Origin: Sinohyriopsis cumingii
Taxonomy: Eukaryota > Mollusca > Bivalvia > Unionida > Unionidae
Assembly: GCA_028554795.2 (NCBI GenBank)
Contig: CM068838.1
Span: 129,925,428-129,989,427, forward strand
Length of the DNA stretch: 64,000 bases
Direction of reading: 5' to 3'
Notes under the pieces: model-generated
What the model saw: the letters and a program-made list of their open reading frames with translations, nothing else
Databases searched by the model: none
Told to the model about the DNA's origin: nothing
Shown: positions 1 to 64,000 of the stretch, piece by piece
How positions within the stretch are numbered: position 1 is the stretch's first letter
How the letters are laid out: each line of letters starts with the position of its first letter
Translations under genes and position numbers: made by a program

Positions 1-299
1 TTTTTATTTTTCGTTTCTAACTTTCACCTTTCCGTTGCTATGTGTGACTATATTTTCCATCATTTATAGGTCTAGAGTCAACGTTAAGAACACACATGCG
101 AAATTCCGCCACGCTCGTTTTTTGTCGGATTTTTGCCAGAGAGAGAGAGAGAGGTGTACAACTCCGTTTCACTAAATGTACCATACAAATTTTGACAGGC
201 TATTGCATCTTGGTATCATTGGTAATGTGAACACTGTATTAAAATCCCGTGGAACGTTTACACCTAACCGTTACCAAGACCCATGATCTTGTAGGTTAC
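1..299. other. host flank left of the Polinton
   Basis: AT-rich DNA with a short (AG)n run near 140. No ORF, RNA gene or repeat boundary is recognisable before the target duplication at 300. Confidence 0.6.
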
Positions 300-305
300 T
301 TGGTG
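300..305. repeat. 6-bp target-site duplication, left copy (TTGGTG)
   Basis: TTGGTG lies directly before the first base of the inverted repeat and recurs directly after the last base, at 16928-16933. Six-base duplications are characteristic of Polinton integration. Confidence 0.95.
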
Positions 306-315
306 AGTAGTAAAG

Positions 316-540
316 GGGGCCACTATAGCCACAATGGAAATTAGCATTACAAGACCCCCCTGGGCCACTATAGCCTCAATGGAAATTTAACATGGAGAAA
401 AACCCTGGGCCACTATAGCCTCAAGGGAAATTTAACATGGAGAAAAGGCTTGGGCCACTCTAGCCTCAAGGGGATTGAACATGGGGAAAAAAGCATGGGC
501 AACTCTAGCGACAAGGGAAATTGAACATGGGGAATTGTAA
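316..540 (+). repeat. five 45-bp direct subrepeats inside the left TIR
   Basis: Units run 316-360, 361-405, 406-450, 451-495 and 496-540. Each begins TGGGCCACTATAGCC or a close variant and continues through TGGAAATTTAACATGG-like sequence. Copies diverge progressively inward. They may be binding sites for terminal or replication proteins; that role is inferred only from their place at the ends. Confidence 0.85.
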
Positions 541-590
541 CAGGGTCCAGACCTGATGGGTCTATGGAAAGGGAACAGGGGGAGAGGGAC

Positions 591-640
<50 letters not shown>

Positions 641-697
641 AAATAATAATTCGGGGGTAGGCAATTGAAAGTCATTCTCTTTTCGAGAAATAGGAGT

Positions 698-713
698 GGC
701 CCTGAAAAGGGCC
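698..713 (-). terminator. histone-type 3' stem-loop, unit 1 (in left TIR)
   Basis: Read on the minus strand the sequence is GGCCCTTTTCAGGGCC: a 6-bp stem with a TTTC loop. It fits the metazoan replication-dependent histone consensus GGYYCUUHUHARRRCC, with CAAA before and ACTCC after. It begins about 25 nt after the stop codon of the 738-1388 gene. A purine-rich element (CGAAAAGAGA, 676-685) follows 12 nt later, where a U7 snRNA target would sit. Confidence 0.8.
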
Positions 714-737
714 TTTGTGTTTCTTCTTCTTCTTCTT

Positions 738-1388
738 CTATTTCCTCCACTTCTTCCACCAAGATCTCACTTTTTCCATTATTCCTTTCTTCTTCTTCTT
801 CTTCTTCTTCTTCTTCTTCTTCTTCTTCTCCTCCTCTGTTATCCAGTCAGGATGACCCATGGCTCTGAACTTTTCCTGGACTTTGATCCAATTGTTGTTT
901 AGCCGCTCAAACTCTGCCTCTTTCTTTTTGTTTTCCTGATCTTTTCTTTCTTTATTCCATCTCTCTTTAATCTTCTTGACCTCTACCTCCATCACTTTTC
1001 TCATCAACTCCTCTCCTTTCTTCAGTCTGTCCAGACCTCTCTCCACAAAAGAGCACTCTGTCCCATGTGACATATTTTCAAGAAAGCACCTGACTTTGCT
1101 TGCATTGTCAAGTGCTTCCTTTAGGCTTCCCACTCTGACATAGGTGGGATTTATCATACCTCTCAAACTCTTTTCCTCCTCTTCTATCATTCCTGCTATC
1201 ACTTCTTTTGCTACGTTTAGGCATTTAGCGTAGTACAGGTATTCTGCTATCTTCCATTCTTTTTCTAGTCTCTCCACTACATAGATACCATCCATTATCC
1301 AATAGTATATATGTACCAAGTTGTTAAACAACTGACTTGCAACCACCATCTTCGTTTTTATCATTCCGTAGAATGGTTCGAACATCAA
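738..1388 (-). CDS. left-arm unit 1: lysine-rich coiled-coil protein, 216 aa
   Basis: No known family recognised. The first half is helix-prone with several Tyr and Trp residues; residues about 120-180 are a charged coiled-coil region rich in Glu, Lys and Arg. It is followed by a run of 16 lysines encoded by a TTC/GAA-type microsatellite and a basic Trp-containing tail (KVRSWWKKWRK). ATG is chosen at 1388; a second ATG follows at once. A minus-strand TATAAG lies at 1401-1406 and the shared promoter motif at 1411-1438. The gene ends just before a histone-type stem-loop. It is the outermost of three similarly organised cassettes. The poly-Lys tract could vary in length between copies or be a sequencing artefact. 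Function unknown. Confidence 0.6.
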   Translation of the reverse strand: MMFEPFYGMIKTKMVVASQLFNNLVHIYYWIMDGIYVVERLEKEWKIAEYLYYAKCLNVAKEVIAGMIEEEEKSLRGMINPTYVRVGSLKEALDNASKVRCFLENMSHGTECSFVERGLDRLKKGEELMRKVMEVEVKKIKERWNKERKDQENKKKEAEFERLNNNWIKVQEKFRAMGHPDWITEEEKKKKKKKKKKKKKKGIMEKVRSWWKKWRK

Positions 1389-1400
1389 ACTTTGTGGGTT

Positions 1401-1506
1401 CTTATACTGAAAGCGCGGACGTGATGGAAAACATCCCCCTAAAACTTAAAATTGATATTACCTAGATCATCACTTAAAACGCGCGGCCGTGAAGGAAAAC
1501 ATCCCC
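1401..1506 (-). promoter_or_regulatory. cassette promoter region, unit 1
   Basis: On the plus strand it contains GCGCGGACGTGATGGAAAAC (from 1413) and a second copy, GCGCGGCCGTGAAGGAAAAC (1481-1500), about 65 bp apart. The intervening ATTGATATTACCTAGATCAT is shared with the unit 2 promoter. TATAAG at 1406-1401 on the minus strand lies about 15-20 nt before the ATG. Repetition of the motif before three genes argues for a transcription-factor site. Confidence 0.55.
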
Positions 1507-1671
1507 TACTTTTCTCATTTCATATAATATACTATCCACATAAGTTAAATCAGCAATAAACTAACCCCAAATCTACTATCCACACACACACACACACACA
1601 CACACGCAAAGCAATAAAATTAAACCCAAATTTATTATCCCCACAAACGTACTTGAGCGCTTACAAACAAA

Positions 1672-1707
<36 letters not shown>

Positions 1708-1786
1708 GAGTCAGTGTTTATATATACACTACTCTACCTACACACATTGGCAAATCGATGGTTATTTCTTTTCTAGAGCATTGTGT

Positions 1787-1802
1787 AGCCCTGAAAAGGG
1801 CT
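1787..1802 (-). terminator. histone-type 3' stem-loop, unit 2
   Basis: On the minus strand it reads AGCCCTTTTCAGGGCT: a 6-bp stem and TTTC loop, differing from the canonical form only in an A-U base pair at the stem base. AACA precedes it and ACACA follows. AGAAAAGAAA (1765-1774) is the downstream purine-rich element. It lies 30 nt after the stop codon of the 1832-2140 gene. Confidence 0.75.
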
Positions 1803-1831
1803 GTTTGTTTTAGAACTTCAGATGCACCTAT

Positions 1832-2140
1832 CTAATGCTGGCACCTTCCTGGTCTGGCACCACACACACATCTTCGACTCCAGTCTCTTTTTACTTTTTG
1901 TCTTGAGAGTGCAGAGGCGGGATGATTCGCTTCAGCACCCCAATCCTCTGTCTCTGGTATCTTGTAAGTCATCCTCTCTCCTATTTTCTTTTCCTCCTCT
2001 TCCCTCTCTCTTCTCTCCTCCTCTTCCTTCTTTATTCTTGCTTCTTCTACGATAGCCTCCGCGGACAGTTCATTTACTATGCGCCTGGCATATTCCAGGT
2101 GCATCTGGAGTTCTAGCAGTTTCACAATCCTTGTATTCAT
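1832..2140 (-). CDS. left-arm unit 2: charged helical protein, 102 aa
   Basis: No known family. Residues about 5-60 form a helix with a strongly charged Glu/Lys/Arg stretch (residues 34-55), then a short tail with several Cys and Arg residues (CVCGARPGRC). The ATG at 2140 lies 67 nt after the shared promoter motif (2207-2233). The stop is followed by a histone-type stem-loop. Its flanks are near duplicates of those of units 1 and 3, although the protein has diverged, so it is probably one member of a duplicated cassette family. Confidence 0.5.
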   Translation of the reverse strand: MNTRIVKLLELQMHLEYARRIVNELSAEAIVEEARIKKEEEERREREEEEKKIGERMTYKIPETEDWGAEANHPASALSRQKVKRDWSRRCVCGARPGRCQH

Positions 2141-2194
2141 TGTCTTACTGTTAACAGGTCGACGATGGGTAGCCCAACTGACGATTAGTTTTTA

Positions 2195-2292
2195 AGTTAT
2201 ACTAAAAGCGCGGACGTGAAGGAAAATATCCCCTAAGACACAAAATTGATATTACCTAGATCATAACCCAACAACGCGCGGACCTAAAAGAA
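2195..2292 (-). promoter_or_regulatory. cassette promoter region, unit 2
   Basis: Contains GCGCGGACGTGAAGGAAAAT (from 2208) and a more diverged second copy around 2275-2292, with the same 65-bp spacing and intervening block as unit 1. On the minus strand a TATAAC lies just downstream (about 2197-2202). Confidence 0.5.
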
Positions 2293-2623
2293 ACACTCAC
2301 TCACTTTTTTATACTACCCACCACTATTCTAAAAAATGTTCATTAATCACTTCAATATACTATCCACATACTCAAGGCAATCTAACCCTAAATCTACTCT
2401 CCCCACACGTCAAGCAGCAAAAAAAAAAAAACAAAAAAAAAAACAAAAAAAAAACTTGATCTTAATATACTATCCACACCAACGTACTTGAGCACTTACA
2501 AGCACACAATCATATACACAAACACAAACACTCACACTATAAAAGAGTCAGTGTTTATATACACACTACTCTACCTACACATATTGGCAGTTGGATTGTT
2601 ATTTCTTTTCTAGAGTATTGGGT

Positions 2624-2639
2624 AGCCCTGAAATCTTTG
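2624..2639 (-). terminator. decayed histone-type stem-loop, unit 3
   Basis: The 3' half (TTTCAGGGCTACCC on the minus strand) and the purine-rich element (2602-2611) are kept, but the 5' arm of the stem is altered, so it no longer pairs fully. It sits 18 nt after the stop of the 2657-2965 frame, the place the intact ones occupy. Confidence 0.5.
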
Positions 2640-2656
2640 TTTGCTATGGCAATCTT

Positions 2657-2965
2657 TTAGTTTCTAAGAATGCTACGTCCTCTCAGGATGGACTTTCTGG
2701 CGATAGGTCTGCTTCTTCGGAAAGAGAAGAAGAACTCTTTGGTGTCGATACGACAATCGACAAAGCCTTTGTCAGGTTCAGGTTGCTGCTGCTGCTGCTG
2801 CTGTTGCTGCTGTCTCTGAAGTCTGTACTTCTCTGTCCATTCTTCTTTCTCCCTGTTCACTTCTTCTCTGAAGAGCTCTTCGATCAGGTCTTCAGTGACC
2901 TTTAGCATTCTCACGTTCTCTATTTCTTCTGGCTTCGGTATCAGACTGTGTCTGACCCTATGCAA
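2657..2965 (-). CDS. left-arm unit 3: poly-Gln charged protein, start uncertain
   Basis: No known family. The frame encodes a charged helix (about residues 10-48) and a run of ten or more glutamines from a CAG-type repeat, then a basic tail. The frame has no ATG at 2965 (it opens with TTG); its first ATG is near 2908. An ATG in another frame lies at 2994-2996, so a frameshift near 2960 is possible. The shared promoter motif is at 3061-3087. Same layout as units 1 and 2: motif, repeat-bearing charged protein, stem-loop. The decayed stem-loop suggests this unit is losing function. Confidence 0.4.
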   Translation of the reverse strand: MHRVRHSLIPKPEEIENVRMLKVTEDLIEELFREEVNREKEEWTEKYRLQRQQQQQQQQQQPEPDKGFVDCRIDTKEFFFSFRRSRPIARKSILRGRSILRN

Positions 2966-3060
2966 ATTCGTTTAGCTTAGCTAGTTTGGAGCACATCTTC
3001 GTAGGAGGATGAGTCAACAATGGGTGGTTAGACTGGAGGCTACCCCGGTTCTTAAAGTCA

Positions 3061-3087
3061 AAGCGCGGACGTGAAGGAAAACATCCC
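3061..3087 (-). promoter_or_regulatory. cassette promoter motif, unit 3
   Basis: GCGCGGACGTGAAGGAAAAC followed by ATCCC, starting at 3063. It is identical to the core of the unit 2 motif. Only one copy is present here. Confidence 0.5.
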
Positions 3088-3216
3088 TCCACGGTTTTCG
3101 ATCCGCAACGTTTAATGAGTGTCATGAGAAAGATAGAGAGAAGTCAAAGTGCATGAATCAACATTCTTATAGTCAAACAAAAGACAAAGGCATTTTTTTT
3201 CCAAAACACAACATTT

Positions 3217-3222
3217 TTTATT
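3217..3222 (-). terminator. AATAAA polyadenylation signal for the core minus-strand genes
   Basis: TTTATT on the plus strand gives AATAAA on the minus strand, about 235 nt after the stop of the 3457-3939 gene, in a T-rich stretch (3190-3320) that holds no gene. Confidence 0.4.
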
Positions 3223-3456
3223 CAAAATCACTTAACACTAACCAACAACTCTAACATTTTTTAACAATAATCCAACAATATAACATCAAACATTTTTTTC
3301 AAATGACAAACATTTTTTCAATTTACACTCTACTTTAAACAGGGTTGGCAACGTTGTGAATGAAATTGTGATTTCCACTGTTGCAAGTCATTGAGTCATG
3401 GATGGACACTACGTTTCCTAGCTGAAGACAACAAAATAAGCATACTAGTCACAAAA

Positions 3457-3939
3457 TCATCGATTTACTTTCTCATCGTTTCTAGAAAAACCATGATCAA
3501 AATAAGTCACTAAATGTTCTTTTGCTGATAATAAGTGATCAATTTCGATCTCGACTTTCTCTTTGAATTTGTCAAAGAGGGCTTTGATGTAATGGATTTC
3601 TTGAGTCGTTAATGGAGGACAGAAATGTTCACGCAAGTCTTTATACCACCAACGTAACACGTCTTTTTTAAACAGACTCCAAGCTTCGTCCAGATATTCT
3701 TTGAATTTTTCTTCTTGACTGATGTTTTGACATTCATAGTAATCATGCTTCATCCATATCGTAACTGTGTCTGCCAGGTATGTAGCACAGTAGGAGACCA
3801 ATTGCTGTTCTTCTTCTGGACATCTCGACTTGATCATGATGTCCTTTTCGTCTTTGTCTTGGGATTCTCCTTCCACGGTCTCCTCACATTTCATTTCTAA
3901 AGTTTCTCCACTAGGCAAAGAGGGATAACAGTCTTCCAT
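3457..3939 (-). CDS. acidic hypothetical protein, 160 aa
   Basis: Family not recognised. The N-terminal 45 residues are acidic (many Glu and Asp); the rest is helical with aromatic residues (WW at about 98) and ends in a charged tail. The ATG lies 5 nt after the end of the major capsid gene stop, so it probably shares the capsid transcript. It lacks the Gly-Thr-His-Trp and catalytic Cys pattern expected of a maturation protease, so I do not call it that. Position suggests a late or virion-associated protein. Confidence 0.6.
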   Translation of the reverse strand: MEDCYPSLPSGETLEMKCEETVEGESQDKDEKDIMIKSRCPEEEQQLVSYCATYLADTVTIWMKHDYYECQNISQEEKFKEYLDEAWSLFKKDVLRWWYKDLREHFCPPLTTQEIHYIKALFDKFKEKVEIEIDHLLSAKEHLVTYFDHGFSRNDEKVNR

Positions 3940-3944
3940 GGCTT

Positions 3945-5270
3945 CTAATAGTCTAGAATGACTTCTCTCAAACTGTTGATTTCTATGGTATTGTCGAATT
4001 CTGCATACAGGAGGACGTTCACTGTGTGATCTGGAGGTGGATTTGCAAACTGAAGTTCCACACGAATCTGGCCCGATTTTATAGGGTGGAAATGTCCCTC
4101 ATCGCTGCCTTGGTCTGGAGTGAAATCAAAACCCCACAAAGCATAGCCTCCTGCATAATCGTCGTACGAAATACCGTGACTGGTGTTGGTTCCTAACTGT
4201 CCCGTGGCTTCGTACAGGGACAAGTACGATCTCAAATAATTCTTTGCGACACCAAAGTTGGGCTCAAAGGGTCGGGTACACAAGGTCTTGCCGTCGCGAC
4301 TGACTTCGATCTTGGACACATTGTAATGTTGAAACTCGAAAGGATTTTGATCGTGGGTTCCGTTGAAGGCTGAATTCCTGACGATACCAACAATCAAACG
4401 CTTGGGTAACTGTCCTTGGAACAGATGATCTTCGATCATAGATCGCTGTGCAGCGGGAATGGTGAACGTTTTCACTTCTACGCGTCGTATCGGATACTTG
4501 GCGGTCGTTCTGCTCAATGTCTGACTGACGTCGTTTCCCACTTTAGGTAACACTTCCACACGACGCACGTAAAGTCGGGCTTCTTGAATGATAGTTTTGT
4601 ATTCGTTGGCATGGGCCATCAAATGGAAAGCGGCACTGCTACGATTCAGTCTCAGACGGATATCCACCCCGTTCAGCAAATACTTTTCTTGTAACCACAT
4701 GTCCAAATGCAAACGATCCATCAGTTCTAAACTTCGCCCTTGCAGAATTTTCTTACGACGGTCGTTAAACCCCACATTGTGAGGATTGTCATCTTCTATC
4801 AGGACTGTGTCGCTAAACGTGCCTACACCTGCCGTGTCGGGTTTCCATACCACGCAAGCATCCAGATGAGTATTCTTGGTTTCTTTTCCGTACGTCAAGA
4901 GATTTTCCAAGTAGGCACGATATGGGTAAGTATCCATGCTGCTCCTGACCAGTTTGTTATTCAAGTACAAGTCCACTTCGCTGAACAAGGAATGCATGAA
5001 ATTGTTGACAGGAGCTACTCTAGCATCGCCTCCTGGATTGGTGTTGTCCTTTTTGATCACTTTCACTTTCAAATACAGGTAACTGCTATTCAGATCGATG
5101 TAATCTTCGGGTTGTCCTTTGATTTCAAACTCGATGGGAGCGGAATCCGTCAAAGAGGAGACGGGATGAAATTCCACCCATTGGGATTCTTGCATCGTCA
5201 TCATGGTAGGAGGCATGGCAAACAGATCCAGTTCCGACTTGGAACAAGCGCAAGACTCTCGGTGCATCAT
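3945..5270 (-). CDS. MCP: major capsid protein (double jelly-roll), 441 aa
   Basis: Recognised as the Polinton/adintovirus major capsid protein, which forms pseudo-hexameric capsomers from two jelly-roll domains. Family-like segments include QWVEFHPVSSLTDSAPIEF (residues about 30-48), the strand block DYIDLNSSYLYLKVKV, a FMHSLFSEVDLYLNNKLV segment near residue 95, and a beta-rich C-terminus with VELQFANPPPDHTVNVLLYA. Length is within the usual range. The frame is fully open, unlike penton and PolB. Start is the ATG pair at 5270/5267. A small basic-protein gene lies 15 nt upstream and an acidic gene 5 nt downstream, suggesting a late cluster. Confidence 0.9.
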   Translation of the reverse strand: MMHRESCACSKSELDLFAMPPTMMTMQESQWVEFHPVSSLTDSAPIEFEIKGQPEDYIDLNSSYLYLKVKVIKKDNTNPGGDARVAPVNNFMHSLFSEVDLYLNNKLVRSSMDTYPYRAYLENLLTYGKETKNTHLDACVVWKPDTAGVGTFSDTVLIEDDNPHNVGFNDRRKKILQGRSLELMDRLHLDMWLQEKYLLNGVDIRLRLNRSSAAFHLMAHANEYKTIIQEARLYVRRVEVLPKVGNDVSQTLSRTTAKYPIRRVEVKTFTIPAAQRSMIEDHLFQGQLPKRLIVGIVRNSAFNGTHDQNPFEFQHYNVSKIEVSRDGKTLCTRPFEPNFGVAKNYLRSYLSLYEATGQLGTNTSHGISYDDYAGGYALWGFDFTPDQGSDEGHFHPIKSGQIRVELQFANPPPDHTVNVLLYAEFDNTIEINSLREVILDY

Positions 5271-5285
5271 TTTTTTGTCTGTTTC

Positions 5286-5702
5286 TCAATAATCGAAAAC
5301 GTCTAAGTCTCGAACGGTTCTTCTTTTCTTTGCCTTTCTAGCTTGAAGTCTGGTGAAAGGGTGTTTTCTTCTTCGTCTCTTTCTGCCTTGTCCTTGCTGA
5401 ATGCCTGACTCGGTAGCGTGCAGGGCATTTATAGGTGTGTCTCGTCGGTCCAAAAGGTCTTTACCAGTTTGCAGCAAGACATTTTTGCCTGCCCTCAAGA
5501 AAGCTTCTTTAGAGTTTTGTTTGTCGATGATGACATTTTGGAGAAATTCTTTGCCTTGTGTCAGTGCCGCATCTTTCAAGGCGTGCAATCCGCGTGTCAC
5601 CATCGGTTTCAACACCGGGGCCACCGAACGAAAGGCTGATTTCAACATATCTCCTAAACCGTGTCCTCGCTGTCGAGCAACCCCTCGGTACACTGGATAC
5701 AT
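5286..5702 (-). CDS. small basic virion-type protein with GHGLG motif, 138 aa
   Basis: The N-terminus contains ARQRGHGLGDMLKSAF, a Gly-rich segment followed by an amphipathic helix, reminiscent of minor capsid or core proteins of adenovirus and adintovirus (protein VI / pX-like). The centre is helical; the C-terminus is highly basic (GRKRRRRKHPF near 105, ARKAKKRR near 122), fitting DNA or capsid binding. It sits between the penton-like and major capsid genes, where Polintons often carry such a gene. Assignment rests on composition and position, not a confirmed alignment. Confidence 0.6.
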   Translation of the reverse strand: MYPVYRGVARQRGHGLGDMLKSAFRSVAPVLKPMVTRGLHALKDAALTQGKEFLQNVIIDKQNSKEAFLRAGKNVLLQTGKDLLDRRDTPINALHATESGIQQGQGRKRRRRKHPFTRLQARKAKKRRTVRDLDVFDY

Positions 5703-5705
5703 GAC

Positions 5706-6637
5706 TTACGAGTCGTGAGAGAACCGTTTTCGAAAATGGAGTTTCACCGTGACTTTTCCTTTGGTGAATGAAATATTTTGTCCCAAATCTCCTTTTATAG
5801 CAATGTTGACCGTGTCCAAATAAGACTTGCTGACAGGCAAATAGTGAGGATGTACAAATTCGCGGTGGACGTGGTAAGTGTTTCCACCTTCTTCGTTAGT
5901 GGCCGTGGCAGAATCCACTTTGAAAGGAATGACACGTAGTAACGGTGCGGAGGTGTGTCCCACCACGTTGTACTCCACCACATCGGAGTACACAAACATC
6001 AAATTCAGTCCTTGGTTCAGTTCTACCGGGGCACGAAATAACTTGCTAAAAGACTCGTTGTCGTAAACGATTGGTAAATTCGTTTTTCTTGAGCATGGCC
6101 ATTCTCATGTCCATGTCTCCGCCCAACATGTCAAACAATTCAGGACAAAATAAAATGGACAGGATTTTACTCCCGTCAAATTTCATCAAGAAGCAACGAG
6201 CTGTTTTTGTATTCCATGGTGACACTTTTTTTGACACTCTCCAAAGCTTTCAGAAACACGACATTAAATCTGGAGGTTATGGTGCTCACCAAATGTTGAC
6301 CACTAAAATAATAGCCTGGAGGAATGAACAAGTGATAGGTGGTGTACTTTTGATTTTTTGTGCCAGGGGTTTTCTTGTCATATTTGCCATAGGTATCCAA
6401 GTACTGTTGCAATTGTTCGTCATGAACTTCTACATCAAAAAAATTTTGATTGGGAAGGACATTGAGGACTTGGGTCGGGTGAATGATTTCTACTAAAGCC
6501 ACTTCCCAATGGGCTTCGTGATCTAAGGGGATGGTCTGAGGTAATTTGGCCGTGTAACAGCACAACGTGTTCTTGGGAAATACTTCCATGGAACTGTCAC
6601 TGGGTAAGGTTAAGTAAAATTGGTTTTGGTGACTCAT
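5706..6637 (-). pseudogene. penton-like minor capsid protein, frameshifted
   Basis: The N-terminal frame (6637-6176) has LTLPSDSSMEVFPKNTLCCY and WEVALVEIIHP, typical of the Polinton minor capsid protein thought to form pentons. The C-terminal frame (ending 5706) has VYSDVVEYNVVG and PLLRVIPFK, also typical. The middle part reads in a third frame (6237-6046). Two frame changes are therefore needed, near 6180 and near 6075-6110. Either the gene is dead or indels were introduced in sequencing. It lies directly upstream of the basic protein gene and ends 4 nt before its ATG. Confidence 0.8.
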
Positions 6638-6717
6638 AATTCCAGAGTTCTGTGGCTGTCCGAGGGGTTGCTGGACGTCAGAGGCGTGTCTCCGCTCAAA
6701 ATGGGGTTGTTGTTGGA

Positions 6718-7038
6718 CTAGTGGCTGCCACTGGCACTGGACGCAAGGTTTCCGTGGTTCCCGTTCGAGGTGAATTTCAGGGAGGGATTAGGAAGCAGGT
6801 AACCGATGCAACTGCTCAATAAAATGGTCCACAATTGTTTGTCTCCTTGTTGCAAACTCAAATTGGCAATGGCTGCCCCGATGACACAATACACCACGAA
6901 GATTTGGCAGAAAAAGACGATTTGCGTTTTAGGCACACGTTCTCCGCACCACACCCACAAGGGTTGTTTTTGTAAATCTTGCACAGAGGAACTGGGTGAA
7001 GGAGTGGTCGACGTAGCTGCGTCTGTGTGAAAGGGCAT
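6718..7038 (-). CDS. conserved small membrane protein, 106 aa
   Basis: Two hydrophobic segments are visible: IVFFCQIFVVYCVIGAAIA (about residues 41-59) and LWTILLSSCIGYLLP (about 70-84), the latter followed by NPSLK. The N-terminus is Ser/Thr/Pro-rich. Small two-pass proteins ending in a GYLLPNP-like segment occur in many animal Polintons as I recall them, but no function is established that I know of. The ATG at 7038 is preferred over an in-frame GTG at 7047, which overlaps the integrase stop codon. Confidence 0.65.
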   Translation of the reverse strand: MPFHTDAATSTTPSPSSSVQDLQKQPLWVWCGERVPKTQIVFFCQIFVVYCVIGAAIANLSLQQGDKQLWTILLSSCIGYLLPNPSLKFTSNGNHGNLASSASGSH

Positions 7039-7043
7039 GATGG

Positions 7044-8153
7044 TCACTTCTTTTTATAGTCGATGACTTGCGAAGCGTCGATCCAAGAATCGAAACTGGG
7101 TGGATATCCTTTCCAACGTACTTTGACTTCTTTGACACGTCGTTTGCCTACTTTACGGGTTCTGCGTTCGAGAATGCGTTCGATGTCGTACACGTCGTCT
7201 TCATTTTTGGTGACACGTTGTAACTCGGGCAAATAAAACGTTCCTTTGAGCACTTCTCCGTTCATGTCTTCCAATTTATAGACGGCAGGATGACGGCCAT
7301 GCACTCGTCCAGTGACACGAGACAATTCGGTCGTCCAGTTAGGTAAGTAACCTTTGTCGAAAGTGCGTTTGGTTTTGCCAATGCGCACCCAATCTCCTAC
7401 GGTCAACTCTCCACTTTTCTTGGGGACAGCCCTCGTCGGGGACGTCAAAAACAGGCGCTCAAACACCAACACTTCGTTGTCGGGAGTCACTTCTTGCGGG
7501 GCACGTCCGATGCTTCGATGGTAAGATTGGTTGTACGCTTGCACCAGGTGCGGTAAGATGTCGATGTACTTCAGAGTGTGGTGATGCGTAAAATATTTCC
7601 ACATGCGTTCTTTCAAAGTGCGTTGAAAACGTTCCACGATGCTGGCTTTGGTTTCGGGATTCTCGGTGGTAAAAAAATGAATGTCACGTTTCTTTAATTC
7701 TTTTTGGAAAGCTTGGTTCAGAAATTCGGTACCTTTGTCCGTTTGCGATCGAAGAGGGTGACGACCACTTTGTTTCAACACTCGTTGCAGGGCTCGCACT
7801 AACTCGCTGCTCGATTTGGAAGTCAAGGGCACGACCCAGGCAAATTTGGAAAAGACGTCGATGACACAAAACAAATATTTGTAGCCACGATTGTAACTGG
7901 CCAAATGAGAGACATCGGCTAAATCGGCTTGCCATTGATGATCCATGCCTTCCACTCGGGTGCGACTTCTGGTAAACTTGCGTCGGATGGGTTTGTGTAA
8001 AGTGTAGGTAGCTTGTTCTTGTAACCATCGTTGCACTTGAGGTAAACGGAGACTTTTCAATCGAGTTTTGGCAGCACGATACAATTTTTGAACTCCTGCG
8101 TAACCTGCAGGATGAGAGGGATCGTACTAAATGCTGGCTAAGACTTTTTCCAT
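7044..8153 (-). pseudogene. INT: retroviral-type integrase with chromodomain, early in-frame stop
   Basis: Catalyses insertion of the element into the host chromosome. Counting from the ATG at 8084, the rve core carries D54 (WQADLAD), D116 (SQTDKGTEF) and E151 (IVERFQRT), the DDE triad. The C-terminal ~50 residues are a chromodomain (VYDIERILERR ... VRWKGYPPSFDSWIDAS), which should bind histone marks and steer integration. The family-like N-terminal region (YDPSHPAGYAGVQKLYRA) lies upstream of 8084, in frame with an ATG at 8153, but is cut off by TAG at 8127-8129. A product from 8084 would keep catalytic and chromo domains but lack part of the N-terminal zinc-binding region. Next to the two-pass membrane protein gene. 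Confidence 0.85.
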
Positions 8154-8170
8154 TTTTTTGTGTTTGTGTG

Positions 8171-8826
8171 TTAATAAGACACCCACTCTTGGAGGATGCT
8201 ACTCTTTTTCTCTTGGGGTACTTTCTTGGATTGCAATGCTTTGCGTGTGCAACCGGCAATAGGTGTTGAAGAGGAGGATGTCTGAGCGGGGGATATCGGT
8301 TCTTGTTTCACTTCTGTCTTCACTTCTGTCTTCACTTTCTTTTTCTCTTGTGATGAAGAAGGGGTGGCATCATCTTTTTAATCCATCCAATTCTGGAGGT
8401 AGGTGGTGTTGTTAACTTGCGTACTTTTTCTGGTGGAGTTTGAAACCCTTCTTCTTCTTCTTCTCCTTTTTCTGTCTTGGTCACTGGTAGTGGTGGTACT
8501 GGTACTGGTACTGGTGATGGTGCTGGACTTTTCATCAAGGTCTTAAAATCTTTCAGAGTGGGTAGAGCTGTTTCGTCTAAAGCTTTCTGGTGAACGAGTT
8601 GCAGTCGTTGCAAGAGCTGACCGTACTTTTGCGATTTTTCTGTTTCGGGCAAATCTTGGCGATCCATCAAGGACTGCAATTCGTGTTGCAGCTGGGACAT
8701 CTCGCTCAAATGGGGATTGGGAGGTAAATGCGGAGTGCGTTGTTCTTGCCAACGATGGTATTCCATCCATCGTTTGTAAGGCACTAAAGCTAGTTTTCGT
8801 CCTTCCATGGGGTTGTCAGGGGTCAA
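8171..8826 (-). pseudogene. proline-rich coiled-coil protein with KxE motifs, one frameshift
   Basis: The first frame (8826-8332, 164 aa) begins near LALVPYKRWMEYHRWQ, has a Gln/Leu-rich coiled coil (about residues 40-85), a Pro-Val repeat (about 102-112) and an acidic run. At about 8378-8382 (a run of five T on the plus strand) the reading frame is lost. The alternative frame continues to TAA at 8171-8173 and holds three close sumoylation-like motifs (VKTE, VKTE, VKQE). The LVPYxRW start resembles a protein common in Polintons, but its role is unknown to me. A short upstream AT-rich box (about 8855-8860) may be the promoter. Confidence 0.5.
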
Positions 8827-8856
8827 TTCTGAGATCTTGAGACTTCCGAGGCCTTT

Positions 8857-9258
8857 TTATCTTGCTCCCACCAGTCCTCCCAACATGGTTCCCAAGACTC
8901 CTTTCAGTAAGGGACCTAACAAGAGGGGTAAAATGCCTCCACGTTGGACCAACATCTTCTTCTTTTGACGAATGGGAATTTTCTTTTGAACCATTTGGCG
9001 AAGAACGTAACGATGTTTACCTAAGCATTGTTTCTGGTGTTTGGACAAAGGGATCGTGCCTTTCAAGACGTTCAAACAACATTCGCACACGGTATCGATG
9101 ACCTCTTTGGAGGCTGTTTGAATGAGTTTTTTTCGTAGAGGTGGAGAAGCTTTGGACAGGACAGATAACATGTCCCCATGTTTGACTAAACGAGGAGGCA
9201 GTCCTTTCCTTTTCTTTCCTTGGGGTTTGGAAGAAGGATGCTTTCTGGAGGGTGACAT
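8857..9258 (-). CDS. conserved Polinton small protein with Gly-rich hydrophobic tail, 133 aa
   Basis: Pattern recognised from many animal Polintons: an SKASPPLRKKLIQTASKEVI helix, a CECCLNVLKGTIPL segment, a basic region (KHRYVLRQ, RQKKKMLVQRGG) and a C-terminal hydrophobic glycine-rich tail (LLLGPLLKGVLGTMLGGLVG). The tail could insert in or disrupt membranes, as do the amphipathic helices of adenovirus minor proteins, but this is inference. The frame is open. A TATAAA on the minus strand at 9313-9318 lies 55-60 nt before the ATG. Confidence 0.65.
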   Translation of the reverse strand: MSPSRKHPSSKPQGKKRKGLPPRLVKHGDMLSVLSKASPPLRKKLIQTASKEVIDTVCECCLNVLKGTIPLSKHQKQCLGKHRYVLRQMVQKKIPIRQKKKMLVQRGGILPLLLGPLLKGVLGTMLGGLVGAR

Positions 9259-9312
9259 CTTTGAGTCTTCAGCACCAAAAACACTGATACCCCTACTTAG
9301 TCACAGACCTTT

Positions 9313-9318
9313 TTTATA
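9313..9318 (-). promoter_or_regulatory. TATA box of the 8857-9258 gene
   Basis: TATAAA on the minus strand, 55-60 nt upstream of the ATG at 9258. Spacing fits a short 5' leader. Confidence 0.5.
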
Positions 9319-9343
9319 CTGGAACGCGTCGCCACTGATTGTC

Positions 9344-10282
9344 TTAACGTCGTATCAACTTGAGGACAGGCATGACACGTCGTGTAGGGGTACGCAACGG
9401 ACTAAATCGAGCCAGTTCTTGCTTGGACAAATCCAGTAAACTTTATAACATGCCCGATCTTTCTTGGACTTTGACTTTGGGAGCAGGTACTTTGTGAGCC
9501 GCAGCCACTGTTGCGAAACTGGAGGGTCCTGCCACTGGGAAGTTCTTGGGGTCATCAACGGAGAAGTTCTTGGTGTGATCAACGTCTCCAAGTACTGTTC
9601 GGTTCTTGGTGACATCAACGGGAGAAGTGATGGAACCTGAGGCTACCGGAGACGCAGTCACTGCCGTGGCAGGTCGTGGTTTGCGAGTGCAAGGTTGCGT
9701 CCTGGCCGAAGTGCCTCTCTTGCGACTAGTTTTCTTCTGTGGGCTTTTCTTTGTCTGGAGACTTTTTCTATGTTTCTTTTTCTGAGGGCTTCTTTTCTTT
9801 TTCCGGGGTGGTGTCTGGTAAGAGGAGGGTCCCGCCACTGGAGAAGTTCTTGCAGACACGGGTCTTTTTGGGGACCTGGTCTTTTTCTTTTTCTTCTTGG
9901 AGTTTCGTTTGACTGCTTTTTTTTGTCTTGGGGAAAACTTTGGGAGCATTAGGATCCCATCTTAAGAGAGCGCGAATGATGACCTCTCCTAGAGTACCGC
10001 TCCGTACAGGTTTCAAAATGATTTGATTTTTGGTTTGAGTGTCAATGCGGGGATCGGCCAGTTGGGTTAAAGCAACTTTGTTTCAATCGAAAAGCGTTTG
10101 GTTTGATGAGGAATCTGAATTATCCCTTGAAGTAATTGACGTGCCGTCACCGTGAACCATCGTAAGACTTCTTTGAGACTAGCTTCTAAGACACGAGCTC
10201 GTATTTGTGGATTTTTTTCTCGACTGATGCCGTACAAGGCACGAATCAATTTGACGGGAAGATGCGACTGAAGGGACGTCAT
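9344..10282 (-). pseudogene. very basic, possibly DNA-packaging protein, broken
   Basis: Three consecutive frames read as one protein. 10282-10067 has a helical region (LPVKLIRALYGISREK); then a frame with SGTLGEVIIRALLRWDPNAP; then 9949-9443 with long Lys/Arg/Pro/Ser tracts (NSKKKKKKTRSPKRP). Frame changes fall near 10075 and at the T8 run 9917-9924. An in-frame TAA (9443-9445) precedes a continuing frame ending in TPTRRVMPVLKLIRR at TAA 9344-9346. The composition resembles viral core proteins that coat DNA; no family is proven. A TATAAA lies at 10324-10329. It could instead be two genes. Confidence 0.5.
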
Positions 10283-10323
10283 GTTCACACTGTATTTGAG
10301 ACAGACGAAAAGGGTCTGAGGTT

Positions 10324-10329
10324 TTTATA
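10324..10329 (-). promoter_or_regulatory. TATA box of the basic-protein gene
   Basis: TATAAA on the minus strand, about 42-47 nt upstream of the ATG at 10282 and just beyond the ATPase stop codon. Confidence 0.5.
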
Positions 10330-10348
10330 GATTTTTTGTGGAATGAAG

Positions 10349-11077
10349 TTAAGTCGAGGACGGAGACGTGTACAGGACAGGCCCTCCATCTTGGCACCAG
10401 TGGTGAAACAAGTGGGTACGAAATCGCAAATCCTCGGGGGTCGTAGGTTTCAAATCGACGAGTAAATAGGCGTGTGGAGTGTGAGTGGCATCGTCGTACG
10501 CCTGAGTCAGCCAAGGCGTTCCTAACTGTTTGGCTAAGACTTGCACTTGCGATTTATCTCGAGGGCTTTTAAACAAGACCACGTAATGCGCATTGAGACT
10601 GATGGTGCGATGGGCTTTACTTTGTTGAAACAAATTTTGAGTGATGTAAACGACACTGGCATTAAGGTGATGTCCTTTGCGCGTGAACCACAGTTTAATT
10701 TCTTCTTCGTCTTCTCCTAACATGTCGTCAAAAATGACCAAATGGGTTTGACGGGAGTCAGAGACGATGCCATCGTCTTCTTTAGGAATGCCTTCCACAA
10801 ACACGATGGAATCGCCTTGACTTTCTCGCAGGAGGCTGTACGCCGATTGCCACTCTTTGTAACACCACACGATGCGTTGAGGTGGTCGATCGATCAAATG
10901 ATGTTTATGTTCGATCAAACATTTGACAAATTCGGTTTTGCCTGAACCGCTAGGTCCAGCAATGAGCATGTTAAAGGGATGACGAAGATACAAAGCCTCC
11001 CAACTGGTACGATCTAAGTGTTCGTCGATGACTTTGACAGTGGAGGAAGAGGGAGCAGAGACAGTAGAAGTAGCCAT
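10349..11077 (-). CDS. ATP: genome-packaging ATPase (FtsK/HerA type), 242 aa
   Basis: Expected to pump the DNA genome into capsids. Walker A is GPSGSGKT at residues 41-48, preceded by HPFNMLIA. Walker B is LVIFDD at 113-118. A later segment, VVYITQNLFQQSKAHRTIS, contains the Gln and Arg typical of the family's sensor/arginine region. I chose the ATG at 11077 over the in-frame ATG at 11185 because the TATA box (11123-11130) lies between them and the domain begins soon after. The frame is open over the full length. Confidence 0.9.
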   Translation of the reverse strand: MATSTVSAPSSSTVKVIDEHLDRTSWEALYLRHPFNMLIAGPSGSGKTEFVKCLIEHKHHLIDRPPQRIVWCYKEWQSAYSLLRESQGDSIVFVEGIPKEDDGIVSDSRQTHLVIFDDMLGEDEEEIKLWFTRKGHHLNASVVYITQNLFQQSKAHRTISLNAHYVVLFKSPRDKSQVQVLAKQLGTPWLTQAYDDATHTPHAYLLVDLKPTTPEDLRFRTHLFHHWCQDGGPVLYTSPSST

Positions 11078-11122
11078 AGTGTTAGGAATGTCACTTGTGA
11101 CACGAGAAAAACAAGACGAGAG

Positions 11123-11130
11123 TTTATATA
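11123..11130 (-). promoter_or_regulatory. TATA box of the ATPase gene
   Basis: TATATAAA on the minus strand, 46-53 nt upstream of the ATG at 11077. It decides against the upstream ATG at 11185. Confidence 0.6.
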
Positions 11131-11146
11131 CTTTTTTCAGGACACG

Positions 11147-11152
11147 TTTATT
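11147..11152 (-). terminator. AATAAA signal after the tail-anchored membrane protein gene
   Basis: AATAAA on the minus strand 8 nt past the stop of the 11160 frame and just before the ATPase TATA box. It contrasts with the stem-loop ends of the arm genes. Confidence 0.5.
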
Positions 11153-11159
11153 GAATGTT

Positions 11160-11535
11160 TCAAATATGAACAACACGAAAGACAAAAATACATAAAAGCC
11201 AAATAGTGATGTACAGAAATAAAAAACACATCAAAACGATCAAAGTGGAATATAAACAAGTCTCTGTGCAACATGTTCTGGGTAAGCAAGATGTCCTAGG
11301 GACAGTGTGTAATGTTCTTACAGTCTCTACATGAGGTACGGTCACACAAGTGTCCTCCCGGAATGACCTTTCAGGAATGTCCACGACAGTCCTGTCCTGG
11401 GTGACGGGTTCTTCTGGTACTGTCACTAACACAGGTTGAAAAGGTGCAAGGCTCACAAGCGCATTCCACTTCAGAAACCCCACACTTGAATTGTGCCTTT
11501 CTAAACTTGTTTTGTGTTTCTCTGAAAGTATTCAT
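11160..11535 (-). pseudogene. tail-anchored membrane protein, probable frameshift
   Basis: An ATG at 11535 opens a frame with a Cys cluster (CGVSEVECACEPC) that closes early. From about 11440 the other frame carries a Val/Thr/Glu-rich stalk (VTVPEEPVTQDRTVVDIPER), two more cysteine groups and a C-terminal hydrophobic stretch (STLIVLMCFLFLYITIWLL) that looks like one transmembrane anchor. A frame change near 11435-11450 would unite them. No family recognised; a surface or envelope-associated role is only a guess. Confidence 0.45.
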
Positions 11536-11580
11536 CTTGTTCACTTGGTCCTGGTAGCCACAATGAACTATTGATCTTGC

Positions 11581-14535
11581 CTAGGGTTTCCGTTTTATAT
11601 ACAGACCAATAACGACGTGTCCATACGTTAAGGTGAAATGATTGGGAAGTCGCACTCGCTCCTGGTACACGATTTGATAGACTTTTTGCAAGGGTCGACT
11701 AACGATGTGGTGAGTGGGTAAACGTACAATCTTGTTGGGTTGATAGGTGGTCACTTTAAAGTGTTCGTCCTCTCCAGACTGCAAGGCTTCTTTCAATACC
11801 CCAAAGTTCACCACTCGACTGGTACGATAATTCAGAGTCAATCCTTTCACTTTGCACTGCGTGTGCACTTCTCCTTGTTTGTCCCGATATTCGTACCCGT
11901 AATTTTTAGGACCACCATACTTAGAATCTTGTCGTCGGGATGCTCGTCTTGTCAGGCTCCTAAACGGTCTCCTTCGATGTCAGGGTGCTGTTGACTCGGG
12001 TGATGGACGTAAATGCAACTGTCCGTGTCAAAGTACAGGACGCGTTCCCCTAACAGTTCTAAAGTTTCGTACAGTTTTAAGCGAGCATGAGCTGTCCACG
12101 TAAGCCGCAATGATGACATTTCCAAAAGGGTCGTCTTGTACAAAGTCCAGATCTTCTTCGTAATTGACCAAGATCAAATCCTCGCGGTTTCATGTATTTG
12201 GTTTTGTCGTGAATCATCTGAAAGTAGCGGGAAGGTTCAGTCAAATACTTCGTCTTGGGTAAACACGGACTTGTGCCATTTTGCCCCACAAACAATTTAA
12301 CATCACTTTGGCAAACGATCGCCTGCCTTCGTTTTTCTCGGATGTGGTCTAAAGAGATGCCTTCTTGTGCATAGTATTTCTCTTTGAATGTCTTTTGTCT
12401 TCGGGAGGTGACACCAGACGATAGCCACCAGGACGGATAGCCACTGGCTTCTTGTTTCAGTTTCAAAAAAGCATCCACGTAGTCTGCGAAAATCCGTTTT
12501 TGCGTGGGGTCACCCTTGTGGTATTGTTGTGTCTTGGGAAAGTGACAAATTTCGTACACTTCTAACAGTTGGTATCCCATGTCCAGAGCTTTGAACAATT
12601 CTACGCTGACCCCACGTCCCCGTCAAGGCCCGTTCTTCCTGGGTGTGCTGACCAAGGCTAGTCTTGGTTGCACGTTTCGGCACAAGTTCGGCACAAAGGA
12701 AACATCAGTTTGCCTTGACAATGGTGAGGGTAAGACGGGATGGTACAAGTCCGTGCGAGGCAAAACTTTGCACTGATCAAGCCTTCGTATTGTCGAATGT
12801 TTTTCAGGTCGATGTGTTCCGTGAATAATTGTGGGTGCCCTGCAGGAAAGCGACAATATTTGCACACGTAGGGATACAGCGAACACACGTCCAAGTATTT
12901 CATTTCTTCTCCTTTCTCTTCGTCGGCTTGGTACATCAAACAGGTGGCATTGGTCCTTCCTCCGTACAAACTATCTCTCGGGTTCAGGGGGTCCACCAGC
13001 ATGTAACTTGCCACGAGACATTTAAACTCGGGATCGGTTTTCAAACGGTGATCGTACTCGTGTTCCCACATTTCCACACTTGGTATCCTTCCTGTTCTAA
13101 CTTTAGGCGTCGCTGACAAGTGGCCTGGTACAAGTCTTCCATGGTTCGTTGTAGAAACTGATTTTTAGTTTTACGGTCAGGGTAACAGACGGGACATCCG
13201 TGAAATAGGCAGCCGTTAAACTCGTACACGATCTTGGGATTTTCTAAGTCCCAGCCATCTACCGAATGCGTTCCAATGGTCTTTTCGCCCCTCTGTTGCG
13301 GGCATGCTGAATCCATTTGTCTTCCTTGTCGCACAAGTAATGTAACCAACGTAGGGCTTTGACCGAGTATTGACGTTTGACATAGTTGGTCGTTTGAGGA
13401 CTGATGACCGCCACGGTGTTTTCAGGCATGAATCTTTGTCTGTACACTAAGGAACACGGCTTTGGCAATGGTGCAAGCTTCTTTCAAAGGATCGACCCCT
13501 CCGTGTTCCATGAACAGTTCTCGAAATTTTCCACAGCAACGCCGTAAAATGTCCACGTCGGAACGACAATACTTTAGCATTTCTTCAATGTTTGTGTTGC
13601 TCTCGATTATTATAACCACGGTCACATTTCTCACAGTAATATCTGTATCCCAGGAATCCAGTGATATTGGTAATGATATCGAAATGGTCATCGTGATGAT
13701 AAAGGTGAATGTATTTTCCATCCTTAAAATCTTGGCCTCGAAACAACAGAGGTCCGCACACTTCTTGAGGGTGCACTTTCAAGGTGTAGCGTGGAGCTAG
13801 GACATCTTGCAATGTCTTTGGACAGGTCCCGCTTGTTGTAACAGGAGTTCTGCTTCGTTTCGTTGTTTGGGCTCGGTCCGATTGTCGAATAGTTTTCCAG
13901 GCTGTTTTCCTTCTGCCGTGTCGTTCTTGTTGGCATAGGTTCGCCCCACCACGATAGCCCGGGCTAAACACATCTGGTCATGAGGGTTGTAAATTTGGAC
14001 GAGGCTACGCTTAATGCTGCGAAGATCGTTCACCAATAACATCTTTTTGCGTCCAGTCCCTTGAGGAAGAGAGACGTGAGCCATTTTCAGTGTGGCTTTT
14101 CCATCGGTGATGTCCAACTGGTCATTGGATTGTTGCACCTGTTGTATCTTGTCCATGACTTTGGAAGGGGTCAGTTCTGTGGGTCTGCTAAACTCGATCC
14201 AAACAGGGGACTTCAAACCATCGTGTTGTATGGATAGTGTCAAGCGATCGTCTTCTTTGGGTTGACATTGTCGCTTGAGTGCGGTGAGTAAAGAATCCCA
14301 CATCTCGGTGATGAACCCTTCTGCTTTCTCTAAGGGTACTTCGGGACTTGAAATCTTTAAACTTCACCGTGTAGGTGTAAGCCGTGGTTCTAAATTTCTT
14401 AGAGGAGCGCTTTTCTGTCTCTCGAATGGAATAGTATTTGTCAGGGTTAACTAAGGGCGGTGAACTTGGTTGAGAGGGCTTGGATTCTGGTTCACTCATG
14501 TCGTCTTCAAAATCACTGGCATGAATTTGTGCCAA
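11581..14535 (-). pseudogene. PolB: protein-primed family B DNA polymerase, multiply frameshifted
   Basis: Replicates the element from its ends, primed by a terminal protein in the family model. Motif A (YLDVCSLYPY) is near 12868-12900, motif B (KVMLNCLWGK) near 12283-12318, and motif C (YFDTDS) near 12018-12035, in the right order. YEFNGCLFHGCPVCYPDR near 13200 is typical of Polinton PolB. At least eight successive frames are needed across the region (e.g. 14303-13797, 13971-13585, 13119-12658, 12598-12077, 12143-11952, 11868-11581). The frame is open from about 14640 without a clear ATG; one ATG in another frame is at 14664-14666. All catalytic motifs survive, so breaks are recent or are sequencing indels. 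Confidence 0.85.
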
Positions 14536-14663
14536 GATTTCAGCTCTGGTACGAGGCGATAGATCACGTTTCTGCCTCTTACTTTCTTCTTCTTCTTTCT
14601 TCTCAAATGAATTAGATCGTTTAATCTTGAAAGCAAAAAGTCAAATGACTCAAGTTTAAACAC

Positions 14664-14760
14664 CATGAGCTACTTTATAGTCCTGGCAGACCAGCGTATA
14701 TAAAAGTGTACTTGTCTTGTCCTTTCACTATTCATTTCACTCTCTATCTGATCCACAACG
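14664..14760. promoter_or_regulatory. divergent promoter between PolB and the zinc-knuckle gene
   Basis: TATATAAAA at 14697-14705 faces right, 56-64 nt before the plus-strand ATG at 14761. On the minus strand TATAAA lies at 14674-14679, and the palindromic TATATA can also serve leftward. The genes diverge from this 100-bp interval. Confidence 0.5.
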
Positions 14761-15201
14761 ATGGAAGAGACTAGCCAGATGGAACGTTTCATCAGAGCGG
14801 TGCGAGGGGTCATTAGAAAATTCTCTTCAGACTAGCCTTCGGACTACTCTCCTTCCTTTCGAGATAAAAGTGAAGATACTTGCTATATCCGTCAAAAGAA
14901 AGGGCATTGGTCTTCAGAGTGTCCAGACCGTCAAAAAAAGAAAAACAGGGGTTAAAAGAGACGAAAGTCAAGATACCTGTTATTATTGTAAAGTAAAAGG
15001 ACATTGGTCTCCAGATGCCCCAAAAGAAACAAGAGGAGTCAGAAGAAGAGAGGGATTCTTCAGAGAAAGAAGAGGAAGAAGAAGAGGAAGAAAGCAGGAC
15101 AGGTGAAGAAAAAGAAACAGGAGAAGAAAAGAAGAAGGGAAGAAAGTGAGGAGGAAGAAGAGGAAAAGCCTGTGAAGAAATCTAAAAAACAGAGAGAGTA
15201 A
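14761..15201 (+). pseudogene. CCHC zinc-knuckle, Lys/Glu-rich protein, broken
   Basis: The ATG at 14761 follows a good TATA box, but the frame meets TAG at 14833-14835. The same frame then holds a zinc-knuckle-like segment (CYIRQKKGHWSSEC, first-pair Cys replaced by Arg) at about 14881-14922. A second knuckle (CYYCKVKGHWSPD, last Cys missing) lies in another frame near 14980-15020. A Lys/Arg/Glu-rich tail continues in the first frame to 15201. Tandem knuckles suggest nucleic-acid binding. Breaks could be decay or an unrecognised intron. No histone-type stem-loop follows it. Confidence 0.45.
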
Positions 15202-15439
15202 ATAATGACACAAAAGAAGTGAATGAACTTTTTTAAGAGTGTTTATGTTGTGAATTGAATTGTAAACTATGGATAACAGAATACATTAATGATCAAAGGT
15301 AAGTGACTTTGGGTTATGATTTTAAAATAAGAACCTACACTCACGCACTCATACACAGACACGTACTACAGGGGTAAAATGGGTTGTTATTTTGAGTTAT
15401 TGGCAATTGAAATGGTATCTCTTTTGAAGAGAAGTGGGT

Positions 15440-15455
15440 GGCCCTGAAAAGGACC
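15440..15455 (-). terminator. histone-type 3' stem-loop, right-arm minus gene
   Basis: The minus strand reads GGTCCTTTTCAGGGCC, then ACCCA, the canonical histone 3' flank. The stem is six pairs with one G-U and a TTTC loop. TCAAAAGAGA (15418-15427) is the purine-rich downstream element, and TTTCAATTGCC (15402-15412) follows, as in both TIRs. It lies 27 nt after the stop codon at 15482. Confidence 0.85.
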
Positions 15456-15481
15456 GTTATTTTCTTGGTGTAGGGGTGAGT

Positions 15482-16005
15482 TTAAGCAATCAGCTTTAAC
15501 TGTCTTAAGCCTTTGCCACGTCCGAGGCCTACTTTTGATGATGATGATTGGGTTGAAATCACTAAGGGTGGTAAGGTAGGCTTAGTCTCAGGGTTGGCGT
15601 GTTTAGCTCGGGATGGTCGTATTCTCTTCGGTCGTGATAAAGAAGTCTGATATGTCCAACAGTACCGTGACTGTTTGACTTTCACCCTCTTGTTTCTTTG
15701 CTGCTTCTTCTTCTTCTTGCTGTTTTTTTTCTTCTTACCTCTTCTTCTTGCTGCTGTTGCTGTAGCAGAAAAGCTTGTTCTGCTTCCTTTTGTCTCTGTA
15801 TAAATTTCTCCAATTCTTCTTTCTTTCTCTGTCGAAAATTCTCCACGTGCGGTAAAGATGGTAACGAAGGTTCTGGAACAAATTCTTGCGAGGTCAGAAA
15901 ATCCACAAAATCCCAGTTTACGGCTTCTGAAAGTAAGTCCGGGTTCCCTTGGGTAGTATCCACCGATCGTGCACCCCCATGGATCGTTTTCTGAGTTTCC
16001 GTCAT
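15482..16005 (-). CDS. right-arm Gln/Glu coiled-coil protein, predicted two exons
   Basis: Exon 1 (16005-15739, 89 codons) has an acidic/aromatic N-terminus (VNWDFVDFLTSQEFVPEP), then a charged coiled coil and a Gln/Glu run. It ends at a consensus donor, GAG|GTAAGA. A plausible acceptor, ATATCAG, ends at 15647, giving a 92-nt intron (15647-15738) in phase 0. Exon 2 (15646-15482, 54 codons plus stop) has a basic Arg/Pro-rich region and a Gly/Lys tail. Without splicing the exon 1 frame closes at 15682. The stop is followed by a histone-type stem-loop. Family not recognised. It shares a short divergent promoter with the plus-strand gene at 16229. The intron is predicted by eye only. Confidence 0.5.
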
Positions 16006-16228
16006 GTTGAATCACTGTCGCATAGATTGACAGCGCACAGGCGCTAGCGAATGTATATAAGCTACGTGACGTCAGAGACTGCTCTCTTCCGATTGGATGC
16101 GGACTGACTGAATTTCGTCACGCGTGTTTGGATTGGTCAACGAACTCAATCCGTTTCAATCCTTCCTCTCCCTATAAATAAGCGCAGTTCAGTGCAATCA
16201 CTCACTCACCTATTCTCGTAGCCGCAAG
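16006..16228. promoter_or_regulatory. divergent promoter with CCAAT, CRE and TATA elements
   Basis: Rightward: TATAAATA at 16173-16180, 49-56 nt before the ATG at 16229. Leftward: TATATA at 16054-16059, about 50 nt before the ATG at 16005. Between them are a palindromic TGACGTCA (16067-16074) and two GATTGG boxes (inverted CCAAT; 16091-16096 and 16131-16136). Paired CCAAT and TATA elements between divergent genes recall animal H2A/H2B gene pairs. Confidence 0.6.
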
Positions 16229-16470
16229 ATGTGGACTGACGTTAAATCTTCCACCCTCGTGTCTTCAATGATGTTCAGGACGGACATGCTCATGTATGTC
16301 CGATCCAAGTGGACCGTTGTCCACAGGACCACCAGCAGTCTGTGGATACGAAGAGTCTACATAGAGAGACAAGGTTGCCTCAAGAGGACTCTGATGTATG
16401 GCCCTGCTGTAAGACGCAGCTTGAGGACAAGAAGATGCCACAGATGCACTTTATGTTAAGGGCATATTAA
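16229..16470 (+). CDS. right-arm short gene of uncertain frame
   Basis: The ATG at 16229 follows TATAAATA and opens 76 codons, Arg-rich with TAA at 16457-16459. A second overlapping frame is open from about 16244 to TAA at 16468-16470 and looks more protein-like (His, Cys, Gln and Asp rich, e.g. HAHVCPIQVDRCPQDHQQSV), but it lacks an ATG. A frameshift near 16240-16265 could join the true start to that frame. Either way the stop lies 13-24 nt before a near-perfect histone-type stem-loop. No family recognised. Confidence 0.45.
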
Positions 16471-16482
16471 CATAAATCCAAA

Positions 16483-16498
16483 GGCCCTTTTCAGGGCC
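16483..16498 (+). terminator. histone-type 3' stem-loop, right TIR, plus strand
   Basis: GGCCCTTTTCAGGGCC with CCAAA before and ACTCC after. Stem, loop and flanks follow the metazoan histone pre-mRNA pattern. CGAAAAGAGA (16511-16520) starts 12 nt downstream as a U7-like element, then TTTCAATTGCC (16526-16536). It serves the plus-strand gene at 16229. Confidence 0.85.
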
Positions 16499-16595
16499 AC
16501 TCCTATTTCTCGAAAAGAGATTGACTTTCAATTGCCTAACCCCGAATTATTATTTTATATGTGTGTGTGTGTGTGTGTATGTCTTCGCGCGTACG

Positions 16596-16642
<47 letters not shown>

Positions 16643-16692
16643 GTCCCTCTCCCCCTGTTCCCTTTCCATAGACCCATCAGGTCTGGACCCTG

Positions 16693-16917
16693 TTACAATT
16701 CCCCATGTTCAATTTCCCTTGTCGCTAGAGTTGCCCATGCTTTTTTCCCCATGTTCAATCCCCTTGAGGCTAGAGTGGCCCAAGACATTTCTCCATGTTA
16801 AATTTCCCATGAGGCTATAGTGGCACAGGGTTTTTCTCCATGTTAAATTTCCATTGAGGCTATAGTGGCCCAGGGGGGTCTTGTAATGCTAATTTCCATT
16901 GAGGCTATAGTTGCCCC
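16693..16917 (-). repeat. five 45-bp direct subrepeats inside the right TIR
   Basis: Mirror image of 316-540, with the same unit length and order and no indels seen. Their conservation alongside the element ends supports a terminal function or recent gene conversion. Confidence 0.85.
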
Positions 16918-16927
16918 CTTTACTACT

Positions 16928-16933
16928 TTGGTG
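16928..16933. repeat. 6-bp target-site duplication, right copy (TTGGTG)
   Basis: Directly abuts the last base of the element and is identical to 300-305. Confidence 0.95.
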
Positions 16934-17217
16934 CAAGTTCAATTATTTTTTCCCCACTCACTCCACATACTTTCCCGTATTATCTCCTTTTTTAGAAAAG
17001 GGGAGATTTCGATGACATTGTGCACCATTATTCTTTTAGAAGGCGATGATTGTATTGGTAATTCACTACTTTGCTAATGATTAATCAGTGGAAATTCACC
17101 ACAGATTTAGATAGTATACAATCGACAGCATACTTTGAAATACAACCTATGTTGAAACAATGTTGATATTATGCGTACTAATGCGCTATGGGCGGATCGC
17201 ACATATATACCATTAGT

Positions 17218-17420
17218 TATGGTAAATGCTAACTGTTTTATACCACATTTTAAAGCCATGTTAATTTTAATCTGTGTGGTAATATATATAATATGCATAT
17301 TTATGCATAATATAAATAATGGTAAATGCTAACTGCTTGATACCAACACTTTAAAAGTCATGTTTTATTTGTCTAAAATCTATGTGGCAAATTATATAGA
17401 TACTTTGCCCAGCGTGCTGT
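17218..17420. repeat. two diverged tandem copies, period about 102 bp
   Basis: GGTAAATGCTAACTG recurs at about 17220 and 17322, followed by similar TTTTAAA..CATGTT and CTGTGTGG/CTATGTGG segments. Confidence 0.6.
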
Positions 17421-18750
17421 CAAATGCTTGTTCATTACATTTAAAAGTAGATCTTTGTGACCAGGTTGAAACTATGTTTTGCATTAGTTATTAATGTAAC
17501 GTACAATTTAAAAATAAATATATCGCACTTATTCATAAAATTCAATTAACGTACTCATTCAGTATTCACATATTTACTTTTAAAGATTTAAAGACTTGGT
17601 ATGCTTCTGAAATTTCTTATTTGGGAATTTAAAGTAAAATATTCTTGTCTAAATTCGGTTATTATTCTCTCTGGGATTTCAATCAACATTTTTACATTTC
17701 GGGCTGCTTTAATCAGTTCATGCAGCGCCAAGCAGTCGTTGAGTGTAGAACTTTATATTACGTGAATGGAATTGATAACCCTTTAGCCTAGATGTGTACT
17801 TTACAAAATGACGCTAAAATCGGTCAGCAAGTTCTTCCATAATGAGTCTTTTTTCTTTTACACTGACTTTATTGCCTACCTTTATGGCATTGTTTTGCTT
17901 GAAAAAACGAGTTTCTAATTCATAAATAGCCGTTATTAAATCAATTATTTATGGAGTGTTTCCAACAAGAATTAATTATAAATCATTCTATCCGTTATGT
18001 TTCTTGCCAACTATTCATATCAAAATAGGTTATCATTTTATATAAAAAATATGTAAATTACTTTTGCGTGCAATTTCAAATCGAATATTGAAACCTGAGG
18101 AGGGAGCAGATGGTTTAACGTTTATTGACAAATAAACATTCCATGACACTAATCTGGACGTTTAACTATAAATGATTAGTCGTACAAAGCCCAAAGGGTC
18201 AGTAGTCTATTATACACTTTCGGAAACAAGTAAGTTGTGGCCCTTTGCCGTATTATTTTGATAAAAACAGATAATTAGATCAATAGAGCGATTTTGAACA
18301 AGGCTTCTTTCTGTCCTATATATGTTATGTACCAAGATAAGTAATACATACCAAAAGAAGACCTTTCCACGATCACGCCAAAACGCTTTAATGTATAGCG
18401 GGCATATATGTTTTAATACTTTTCGAATCAGATTGAAATACAAGACACCACAATGAAATTTGCATCTATTTGGTCGTCAAGTATTCATCCTTTCATAGTG
18501 GCATTTTGTCTGTTCGAATGCTTATATGTTAGTTCATAAAAGCGTGTATTAATGCTTCCTTTGCGGACTTATCCTTTTTGTACTCCTATTATTTATTAAC
18601 AAGACTACGACACTTTATTGACAGTTGCACACAAATACAAAACGGAGGATGTAATATTGCAATGTAGATCGTACATTTGGGGCAGGGCAATCGATAGGAA
18701 ATAACATCTGTCGTTCGCGCGTATGGCAAGGAGGAGTGAACTACCACGAT

Positions 18751-18999
18751 GCATGTATGATGACATAAGCTTGTGAGGATGCATATGAAACAAGATAAAA
18801 TCGCGAAGATGACTATATGATGACATATGCTTGTGAGAGATGCATATGAAATGACATAAGCTTGCAGAGATGAACATACTAAATAAATGACATAACATTG
18901 TAAAGATGCATATGAAATGACATAGGATTGCAAGAATGCATTTAAAATGAATTAGATTGCGAAGTTGCATACTAGACAACACAGGATTGCGACTTCGCA
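18751..18999. repeat. 30-bp minisatellite, about eight units
   Basis: Units follow GCATATGAAATGACATAAGC plus TTGCAGAGAT with drift; most are 29-31 bp and one is 36. Each unit resembles its neighbours, as in a slippage-derived array. Minus-strand frames across it are artefacts of the repeat. Confidence 0.75.
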
Positions 19000-21900
19000 T
19001 ACATGATGATATACGGCATCAAACAGACTAACTTATTTTTCGTCCTCACTGACGCATTTCTTAGCAAGAATATTATTTCGTTATTATGCACACAAATCAA
19101 TTTCAAATTATGAAAACCTGTTCCTATTTGTATAGTCCCATGATGATATAGTTTATGTACATTTTAAGTCATACTTCCCTTCCGAGATACAACAGTATTT
19201 GTACCGATTCTATTATTATGGTTTGCAAATGTATGAATGGGTCTGTGATTTTGCCTTTGTCTTAAGTCCTTTTTTTAACCCTATAATCTTGTTTAAGGAG
19301 TGTTATCTTCACTTGAAAATCATCCAAAAGTTCCGGGTAAAAATGTTCATTCCGGCATCAGAACACTGAAAAAGACTCCTCAAAATGAGCACAAGAATAC
19401 ATTTATGTTGTAGGAACCTTTCCTTGTACGAGTCATGATGTTTGGTCTCATACTAACTTGAATCATATGTGAGTCATCTATAATTCATCCTTTTCTCACA
19501 TAGAACTAATAGTGATAATCGTGGTTCTATTTCTGTAAATAATTTACAGATGTGCAATCAGCAGACTATTTCATTTTGACCTTTTCTTGTTAGATAGCAT
19601 GGTGTCTAGTCGATCAATACGACATTCTCAAAGATAGCCCCCCCCCCCCCAAACACATTACTCCGAATTAGAATAGGAACATTTTCTTACAAAATTAAAA
19701 AAAATGCGTTCTTCCTCCGTTTTTCCGATGATACTTCGAGAAACCCATTAGAATATTTTAATGACATTTCAAGCTCCAGGGGATCCATTACTTCTTTTAT
19801 AAGTCGTACATCCAGAGTAAATTGATTTCTTTAAAAAAAATCAAGAAAGCTACAAGCAATCCACTAGTCATTGCAAATTTCAGAGATATTTTAATTCAGT
19901 ACGCGCAGTTACCATATTTACTATGATTGAGTAATATATGGCTCATCTACAGAACGCAGCACTTCCAGATAGTGAACGGTATGATATGAAGGTTTCTCTG
20001 ACTGATATCCTGATTGTACAGAGGAATTGTGGTGATTCGTTGGTTTAGACGTTGGTCTTGCCACCAGCAAGTTGCTAATTCCGTTCACACAACCAGATCA
20101 GTTATAAGGATTGGCAAACGTGTTTTGTCAGTGGTAAAGCCAGTTTACTCCGCTTGACTTCAGACGATGTTTACACACTTCATAGTGTTGCTGTACCGAA
20201 ATCCCCCTCTTCTAATAGCCACCACAAAATACAAAAGAAACAATAGCAAACTTGGTTAAACATAACATACCAATGTAATAATTAATGGGTTTGTAGAGAG
20301 CTAGAATTTTTAAGTGTCACTCACTAAAATATGCAATCATGTGTCTTATGCTAAGACATCATCTGAGATAAAGAATATCTCTCAATGTCAAGCGGGCAAA
20401 TACAGGACAAAAGGACAGACCAAATGAAATGTGAACGTTTGGAAGAAAGGATCAGAGAGGTGCAATTAGAAGAAATATATCAATTAATTTAGCTACTGGA
20501 ATAAATAGACGAATTGGTGGTCCCGCATATTTTATAAACGAAAATAAACATGGTCTGGGTTTATCTGCTGCGTACATCATTACCTAAAGTGTGTGTTTTA
20601 TGTTCTTGGTAATTTTCAAATGGCGAATTTATTTCCCTTTCTGTGGCAAGTGCAACATTCTACTAGTGGGGTCACAATTTCTCCAGCCGATGTTTTATTA
20701 CATCCATGCATATGTCGTGCTATATTTCTGTATAATAATTATAATGATGAGGAGTTTGTATAGCGCCTAATCTTTAGAAGCACTAAGCGCTTTATATTAT
20801 TAGGCAACACCTAAAACATAAAATACATATAATGACATGATTACAAAACAACAAACATGATGAAATAAGAAAACATTAAACATGCTGAAAATATTTAAGG
20901 TAGGGCACATTATTAGGTCTTTAAGTTTGTTCTTGCGGTCGAAATAGGAGAGTTTTAAGAGAACTCTTGAATGAGATAACTGTCTGTGTCTAAGTTCAGT
21001 GGGCAATTCGTTCCACGTTGCTGAGCCCTGTTATGCAAAAGAACGCTGTCCATATGGCTTCGTTTTCGTAGTGGGAATAACGAGTATACGATTGTCAGAT
21101 GAGGAGCGCAAGTATCTTGCTGGTGTGTACACTTAGGTGAGGTCGGATATGTATGTTGGACTGGAGTCCGTCAGTGAAACGTAGCACAGAGAACAAATGT
21201 TGTGTTGGATTCTGGATTGAATGGATAGCCAGTGTATGGTACAGAGCAGGGGGAGAATTTATATTGTATGCAGTTGTAAGGCATATGAGCCTTGTCATGA
21301 ATCGTTCCACTTTTTGGATACGATCTTCAGATGTAGAGGTATATGATAGTGTTGTGAACTAGGGTGTCAGAGATTACATATTCATTAAGTAACGTTCTCT
21401 AAGTATGGCGTCAATGGATTCACCACCTACATCATTTAATTATGTTACGGATGGCAAGATCCGGTTACTGTATTTTAAAATGGCATTTAATAGACAGAGA
21501 TGTTCTATTTATTGAAAAAAGGTCTGTCATTTTGTTACCTGGTGATATGGAAATGAATATGGGCTGTATCATTAAATACAACGATTTTCAGAAATCCAGT
21601 ATCATATTTAAACAGGAACTAAACTCTGCGATGATATAGCCAAATAAGTCATACAATGGTCGCTCAACAATCGGTAACAGCATGACACAAATTGGTTAAA
21701 AACAAACAAGAACGCAACGCTATGAGAGTACTGCATTCTGTGGCCGATAGTGTGCCAGCACATCTTTTAATTTGATCAAACTCGTGCAAGTTGAAAGCGT
21801 ACACTGGCTATTTAGAAACTCAATAACAACGATATAAAAACAACAACAAATTTCATCGACAATGAAATAAAGAAACAAGCGAAATAATTTATTTAGATAT

Positions 21901-22921
21901 TCATAGTTGTGAGAGAGAATAAGGTCAAAGTGAAATTGTTTAATTATCTCTAGCTCTTCGAGAGGTTTGGTTTACGCCTTTCACCAAAAATGTGAGTAAC
22001 AAATTAGTTAATTCGAAGACGACCAACGTAACACGTTGGAAAAGGAACGAAAGAAAATTTCAACGAGTTTACAATAAGATGCCTATCATACTACCAAACA
22101 TTCCAGGTAATTCTCCTGCTGCTATATTGGCTGAACCAAACATGTAATCAATTAAATGTGTCTAGACCTTTTTGATCATCTTTTGAAAGTGATTTGATGG
22201 ATTTGATTGAAGTTTTTGGAGTTGGGAAAGCAAGATTAGGAAACCATAACTTCTTATCAAATTTTGTAATTTGGAAACAATAATTGTTGTTGTAGTCAAT
22301 GTGACCACTGCAACATAAGTTGTTATTGTTAAGCCCATTCATTAAACAGTTGCCTCAGCCTTCCACCTAATGGCGATTGTTGTTCTCACGTTAATCTAGC
22401 TTTTCCAACAGCTTCTCTTAAACGAATCGCAAACTGTGTTAGATGAACACTTTCTTGGGTTCGTTTACTTTGAACAATTTTCATATTTTTTTGTTGACTT
22501 TGTTATAACTCTTTGGTCATTTTACTTTTATAGCTCTTTAATCTTTAATTCCTAATAAATATTTCTTAATGGGAGGAAATAGGATTTTTAAATGATTCAG
22601 TAAAAGCAAAACCTTTAGATTTTCTTATTATTGCATGGCCATTGTTAGTAAAGGTAAATACAATATCCGGGATATAATCTAAGGCTATATTATACTATGC
22701 TAAATATAGATGGCGCTTTCTTCTGTCTGTTGCAGGTCAACATCAGCGGGTTTGACATTTTATGATTGGAGTACAAATCTCCATAGGCATGGAAAGTTTG
22801 TAAATTCGACGTTTTCTTTTGTTATTGTTTGTCTTGTTTGTCATTGTTTTCTAACATTGCCATTGATAAAGAGTAGCAACAGGAGATGATTTTTTTCCCC
22901 CTCATAGTTATAGAATATATA

Positions 22922-23665
22922 AAAATGGTATGATTTCTGCATAATTTGAGTGTGCATATTTCAAACTTGAACCCACCTTTATGATATGTTTTCAAATAAA
23001 TTCACAGAAAGCATTCAAACGGGTGTACCGTCCACCATTTTTAATCTTGGTTTGGGGCAGTTTTTGAAAATTCTTGACCTCTTGTTATTTCAAGCTGAAT
23101 TTTGCATATTTCTTACATATTTTATATAGAAATGTTTTGTGAACATTCAGCTTTACGACTAAATTGACTTTTTCTATGTTCCAGGTAATTCTAGTTCAGA
23201 AGCACCCCAGTGCCTTTTTATCCCCCCCCCCCAACGTTTTTGCATGAGATATATTTTTGAGTCATACACAAGTTGAAATTATATGTTGCTTTTAAAATGG
23301 AATGCTTTCTGCTTAATTTGAGTGTGTAAATTTAAAAAAATGAATCCAACTTTATATTTTTTCAGATAAATTCACAGGAAGCATTCAAACACATGTACCG
23401 TCCACCTTTTTTAATATTGGTCTATGGTCACTCTTTGAAAATTCTCGACCTCGTGTTATATCATGCTTGAAAGTTGAATATTTTTTACATATGGTTATAT
23501 ATAAATGTGTTGTGAACATTCAACTTCAAGAATAAATTCAATTTTTCTATGTTCCAGGTGCTTCTGAAGACTTTGTGCCTTTTATCACACGCCCCCTAAC
23601 ATATTTGCATGAAATAGCGTAATCATGAGTCATACCAAGTTGAAATAGTATGTTACTCTTAAAAT
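22922..23665. repeat. tandem duplication, period about 372 bp
   Basis: AAAATGG(T/A)ATG(A/C)TTTCTGC starts at 22922 and 23294. Both copies continue through ATTCAAAC..TGTACCGTCCACC, TGTGAACATTCA and TTTTTCTATGTTCCAGGT. A third copy appears to begin near 23660 and fades. Confidence 0.7.
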
Positions 23666-24469
23666 AAATAGTTTATATTCATTATATTGTTTTTGTACAT
23701 ATATACATTGATCTGAAATCACAGTTTAGTAAATAACAATGGCTATTTTATAATTTAGTTATCATAAGATATATTTGGTCAGTTTTCATAGCTATAAAAT
23801 AAAATCAGTGACAAAAGAACAAACATAAAAATAACTTACTTTGAATACTTCCACAATTCTACTTCTGTTTGTAGTTTTTCACCTCATGAAACAAACAACC
23901 CTGAAGAGAAAACAAATTGTATATTGATCAGGAAAACATGATATAATTTGAAAATGCTGCAGTCTGAACTTGCAAAAATTATATTTCTCTATTTAAAAAT
24001 TTGACAATAAATTTATTGTTGAACATTTGTGCATGAATTTGCTATTTTGAATTTTTGGCATTTTACTTGCCTTTAGCAATATTGATTTTTGACTCGAGAT
24101 AATGAAGTTAATAACTGGTCAATCACTCACTTTTATAACTTGTTTAAAGTGGTTTATAATACTGCATTTGACAATCAACATTCACGAACAAAACTTGTAA
24201 AATGTAAAACAAAACATGAAAATGTAAAATAAACTTGATCATGTGGATATAAAAGATCTTGGAACCTGTAAAAATAAAAAAAATGTTAAAAAAAGAGAAC
24301 TAAAAGCTAAACTGCAAAAGGTTGTGTTACAAACATGAGAAATGTTTGCATGAAGGGTTAGTATTATTAATCAATACAATCATAACATCGGCAAATATTC
24401 TGGAACCTGAAACAGAAATCTGAAATGGAATTTGAAGCAGCATAAGAAAATGTAACTGGTAAATATTCC

Positions 24470-24605
24470 AAATGATCATGCCTCTACCATGGTAACCAAA
24501 TGATTATGCTTCTACAATAACATGAAATGATCATGCTTTTGCCATAAACATGAAATGGTCCAGCTTCTACCATAAACATGAAATGATAATGCTTCTACCA
24601 TAAAA
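24470..24605. repeat. about 28-bp minisatellite, five units
   Basis: Repeats of AAATGATCATGCTTCTACCA with TAAACATG spacers and small changes in each unit. Confidence 0.65.
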
Positions 24606-25559
24606 ACGCATTAATGTAACTGGCAAGAATTGTCAAGCTTCAAGAAAACTAAAAACTGAACAATACACTGTTTGGAATAGTTGGTTATACGTTACGCAAA
24701 TAAGATGTATCTACAGTATTTTTGATTCAAATATGCTTTCTACAAAAAATCTCAGCATACATGTATACACATATAAAATGTTCCAAATGTAGCAATGGTT
24801 GAACAGACAAGTTATATCCACTGGACTTGTCTTCAGTAGCACTAAAACAATCCTCAGTAAGTAACAAGTACCAATACAATTCTCTTACGGGGCAATCACC
24901 ATAAACTGAACAAAAATCCAATCAGATAAAAATGAAAGTTCAATAAATTTAGTCTTCAGTGACACTTGATACTATCCTAGGAAAGCTGCAAGTAAAATTT
25001 AGTTGCGAGTCAGTTCCCACAAACTGAACAAAAATCCAGTTATAAAATATATTTCCATAATATACCCTAAGTAGAGGCAACCTGTTTGCCGTGGGTTGCG
25101 TCCCGTGTCGGGGGAGGAAAGGATCATGGTAGTTGAGCAGAGGCTTTCCATGCAATACACTACTTTGGCCTCTACTTCTCTTAGACGGGTGGTCGAGATG
25201 GACCCGGTTCCGACAAATCGGCTGGTCACGCCGAGCCCTAGGAAGTCTTTATTTACTCTCTCACCTTCTTTATCTGTCTCCTTGTATCTCTCTTGATACC
25301 ACCGTTGCCCTTATATTCTATTCCTTTATGTTTCCCTTTTCCAAGTCTTAGAAGACTTCCTAGAAGGCGGTGGCTTAACGGATCAAGGGGGGGGGGGTAA
25401 TTTTACCGACCTTAGAAATTGGCGACTTCAAGGTCAATCAAAGGTAATTTTATCAACTGAGTATGGCATCTGTGTATCCCTGGCACTTGAAAAGTGTCCC
25501 TTTGTTGGGCTCCTTGGTGGGTGGGGAGCACGGGTGCTGAATTTTTAATCTAGCCAATC

Positions 25560-26725
25560 ATGGATAATTCCAAAAAAATCAAAATAAAAGATTGAAACCC
25601 TTATCAGAGTCTGACGAAGAACCATGTAGTGTGGAGTCATTTCCACGCTTCATGGTCATACAGTCAAAAGATGCCACGAAACCTCTTGCCGCACTATCTC
25701 CATTTGTCATCGAAAAGACTATCACAGGATCGATTGGCACACCTAAAAGTGTTAAAAATTTGAAATCGGGTTGCCTTCTTATTGAGTTTGAGCGACGAGG
25801 TCAATCAGACAATATCAGGAAAGTGAAAACGTTCTTTGATATCCCAGTAACCTCATACGCTCACGCCACACTGAATACGTCCAAAGGTGTGATTCGCTGT
25901 CGTGATTTAGCTGGAGTCACCGACGCTGATATCATCGAAGGAATGAAAGATGAAGGTGTCATTGCAGTCCGACGAATACGTATTAAACGTAATAACAATC
26001 TGCAGGACACCAACACCACTGTACTCACCTTCGACAGGCCAACTGTACCCAAAGTGGTAAAAGTTGGCTTTTTGCAAGTAAAGGTAGAGATTTACATTCC
26101 CAACCCCCTTCGGTCTTATAAGTGTCAAAAATACGGCTATCACGAAGACCGCTGATCTAAAACCCAAATATGTGGCCAATACGGAGAAAATTCTGATCAG
26201 GAAGCTGACTGTAGAGTAACTCCGCATTGTGTCAACTGTGGAAAAGAGCACCACGCAAATTCCAAGGATTGCGATACCTGGAAACAGGAGAAGGAAATTC
26301 AGAGAGTAAAGTACACAAATAATATTACCTATCCAGAAGCCAGAAAACTTGTACAGGCGAAAACAGCCCATCCTGGCCCATCCTTCTCCACTGTAGTGAA
26401 GAGCAATCCTAAAACAACGAAGGACGCTCAAACACAAATAGAAGCACCCGATTCAACACCAAATTCAAACACCCCCCATTACCAAACTCAGAAAAACACG
26501 GCATCAATTCAGACTACATTTAATAATACCCAACCGCCGAAATCACCAAAAAGTAAAAAATCTCACGGAAACAGACAACAAAAGGGGTCAGATGACCCCA
26601 TCAGACTTTATAACAGGTTTGGATACATTGAGAGCATGGATGCAGAAGAATCTGCTCTATGCGCTCTAGGTAGCTCCAGACCTAACAACAAAAAATTCAC
26701 CCCCCTACTTCCTCCAGAGAAATAA
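25560..26725 (+). pseudogene. LINE copy A ORF1 (gag-like), decayed
   Basis: The ATG at 25560 is followed by a seven-A run (eight in intact copies), shifting the frame. The body is then open from 25592 to TGA at 26153-26155, which replaces a knuckle Cys codon. The last part resumes and ends at 26725. Same gag-like protein as in copy J. Confidence 0.8.
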
Positions 26726-26787
26726 CCAAAGAAATTCCCACTGCGAGAGGTCTAAACTAGCTCCACAGTCTTTAATTTAAATTTATA

Positions 26788-29700
26788 ATGAAAAACACTA
26801 TCATACAATGGAATTGTCGAGGACTTGAAGCAAATTACAATGATATTCTCCTGCTTTTAAACGAACATGATCCTGCGGTACTATGCCTTCAAGAAACATT
26901 CTTGAAAGATACGGACAATATCACATTTAAAAACTACTCCCTGTTTAACCCCTGCTCTCCAAATGTTGATAGGGCATCAGGAGGAGTTTCTGTTATTGTG
27001 AACAACAGAGCTCCTCATAGCTTCATTCTTTTAAATACCAATTTACAAGCCATTGCTGTAAGCGTCACTCTACATCGAGTGATTACATTTTGCTCTATTT
27101 ATTTACCACCAAACACTGACCTAGTACCAAAGGAACTCGACAGTCTTGTTCAACAGCTTCCCGCACCCTTTGTTTTACTCGGGGATTTTAATGCCCATAA
27201 CATTTTATGGGGATCAAATCATGTAAGTGACAGAGGTCACGAAGTTGAAGACTTTATTTCTAGACACGATCTGTGTCTATATAATATCGAAACACCTACA
27301 TATTTACACCAGGCACGGGTACATACACATGCATCGATTTGACAATTTGTTCTCCTTCTCTGCTTTTGGACTATGAATGGAAGGTCGCTGATGACCTTTA
27401 CAGCAGCGATCACTTCCCAATCTCCCTTGTAAATCATAACTCTACAATTGATGAAGTAATTCCACAATGGAATTTAAAGAAGGCCGACTGGGCAAAGTTC
27501 GAAACACTCTGTAAAACCAGGCTGAATGAGGATACAGTTTTCAATGTTAACGACCCTATTCAGCATTTTACATCTATTTTAACCGACATTGCAGAAGAAT
27601 CTATCCCCAAGTCCTCAACAAACTGTAAAAGAACCCTAAAACCTTGGGTCACTAAGTAATGTAAGGGAGCCATACGGCAACGCCGAGAAGCCTTGAAAAA
27701 ATTTGACAATCAACCGACGCCCGAGAATTTAAGTAAATATCGTATTCTCCGGGCCAAAGCTCGCCGCACAATCAAAGAAAGTAAACGAGCATCATGGATG
27801 AAATATGTTTCCTCTTTAAACTCTCGTTCCTCAATTAAGAAAGTTTGGGACACGATGCGCAAAATAAACGGAAAGAGAAAAGAATCCTTTCCGACATCTA
27901 AAAGTAAACAATAACATTCTTAGCTCAAAACGTGACATAGCAAATGTTCTTGCTGATACATTCTCTAAAAATTCGTCATCATCTAATTATTCCGAAGCCA
28001 TCCAAAAATTGAAAACTCAAAAAGAAAAGTCACGTTTAAAATTCACATCCAACAACTCGGAAAGCTACAACTAACTGTTTTCACTATCAGAACTTATGGA
28101 GGCTTTAGACAAGGCCCATGATACTTCCGCTGGGCCTGACAAAATACATTACCAGTTTTTAAAACATCTTCCAGAATCATCTTTAACATCTCTTTTGAAA
28201 CTCTTCAATGATTTATGGATTACTGGTAACCTACCTAAAATATGGAAAGAAGCAACAGTAATACCAGTTCCCAAACCCGGTAAAGATAACGAAGATCCTA
28301 CCAACTATCGACCTATTGCACTGACAAGTTGCATGTGCAAAACAATGGAACGAATGATCAATTCTCGGCTTGTATGGTACCTGGAAACTAACAATTTAAT
28401 ATCTCCTTTCCAATGTGGCTTTCGTTATGGACGGAGCACCAACGATCATCTGGTTAGACTAGAAACATTCATTCGCGATGCATTTATCAAGAAAGAACAT
28501 TTAGTAGCGGTTTTCTTTGATTTAGAAAAGGCCTATGACACAACTTGGAAGTACGGGATACTAAAAGACCTGCACGATCTAGGTCTAAAAGGCCGTCTGC
28601 CCTCTTTCATATCCAACTTCCTCTCCGACAGAGAATTCAAAGTACGAGTGGGCTCTACTCTCTCAGATTTGCACGAGCAAGAGATGGGTGTGCCCCAGGG
28701 CAGTATTTTATCTGTTACACTTTTCAATATCAAAATTAATAACATCACTAAGTGTTTGACTCCTGGTGTGGATTGCTCACTATATGTTGATGATTTTCTC
28801 ATATGTTATCGGTCAAAGCACATGCATACAATTGAAAGACAACTACAGCAAAATATCAACAAGATTCAAAATTGGGCTAGTACGAACGGTTTCAGATTCT
28901 CGAAATCAAAAACGGTATGTATGCATTTCTGTCAATTACGACGACACCACGATGAACCTAAACTCCTGCTGGACGGAACACCTATTCCAGTTGTTGAGGA
29001 AACAACATTTTTGGGTATTATCTTTGACAGAAAACTGACTTTTATTCCACACCTAAAAAACTTGAAAGCCAAATGCTTAAAAGCACTTGACCTACTTAAA
29101 GTAGTAGCGCACACTGACTGGGGTGCTGATAGAAAAGTCATCCTCAATTTATATAGAACGTTTATTCGCTCCAAACTAGACTATGGTTGCATTGTGTATG
29201 GTTCAGCCCGAAAGTCGTATCTTAAAATGCTTGATCCAATTCATCATCAGGGAATAAGACTGGCTCTGGTAGCATTTAAAACATCCCCGTGTGAAAGCCT
29301 TCTAGCTGAGGCGAATGAACCACCGTTATCACATCGTAGAGAAATGCTTTCCTCACAGTATGCTCTCAAATTAAAATCAAACCCTCTGAATCCTGCTTTT
29401 TCGGCTGTTTTTCAACCCAAATTCAAAACTTTATACGAAAATAAACCAAACGCCATACCTTCCTTTGGCATTAGAATGTCATCCAGCCTTGACACTACAA
29501 ATATAGATCTTTCTAACATTCAGAAAACGTCCAGCTCCGAAACACCACCCTGGCTACTTAAACAACCAAAAGTACGTTTTACGCTACACGATGGAAAAAA
29601 ATCCGACACAAACCCTTCTATCTTCCACAACTCTTACCAACTCCTCACCGAATTTAAAAACTATACCAGAATTTACACTGATGGATCAAAGGATGAGGAA

Positions 29701-29926
29701 AAGGCTGCTGCAGCCTTTGTTTGTGGAAATCACACAACGCAAGTTCGCTTACCAAATGGAGCATCAATTTTTACAGCCGAAATCAGAGCAATAGACCTTG
29801 CTCTGCAACATATAGAAAAGAAACATATTTTAAACAGTATCATCTTCTCCGATTAGCTATCAGTACTCCAGTCACTACACAATAGAAAACTGGAGTACCC
29901 ATTATTGAAGGACATACTCGTGAAAA
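26788..29926 (+). pseudogene. LINE copy A ORF2 (endonuclease-RT), decayed
   Basis: Starts at the usual ATG. A one-base loss near 27310, TAA at about 27657 and further breaks near 27914 and 28073 split the endonuclease and linker. A long open stretch, 28096-29856, keeps RT with YVDD and the first RNase H motifs before TAG at 29854-29856. The remainder is missing. Confidence 0.85.
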
Positions 29927-30025
29927 ATACCCATATCATGGGTGTGTTTTTACTTGTATTGCTCCTTGGTAATAAACCTATTCGATACAGACGTTTTAAT
30001 CATAGAACATTTTCTGTGGCGCTCT

Positions 30026-30033
30026 ATAGCCAT
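30026..30033. repeat. 8-bp target-site duplication of hAT, left (ATAGCCAT)
   Basis: Identical to 31000-31007 on the far side of the element. Eight-base duplications are the hAT hallmark. Confidence 0.9.
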
Positions 30034-30999
30034 TAGGGCTGTCAAAAATCACGAAAAACCAACCCGGGTACCCGTTGCGAAATTTAACGGGTACCCGGGT
30101 ACCCGTTAGCACATGAATGACATGTACAACCGTAGACCAACTAATTGTTATCCCCATTTCTTTAATATTTTATATGGCGATAGAGGCTAACCGTGTAATG
30201 CACTACTCGGTCTGATGCGTCCGCACCGATGTAGCTGCGAATGATCTGACCGCACGCTATTAATTAATAAATTTATTTAGAATGACCTTTGTACACAGAT
30301 GGTACGTATAATCCAACTTTTAATGATCACTGTGATCAGCCGCGTTAAATCCTTTAGAACACTCACCTTTTTTAAAGTACAAGTCCTTGTTAGAACAGAC
30401 CACGTTTATTCATCGGCTTTTGACCGCATATTTGAATTACCCACGCATGCGTGTAAAGCAGCTTTACCACATGTCAAGAGTAATGCGTTAAAACCGTCTT
30501 TGTGTGTGTGTGTGTGTGTGTGCGTGTGTGTGTGTGTGTACGAAGATTTCAAGGTGTCTAGGTAATAATTGTTCATAATATAAATTGTGGGATTTCTTCG
30601 ACATGTGTGTTCGGAAATCAAAGGTATCCATCTGGATTTCATTAAAAGAGCACGCAATGTACCGATCATTTAGTACCCACAATCAATAGTTACCGTCTAC
30701 AAAGAGGTTTATTACCTGTAGAACAATGCTATGTTTTAACCTTGGTATATAATGCCTCGGGGATAACGGTTTGTCCTGTTGCACAATGCCAATGAATTTT
30801 ATTAATCCAAACAGACTCTCTGATGTATTGTTTATTTATATTAAGCAGGGATCTGGTTTCTAATTAAAGCCATAGCTGTCACACCTGTTTGAAGTGGTTG
30901 GCGAGTGTGGCGATTTTTGTTTACGGGTACCCGCGTTTACGTTTCAATACCCGGGTTTTTCAATACGGTCGGGTACCCGAGTACCCGTTGACAGCCCTA
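30034..30999. mobile_element. non-autonomous hAT transposon, 966 bp
   Basis: Ends are TAGGGCTGTCAA and its complement, with many GGGTACCCG subterminal repeats at both ends (30063-30110 and 30925-30990), as hAT transposases often require. An 8-bp duplication flanks it. The interior has a (TG)n microsatellite (30501-30539) and no transposase ORF, so it must be mobilised in trans. Confidence 0.9.
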
Positions 31000-31007
31000 A
31001 TAGCCAT
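31000..31007. repeat. 8-bp target-site duplication of hAT, right (ATAGCCAT)
   Basis: Exact partner of 30026-30033. Confidence 0.9.
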
Positions 31008-31329
31008 ACCGTGCTAGAGCGCCGTAAGTCCATCAGTGATACATTGGCTTACAATTATCGTCCTCAAATGGATCCATTCACGCGAAAAACCAACTGTTAG
31101 AGAGGATGAGTGATATGAGATATGACCCGCCACATGTGAAGGTGCTTATGTTATCTTTATCCAGGAGATGATTTACCACGGTGTTATTGCACGGATGGAG
31201 GAAATAATACAAATGAAATTATGATAGTTATGGAATGACATATATGAGCTATTACGATTCGATGGTCATATCAGTTCCGACTCGTAAAGAGCTCGACCAC
31301 CAAGCTTAGTAAAATTGAAGAAATATATT

Positions 31330-32578
31330 TCCATTTCTAAAATTCAGAAAACGTCCATCTCCGAAACACCACCCTGGCTACTTAAACGACCAAAATTACT
31401 TTTTACGCTACACGATGGAAAAAAATCTGAGTCAAACCCTTCCGTCTTCCACAACTGTTATCAAGAACTCCTCACCGAATTTAAAAACTACACAAGAATG
31501 TATACAGACGGATCAAAGGATGAGGAAAAGGCTGCTGCAACCTTCGTTTGTGGAAATCACACAACGCAAGTTCGTTTACCAAATGGAACATCAATTTTTT
31601 CAGCCGAAATCAGAGCAATAGACCTTGCTCTCCAACATATAGAAAACAAACGTATTTTAAACAGCATCATCTTCTCTGACTCACTATCAGTACTTCAGTC
31701 ACTACACAATATAAAATTTGAGAATCCATTAATAAAAAGCACACTCGTTAAAAATACCAAGCTGAGTGTCTCCCACAATATAATATACTGTTGGTTACCT
31801 AGCCATATTGGTATTAAAGGTAACGAACAAGCAGATCGCGCTGCTTAAATGGCCCTTACTCAAGAACCATCTGTTTTTAAAAATACCGTATACTGATTTT
31901 GAACCTAGTGTCAGAAAGTCCTTATGTCAGAAGCGGCAGGCAGCATGGAAAGATGCAGTGAATAACAAACGTAACGCAGTTAAGCCAACTCTAGGAGAAT
32001 GGACTCCTTCCAACAGAACCATGCGTAGGGAGGAGCTAGTCCTTGTAAGAATCCGAATTGGTCATACTTATATCACCAACTCCCACATACTAAAAGGTGA
32101 AGACCCACCAGAGTGCGTTTCTTGCAATGAATCATTCACTGTCAAGCACTTTATGATAGAGTGTTTTGACCTGTACCTACGCGCGATCAGTATTACAATG
32201 TGCATAATATGAAGGAACTTTTTGCTCCTATAAACATCACTGGTATTATAGAGTTCCTGAAAGGAGTGAACACTTGCTCTAAACTCTAACTTGTATGCTA
32301 TCACCTTGTGCAGTTTTATGCAATATATATATACCATCCCTTTTTTAACACCTTTTCATCATTCTTCATTAACATACACCATTTACATCCCCCGTTGATC
32401 GGGAAGCTTTATTCTTCACCGTTACCATCTTATCGTTTTAATTTCAACTATTTGTTGTTTATATCGTTGGTCGATATGGGACTTTTTATAATTTTTAAAA
32501 GATTATAGATCTAACATTTTGTTTGGCGCTAAATAGCCTAACAGTGATGATGCGCAGTTAAAAATCAATCAATCAGTC
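31330..32578 (+). mobile_element. LINE copy B, 3' fragment
   Basis: Starts near the ISKIQKTSISETPPW segment just before RNase H and runs through the 3' UTR to an AATC-type tail at 32565-32578. RNase H residues (YTDGSKD, AEIRAI, IFSDS) are visible up to TAA near 31846-31848. The downstream Cys-His segment is shifted. It has diverged further from J than copies E-K have. Confidence 0.85.
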
Positions 32579-32889
32579 AACCAAGAATATTATGTTCACA
32601 TCAGTTACACCTTCCCAATCTTTTATTTGGAATATTTCTAATAAGCATGATAACATACCATCTACGGATACGATTCACAGATTTATCGAAGAAGTTTTCC
32701 TGTAGATTCTTTTCCGATATCAATTTACAACATGTCATCGCGAAAATGCTGCATTTTGATTCATTCAGTTACCACATTTCAAGATCTGAGATTAAGGATG
32801 CTGAGGCAGGCAAAATATATGGAAATCCAAGTTCTGGAAGCTTGGTATTTGAATTCTAATGTTGGGCCCTGCAGAAGAAGGAGAACATA

Positions 32890-33336
32890 CCACTCTCCGC
32901 ATCAGTTCGAACATCGGCTGTTTTCGCGCAGTATGTATGATGCATGTAGTGCCAGGAATATTGCTATCTTGGAAACGTCGACGTAGATACAGCTTCTCGT
33001 CTGTGGTCAATATTTCCGCAAAATAATTTCTGTCCATCAGGGCATATAGAATGGGATTCTGCAACCCATCGAACACTTCTTTCTTGTTTCGAGCGCATGG
33101 TTTAAGGTTTCTTCTACCACACTTATGTTATGCCCGATCATTGACAGCTTCATATATTTTCTCTTCCCTTGCGCAAAGTTTATCTTGCAGAAGTATAGCT
33201 GATGACAAGTCTTTGATTGACAACTGCTGTAGGACAGAACGTTCATTGTCTGTTATGAACTCCAAACATTTACTTGTTAGATCCGTCTCTTCGAGTGTCA
33301 GGACTTGCACCAATATATCACACACATTTTCGACGT
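32890..33336 (-). pseudogene. BACK-domain exon, copy 1 (BTBD3/6-like)
   Basis: On the minus strand, VLTLEETDLTSKCLEFITDN, QLSIKDLSSA and AREEKIYEAV resemble the BACK domain that follows BTB in BTBD2/3/6-type substrate adaptors of CUL3 ligases. TAA follows EAVNDRA where copy 2 has CAA. The frame then continues through LMDRNYFAEILTTDEKL. The 3' edge has a GT (GTATGT) fitting a donor site. Cut at its 5' side by LINE copy C sequence. Confidence 0.6.
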
Positions 33337-33349
33337 ATAGTGTAGGCCA

Positions 33350-34140
33350 CTTTACTCCATATTGGTGTTAAAGGTAACGAACAAGCAGATCACGCTGCTA
33401 AAAGGTACCTTACTGAAGAACCATATGTTTCTAAAATACCGTATACTGATTTTAAACCTAGTGTCAGAAAGTCCTTATGTCAGAAGTGGCAGGCATCATG
33501 ACATGATGCAGTGAATAACAAACTTCATGCAATTAATCCAACTCTAGGAGAATGGAGTCCTTTCTACGGAACCATGCGTAGGGAGGAGATAGTGATTGGA
33601 AGAATCCGAATTGGTCATATTTATCTCACCCACTCCCACATACTAAAAGGTGAAGACCCACAAGCCCACAAGAGTGCGTTTCTTGCTTAACTATTCACTG
33701 TTAAGCACATTATGATAGAGTGTTTTGACCTGCAACTTACGCGCGATGAGAATTACAATGTGCATAATACGAAGGAACTTTTTGCTACTATAAACATCAC
33801 TACTATTATAGAGTTCCCTAAAGCAGTGAATATTTACTCTAAACCCATTTATGCTATCACCTTGTGCAATTTTATGCAATATATGTACCGTCACTTTTTT
33901 AATACCTTTTCATTATTCTTCATTATCATACACCATTTACATCCTGCGTTGATCGGGAAGCTTTATTTTTCACCGGTACCATCTTATAGTTTTAATCTCA
34001 GCTATTCGTTTTTTTTTATATCGCTAGTCGATATGAGACTTTTTATATTTTTTAAAAGATTAGACATGTAAGATTTTGTTTAGCGCTATATAGCCTAAGA
34101 GAACTGATACGTCGTTTAAACTAAACCAATCAATCAATCA
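33350..34140 (+). mobile_element. LINE copy C, 3' fragment
   Basis: Begins in the last RNase H motif (ATTGGTGTTAAAGGTAACG), carries the Cys-His C-terminus with frameshifts, then 3' UTR and tail CAATCAATCAATCA. Closest in sequence to copy B. Confidence 0.8.
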
Positions 34141-34615
34141 TTCGGCCACTTTTTATCCAAGAAATGCACATCTTTGTGCATAAAGTAGCGTGTGGATGAC
34201 TTCCGTATGAATCGTATGACTCATGCTATTTTCATAGAATGTATGATAAACAAAGATTACCAGTAAGAGACGTGTAGTGTTTCATAGCAGATCCATAAAA
34301 TGTTTGTTCATCAAGGTTCATGCTGGTCATATTATAGTCAAGAAATAATTAAGAAATAATTAACCACATTTATCACACACTAAACCTACAACCAATTCCC
34401 AACGTATTTTCTGATTGCATAAGTAGAAGTACAAGTTGAAGTCGAAATGTTTTTTGATTTATATTAAAATCTCTAAAATAGTATATATTCCTAAACTCGG
34501 TAGGGATAGGACAGATCCTACCAAATGCCGTCTAGTTGCTTGAAAGAAATATGTATGTAATGACCTTTTCGGCCCTATCACCACATTTCTTAATACCAGT
34601 GTTCTATATCTGAAA
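34141..34615. other. intergenic spacer
   Basis: AT-rich; no gene, hairpin or repeat boundary recognised. Confidence 0.5.
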
Positions 34616-34868
34616 CCTAATGACATACCATCTACGAATAATATCCAAAGATCCATCAAAGAGGTTCTCCTGTAGATTCTTTTCTGATATCAATTTACAA
34701 CATGTCATCGAGAAAATGATGCATTTTGATTCATTCAGTTACCGCATTTCAAGATCTGAGATTAAGGATGCTGAGGCAGGCAAAATATATGGAAATCCAA
34801 GTTCTGGAAGTATTTGAATTCTAATGTTGGGCCCTGCAGAGCAAGGAAAACAGAAATTAGGAAACCTT

Positions 34869-35309
34869 ACCATTCTCCGCATCAGTTCGAACATTGGCAG
34901 TTTCCGCAGTATGTATGATGCATGTAATGCCAGGAATATTTTTGTCTTGAAAACGTCGATGTAGATGCAGCTTGTCGTCTGTGGTCAATATTTCCGCAAA
35001 ATAATTTCTGTCCATCAGGGCATATAGAATGGGATTCTGCAACCCATCAAACACTACTTTCTTGTTTCGAGCGCATGGCTTAAGCTTTCTTCTACCACAC
35101 TTATGTTGTGCCCGATCATTGACAGCTTCATATATTTCCTCTTCCCTTGCGCAAAGTTTCTCTTGCTGCAATGTAGCTGATGACAAGTCTTTGATTGACA
35201 ACTGCTGTAGGACAGAACGTTCATTGTGTGTTATGAACTCCAAACATTTACTGTTTAGATCCGTCTCTTCAAGTGTCAGGACTTGCACGAATATATCAGA
35301 CACATTTTT
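34869..35309 (-). CDS. BACK-domain exon, copy 2 (BTBD3/6-like), partial gene
   Basis: An open frame of about 147 codons with CLEFITHNERSVLQQLSIKD, EKLCAREEEIYEAVNDRAQH, LKPCARNKK and ILYALMDRNYFAEILTTDDK, matching the BACK-domain pattern of BTB-BACK proteins. The 3' edge reads AATG|GTAAGG, a good donor site, so it looks like an internal exon of a host gene. Its 5' edge is cut exactly where LINE copy D begins. No BTB exon is visible nearby. It may be a gene fragment left after segmental duplication and LINE insertion. Confidence 0.6.
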
Positions 35310-35862
35310 CCCCCTGCGGGTCCGGGGTTGTAGAATTGGCCCGACGTGCCTCGCTACGTGTCGTAAAAGGCGACTAAGTAGAGGCAACCTGTTTGCCGTG
35401 GGTTGCGTCCCGTGTCGGAGGAGGAAAGGATCCTGGTAGTTGAGCAGAGGCTTTCCATGCAATACACTACTTTGGCCTCTACTTCTCTTAGACGGGTGGT
35501 CGGGATGGGCCCGGTTAAGACAAATCGGCTGGTCACGCCGAGCCCAAGGAAGTCTTTATTTACTCTTTCACCTTCCTTATCTGTCTCCTTGTATCTCTCT
35601 TGATACCACCGTTGCCTCTATATTCTATTCCTTTATCTTTCCCTTTACCAAGTCTTAGAAGACTTCCTAGAAGGCGGTGGCTTAACGGGTCAATCGGGGG
35701 GTAATTTTACCGACCTTAGAAATTGGCGACTTCAGGGTCAATCAAAGGTAATTTTATCAACTGAGTATGGCATCTGTGTATCCCTGGCACTTGAAAAGTG
35801 TCCCCTTGTTGGGCTCCTTGGTGGGTGGGGAGCACGGGTGCTGAATTTTTAATCTAGCCATC

Positions 35863-36993
35863 ATGGATAATTCCAAAAAAAGCCATAAACGTACCAAAAC
35901 TGGATCAGAGTCGGATGATGAGCCATGTAGTGTGGAATCCTTTCCTCGCTTCATGGTCATCCAATCGAAAGACGAGGCTAAACAACTTGCTGCACTATCG
36001 CCATTTATAGTCGAAAAGATTATACTTGGATTAGTCGGCAAGCCGAAAAGTGTCAAAAAGCTAAAATCAGGCGGCCTACTTGTAGAGTGTGAGCGAAAAG
36101 CACATGCTGAAAATATCTTAAAAATTAAAACCTTTCACGATATTCCAGTAACCTGTTTCGCCCACTCTACACTTAATACATCAAAAGGCGTCTTTCGTTG
36201 CCGTGACCTAGCAGGAGTCAGCGACAAAGAAATGGTCGAGGGCATGAAAAATGAAGGTGTCACTGCAGTTCGCAGAATTCGTATCAAACGAAACAACAAT
36301 CTGCAGGACACCAACACTATTATACTCAAATAAGCCAACAGTACCTAAAGTGGTCAAAGTTGGCTTCCTACAAGTTAAGGTTGAGATATACATACCCAAT
36401 CCCCTCCGATGCTACAAATGTCAAAAATACGGTCATCATGAAGACCGTTGCTCCAGAAGCCAAATATGTGGCCGATGTGGAGACCCCTTTCACCGGGAAT
36501 CCGAGTGTAAAGCCAGTCCACATTGCGTAAACTGAGGAAAGGAACACCATGCTAATTCAAAAGATTGCGATACATGGAAACAGGAGAAGGAAATCCAAAG
36601 GATTAAATACACATCCAACATTCCTTATCCAGAGGCCAGGAAGCTTGTTCAAGCAAGATCACTCCCCGGGCCATTCTTCTCAACTGTAGTGAAGAGCAGC
36701 CAAAAAGCAACGAAAGACGCACAACTCAAACAAACCCACCTGAATCCCATTCCGACTCGAACATCCCGCACTACAAACCCCAGAAAAACTCAACATCGAC
36801 ACAAACAACATTCAACAATACTGCACCACCAAGATCACCAAACAGTAAGAAAAAGTTGCAAACAAATATAAAGCTGCACAATAGGTTTGGAGACTTGGAG
36901 GACATGGATGCAGAAGAATCTGCTCCATGTCCTCAAGGTGGCTCCAGACCTAACAACAAAAAATAAACCCCCGTACTTCCTCCAGATAAATAA
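35863..36993 (+). pseudogene. LINE copy D ORF1, decayed
   Basis: Opens MDNSKKSHKRTK; the RRM-like region is open to 36333, then a short deletion and later TGA (about 36534) break the knuckle region. Sequence is clearly more diverged than copies G, I and J, so D belongs to an older subfamily. Confidence 0.8.
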
Positions 36994-37055
36994 CCAAACA
37001 GATTGCCTCCGCGAAAGGTCTAACCTACCTCCAGAATCTTTAATATAAAGTTGTA

Positions 37056-37584
37056 ATGAAGAACACCATCTTACAATGGAACTGCAGAGGACTTAAAGCC
37101 AACTAAATGATATTCTTCTGCTTTTAAACGAACATGATCCTGCTGTACTATGTCTTCAGGAAACATTTTTGAAAAATACGGATAACATCACACTTAAAAA
37201 CTACTCCCTGTTTAACAACTACTCTCAAAATGTTGACAGGGCCTCAGGAGGAGTCTGTGTTATTGTAAACAACAGAGCCCCTCATAGCAGCATACCTTTA
37301 AACACAAATTTACAAGCCATTGCTGTAAGCGTCACTCTACATCGAGTGATCACATTTTACTCTATTTACTTGCCACCAAACACTAAAGTAGTACCAAACG
37401 AATTAGACGACCTTGTTCAACAGCTTCCCGCGCCATTTGTTTTACTCGGGGATTTTAATGCCCATAACATTTTATGGGGATCGAATCATATAAGTGACAG
37501 AGGTCATAAAGTTGAAGACCTTATTTCTAGACACGATCTGTGTCTATATAATACCAAAACACCTACATATTTACACCCAGGCAA
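37056..37584 (+). pseudogene. LINE copy D ORF2, endonuclease part
   Basis: ATG at 37056, broken near 37105 and re-opened from 37169. It keeps LLGDFNAHNILWGSN. Cut by copy E. Confidence 0.8.
37574..37584. repeat. 11-bp target duplication of copy E, left (CACCCAGGCAA)
   Basis: Identical to 41626-41636, directly after E's AATC tail. Evidence for target-primed insertion of E into D. Confidence 0.85.
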
Positions 37585-40500
37585 CCCCCGTACTTCCTCC
37601 AGAGAAATAACAAAACAAATTCCGTCTGCGAAAGGTCTAACCTAGCTCCACAATCTTTAATTTAAATTTATAATGAAAAACACTATCATACAATGGAATT
37701 GTCGAGGACTTAAAGCAAATTACAATGATATTCTCCTGCTTTTAAACGAACATGATCCTGCGGTACTATGCCTTCAAGAAACCTTCTTGAAAGATACAGA
37801 CAATATCACATTTAAAAACTACTCCCTGTTTAACACCTGCTCTCCAAATGTTGACAGGGCATCAGGAGGAGTTTCTGTTATTGTGAACAACAGAGCTCCT
37901 CATAGTTTCATTACTTTAAACACCAATTTACAAGCCATTGCTGTAAGCGTCACTCTACATCGAGTGATTACATTTTGCTCTATTTATTTACCACCAAACA
38001 CTAACCTAGTACCAAACGAACTCGATAATCTTGTTCAACAGCTTTCCGCACCCTTTGTTTTACTCGGGGATTTTAATGCCCATAACATTTTATGGGGATC
38101 GAATCATGTAAGTGACAGAGGTCACAAAGTTGAAGACTTTATTTCTAGACACGATCTGTGTCTATATAATACCAAAACACCTACATATTTACACCCAGGC
38201 ACGGGTACATACACATGCATCGATTTGACAATTTGTTCTCCTTCGCTGCTTTTGGACTATGAATGGAAGGTCGCTGATGACCTTCACAGCAGCGATCACT
38301 TCCCAATCTCCCTTGTAAATCATAACTCTACAATTGATGAAGTAATTCCACAATGGAATTTAAAGAAGGCCGACTGGGCCAAATTCGAAACACTCTGTAA
38401 AACCAGGCTGAATGAGGATACCGTTTTCAATGTTAACGACCCCATTCAGCATTTTACATCTATTTTAACCGCCATTGCAGAAGAATCTATCCCCAAGTCC
38501 TCAGCAAACTGTAAAAGAACCCTAAAACCTTGGCTCACTAAGGAATGTAAGGAAGCCATACGGCAACGCCGAGAAGCCTTGAAAAAATTTAACAATCATC
38601 CGACGCCCGAGAATTTAAGTAAATATCGTATTCTCCGGGCCAAAGCTCGCCGCACAATCAAAGAAAGTAAACGAGCATCATGGATGAAATATGTTTCCTC
38701 TTTAAACTCTCGTTCCTCAATTAAGAAAGTTTGGGACACGATCCGAAAAATAAACGGAAAGAGAAAACACAATTCTTTCCGACATCTAAAAGTGAACAAT
38801 AACAATCTTAGCTCAAAACGTGACATAGCAAATGTTCTTCCTGATACATTCTCTAAAAATTCGTCATCATCTAATTATTCCGAAGCCTTCCAAAAATTGA
38901 AAACTCAAAAAGAAAAGTCACGTTTAAAATTCACATCCAACAACTCGGAAAGCTACAACCAGCTGTTTTCACTATCAGAACTTATGGAGGCTTTAGACAA
39001 GGCCCATGATACTTCCGCTGGGCCTGACACAATACATTACCAGTTTTTAAAACATCTTCCAGAATCATCTTTAACATCTCTTTTAAAACTCCTCAATGAT
39101 TTATGGATTACTGGTAACCTACCTAAAATATGGAAAGAAGCAACAGTAATACCAGTTCCCAAACCCGGTAAAGATAGTGAAGATCCTACCAACTATCGAC
39201 CTATTGCACTCACGAGCTGCATGTGCAAAACAATGGAACGAATGATCAATTCTCGGCTTGTATGGTACCTGGAAACTAACAATTTAATATCTCCTTTCCA
39301 AAGTGGCTTTCGTTATGGACGGAGCACCAACGATCATCTGGTTAGACTAGAAACATTCATTCGCGATGCATTTATCAAGAAAGAACATTTAGTAGCGGTT
39401 TTCTTTGATTTAAAAAAGGCCTATGACACAACATGGAAGTACGGGATACTAAAAGACCTGCACGATCTAGGTCTAAAAGGCCGTCTGCCCTCTTTCATAT
39501 CCAACTTTCTCTCCGACAGAGAATTCAAAGTACGAGTGGGCTCTACCCTCTCCGATCTGCACGAGCAAGAGATGGGTGTGCCCCAGGGCAGTATTTTATC
39601 TGTGACACTTTTCAATATCAAAATTAATAACATCACCAAGTGTTTGACTCCTGGTGTGGATTGCTCACTATATGTTGATTTTCTCATATGTTATCGGTCA
39701 AAGCACATGCATACAATTGAAAGACAACTACAGCAAAATATCAACAAGATTCAAAATTGGTCTAGTACGAATGGTTTCAAATTCTCGAAATCAAAAACGG
39801 TATGTATGCATTTCTGTCAATTACGACGACACCACGATGAACCTAAACTCGCGCTGGACGGAACACCTATTCCAGTTGTTGAGGAAACAAAATTTTTGGG
39901 TATTATCTTTGACAGAAAACTGACCTTTATTCCACACCTAAAAAACTTGAAAGCCAAATGCTTAAAAGCACTTGACCTACTTAAAGTAGTAGCACACACT
40001 GACTGGGGTGCTGATAGAAAAGTCATCCTGAATTTATATAGAACGTTTATTCGCTCCAAACTAGACTATGGTTGCGTTGTGTATGGTTCTGCCAGAAAAT
40101 CGTATCTTAAAATGCTTGATCCAATTCATCATCAGGGAATAAGACTGGCTCTGGGAGCATTTAAAACATCCCCGTGTGAAAGCCTTCTAGCTGAGGCGAA
40201 TGAACCACCGTTATCGCATCGTAGAGAAATGCTTTCAGCACAGTATGCTCTCAAATTAAAATCAAACCCTCTGAATCCTGCTTTTTCGGCTGTTCTTCAA
40301 CCCAAATACAAAACTTTATACGAAAATAAACCAAACGCCATACCTACCTTTGGCATTAGAATATCATCCAGCCTTGACACTACAAATATAGATCTTTCAA
40401 AAATTCAGAAAACATCCATCTCCGAAACACCACCCTGGCTAATTAAACAACCAAAAGTACGTTTTACGCTACACGATGGAAAAAAATCCGAAACAAACCC

Positions 40501-41625
40501 TTCTATCTTCCACAACTCTTACCATGAACTCCTCACCGAATTTAAAAACTACACGAGAATTTACACTGATGGATCAAAGGATGAGGAAAAGGCTGCTGCA
40601 GCCTTTGTTTGTGGAAATCACACAACGCAAGTTCGCTTACCAAATGGAGCATCAATTTTTACAGCCGAAATCAGAGCAATAGACCTTGCTCTGCAACATA
40701 TAGAAAAGAATCGTATTTCAAACTGTATCATCTTCTCCGACTCGCTATCAGTACTTCAGTCACTACACAATAGAAAACTGGAGAACCCATTATTGAAAAA
40801 CATACTCGTAAAAAATACCGAGCTGAGTGTCTCCCACAATATAATATACTGTTGGTTACCTAGCCACATTGGTATTAAAGGTAACGAAAAAGCAGATCGC
40901 GCTGCTAAAATGGCCCTTTCTCAAGAACCATCTGATTTTAAAATACCATATACAGATTTTAAACCTTGTATCAGAAAGTTCTTACGTCAGAAGTGGCAGG
41001 CATCATGGAATGATGCTGTAAATAACAAACTTCATGCAATCAAACCAACTCTAGGAGAATGGACTCCTTCCTACAGAACCATTCGTAGGGAGGAGGTAGT
41101 CATTGCAAGAATCCGAATTGGTCATACTTATATCACCCACACCCACATACTAAAAGGTGAAGACCCACCAGAGTGCGTTTCTTGCAATGAACCATTCACT
41201 GTCAAGCACTTTATGATAGAGTGCTTTGACCTACAACCTACGCGCGATCGTTATTACGTTGTGCATGATATGAAAGAACCTTTTGATAATATAAACATCA
41301 CTCGTATTATCGAGTTCTTGAAAGCCGTAAATATTTACTCTAAACTCTGACTTTTATGCTATCACCTTGTGCAGTTTTATGCAATATACATTCCGTCCCA
41401 TTTTAATACCTATTCATCTTTTTTACATCTCCCGTTGATCGGGAAGCTTTATTTTGCACCGTTACCATCTTACCGTTTTTAATTTCAACCATTTGTTCTT
41501 TTATATCGCTGGTCGATGTAGAACCTTTTATAAGTTTTAAAAGATTATACAAGTAACACTTTGTTTGGCGCTAAATAGCCTAAGAGTGCTGATGCGCCGT
41601 TAAAAAAAAACAATCAATCAATCAA
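37585..41625 (+). mobile_element. LINE copy E, 5'-truncated, nested in copy D/F
   Basis: Starts in the last codons of ORF1 (CCCCCGTACTTCCTCCAGAG) and contains a full-length ORF2, 3' UTR, hairpin and AATC tail. Flanked by an 11-bp duplication. Confidence 0.9.
37673..41350 (+). CDS. LINE copy E ORF2: APE-RT-RNase H, 1225 aa, YVDD lesion
   Basis: Open end to end. Endonuclease (N9 of QWNCRG, E36 of LQETF, LLGDFNAHN, SSDHFPI), RT and RNase H (TDGS, AEIR, FSDS, NEKAD) are all present, followed by a Cys-His C-terminus. The RT active site reads LYVDFLIC: one Asp of YVDD is missing by a clean 3-bp loss, so polymerase activity should be abolished or severely reduced. It also has FFDLKKAYD where J has FFDLEKAYD. 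Both features are shared with copy G. Confidence 0.9.
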   Translation: MKNTIIQWNCRGLKANYNDILLLLNEHDPAVLCLQETFLKDTDNITFKNYSLFNTCSPNVDRASGGVSVIVNNRAPHSFITLNTNLQAIAVSVTLHRVITFCSIYLPPNTNLVPNELDNLVQQLSAPFVLLGDFNAHNILWGSNHVSDRGHKVEDFISRHDLCLYNTKTPTYLHPGTGTYTCIDLTICSPSLLLDYEWKVADDLHSSDHFPISLVNHNSTIDEVIPQWNLKKADWAKFETLCKTRLNEDTVFNVNDPIQHFTSILTAIAEESIPKSSANCKRTLKPWLTKECKEAIRQRREALKKFNNHPTPENLSKYRILRAKARRTIKESKRASWMKYVSSLNSRSSIKKVWDTIRKINGKRKHNSFRHLKVNNNNLSSKRDIANVLPDTFSKNSSSSNYSEAFQKLKTQKEKSRLKFTSNNSESYNQLFSLSELMEALDKAHDTSAGPDTIHYQFLKHLPESSLTSLLKLLNDLWITGNLPKIWKEATVIPVPKPGKDSEDPTNYRPIALTSCMCKTMERMINSRLVWYLETNNLISPFQSGFRYGRSTNDHLVRLETFIRDAFIKKEHLVAVFFDLKKAYDTTWKYGILKDLHDLGLKGRLPSFISNFLSDREFKVRVGSTLSDLHEQEMGVPQGSILSVTLFNIKINNITKCLTPGVDCSLYVDFLICYRSKHMHTIERQLQQNINKIQNWSSTNGFKFSKSKTVCMHFCQLRRHHDEPKLALDGTPIPVVEETKFLGIIFDRKLTFIPHLKNLKAKCLKALDLLKVVAHTDWGADRKVILNLYRTFIRSKLDYGCVVYGSARKSYLKMLDPIHHQGIRLALGAFKTSPCESLLAEANEPPLSHRREMLSAQYALKLKSNPLNPAFSAVLQPKYKTLYENKPNAIPTFGIRISSSLDTTNIDLSKIQKTSISETPPWLIKQPKVRFTLHDGKKSETNPSIFHNSYHELLTEFKNYTRIYTDGSKDEEKAAAAFVCGNHTTQVRLPNGASIFTAEIRAIDLALQHIEKNRISNCIIFSDSLSVLQSLHNRKLENPLLKNILVKNTELSVSHNIIYCWLPSHIGIKGNEKADRAAKMALSQEPSDFKIPYTDFKPCIRKFLRQKWQASWNDAVNNKLHAIKPTLGEWTPSYRTIRREEVVIARIRIGHTYITHTHILKGEDPPECVSCNEPFTVKHFMIECFDLQPTRDRYYVVHDMKEPFDNINITRIIEFLKAVNIYSKL

Positions 41626-42697
41626 CACCCAGGCAAGGGTACATACACATGCATCGATTTGACAATTTGTTCTCCTTCGATGCTTTTGGACTATGAATGG
41701 AAGGTCGCTGATGACCTTCACAGCAGCGATCACTTCCCAATCTCCCTTGTAAATCATAACTCTACAATTGATGAAGTAATTCCACAATGGAATTTAAAGA
41801 AGGCCGACTGGGCCAAGTTTGAAACACTCTGTAAAACTAGGCTGAATGAGGATACAGTTTTCAATGTTAACGATCCCATTCAGCATTTTACATCTATTTT
41901 AACAGACATTGCAGAAGAATCTATCCCCAGGTCGTCAACAAATTGTAAAAGAACCCTAAAGCCTTGGCTCACTAAGGAATGTAACATTTATTCGCGATGC
42001 ATTTATTAAGAAAGAACATTTAGTAGCGGTTTTCTTTGATTTAGAAAAGGCCTATGAGACGACATGGAAGTACGGGATACTAAATGACCTGAACGATCTA
42101 GGTCTAAAAGGCCGTCTGCCCTCTTTCATATCCAACTTCCTCTCAGACAGAGAATTCAAAGAACGAGTGGGCTCTACCCTCTCCGATCTGCACGAGCAAT
42201 AGATGGGTGTGCCCCAGGGCAGTATTTTATCTGTGACGCTCTTTAACATCAAAATTAATAGCATCACCAAGTGTTTGACTCCTGGTGTGGATTGCTCGTT
42301 ATACGTTGATGATTTTCTAATATGTTATCGGTCAAAGCACATGCATACAATTGAAAGACAACTACAGCAAAATATAAACAAAATTCAAAATTGGGCCAAT
42401 GCAAACGGTTTCAAATTTTTGAAATCAAAAACGGTATGCATGCATTTCTGAAAGCTACGAAAACATCACGATGAACCGAACCTCACGCCGGATGGAACAC
42501 GTATTCCAGTTGTTGAGGAAACCAAATTTTTAGGTATAATCTTTGACAGAAAACTGACCTTTAATCCATATCTAAAGAACTTAAAAGCTAAATGCTTAAA
42601 AGCACTTAACCTACTTAAAGTAGTAGCGCACACTGACAGGGGTGCTGATAGAAAAGTCATCCTAAATTTATACAGAACGTTTATGCGCTCCAAACTA
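41626..42697 (+). mobile_element. LINE copy F (3' continuation of D), internally deleted
   Basis: Resumes D at the target duplication. ORF2 runs to TKEC (about 41990), then jumps to the TFIRDAFIKKEH region, losing about 0.8 kb, and has a TAG near 42200. It is cut at CGCTCCAAACTA by the 5' end of copy G. Confidence 0.85.
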
Positions 42698-43250
42698 TCC
42701 CCCTGCGGGTCCGGGGTTGTAGAATTGGCTCGACGTGCCTCGCTACGTGTCGTAAAAGGCGACTAAGTAGAGGCAACCTGTTTGCCGTGGGTTGCGTCCC
42801 GTGTCGGAGGACGAAAGGATCCTGGTAGTTGAGTAGAGGCTTTCCCTGCAATACACTGCTTTGGCCTCTACTTGTCTTAGACGGGTGGTCGGGATGGGCC
42901 CGGTTCCGACAAATCGGCTGGTCACGCCGAGCCCTAGGAAGTCTTTATTTACTCTCTCATCTCCTTTATCTTTCTCCTTGTATCTGTCTTGATACCACCG
43001 TTGCCCCTATATTCTAATCCTTTATCTTTGCCTTTTCCAAGTCTTAGAAGACTTTCTAGAAGGCGTTGGCTTAACGGGTCAATCGGGGGGTAATTTTACC
43101 GACCTTAGAAATTGGCGACTTCAGGGTCAATCAAAGGTAATTTTATCAACTGAGTATGGCATCTGTGTATCCCTGACACTTGAAAAGTGTCCCCTTGTTG
43201 GGCTCCTTGGTGGGTGGGAGCACGGTTGCTGAATTTTTAATCTAGCCAAA

Positions 43251-44417
43251 ATGGAAATTTCCAAAAAAAATCAAAATAAACGTACGAAAACTTTATCTGA
43301 CTCAGACGACGAACCATGTAGTGTGGACACATTTCCACGCTTCATGGTAATACAATCTAAAGATGCCGCAAAATCCCTTGCTTCATTCTCTCCGTTTGTG
43401 ATCGAGAAAACAATTACAGGCTTGATTGGTACGCCAAAGAGCGTGAAAAAAATGAAATCGGGTTGCCTTCTCGTGGAATGTGAGCGACGAGGTCAGTCAG
43501 ACAATATCGGGAAAATAAAAACTTTCTTCGATATTCCATTGACCTCATTCGCTCACACCACACTGAATACGTCCAAAGGCGTGATTCGCTGTCGTGACTT
43601 GGCTGGAGTCACCGACGCAGATATCATCGAAGGAATGAAAAGTGAAGGTGTCACTGCAGTCCGTCGAATACGTATCAAACGTAATAATAACCTGCAGGAC
43701 ACCAACACCATTGTACTCACCTTCAACAAGCCAACTGTACCCAAAGTGGTCAAGGTTGGCTTCTTGCAAGTGAAGGTTGACATCTACATTCCAAACCCCC
43801 TTCGATGTTACAAATGTCAAAAATACGGCCATCACGAAGACCGCTGCTCTAAAACCCAAATATGTGGCCGATGCGGAGAAAATTCTCATCAGGAAGCTGA
43901 CTGTAGAGCAACTCCGCATTGTGTCAACTGTGGAAAAGAGCACCACGCAAATTCCAAGGATTGCGATACCTGGAAACAGGAGAAGGAAATTCAGAGGGTA
44001 AAATACACAAATAATATTCCCTATCCAGAAGCCAGAAAAATTGTACAGGCAAAAACAGCCCATCCTGGCCCATCCTTCTCCACTGTAGTGAAGAGCAATC
44101 CTAAAACAACGAAGGACGCTCAAACACAAACAGAAGCACCCGATTCAACCCCAAATTCAAACACCCCCCATTACCAAGCACAGAAAAACACGGCATCTAC
44201 TCAGACTACATTTAATAATACCCAACAACCTAAATCACCAAAGAGTAAAAAATCTCACGGAAACAGGCAACAAAAGGGGTCAGATGACCCCATCAAACTT
44301 TATAACAGGTTTGGAGACATCGAGAGCATGGATGCAGAAGAATCTGCTCTTTGCGCTCAAGGGAACTCCAGACCTACAAACAAAAAATTCACGCCCGTAC
44401 TTCCTCCAGAGAAATAA
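43251..44417 (+). CDS. LINE copy G ORF1: gag-like RNA-binding protein, 388 aa
   Basis: Open. Probably binds LINE RNA to form the retrotransposition particle. Residues about 25-180 resemble an RRM-like gag domain (FPRFMVIQSKD, VEKVGFLQVKV-type strands). Three CCHC knuckles follow (CYKCQKYGHHEDRC, CGRCGENSHQEADC, CVNCGKEHHANSKDC). The C-terminus is Gln/Thr/Ser/Pro-rich and low complexity. Its stop is 62 bp before the ORF2 ATG. Confidence 0.9.
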   Translation: MEISKKNQNKRTKTLSDSDDEPCSVDTFPRFMVIQSKDAAKSLASFSPFVIEKTITGLIGTPKSVKKMKSGCLLVECERRGQSDNIGKIKTFFDIPLTSFAHTTLNTSKGVIRCRDLAGVTDADIIEGMKSEGVTAVRRIRIKRNNNLQDTNTIVLTFNKPTVPKVVKVGFLQVKVDIYIPNPLRCYKCQKYGHHEDRCSKTQICGRCGENSHQEADCRATPHCVNCGKEHHANSKDCDTWKQEKEIQRVKYTNNIPYPEARKIVQAKTAHPGPSFSTVVKSNPKTTKDAQTQTEAPDSTPNSNTPHYQAQKNTASTQTTFNNTQQPKSPKSKKSHGNRQQKGSDDPIKLYNRFGDIESMDAEESALCAQGNSRPTNKKFTPVLPPEK

Positions 44418-44479
44418 CAAAACAAATTCCGTCTGCGAAAGGTCTAACCTAGCTCCACAATCTTTAATTTAAATTTATA

Positions 44480-47400
44480 ATGAAAAACACTATCATACAA
44501 TGGAATTGTCGAGGACTTAAAGCAAATTACAATGATATTCTCCTGCTTTTAAACGAACATGATCCTGCGGTACTATGCCTTCAAGAAACCTTCTTGAAAG
44601 ATACAGACAATATCACATTTAAAAACTACTCCCTGTTTAACACCTGCTCTCCAAATGTTGACAGGGCATCAGGAGGAGTTTCTGTTATTGTGAACAACAG
44701 AGCTCCTCATAGTTTCATTACTTTAAACACCAATTTATAAGCCATTGCTGTAAGCGTCACTCTACATCGAGTGATTACATTTTGCTCTATTTATTTACCA
44801 CCAAACACTAACCTAGTACCAAACGAACTCGATAATCTTGTTCAACAGCTTCCCGCACCCTTTGTTTTACTCGGGGATTTTAATGCCCATAACATTTTAT
44901 GGGGATCGAATCATGTAAGTGACAGAGGTCACAAAGTTGAAGACTTTATTTCTAGACACGATCTGTGTCTATATAATACCAAAACACCTACATATTTACA
45001 CCCAGGCACGGGTACATACACATGCATCGATTTGACAATTTGTTCTCCTTCGCTGCTTTTGGACTATGAATGGAAGGTCGCTGATGACCTTCACAGCAGC
45101 GATCACTTCCCAATCTCCCTTGTAAATCATAACTCTACAATTGATGAAGTAATTCCACAATGGAATTTAAAGAAGGCCGACTGGGCCAAATTCGAAACAC
45201 TCTGTAAAACCAGGCTGAATGAGGATACCGTTTTCAATGTTAACGACCCCATTCAGCATTTTACATCTATTTTAACCGCCATTGCAGAAGAATCTATCCC
45301 CAAGTCCTCAGCAAACTGTAAAAGAACCCTAAAACCTTGGCTCACTAAGGAATGTAAGGAAGCCATACGGCAACGCCGAGAAGCCTTGAAAAAATTTAAC
45401 AATCATCCGACGCCCGAGAATTTAAGTAAATATCGTATTCTCCGGGCCAAAGCTCGCCGCACAATCAAAGAAAGTAAACGAGCATCATGGATGAAATATG
45501 TTTCCTCTTTAAACTCTCGTTCCTCAATTAAGAAAGTTTGGGACACGATCCGAAAAATAAACGGAAAGAGAAAACACAATTCTTTCCGACATCTAAAAGT
45601 GAACAATAACAATCTTAGCTCAAAACGTGACATAGCAAATGTTCTTGCTGATACATTCTCTAAAAATTCGTCATCATCTAATTATTCCGAAGCCTTCCAA
45701 AAATTGAAAACTCAAAAAGAAAAGTCGCGTTTAAAATTCACATCCAACAACTCGGAAAGCTACAACCAGCTGTTTTCACTATCAGAACTTATGGAGGCTT
45801 TAGACAAGGCCCATGATACTTCCGCTGGGCCTGACACAATACATTACCAGTTTTTAAAACATCTTCCAGAATCATCTTTAACATCTCTTTTAAAACTCCT
45901 CAATGATTTATGGATTACTGGTAACCTACCTAAAATATGGAAAGAAGCAACAGTAATACCAGTTCCCAAACCCGGTAAAGATAGTGAAGATCCTACCAAC
46001 TATCGACCTATTACACTCACGAGCTGCATGTGCAAAACAATGGAACGAATGATCAATTCTCGGCTTGTATGGTACCTGGAAACTAACAATTTAATATCTC
46101 CTTTCCAAAGTGGCTTTCGTTATGGACGGAGCACCAACGATCATCTGGTTAGACTAGAAACATTCATTCGCGATGCATTTATCAAGAAAGAACATTTAGT
46201 AGCGGTTTTCTTTGATTTAAAAAAGGCCTATGACACAACATGGAAGTACGGGATACTAAAAGACCTGCACGATCTAGGTCTAAAAGGCCGTCTGCCCTCT
46301 TTCATATCCAACTTTCTCTCCGACAGAGAATTCAAAGTACGAGTGGGCTCTACCCTCTCCGATCTGCACGAGCAAGAGATGGGTGTGCCCCAGGGCAGTA
46401 TTTTATCTGTGACACTTTTCAATATCAAAATTAATAACATCACCAAGTGTTTGACTCCTGGTGTGGATTGCTCACTATATGTTGATTTTCTCATATGTTA
46501 TCGGTCAAAGCACATGCATACAATTGAAAGACAACTACAGCAAAATATCAACAAGATTCAAAATTGGGCTAGTACGAACGGTTTCAAATTCTCGAAATCA
46601 AAAACGGTATGTATGCATTTCTGTCAATTACGACGACACCACGATGAACCTAAACTCACGCTGGACGGAACACCTATTCCAGTTGTTGAGGAAACAAAAT
46701 TTTTGGGTATTATCTTTGACAGAAAACTGACTTTTATTCCACACCTAAAAAACTTGAAAGCCAAATGCTTAAAAGCACTTGACCTACTTAAAGTAGTAGC
46801 GCACACTGACTGGGGTGCTGATAGAAAAATCATCCTAAATTTATACAGAACGTTTATTCGCTCCAAACTAGAGTATGGTTGCGTTGTGTACGGTTCTGCC
46901 AGAAAATCGTATCTTAAAATGCTTGAACCAATTCATCATCAGGGAATAAGACTGGCTCTGGGAGCATTTAAAACATCCCCGTGTGAAAGCCTTCTAGCTG
47001 AGGCGAATGAACCACCGTTATCGCATCGTAGAGAAATGCTTTCCGCACAGTATGCTCTCAAATTAAAATCAAACCCTCTGAATCCTGCTTTTTCGGCTGT
47101 TTTTCAACCCAAATACAAAACTTTATACGAAAATAAACCAAACAACATACCTTCCTTTGGCATTAGAATATCATCCAGCCTTGACACTACAAATATAGAT
47201 CTTTCAAAAATTCAGAAAACATCCATCTCCGAAACACCACCCTGGCTAATTAAACAACCAAAAGTACGTTTTACGCTACACGATGGAAAAAAATCCGACA
47301 CAAACCCTTCTATCTTCCACAACTCTTACCATGAACTCCTCACCGAATTTAAAAACTATACCAGAATTTACACTGATGGATCAAAGGATGAAGAAAAGGC

Positions 47401-48157
47401 TGCTGCAGCCTTTGTTTGTGGAAATCACACAACGCAAGTTCGCTTACCAAATGGAGCATCAATTTTTACAGCCGAAATCAGAGCAATAGACCTTGCTCTG
47501 CAACATATAGAAAAGAACCGTATTTTAAACAGTATCATCTTCTCCGACTCGCTATCAGTACTCCAGTCACTACACAATAGAAAACTGGAGAACCCATTAT
47601 TGAAAAACATACTCGTAAAAAATACCGAGCTGAGTGTCTCCCACAATATAATATACTGTTGGTTACCTAGCCACATTGGTATTAAAGGTAACGAAAAAGC
47701 AGATCGCGCTGCTAAAATGGCCCTTTCTCAAGAACCATCTGATTTTAAAATACCATATACTGATTTTAAACCTTGTATCAGAAAGTTCTTACGTCAGAAG
47801 TGGCAGGCATCATGGAATGATGCTGTAAATAACAAACTTCATGCAATCAAACCAACTCTAGGAGAATGGACTCCTTCCTACAGAACCATTCGTAGGGAGG
47901 AGGTAGTCATTGCAAGAATCCGAATTGGTCATACTTATATCACCCACACCCACATACTAAAAGGTGAAGACCCTCCAGAGTGCGTTTCTTGCAATGAACC
48001 ATTCACTGTCAAGCACTTTATTATAGAGTGCTTTGACCTACAAACTACGCGCGATCGTTATTACGTTGTGCATGATATGAAAGAACTTTTTGATAAAATA
48101 AACATCACTCGTATTATCGAGTTCTTGAAAGCCGTAAATATTTACTCTAAACTCTGA
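44480..48157 (+). pseudogene. LINE copy G ORF2, one nonsense codon and YVDD lesion
   Basis: Identical in layout to copy E. A TAA at 44738-44740 replaces a Gln codon in the endonuclease. The rest is open to 48157, with RT reading LYVDFLIC as in E. RNase H and the C-terminal Cys-His segment are intact. Confidence 0.9.
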
Positions 48158-48440
48158 CTTTTATGCTATCACCTTGTGCAGTTTTATGCAATATACATTC
48201 CGTCCCATTTTAATACCTATTCATCTTTTTTACATCTCCCGTTGATCGGGAAGCTTTATTTTGCACCGTTACCATCTTACCGTTTTTAATTTCAACCATT
48301 TGTTCTTTTATATCGCTGGTCGATGTAGAACGTTTTATAAGTTTTAAAAGATTATACAAGTAACACTTTGTTTGGCGCTAAATAGCCTAAGAGTGCTGAT
48401 GCGCCGTTAAAAAAAAAACAATCAATCAATCAATCAATCA

Positions 48441-48568
48441 TTTATATCGCTGGTCGATGTAGAACCTTTTATAAGTTTTAAAAGATTATACAAGTAACAC
48501 TTTGTTTGGCGCTAAATAGCCTAAGAGTGCTGATGCGCCGTTAAAAAACAAACAATCAATCAATCAAT
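48441..48568 (+). mobile_element. 128-bp 5'-truncated LINE 3' end
   Basis: TTTATATCGCTGGTCGATG through the hairpin to an AATC tail, duplicating the last part of copy G. Sits directly on G's tail. Confidence 0.85.
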
Positions 48569-51207
48569 CTCCTGCTTTTAAACGAACATGATCCTGCGGT
48601 GCTATGCCTTCAACAAACATTCTTGAAAGATACGGACAATATCACATTTAAAAACTACTCCCTGTTTAACACCTGCTCTCCAAATGTTGATAGGGCATCA
48701 GGAGGAGTTTCTGTTATTGTAAACAACAGAGCTCCTCATAGCTTCATTCATTTAAACACCAATCTACAAGCCATTGCTGTAAGCGTCACTCTACATCGAG
48801 TGATTACATTTTGCTCTATTTATTTCCCACCAAACACTAACCTAGTACCAAAGGAACTCGACAGTCTTGTTCAACAGGTTCCCGCACCCTTTGTTTTACT
48901 CGGGGATTTTAATGCCCATAACATTTTATGGGGATCAAATCATATAAGTGACAGAGGTCACAAAGTTGAAGACTTTATTTCTAGACACGATCTGTGTCTA
49001 TATAATACCAAAACACCTACATATTTACACCCAAGCACGGGAACATACACAAGCATCGATTTGACAATTTGTTCTCCTTCGCTGCTTTTGGACTATGAAT
49101 GGAAGGTCGCTGATGACCTTTACAGCAGCGATCACTTACCAATCTTTCTTGTAAATCTTAACTCTACAGTCGATGAAGTAATTCCACAATGGAATTTAAA
49201 GAAGGCCGACTGAGCCAAGTTTGAAACACTCTGTAAAACTAGGCTGAATGAGGATACAGTTTTCAATGTTGACGACACCATTCAGCATTTTACATCTATT
49301 TTAATAGAGATTGCAGTAGAATCCGTTCCCAAGTCCTCGCCATATTGTAAAAGAACCCAAAAACCTTGGGTCACTAAGGAATGTAAGGAAGCCATTAAAA
49401 GAACGAGTGGACTCTACCCTCTCAGATCTGCACGAGCAAGAGATGGGTGTGCCCCAGGGCAGTATTTTATCTGTGACGCTCTTTAACATTAAAATTAATA
49501 GCATCACGAAGTGTTTGACTCCTGGTGTGGATTGCTCGTTATACGCTGATGATTTTCTAATATGTTATCGGTCAAAGCACATGCATACAATTGAAAGACA
49601 ACTGCAGCAAAATATAAACAAAATTCAAAATTGGGCCAATGCAAACGGTTTCAAATTCTCGAAATCAAAAACGGTATGCATGCATTTCTGTCAGTTACGA
49701 AAACATCACGATGAACCGAACCTCACACTGGATGGAACACCTATTCCAGTTGTTGAGGAAACCAAATTTTTAGGTATAATCTTTGACAGAAAACTGACCT
49801 TTATTCCACACCTAAAGAACTTAAAAGCACTTAACCTACTTAAAGTAGTAGCGCACACTGATTGGGGTGCTGATAGAAAAGTCATCCTAAATTTATACAG
49901 AAGGTTTATTCGCTCCAAACTAGACTATGGTTGCGTTGTTTATGGTTCTGCCAGAAAATCGTATCTTAAAATGCTTGATCCAATTCATCATCAGGGAATA
50001 AGACTGGCTCTGGGAGCATTTAAAACATCCCCGTGTGAAAGCATTCTATCTGAGGCGAATGAACCACCGTTATCGCATCGTAGAGAAATGCTTTCCGCAC
50101 AGTATGCTCTGAAATTAAAATCAAACCCTCTGAATCCTGCTTTTTCGGCTGTTTTTCAACCCAAATACAAAACATTATACGAAAATAAACCAAACGTCAT
50201 ACTTTCCTTTGGCATTAGAATATCATCCAGCCTTGACACTGCAAATATAGATCTTTCTAAAATTCAGAAAACATCCATCTCCGAAACACCACCCTGGCTA
50301 ATTAAACAACCAAAAGTACGTTTTACGCTACACGATGGAAAAAATCCGAAACAAACCCTTCTATCTTCCACAACTCTTACCATGAACTCCTCACCGAATT
50401 TAAAAACTACACGAGAATTTACACTGATGGATCAAAGGATGAGGAAAAGGCTGCTGCAGCCTTTGTTTGTGGAAATCACACAACGCAAGTTCGCTTAACA
50501 AATGGAGCATCAATTTTTACAGCCGAAATCAGAGCAATAGACCTTGCTCTGCAACATATAGAAAAGAACCGTATTTTAAACTTATCATCTTCTCCGACTC
50601 GCTATCAGTACTCCAGTCACTACACAATAGAAAACTGGAGAACCCATTATTGAAAAACATACTCATCAAAAATACCGAGCTGAGTGTCTCCCACAATATA
50701 ATATACTGTTGGTTACCTAGCCACATTGGTATTAAAGGTAACGAAAAAGCAGATCGTGCTGCTAAAATGGCCCTTTCTCAAGAACCATCTGATTTTAAAA
50801 TACCATATACTGATTTTAAACCTTGTATCAGAAAGTTCTTACGTCAGAAGTGGCAGGCATCATGGAATGATGCTGTAAATAACAAACTTCATGCAATCAA
50901 ACCAACTCTAGGAGAATGGACTCCTTCCTACAGAACCATTCGTAGGGAGGAGGTAGTCATTGCAAGAATCCGAATTGGTCATACTTATATCACCCACACC
51001 CACATACTAAAAGGCGAAGACCCACCAGAGTGCGTTTCTTGCAATGAACCATTCACTGTCAAGCACTTTATGATAGAGTGCTTTGACCTACAACCTACGC
51101 GCGATCGTTATTACATTGTGCATGACATGAAAGAACTTTTTGATAATATAAACATCACTCGTATTATCGAGTTCTTGAAAGCCGTAAATATTTACTCTAA
51201 ACTCTGA
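48569..51207 (+). pseudogene. LINE copy H ORF2, decayed
   Basis: Endonuclease open to TGA at 49211-49213. RT resumes at 49407 with YADDFLIC (Val to Ala), and frames change near 50340 and 50498-50580. The RNase H tail is open to 51207. Confidence 0.85.
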
Positions 51208-51490
51208 CTTTTATGCTATCACCTTGTGCAATTTTATGCAATATATATACCGTCCCATTTTAATACCTATTCATCTTTTTTACATCTCCCGTTGATCGGG
51301 AAGCTTTATTTTGCACCGTTACCATCTTACCGTTTTTAATTTCAACCATTTGTTCTTTTATATCGCTGGTCGATATAGAACCTTTTATAAGTTTTAAAAG
51401 ATTATACAAGTAACACTTTGTTTGGCGCTAAATAGCCTAAAAGTGCTGATGCGCCGTTAAAAAACAAACAATCAATCAATCAATCAATCA
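48569..51490 (+). mobile_element. LINE copy H, 5'-truncated and internally deleted
   Basis: Starts inside the endonuclease coding region on the tail of the preceding fragment, and ends with 3' UTR, hairpin and AATC tail. About 0.8 kb between the linker and mid-RT is missing at about 49397. Confidence 0.85.
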
Positions 51491-52060
51491 AAAAGTCTTT
51501 TCTTAGAGAGTGGCAGTCGTCGTAGAATAGTGCAGTGAATAGCAATATCAAACCAACCTTAGGAAACAAGGTAGTCATTGCAACCCACTCCTGCCTATTA
51601 AAAGGCGAAGACCAACCTGACTGTTTCTTGCAATGAACACTACATTGTAAAGCACGTTGTATTAGATTGCTTCCATCTACAAGCTACACGAGAACGTTAC
51701 TACAATGAGGGGACTTTCTGATGCAGTGGATGTGTCATGTATTTTAAAGTTTTTGACGAAAGTTAACATTTATTCAGAATGATTATCTTGAGTTCGAAAC
51801 TATTTTAAGTATTTCGTTAAAATATTTTGTTCTGTGAATCACCCTTTTTTATTTTTTATTGTTATAATTTGCAAGAATAATTTGGATCCCTCGTTGATAG
51901 GGAACCCTCATATATTTCCACTATATCTTCGTTGTGTTTTGTTTTTGTTATACCTTTATCGCTTTTATATAATAAACCTTTGTGATTAATTTTTCTCATA
52001 CAACTCATTTGCGGCGATATATAACCTTACAGTAGTGGACATGTAAGAAAGATTGATGGT
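51491..52060 (+). mobile_element. diverged relative of the LINE family, 3' fragment
   Basis: Translated pieces such as LLKGEDQPDC, VKHVVLDCFHLQATRERYYN and FLTKVNIYSE parallel the C-terminus of copy J but with many changes. Then a 3' UTR containing CTCGTTGATAGGGAA (CCCGTTGATCGGGAA in J). Confidence 0.65.
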
Positions 52061-52064
52061 AGCT

Positions 52065-52200
52065 TCTCGTGGGTCCGTGGGTCTTTCCGGAGTTTTCTCG
52101 GGTTCTTCCTCCACCATTCATATTTCCGCCATGTATAGCCTGTCTTGTGCTGAAAAATGGCGTTAAATCCTATAACAGCAATAACAACAGTAGTGGTGCG
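52065..52200 (+). mobile_element. another LINE/SINE 3' end
   Basis: TTTCCGCCATGTATAGCCTGTCTTG then GAAAAATGGCGTTAAATCC and a TAACAACA tail, a pattern typical of invertebrate non-LTR 3' ends. Confidence 0.5.
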
Positions 52201-53198
52201 TTGCAAAATTTGCAGTCAATGAACCAATCACTTTTCCGAGATGCTTTTTTCAAGAAGACAAAGGCCCATGTCTAAAAGTCAGTCTACCCATTCTTTCTAT
52301 CTTTCTTTCAGATAATGAAACACGGTCCGATCCTTATATAATATATGTGTACCTGTTTCCCTGAATTGGTTTGCTGATACGTTTTTGTGATAAATTCCAG
52401 GCGATATTTGGATGTACAAACAAAACCCCAACAATAAAATTTGTCGGACTAAAGATGGAATTGCCTACATCAGACTGTCTTTTGCACTTTGGTTTTGGTC
52501 GCATGTTGTTAATTTTTTATTTTGTTTTTAGTGTAAACGCGATCATCGAAACGAACACATATATAAAACGTACATCGATTTTCTTTTGATTGTTCGATGC
52601 TTTGTGAATGCCATTGACATTACTGCGAAGAAAGCATTTATTATAAACGTACATTTGGACATACGTGATTGAGGTAACTAACAGGTATACTTTCCACAAC
52701 ATTCCCAAATAGCAAGCTTCCGTGCATTTGTCAAAATGTACATACCAATTAATTTGCCAGTCACTTTGGTTTCGTTTGCCGTATCCTAAAGATTTTTCAA
52801 TCCTCTTGTTGAGCGGTAACGAAGCTGTTGAGAATATTCTACTGCGTAGTAAAAAAAAAACAATTTTTATAGGTCGTCAAACAATACTGGAATGGTAAAA
52901 CTCTCTGCACGATATAAAATCATTAATACCAGTGCAGTAAAATTATCCAGAACATCGAGAAACGACCATATATAACCCCCATAAATAAAAGCGTTTTCAA
53001 TTATCTAGTCGTATTTAAATATGAATAAATTTATAACGATTATAAATGTATGCTATGATTAATGTTTCAGGTAGTGATTCGATTTAAGTTTCTGACCCAT
53101 TCATTTGTATCATTTCGTTCTCGTTTTCTATCCTAAATGCGATGTGTGACACGTGTTGAATATAATTAATTGGTTATATTCCAGCAATAAATTAGTCA
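52201..53198. other. AT-rich spacer
   Basis: No ORF with recognisable domain, no RNA gene, no repeat boundary seen. Confidence 0.5.
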
Positions 53199-53746
53199 CC
53201 CCCTGCGGGTCCGGGGTTGTAGAATTGGCCCGACGTGCCTCGCTACGTGTCGTAAAAGGCGACTAAGTAGAGGCAACCTGTTTGCCGTGGGTTGCGTCCC
53301 GTGTCGGGGGAGGAAAGGATCCTGGTAGTTGAGCAGTTCCCTGCAATACACTACTTTGGCCTCTACTTCTCTTAGACGGGTGGTCGGGATGGGCCCGGTT
53401 CCGACAAATCGGCTGGTCACGCCGAGCCCTAGGAGGTCTTTATTAACTTTCTCACCTTCTTTCTCTCTCTCCTTGTATCTCTCTTGATGCCACCGTTGCC
53501 CCTATATTCTTTTCCTTTATATTTCCCTTTTCCAAGTCTTAGAAGGCTTCCTAGAAGGCGGTGGCTTAACGGGTCAATCGGGGGGTAATTTTACCGACCT
53601 TAGAAATTGGCGACTTCAGGGTCATTCAAAGGTAATTTTATCAACTGAGTATGGCATCTGTGTATCCCTGACACTTGAAAAGTGTCCCCTTGTTGGGCTC
53701 CTTGGTGGGTGGGGAGCACGGGTGCTGAATTTTTAATCTAGCCATC

Positions 53747-54913
53747 ATGGATAATTCCAAAAAAAATCAAAATAAAAGATCGAAACCCTTATCAGAGTCT
53801 GACGATGAACCATGTAGTGTGGAGTCATTTCCACGCTTCATGGTCATACAGTCAAAAGATGCCACGAAACCGCTTGCCGCACTATCTCCATTTGTCATCG
53901 AAAAGACTATCACAGGATCGATTGGCACACCTAAAAGTGTTAAAAGGTTGAAATCGGGTTGTCGTCTTATTGAGTGTGAGCGACGAGGTCAATCAGACAA
54001 TATCAGGAAAATGAAAACGTTCTTTGATATCCCAGTAACCTCATTCGCTCACACCACACTGAATACGTCCAAAGGCGTGATTCGCTGCCGTGACTTGGCT
54101 GGAGTCACCGACGCTGACATCATCGAAGGAATGAAAGATGAAGGTGTCACTGCAGTCCGACGAATACGTATTAAACGTAATAACAATCTGCAGGACACCA
54201 ACACCATTGTACTCACCTTCAACAGGCCAACTGTACCCAAAGTGGTGAAAGTTGGCTTTTTGCAAGTAAAGGTAGAGATTTACATTCCCAACCCCCTTCG
54301 GTGTTATAAGTGTCAAAAATACGGCCATCACGAAGACCGCTGCTCCAAGAGCCAAATATGTGGCCGATGCGGAGACAATGCTCATCAGGAATCTGATTGT
54401 AGAGCAACTCCGCATTGTGTCAACTGCGGAAAAGAGCACCACGCAAATTCCAAGGATTGCGATACCTGGAAACAGGAGAAGGAAATTCAGAGGGTAAAAT
54501 ACACAAATAATATTCCCTATCCAGAAGCCAGAAAAATTGTACAGGCAAAAACAGCCCATCCTGGCCCATCCTTCTCCACTGTAGTGAAGAGCAATCCTAA
54601 AACAACGAAGGACGCTCAAACACAAACAGAAGCACCCGATTCAACACCAAATTCAAACACCCCCCATTACCAAGCACAGAAAAACACGGCATCTACTCAG
54701 ACTACATTTAATAATACCCAACAACCTAAATCACCAAAGAATAAAAAATCTCACGGAAACAGGCAACAAAAGGGGTCAGATGACCCCATCAAACTTTATA
54801 ACAGGTTTGGAGACATCGAGAGCATGGATGCAGAAGAATCTGCTCCATGCGCCCAAGGGAACTCCAGACCTACAAACAAAAAATTCACCCCCGTACTTCC
54901 TCCAGAGAAATAA
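53747..54913 (+). CDS. LINE copy I ORF1: gag-like protein, 388 aa
   Basis: Open and nearly identical to copy J ORF1, with the RRM-like domain, three CCHC knuckles and a low-complexity tail. The second knuckle reads CGRCGDNAHQESDC as in J, unlike G. Confidence 0.9.
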   Translation: MDNSKKNQNKRSKPLSESDDEPCSVESFPRFMVIQSKDATKPLAALSPFVIEKTITGSIGTPKSVKRLKSGCRLIECERRGQSDNIRKMKTFFDIPVTSFAHTTLNTSKGVIRCRDLAGVTDADIIEGMKDEGVTAVRRIRIKRNNNLQDTNTIVLTFNRPTVPKVVKVGFLQVKVEIYIPNPLRCYKCQKYGHHEDRCSKSQICGRCGDNAHQESDCRATPHCVNCGKEHHANSKDCDTWKQEKEIQRVKYTNNIPYPEARKIVQAKTAHPGPSFSTVVKSNPKTTKDAQTQTEAPDSTPNSNTPHYQAQKNTASTQTTFNNTQQPKSPKNKKSHGNRQQKGSDDPIKLYNRFGDIESMDAEESAPCAQGNSRPTNKKFTPVLPPEK

Positions 54914-54975
54914 CAAAACAAATTCCGTCTGCGAAAGGTCTAACCTAGCTCCACAATCTTTAATTTAAATTTATA

Positions 54976-56580
54976 ATGAAAAACACTATCATACAATGGA
55001 ATTGTCGAGGACTTAAAGCAAATTACAATGATATTCTCCTGCTTTTAAACGAACATGATCCTGCGGTACTATGCCTTCAAGAAACCTTCTTGAAAGATAC
55101 AGACAATATCACATTTAAAAACTACTCCCTGTTTAACACCTGCTCTCCAAATGTTGACAGGGCATCAGGAGGAGTTTCTGTTATTGTGAACAACAGAGCT
55201 CCTCATAGTTTCATTACTTTAAACACCAATTTACAAGCCATTGCTGTAAGCGTCACTCTACATCGAGTGATTACATTTTGCTCTATTTATTTACCACCAA
55301 ACACTAACCTAGTACCAAACGAACTCGATAATCTTGTTCAACAGCTTCCCGCACCCTTTGTTTTACTCGGGGATTTTAATGCCCATAACATTTTATGGGG
55401 ATCGAATCATGTAAGTGACAGAGGTCACAAAGTTGAAGACTTTATTTCTAGACACGATCTGTGTCTATATAATACCAAAACACCTACATATTTACACCCA
55501 GGCACGGGTACATACACATGCATCGATTTGACAATTTGTTCTCCATCGATACTTTTGGACTATGAATGGAAGGTCGCTGATGACCTTCACAGCAGCGATC
55601 ACTTCCCAATATTTCTTGTAAATCATAACTCTACAATTGATGAAGTAATTCCACAATGGAATTTAAAGAAGGCCGACTGGGCCAAATTCGAAACACTCTG
55701 TAAAACCAGGCTGAATGAGGATACAGTTTTCAATGTTAACGACCTCATTCAGCATTTTACATCTATTTTAACCGACATTGCAGAAGAATCTATCCCCAAG
55801 TCCTCAGCAAACTGTAAAAGAACCCTAAAACCTTGGCTCACTAAGGAATGTAAGGAAGCCATACGGCAACGCCGAGAAGCCTTGAAAAAATTTAACAATC
55901 ATCCCACGCCCGAGAATTTAAGTAAATATCGTATTCTCCGGGCCAAAGCTCGCCGCACAATCAAAGAAAGTAAACGAGCATCATGGATGAAATATGTTTC
56001 CTCTTTAAACTCTCGTTCCTCAATTAAGAAAGTTTGGGACACGATCCGAAAAATAAACGGAAAGAGAAAACACAATTCTTTCCGACATCTAAAAGTGAAC
56101 AATAACAATCTTAGCTCAAAACGTGACATAGCAAATGTTCTTGCTGATACATTCTCTAAAAATTCGTCATCATCTAATTATTCCGAAGCCTTCCAAAAAT
56201 TCACATCCAACAACTCGGAAAGCTACAACCAGCTGTTTTCACTATCAGAACTTATGGAGGCTTTAGACAAGGCCCATGATACTTCCGCTGGGCCTGACAA
56301 AATACATTACCAGTTTTTAAAACATCTTCCAGAATCATCTTTAACATCTCTTTTAAAACTCTTCAATGATTTATGGATTACTGGTAGCCTACCTAAAATA
56401 TGGAAAGAAGCAACAGTAATACCAGTTCCCAAACCCGGTAAAGATAGTGAAGATCCTACCAACTATCGACCTATTGCACTCACAAGCTGCATGTGCAAAA
56501 CAATGGAACGAATGATCAATTCTCGGCTTGTATGGTACCTGGAAACTAACAATTTAATATCTCCTTTCCAAAGTGGCTTT
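54976..56580 (+). pseudogene. LINE copy I ORF2, split by copy J
   Basis: Endonuclease, linker and RT start are open to residue about 535. A small in-frame deletion of about ten residues (near 56200) removes a Lys-rich stretch present in J. The frame continues in register at 62323. Confidence 0.9.
56568..56580. repeat. 13-bp target duplication of copy J, left (CCAAAGTGGCTTT)
   Basis: Exact match to 62322-62334 directly after J's AATC tail. Confidence 0.93.
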
Positions 56581-57129
56581 TCCCCCTGCGGGTCCGGGGT
56601 TGTAGAATTGGCCCGACGTGCCTCGCTACGTGTCGTAAAAGGCGACTAAGTAGAGGCAACCTGTTTGCCGTGGGTTGCGTCCCGTGTCGGGGGAGGAAAG
56701 GATCCTGGTAGTTGAGCAGTTCCCTGCAATACACTACTTTGGCCTCTACTTCTCTTAGACGGGTGGTCGGGATGGGCCCGGTTCCGACAAATCGGCTGGT
56801 CACGCCGAGCCCTAGGAGGTCTTTATTAACTTTCTCACCTTCTTTCTCTCTCTCCTTGTATCTCTCTTGATACCACCGTTGCCCCTATATTCTTTTCCTT
56901 TATATTTCCCTTTTCCAAGTCTTAGAAGGCTTCCTAGAAGGCGGTGGCTTAACGGGTCAATCGGGGGGTAATTTTACCGACCTTAGAAATTGGCGACTTC
57001 AGGGTCATTCAAAGGTAATTTTATCAACTGAGTATGGCATCTGTGTATCCCTGACACTTGAAAAGTGTCCCCTTGTTGGGCTCCTTGGTGGGTGGGGAGC
57101 ACGGGTGCTGAATTTTTAATCTAGCCATC

Positions 57130-58296
57130 ATGGATAATTCCAAAAAAAATCAAAATAAAAGATCGAAACCCTTATCAGAGTCTGACGATGAACCATGTGG
57201 TGTGGAGTCATTTCCACGCTTCATGGTCATACAGTCAAAAGATGCCACGAAACCGCTTGCCGCACTATCTCCATTTGTCATCGAAAAGACTATCACAGGA
57301 TCGATTGGCACACCTAAAAGTGTTAAAAAGTTGAAATCGGGTTGTCTTCTTATTGAGTGTGAGCGACGAGGTCAATCAGACAATATCAGGAAAATGAAAA
57401 CGTTCTTTGATATCCCAGTAACCTCATTCGCTCACACCACACTGAATACGTCCAAAGGCGTGATTCGCTGCCGTGACTTGGCTGGAGTCACCGACGCTGA
57501 CATCATCGAAGGAATGAAAGGTGAAGGTGTCACTGCAGTCCGACGAATACGTATTAAACGTAATAACAATCTGCAGGACACCAACACCATTGTACTCACC
57601 TTCAACAGGCCAACTGTACCCAAAGTGGTGAAAGTTGGCTTTTTGCAAGTAAAGGTAGAGATTTACATTCCCAACCCCCTTCGGTGTTATAAGTGTCAAA
57701 AATACGGCCATCACGAAGACCGCTGCTCCAAGAGCCAAATATGTGGCCGATGCGGAGACAATGCTCATCAGGAATCTGATTGTAGAGCAACTCCGCATTG
57801 TGTCAACTGCGGAAAAGAGCACCACGCAAATTCCAAGGATTGCGATACCTGGAAACAGGAGAAGGAAATTCAGAGGGTAAAATACACAAATAATATTCCC
57901 TATCCAGAAGCCAGAAAAATTGTACAGGCAAAAACAGCCCATCCTGGCCCATCCTTCTCCACTGTAGTGAAGAGCAATCCTAAAACAACGAAGGACGCTC
58001 AAACACAAACAGAAGCATCCGATTCAACACCAAATTCAAACACCCCCCATTACCAAGCACAGAAAAACACGGCATCTACTCAGACTACATTTAATAATAC
58101 CCAACAACCTAAATCACCAAAGAATAAAAAATCTCACGGAAACAGGCAACAAAAGGGGTCAGATGACCCCATCAAACTTTATAACAGGTTTGGAGACATC
58201 GAGAGCATGGATGCAGAAGAATCTGCTCCATGCGCACAAGGGAACTCCAGACCTACAAACAAAAAATTCACCCCCGTACTTCCTCCAGAGAAATAA
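57130..58296 (+). CDS. LINE copy J ORF1: gag-like nucleic-acid-binding protein, 388 aa
   Basis: Expected to coat the LINE RNA and act as a chaperone. The N-terminus is charged; residues about 25-180 form an RRM-like gag domain. From residue 186 come three CCHC knuckles (CYKCQKYGHHEDRC, CGRCGDNAHQESDC, CVNCGKEHHANSKDC). The tail is rich in Thr, Gln, Asn, Pro and Lys. Start ATG follows CTAGCCATC; no earlier in-frame ATG is near. All features are open and intact. Confidence 0.92.
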   Translation: MDNSKKNQNKRSKPLSESDDEPCGVESFPRFMVIQSKDATKPLAALSPFVIEKTITGSIGTPKSVKKLKSGCLLIECERRGQSDNIRKMKTFFDIPVTSFAHTTLNTSKGVIRCRDLAGVTDADIIEGMKGEGVTAVRRIRIKRNNNLQDTNTIVLTFNRPTVPKVVKVGFLQVKVEIYIPNPLRCYKCQKYGHHEDRCSKSQICGRCGDNAHQESDCRATPHCVNCGKEHHANSKDCDTWKQEKEIQRVKYTNNIPYPEARKIVQAKTAHPGPSFSTVVKSNPKTTKDAQTQTEASDSTPNSNTPHYQAQKNTASTQTTFNNTQQPKSPKNKKSHGNRQQKGSDDPIKLYNRFGDIESMDAEESAPCAQGNSRPTNKKFTPVLPPEK

Positions 58297-58358
58297 CAAA
58301 ACAAATTCCGTCTGCGAAAGGTCTAACCTAGCTCCACAATCTTTAATTTAAATTTATA

Positions 58359-61300
58359 ATGAAAAACACTATCATACAATGGAATTGTCGAGGACTTAAA
58401 GCAAATTACAATGATATTCTCCTGCTTTTAAACGAACATGATCCTGCGGTACTATGCCTTCAAGAAACATTCTTGAAAGATACAGACAATATCACATTTA
58501 AAAACTACTCCCTGTTTAACACCTGCTCTCCAAATGTTGACAGGGCATCAGGAGGAGTTTCTGTTATTGTAAACAACAGAGCTCCTCATAGCTTCATTCA
58601 TTTAAACACCAATTTACAAGCCATTGCTGTAAGCGTCACTCTACATCGAGTGATTACATTTTGCTCTATTTATTTACCACCAAACACTAACCTAGTACCA
58701 AACGAACTCGACAATCTTGTTCAACAGCTTCCCGCACCCTTTGTTTTACTCGGGGATTTTAATGCCCATAACATTTTATGGGGATCAAATCATATAAGTG
58801 ACAGAGGTCACAAAGTTGAAGACTTTATTTCTAGACACGATCTGTGTCTATATAATACCAAAGCACCTACATATTTACACCCAGGCACGGGTACATACAC
58901 AAGCATCGATTTGACAATTTGTTCTCCTTCTCTGCTTTTGGACTATGAATGGAAGGTCGCTCATGACCTTCACAGCAGCGATCACTTCCCAATCTTTCTT
59001 GTAAATCTTAACTCTACAGGCGATGAAGTAATTCCACAATGGAATTTAAAGAAGGCCGACTGGGCCAAGTTCGAAACACTTTGTAAAACTAGGCTGAATG
59101 AGGATACAGTTTTCAATGTTGACGACACCATTCAGCATTTTACATCTATCTTAATAGAGATTGCAGAAGAATCCGTTCCCAAGTCCTCGCCACATTGTAA
59201 AAGAACCCAAAAACCTTGGGTCACTAAGGAATGTAAGGAAGCCATTAAACTACGCCGAGAAGCATTAAGGAAATTTAATAATCAACCGACGCCCGAAAAC
59301 TTAAATATATATCGCATTGCCCGGGCCAAAGCTCGCCGCATAATCAAAGAAAGTAAAAGAGCATCATGGAAGAAGTATGTTTCTTCTTTAAACTCTCGTT
59401 CCTCTGTTCAAAAAGTTTGGGACACTATACGCAAAATAAATGGAAAGAGAAAGCAAAACCCTTTCCGACATCTGACACTGAACAATAACAACTTTAGTTC
59501 AAAACGTGACATTGCAAATATTCTTGCTGACAGTTTCTCGAAAAATTCCTCATCATCTAATTATTCAGAAGCCTTCCGAAAACTTAAAACTCAAAAAGAA
59601 AAGTCACGTTTAAAATTCACATCCAACAACTCGGAAAGTTATAATCAATTGTTCTCACTATCGGAGCTTAGGGAGGCTTTAGATAAGGCCCATGATACAT
59701 CCGCTGGGCCTGACGAGATACATTACCAGTTTCTGAAACATCTTCCAGAATCATCATTAACATCTCTTTTGAAACTCTTCAATGATTTATGGATTACTGG
59801 TAATGTACCAAAAATCTGGAAAGAAGCAACTGTAATACCAGTCCCCAAACCCGGTAAAGATAGCGAAGACCCCAACAGCTATCGACCAATTGCACTCACA
59901 AGCTGTGTGTGCAAAACAATGGAACGAATGATCAATTCTCGGCTTGTCTGGTATTTGGAAAATAACAATTTAATATCTCCTTTCCAAAGTGGCTTTCGAT
60001 ATGGCCGGAGCACCAATGATCATCTGGTTAGATTAGAAACATTCATTCGCGATGCATTTATTAAGAAAGAACATTTAGTAGCGGTTTTCTTTGATTTAGA
60101 AAAGGCCTATGACACGACATGGAAGTACGGGATACTAAATGACCTGAACGATCTAGGTCTGAAAGGCCGTCTGCCCTCTTACATATCCAATTTTCTCTCC
60201 GACAGAGAATTCAAAGTACGAGTGGGCTCTACCCTCTCCGATCTGCACGAGCAAGAGATGGGTGTGCCCCAGGGCAGTATTTTATCTGTGACGCTCTTTA
60301 ACATCAAAATTAATAGCATCACCAAGTGTTTGACTCCTGGTGTGGATTGTTCCTTATACGTTGATGATTTTCTAATATGTTATCGGTCAAAGCACATGCA
60401 TACAATTGAAAGACAACTGCAGCAAAATATAAACAAAATTCAAAATTGGGCCAATGCAAACGGTTTCAAATTCTCGAAATCAAAGACGGTATGCATGCAT
60501 TTCTGTCAGTTACGAAAACATCACGATGAACCGAACCTCACACTGGATGGAACACCTATTCCAGTTGTTGAGGAAACCAAATTTTTAGGTATAATCTTTG
60601 ACAGAAAACTGACCTTTATTCCACACCTAAAGAACTTAAAAGCTAAATGCTTAAAAGCACTTAACCTACTTAAAGTAGTAGCGCACACTGACTGGGGTGC
60701 TGATAGAAAAGTCATCCTAAATTTATACAGAACGTTTATTCGCTCCAAACTAGACTATGGTTGCGTTGTGTATGGTTCTGCCAGAAAATCGTATCTTAAA
60801 ATGCTTGATCCAATTCATCATCAGGGAATAAGACTGGCTCTGGGAGCATTTAAAACATCCCCGTGTGAAAGCCTTCTAGCTGAGGCGAATGAACCACCGT
60901 TATCACATCGTAGAGAAATGCTTTCCGCACAGTATGCTCTCAAATTAAAATCAAACCCTCTGAATCCTGCTTTTTCGGCTGTTTTTCAACCCAAATACAA
61001 AACTTTATACGAAAATAAACCAAACGCCATACCTTCCTTTGGCATTAGAATATCATCCAGCCTTGACACTACAAATATAGATCTTTCTAAAATTCAGAAA
61101 ACATCCATCTCCGTAACACCACCCTGGCTAATTAAACAACCAAAAGTACGTTTTACGCTACACGATGGAAAAAAATCCGAAACAAACCCTTCTATCTTCC
61201 ACAACTCTTACCATGAACTCCTCACCGAATTTAAAAACTACACCAGAATTTACACTGATGGATCAAAGGATGAGGAAAAGGCTGCTGCAGCCTTTGTTTG

Positions 61301-62039
61301 TGGAAATCACACAACGCAAGTTCGCTTACCAAATGGAGCATCAATTTTTACAGCCGAAATCAGAGCAATAGACCTTGCTCTGCAACATATAGAAAAGAAC
61401 CGTATTTCAAACTGTATCATCTTCTCCGACTCGCTATCAGTACTCCAGTCACTACACAATAGAAAACTGGAGAACCCATTATTGAAAAACATACTTGTAA
61501 AAAATACCGACCTGAGTGTCTCCCACAATATAATATACTGTTGGTTACCTAGCCACATTGGTATTAAAGGTAACGAAAAAGCAGATCGCGCTGCTAGAAT
61601 GGCCCTTTCTCAAGAACCATCTAATTTTAAAATACCTTATACTGATTTTAAACCTTGTATCAGAAAGTTCTTGCGTCAGAAGTGGCAGGCATCATGGAAT
61701 GATGCTGTAAATAACAAACTTCACGCAATCAAACCAACTCTAGGAGAATGGACTCCTTCCTACAGAACCATTCGTAGGGAGGAGGTAGTCATTGCAAGAA
61801 TCCGAATTGGTCATACTTATATCACCCACACCCACATACTAAAAGGTGAAGACCCACCAGAGTGCGTTTCTTGCAATGAACCATTCACTGTCAAGCACTT
61901 TATGATAGAGTGCTTTGACTTACAACCTACGCGCGATCGTTATTACATTGTGCATGACATGAAAGAACTTTTTGATAATATAAACATCACTCGTATTATA
62001 GAGTTCTTGAAAGCCGTAAATATTTACTCTAAACTCTGA
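58359..62039 (+). CDS. LINE copy J ORF2: APE endonuclease, RT, RNase H, 1226 aa
   Basis: Performs target-primed reverse transcription. Residues 1-225 are the APE-like endonuclease (N9, E36, LLGDFNAHN, SSDHFPI). RT spans about 490-760: VIPVPKPGKD, SYRPIALTS, FFDLEKAYD, GVPQGSILS and YVDD at 667-670. RNase H has D967, E1000, D1024 and D1076. The C-terminus has a Cys-His cluster (ECVSCNEPFTVKHFMIEC). No stop or frameshift. The best candidate for an active source element in the window. Confidence 0.93.
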   Translation: MKNTIIQWNCRGLKANYNDILLLLNEHDPAVLCLQETFLKDTDNITFKNYSLFNTCSPNVDRASGGVSVIVNNRAPHSFIHLNTNLQAIAVSVTLHRVITFCSIYLPPNTNLVPNELDNLVQQLPAPFVLLGDFNAHNILWGSNHISDRGHKVEDFISRHDLCLYNTKAPTYLHPGTGTYTSIDLTICSPSLLLDYEWKVAHDLHSSDHFPIFLVNLNSTGDEVIPQWNLKKADWAKFETLCKTRLNEDTVFNVDDTIQHFTSILIEIAEESVPKSSPHCKRTQKPWVTKECKEAIKLRREALRKFNNQPTPENLNIYRIARAKARRIIKESKRASWKKYVSSLNSRSSVQKVWDTIRKINGKRKQNPFRHLTLNNNNFSSKRDIANILADSFSKNSSSSNYSEAFRKLKTQKEKSRLKFTSNNSESYNQLFSLSELREALDKAHDTSAGPDEIHYQFLKHLPESSLTSLLKLFNDLWITGNVPKIWKEATVIPVPKPGKDSEDPNSYRPIALTSCVCKTMERMINSRLVWYLENNNLISPFQSGFRYGRSTNDHLVRLETFIRDAFIKKEHLVAVFFDLEKAYDTTWKYGILNDLNDLGLKGRLPSYISNFLSDREFKVRVGSTLSDLHEQEMGVPQGSILSVTLFNIKINSITKCLTPGVDCSLYVDDFLICYRSKHMHTIERQLQQNINKIQNWANANGFKFSKSKTVCMHFCQLRKHHDEPNLTLDGTPIPVVEETKFLGIIFDRKLTFIPHLKNLKAKCLKALNLLKVVAHTDWGADRKVILNLYRTFIRSKLDYGCVVYGSARKSYLKMLDPIHHQGIRLALGAFKTSPCESLLAEANEPPLSHRREMLSAQYALKLKSNPLNPAFSAVFQPKYKTLYENKPNAIPSFGIRISSSLDTTNIDLSKIQKTSISVTPPWLIKQPKVRFTLHDGKKSETNPSIFHNSYHELLTEFKNYTRIYTDGSKDEEKAAAAFVCGNHTTQVRLPNGASIFTAEIRAIDLALQHIEKNRISNCIIFSDSLSVLQSLHNRKLENPLLKNILVKNTDLSVSHNIIYCWLPSHIGIKGNEKADRAARMALSQEPSNFKIPYTDFKPCIRKFLRQKWQASWNDAVNNKLHAIKPTLGEWTPSYRTIRREEVVIARIRIGHTYITHTHILKGEDPPECVSCNEPFTVKHFMIECFDLQPTRDRYYIVHDMKELFDNINITRIIEFLKAVNIYSKL

Positions 62040-62257
62040 CTTTTATGCTATCACCTTGTGCAGTTTTATGCAATATATATATACCGTCCCATTTTAATAC
62101 CTATTCACCTTTTTTACATCTCCCGTTGATCGGGAAGCTTTATTTTGCACCGTTACCATCTTACCGTTTTTAATTTCAACCATTTGTTCTTTTATATCGC
62201 TGGTCGATATAGGACCTTTTTTAAGTTTTAAAAGATTATACAAATTACACTTTGTTT

Positions 62258-62289
62258 GGCGCTAAATAGCCTAAAAGTGCTGATGCGCC
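62258..62289 (+). promoter_or_regulatory. LINE 3'-end hairpin (RT recognition candidate)
   Basis: GGCGC at 62258-62262 pairs with GCGCC at 62285-62289, with an inner GGC..GCC-like arm. The same block closes copies B, C, E, G, H and the short fragment, immediately before the AATC tail. Confidence 0.6.
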
Positions 62290-62321
62290 GTTAAAAAACA
62301 ATCAATCAATCAATCAATCAA

Positions 62322-64000
62322 CCAAAGTGGCTTTCGTTATGGACGGAGCACCAACGATCATCTGGTTAGACTAGAAACATTCATTCGCGATGCATTTATC
62401 AAGAAAGAACATTTAGTAGCGGTTTTCTTTGATTTAGAAAAGGCCTATGACACAACATGGAAGTACGGGATACTAAAAGACCTGCACGATCTAGGTCTAA
62501 AAGGCCGTCTGCCCTCTTTCATATCCAACTTCCTCTCCGACAGAGAATTCAAGGTACGAGTGGGCTGTACTCTCTCAGATTTGCACGAGCAAGAGATGGG
62601 TGTGCCCCAGGGCAGTATTTTATCTGTGACACTTTTCAATATCAAAATTAATAACATCACCAAGTGTTTGACTCCTGGTGTGGATTGCTCACTATATGTT
62701 GATGATTTTCTCATATGTTATCGGTCAAAGCACATGCATACAATTGAAAGACAACTACAGCAAAATATCAACAAGATTCAAAATTGGTCTAGTACGAACG
62801 GTTTCAAATTCTCGAAATCAAAAACGGTATGTATGCATTTCTGTCAATTACGACGACACCACGATGAACCTAAACTCACGCTGGACGGAACACCTATTCC
62901 AGTTGTTGAGGAAACAAAATTTTTGGGTATTATCTTTGACAGAAAACTGACCTTTATTCCACACCTAAAAAACTTGAAAGCCAAATGCTTAAAAGCACTT
63001 GACCTACTTAAAGTAGTAGCACACACTGACTGGGGTGCTGATAGAAAAGTCATCCTGAATTTATATAGAACGTTTATTCGCTCCAAACTAGACTATGGTT
63101 GCGTTGTGTATGGTTCTGCCAGAAAATCGTATCTTAAAATGCTTGATCCAATTCATCATCAGGGAATAAGACTGGCTCTGGGAGCATTTAAAACATCCCC
63201 GTGTGAAAGCCTTCTAGCTGAGGCGAATGAACCACCGTTATCGCATCGTAGAGAAATGCTTTCAGCACAGTATGCTCTCAAATTAAAATCAAACCCTCTG
63301 AATCCTGCTTTTTCGGCTGTTTTTCAACCCAAATACAAAACTTTATACGAAAATAAACCAAACGGCATACCTTCATTTGGCATTAGAATATCATCCAGCC
63401 TTGACACTACAAATATAGATCTTTCAAAAATTCAGAAAACATCCATCTCCGAAACACCACCCTGGCTAATTAAACAACCAAAAGTACGTTTTACGCTACA
63501 CGATGGAAAAAAATCCGAAACAAACCCTTGTATCTTCCACAACTCTTACCATGAACTCCTCACCGAATTTAAAAACTACACGAGAATTTACACTGATGGA
63601 TCAAAGGATGAGGAAAAGGCTGCTGCAGCCTTTGTTTGTGGAAATCACACAACGCAAGTTCGCTTACCAAATGGAGCATCAATTTTTACAGCCGAAATCA
63701 GAGCAATAGACCTTGCTCTGCAACATATAGAAAAGAATCGTATTTCAAACTGTATCATCTTCTCCGACTCGCTATCAGTACTTCAGTCACTACACAATAG
63801 AAAACTGTAGAACCCATTATTGAAAAACATCCTCGTAAAAAATACCGAGCTGAGTGTCTCCCACAATATAATATACTGTTGGTTACCTAGCCACATTGGT
63901 ATTAAAGGTAACGAAAAAGCAGATTGCGCTGCTAAAATGGCCCTTTCTCAAGAACCATCTGATTTTAAAATACCATATACAGATTTTAAACCTTGTATCA
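62322..64000 (+). mobile_element. LINE copy K: 3' continuation of copy I, runs off the window
   Basis: Begins with the 13-bp duplication and continues the ORF2 frame of copy I (QSGFRYGRSTNDH). YVDD is intact. TAG at 63808-63810 replaces a Glu codon in RNase H. The sequence continues to the window end. Confidence 0.9.
62323..64000 (+). pseudogene. LINE copy I/K ORF2, RT-RNase H part, with nonsense codon
   Basis: Open from 62323 to the TAG at 63808-63810, covering RT palm and thumb and the first three RNase H motifs. The remaining C-terminus reads on in the same frame. Partial at the window edge. Confidence 0.88.

Follow-up and report, generated by a model that had tools for sequence, protein, structure and literature searches.

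Why should several genes of a virus-like mobile element end in signals that belong to the host's histone genes? The question is raised by a Polinton in the genome of Sinohyriopsis cumingii, contained in a 64-kb stretch of contig CM068838.1 that was analysed as a whole and is referred to here as the window. To our knowledge, and in textbook accounts, histone-type 3′ ends are specific to metazoan replication-dependent histone genes. An initial annotation of this DNA claimed that such ends are found on the accessory genes of the element and not on its core genes. At the sequence level this claim is supported by matches to the Rfam model RF00032, by invariance of the signals of accessory genes B and C, by agreement with the host H2B and H4 genes, and by an AATAAA signal in the core.

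The Polinton and its genes

The element (306..16927; 16,622 bp) is recognized as a Polinton by its terminal inverted repeats, a target-site duplication, an integrase with rve and chromo domains, a Pox_A32-type ATPase and PolB domains. The duplication is the 6-bp direct repeat TTGGTG, found at 300-305 and 16928-16933. The left terminal repeat (306..722), with blocks that are 98% and 94% complementary to the right repeat (16474..16927), has the stem-loop of gene A at its inner end, and the inner end of the right repeat carries the stem-loop of gene J. Such elements are very abundant in this invertebrate genome and virus-like in character.

The core genes are encoded on the minus strand. They include the integrase (7044..8084; PF00665, 3.9e-14, and PF00385, 2.1e-8), a Pox_A32-like packaging ATPase of the FtsK/A32 type (10349..11185; PF04665, 1.9e-8) and a family B DNA polymerase (12077..14303) spread over several broken frames, one of which matches PF03175 (3.2e-10); protein priming by this polymerase is only presumed. 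The major capsid protein gene (3945..5270), identified by homologue search, is part of the core block and has no histone signal. Its product has 1942 homologues, several of them named F54H12.2-like and derived from clams and oysters, which we take to be Polinton capsids, and 95 matches to it were scored across the host genome. Pfam scans of selected window frames gave no protease family at E 0.1 that could represent the maturation protease. Searches of viral contigs with the capsid protein, a capsid alignment and three DNA patterns yielded no locus related to the element, and the capsid protein found no relative among phage records. Downstream of the final core-block gene lies an AATAAA polyadenylation signal (3217..3222, minus strand) with a GT-rich stretch, and this arrangement is conserved in 11/11 copies, the window copy counted.

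Five accessory genes, designated A, B, C, I and J, occupy the arms. Gene A (738..1385, minus strand) encodes a protein of 215 amino acids with nine homologues, for which alignment and a structural model (mean pLDDT 78.6) predict a mostly helical fold. The remaining four were delimited from reading frames and by comparison across copies: gene B (1832..2140, minus strand; 102 amino acids), gene C (2657..2965, minus strand), which is missing an N-terminal stretch present in other copies, the N-terminal part of gene I (15682..16005, minus strand), whose frame is broken in the window copy, and gene J (16229..16459, plus strand), encoding a basic protein of 76 amino acids with a Cys-rich tail. A homologue search with the gene J protein found none, and Pfam scans assigned no histone family to the products of A, B, C, I or J.

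Histone-type sequences at the two ends of the accessory genes

Four intact 16-nt stem-loops had been proposed, and all lie at the coordinates and on the strands first given: 698..713 (gene A, minus), 1787..1802 (gene B, minus), 15440..15455 (gene I, minus) and 16483..16498 (gene J, plus). Across the 64-kb window RF00032 matches these four and no other place, where none would be expected by chance; two exceed the gathering score of 34 bits and two fall below it. The former are the stem-loops of gene A (36.2 bits at 673-718) and gene J (37.5 bits at 16478-16523), and the latter those of gene B (29.5 bits at 1762-1807, E 2.3e-4) and gene I (28.6 bits at 15416-15460, E 4.8e-4), so the covariance search proposed at the outset bears out all four while placing two below threshold. 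The sequence RGYCCTTTTCAGGGCY occurs four times in the window versus zero times in 100 dinucleotide shuffles, and together with the RF00032 matches this rules out a chance origin. The four are nevertheless not all independent of one another, as those at 698 and 16483 lie inside the terminal inverted repeats and are copies of the same repeat sequence. A fifth, decayed stem-loop suggested for gene C (2624..2639, minus strand) is real, and the same site is intact in 10/10 other copies chosen by their capsid gene.

Several details of the first description require adjustment. The distance from stop codon to stem, put at 13-30 nt, is 24 nt for A, 29 nt for B, 17 nt for C and 23 nt for J when measured from ATG-started frames; for the 15440 stem-loop, the broken frame of gene I in the window copy puts the nearest such stop at 226 nt, and the stop of the frame carrying the C-terminal part of gene I lies at 26 nt. 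In 14/17 other copies scanned, gene I has an open frame of 55 codons or more that stops 21-27 nt short of the stem; the other three have none. Exact agreement of three stems with the histone consensus, and an A-U basal pair in the fourth (that of gene B), had been reported; the stem-loops themselves stand, and the 15440 stem contains a G-U pair. The purine-rich downstream element holds in the form GAAAAGA for gene A (678..684, minus strand; 13 nt past the stem), gene B (1767..1773, minus strand; invariant in the capsid-picked copies) and gene J (16512..16518, plus strand; 13 nt past the stem), whereas the core at 15440 reads CAAAAGA. The statement that every stem is followed by ACCCA or ACTCC is incorrect for gene B, which reads ACACA.

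These signals correspond closely to those of the host. The host histone genes form tandem repeats of about 8.3 kb, with the order H4-H2B-H2A in the part read. The stem-loops of genes A and J are identical to that of host H2B at 16/16 positions, and in both H4 and H2B the GAAAAGA core follows the stem by 13 nt, the same offset as in the Polinton genes. Attempts to identify the host processing factors were uninformative: RF00066 found no U7 in the host and none in the controls of the same search, a sequence pattern for U7 gave 18 matches versus 31 for its control and no convincing hairpin, and the SLBP Pfam profile matched neither the whole host genome nor any control genome.

The agreement extends to the predicted promoters. 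Upstream of gene A are two H2B-type blocks, one (1410..1437, minus strand) with 24 nt identical to host H2B and a second (1478..1505, minus strand) with 3/24 differences. Gene B has an H2B-type block (2205..2232, minus strand; 2/24 differences) and an H4-type block (2273..2300, minus strand) with 21 nt identical to host H4, and gene C has an H2B-type block (3060..3087, minus strand; 1/24 differences). Across copies the H2B-type block is identical to the host over 24 nt in 6/11 and differs by at most one position in 11/11, and the H4-type block is identical over 21 nt in 10/11; controls share no more than 14 nt. Genome-wide, 30,227 promoter blocks were counted versus none with a reversed-pattern control. 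Genes I and J share a divergent promoter region (16006..16228) containing TGACGTCA, two GATTGG motifs (inverted CCAAT) and TATAAATA; among 20 readable loci TATAAATA is present in 20, both GATTGG motifs in 18 and the full TGACGTCA in 17, and these elements are generic CRE, CCAAT and TATA motifs only.

Judged by sequence, each accessory gene is a self-contained expression unit that ends in the 3′ signal of a host replication-dependent histone gene. Genes A, B and C also start with putative promoter blocks that match those of host H2B and H4 exactly or almost exactly, and the core genes are without both kinds of signal. These blocks make the case for histone-type signals stronger than did the 3′ signals that were noted first.

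Conservation among copies and alternative explanations

The left arms of the 10 capsid-picked copies were compared, and the stem-loops are present in these relatives, being intact in 10/10 copies for gene B, 10/10 for gene C and 7/7 of those reached for gene A. In genes B and C the per-site diversity of the stem-loop and GAAAAGA is 0, versus 0.04-0.24 in blocks further out, an invariance that is weaker evidence than it would be among unrelated genes because close relatives are being compared. In gene C the invariance also takes in the 8 nt preceding the stem and almost the entire spacer. When both arms of these copies were scanned with a requirement for the loop and five or more pairs, all six pairs were kept in 29/30 stem-loops; GAAAAGA follows exactly 13 nt after the stem in 27/30 and is offset by one in the other three. 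One of the seven gene A copies has GAAAAAA in place of GAAAAGA, and among 98 stem-loops scanned, 85 have the exact core at a distance of 12-14 nt from the stem and 13 lack it there. Genes A, I and J have a G-C basal pair and genes B and C an A-U pair, with few exceptions, both sides having changed together. Among copies picked by their stem-loops, gene I is not clearly less diverse at its signals (0.034 for the stem-loop and 0.092 for the HDE block, versus 0.05-0.11 in the flanks), and the HDE block of gene J has a diversity of 0.145.

The exact 3′ signal, defined as the stem-loop minus its first two bases, a 13-nt gap and GAAAAGA, occurs 17,810 times in the 2.9-Gb host genome versus zero times for the reversed-pattern control. 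As a separate observation, 30 of 75 scored genomic histone stem-loop matches were read and all 30 lie inside Polinton sequence, a caution that high-scoring histone stem-loops in genomes may be transposon-borne.

Part of the sequence downstream of the stems bears on whether the accessory transcripts could have optional ends, histone-type during S phase and polyadenylated at other times, as described for H2A.X (PMC7807067). An AATAAA lies 64-133 nt after the stem in 8/10 copies of gene C and 2/10 of gene B, and in the window 195 nt past the stop codon of gene B, so a backup poly(A) route would be possible for these two genes. Genes A and J of the window, in contrast, have neither AATAAA nor ATTAAA in the 250 nt that follow their stop codons, and for gene A none follows the stem in seven copies, the full 150 nt being covered in only two of them; optional ends are on balance an unlikely account of the arrangement.

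It is more improbable still that the signals are passive, functionless remnants of a histone gene fragment that was captured and spread with the element. Matches to the host histone repeat are indeed short and exact, and transposition alone could spread thousands of copies. Yet B and C have an invariant stem-loop and GAAAAGA beside variable outer blocks, and the signals occur on five different genes, always in the sense of the gene. Matches of at least 15 nt to the host repeat are confined to the regulatory blocks and exclude the surrounding sequence, and the gene A slot is filled by one or the other of two dissimilar proteins depending on the copy, both of which have kept the 3′ signal. A role of the hairpins as DNA, for instance in replicating or packaging a protein-primed linear genome, with no more than a resemblance to histone signals, draws on the position of two of them at the inner ends of the terminal repeats and has very little probability, given that those of B, C and I are internal and that a DNA hairpin needs no fixed orientation, no host-spaced GAAAAGA and no histone promoter blocks.

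A proposed expression programme and its relation to known systems

The preferred reading is that the accessory genes are histone-type units, very probably processed through SLBP and U7 and expressed in S phase, and that the core is of the poly(A) type. Accessory transcripts would be cleaved downstream of the stem-loop by SLBP and the U7 snRNP of the host and would have no poly(A) tail, and their synthesis, stabilization and translation would fall largely in S phase. Expression of the helper genes would in this way be tied to the presence of host replication factors and nucleotides, and the structural genes would rely on conventional polyadenylation. Placed in the inverted repeats, the signals of A and J would in addition keep transcripts that run outward from these genes from reaching host DNA. 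In its broader form, the proposal is that the element took over the histone expression programme, promoter as well as 3′ end, for its accessory genes only, which would give S-phase expression free of poly(A), perhaps taking place at the histone locus body, and a two-programme life cycle coupled to host DNA replication; we consider this probable, with somewhat less assurance than the processing itself.

If true, a parasite, whether transposable element or virus, would have a new means of sensing and exploiting S phase. Histone-type expression might help to explain how the element reached thousands of copies, and the system would offer a natural test of what suffices for a histone-like mRNA.

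The element resembles Polintons/Mavericks and animal adintoviruses in its terminal inverted repeats, 6-bp target duplication, rve-chromo integrase, PolB, packaging ATPase and capsid gene. It differs from them in its histone-type 3′ signal: four foreign (contaminant) Polinton contigs from MAGs gave no RF00032 match, an absence that is weak evidence because one (L101) is without most of its arms and the others (L102 to L104) seem partial or decayed, and the present data give no ground for extending the trait to Polintons in general. The initial remark that no report exists for Polintons agrees with our literature searches, which found none of histone-type 3′ ends in Polintons or adintoviruses, nor in other viruses or transposable elements among the best matches listed by the broader searches. 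The adomavirus 'Histoid', a viral histone-like protein (PMC11071296), is a further case of animal DNA viruses drawing on histone biology; there the protein itself is histone-like, whereas here only regulatory signals are. The closest likeness is to the host replication-dependent histone genes, with which the accessory genes share the stem-loop, the GAAAAGA spacing, the 24- and 21-nt promoter blocks, continuous frames and a short distance from stop to stem, and from which they differ in that they encode no histones and sit in a mobile element.

Element structure and accessory genes

The Polinton occupies positions 306-16927 and is recognized by terminal inverted repeats (TIRs, about 420-450 bp each in the window), a 6-bp duplication (TSD), TTGGTG, on both sides, and genes for an integrase (rve and chromodomain by Pfam), a Pox_A32-like ATPase (Pfam), PolB (pieces in broken frames) and a capsid protein. 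The capsid gene has 1942 homologues, and among the best 120 several are from clams and oysters, names that point to a probable bivalve host. These core genes form a single leftward-reading block. The left end of the element carries accessory genes A, B and C as a tandem array, and the right end the divergent pair I and J.

Many copies carry open and similar frames for B, C, I and J, which in some are broken or missing; none of the five window frames has a Pfam histone match. Protein A has 9 homologues (46-58% identity) and a mostly helical predicted structure (mean pLDDT 78.6). The A slot is occupied in some other copies by another protein whose C-terminal tail is similar and whose gene has the same 3' signal, that is, a histone-type stem-loop, a 13-nt gap and GAAAAGA, the HDE core. 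The two dissimilar proteins (window 738-1385; loci L067, L075, L079 and L020) have in common a tail like KIRSWWRNRRN followed by this signal. As a guess from gene position, the accessory genes might have helper roles in replication or cell-cycle control. A 118-nt repeat (1679-1796 and 2516-2633, 87% identical) spans the 3' flanking sequences of genes B and C, which suggests that these tandem cassettes may have arisen via duplication. Between PolB and I, a plus-strand frame at 14717-15106 has a stretch that occurs twice in tandem; one copy reads CYYCKVKGHWSPDAP, which is zinc-knuckle-like and derives from a 97-nt-spaced repeat. Interspersed long repeats at about 24000-63000 recur several times and surfaced in the scan as recurring chance hairpins.

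In the host genome (2.9 Gb, 1138 contigs), at least 95 capsid gene matches (95 scored out of 30046 candidates) span 440-441 residues at 97-100% identity, one of them interrupted by an internal stop. The pattern CCCTTTTCAGGGCCAC (omitting the stem's first two bases), 11 free bases and GAAAAGA gave 8771 + 9039 exact matches, and 0 for the reversed-pattern control; as each copy carries at most three signals of the G-C type, this suggests, as a rough figure, some 6,000 or more Polinton copies.

Stem-loops and their conservation

The initial annotation claimed four intact stem-loops, and all are exact at 698-713 (minus strand, gene A), 1787-1802 (minus, B), 15440-15455 (minus, I) and 16483-16498 (plus, J), with a chance expectation of 0; the decayed site at 2624-2639 (minus) is assigned to gene C. 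RF00032, the Rfam covariance model of the histone 3' stem-loop, matches all four and nothing else in the 64 kb, but only two exceed its gathering score. The 698 and 16483 copies sit in the terminal inverted repeats and so are not independent signals. The gene preceding the 15440 stem-loop is frame-broken in the window copy.

Genome-wide, RF00032 gave at least 75 matches, every one of the 75 above the cut-off (75 scored out of 589472 candidates). All 30 loci fetched lie within Polinton sequence; 29 were assigned to A, I or J by blastn, and L006 through its reading frame and adjoining B signal. These loci were chosen by stem-loop score, and stem-loop conservation among them is by construction; for gene I in this set (with others), diversity of the stem-loop and HDE block was not clearly below that of the flanks. 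Therefore, both arms of 10 copies chosen by the capsid gene alone were taken. Here, stem-loops are intact in 10/10 for B, 10/10 for C and all seven A sites reached, three left-arm stretches having stopped short. The right-arm site was reached in 2/10, both with I and J, one J having a broken pair.

For B and C in these copies, per-site diversity is 0 both in the stem-loop and in GAAAAGA. For B it is 0.09-0.24 in the pre-stem blocks, the spacer and the blocks past GAAAAGA; for C (11 rows, including the window's decayed copy) it is 0.04-0.14 in blocks more than 8 nt before the stem and past GAAAAGA, 0.02 in the spacer and again 0 in the 8 nt preceding the stem. The A table contains rows of stretches that stopped short and was not usable. 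GAAAAGA lies exactly 13 nt after the stem in 27 of the 30 stem-loops from capsid-picked copies and one base off in three; across all 98 stem-loops scanned, 80 have it at exactly this distance and 85 within 12-14 nt. With few exceptions, A, I and J open the stem with a G-C pair and B and C with an A-U pair, and thus both sides changed together.

Promoters, polyadenylation signals and other lineages

Histone-type promoter blocks of the accessory genes are new relative to the initial annotation. They are repeated upstream of A, B and C, and were compared with host loci carrying one H4 gene with its promoter (L081, L105) and adjoining H2B and H2A genes (L100). The host H2B promoter carries the 24-nt GATGTTTTCCATCACGTCCGCGCT, to which the window's proximal A block is identical, the C block has one difference and the B block two; among 11 copies, an identical block is present at least once in six, and all have one with at most one difference. 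A further block upstream of B, TTTCTTTTAGGTCCGCGCGTT, is identical to the host H4 promoter over 21 nt in 10/11 copies, with three differences in the remaining one. When the window element and 20 fetched arms were compared with host histone DNA (3.2 kb, low-complexity runs excluded), shared exact runs of at least 15 nt were confined to the two promoter blocks, the downstream element and the stem-loop; no shared run exceeded 14 nt in the remaining window or 13 nt in the Polinton core. A 23-nt promoter block (A or T at one site) has 30,227 matches in the genome (control 0). For I/J, 34 loci were inspected, the J start was found in 21 and the promoter was readable in 20, with TATAAATA in 20/20, both GATTGG in 18/20 and the full TGACGTCA in 17/20; by its motifs this promoter reads as histone-like yet generic.

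In 11/11 copies, the interval separating the C promoter from the last core gene keeps AATAAA and, after it, a GT-rich stretch. For the window's A and J, the 250 nt following the stop codon contain no AATAAA/ATTAAA; B has an AATAAA 195 nt past its stop. Among other copies, AATAAA occurs 64-133 nt past the stem in 8/10 of C and 2/10 of B, and it is therefore possible that accessory transcripts have a dual end mode, histone-type and polyadenylated. For A, none was seen past the stem in 7 copies, the full 150 nt being covered in only two of these stretches.

Four Polinton contigs filed as bacterial MAGs (L101-L104, two of them from symbionts of the tubeworm Escarpia and the mussel Bathymodiolus), apparently host contamination, have no histone stem-loop in their partly incomplete arms, and searches of viral contigs by capsid protein, capsid alignment and DNA patterns gave no related locus. 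From these few contigs, the histone-type signals tentatively look lineage-specific among Polintons. Near the capsid gene, L102:11734-11798 has a sub-threshold twister-P1 ribozyme match (28.9 bits against a gathering score of 67.2).

Proposed expression programme and comparison with host histone genes

The placement of histone-type signals on accessory and not core genes, as initially annotated, is borne out by their identity and spacing, the conservation in B and C, the promoter match of A, B and C, and the contrast with the core. The best-supported reading of these sequences is that the accessory genes would follow the host histone programme and the structural genes the ordinary poly(A) route. 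Accessory transcripts would then be cleaved through SLBP and U7 to give mRNAs without poly(A), expression would be timed to S-phase, and the genes may associate with the histone locus body.

Host H4 has 114 genomic matches, mostly in tandem repeats spaced by about 8.3 kb; this recurrence is found mainly on small contigs, such as C531. Genome searches for a host U7 snRNA gave no convincing candidate, either by pattern or with the Rfam model, which had no matches in controls either. Host U7 should pair with the downstream elements, and a shared GAAAAGA at equal distance is thus an indirect test of U7 fit. The host stem-loops are GGCCCTTTTTAGGGCC in H4, GGCCCTTTTAAGGGCC in H2A and GGCCCTTTTCAGGGCC in H2B, the last identical to those of Polinton A and J. 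Host H2A has a reverse-oriented H2B-type block with 7/28 mismatches to the Polinton block, and GAAAAGG one base further from the stem; host H4 and H2B carry GAAAAGA 13 nt past the stem, as do most of the Polinton signals.
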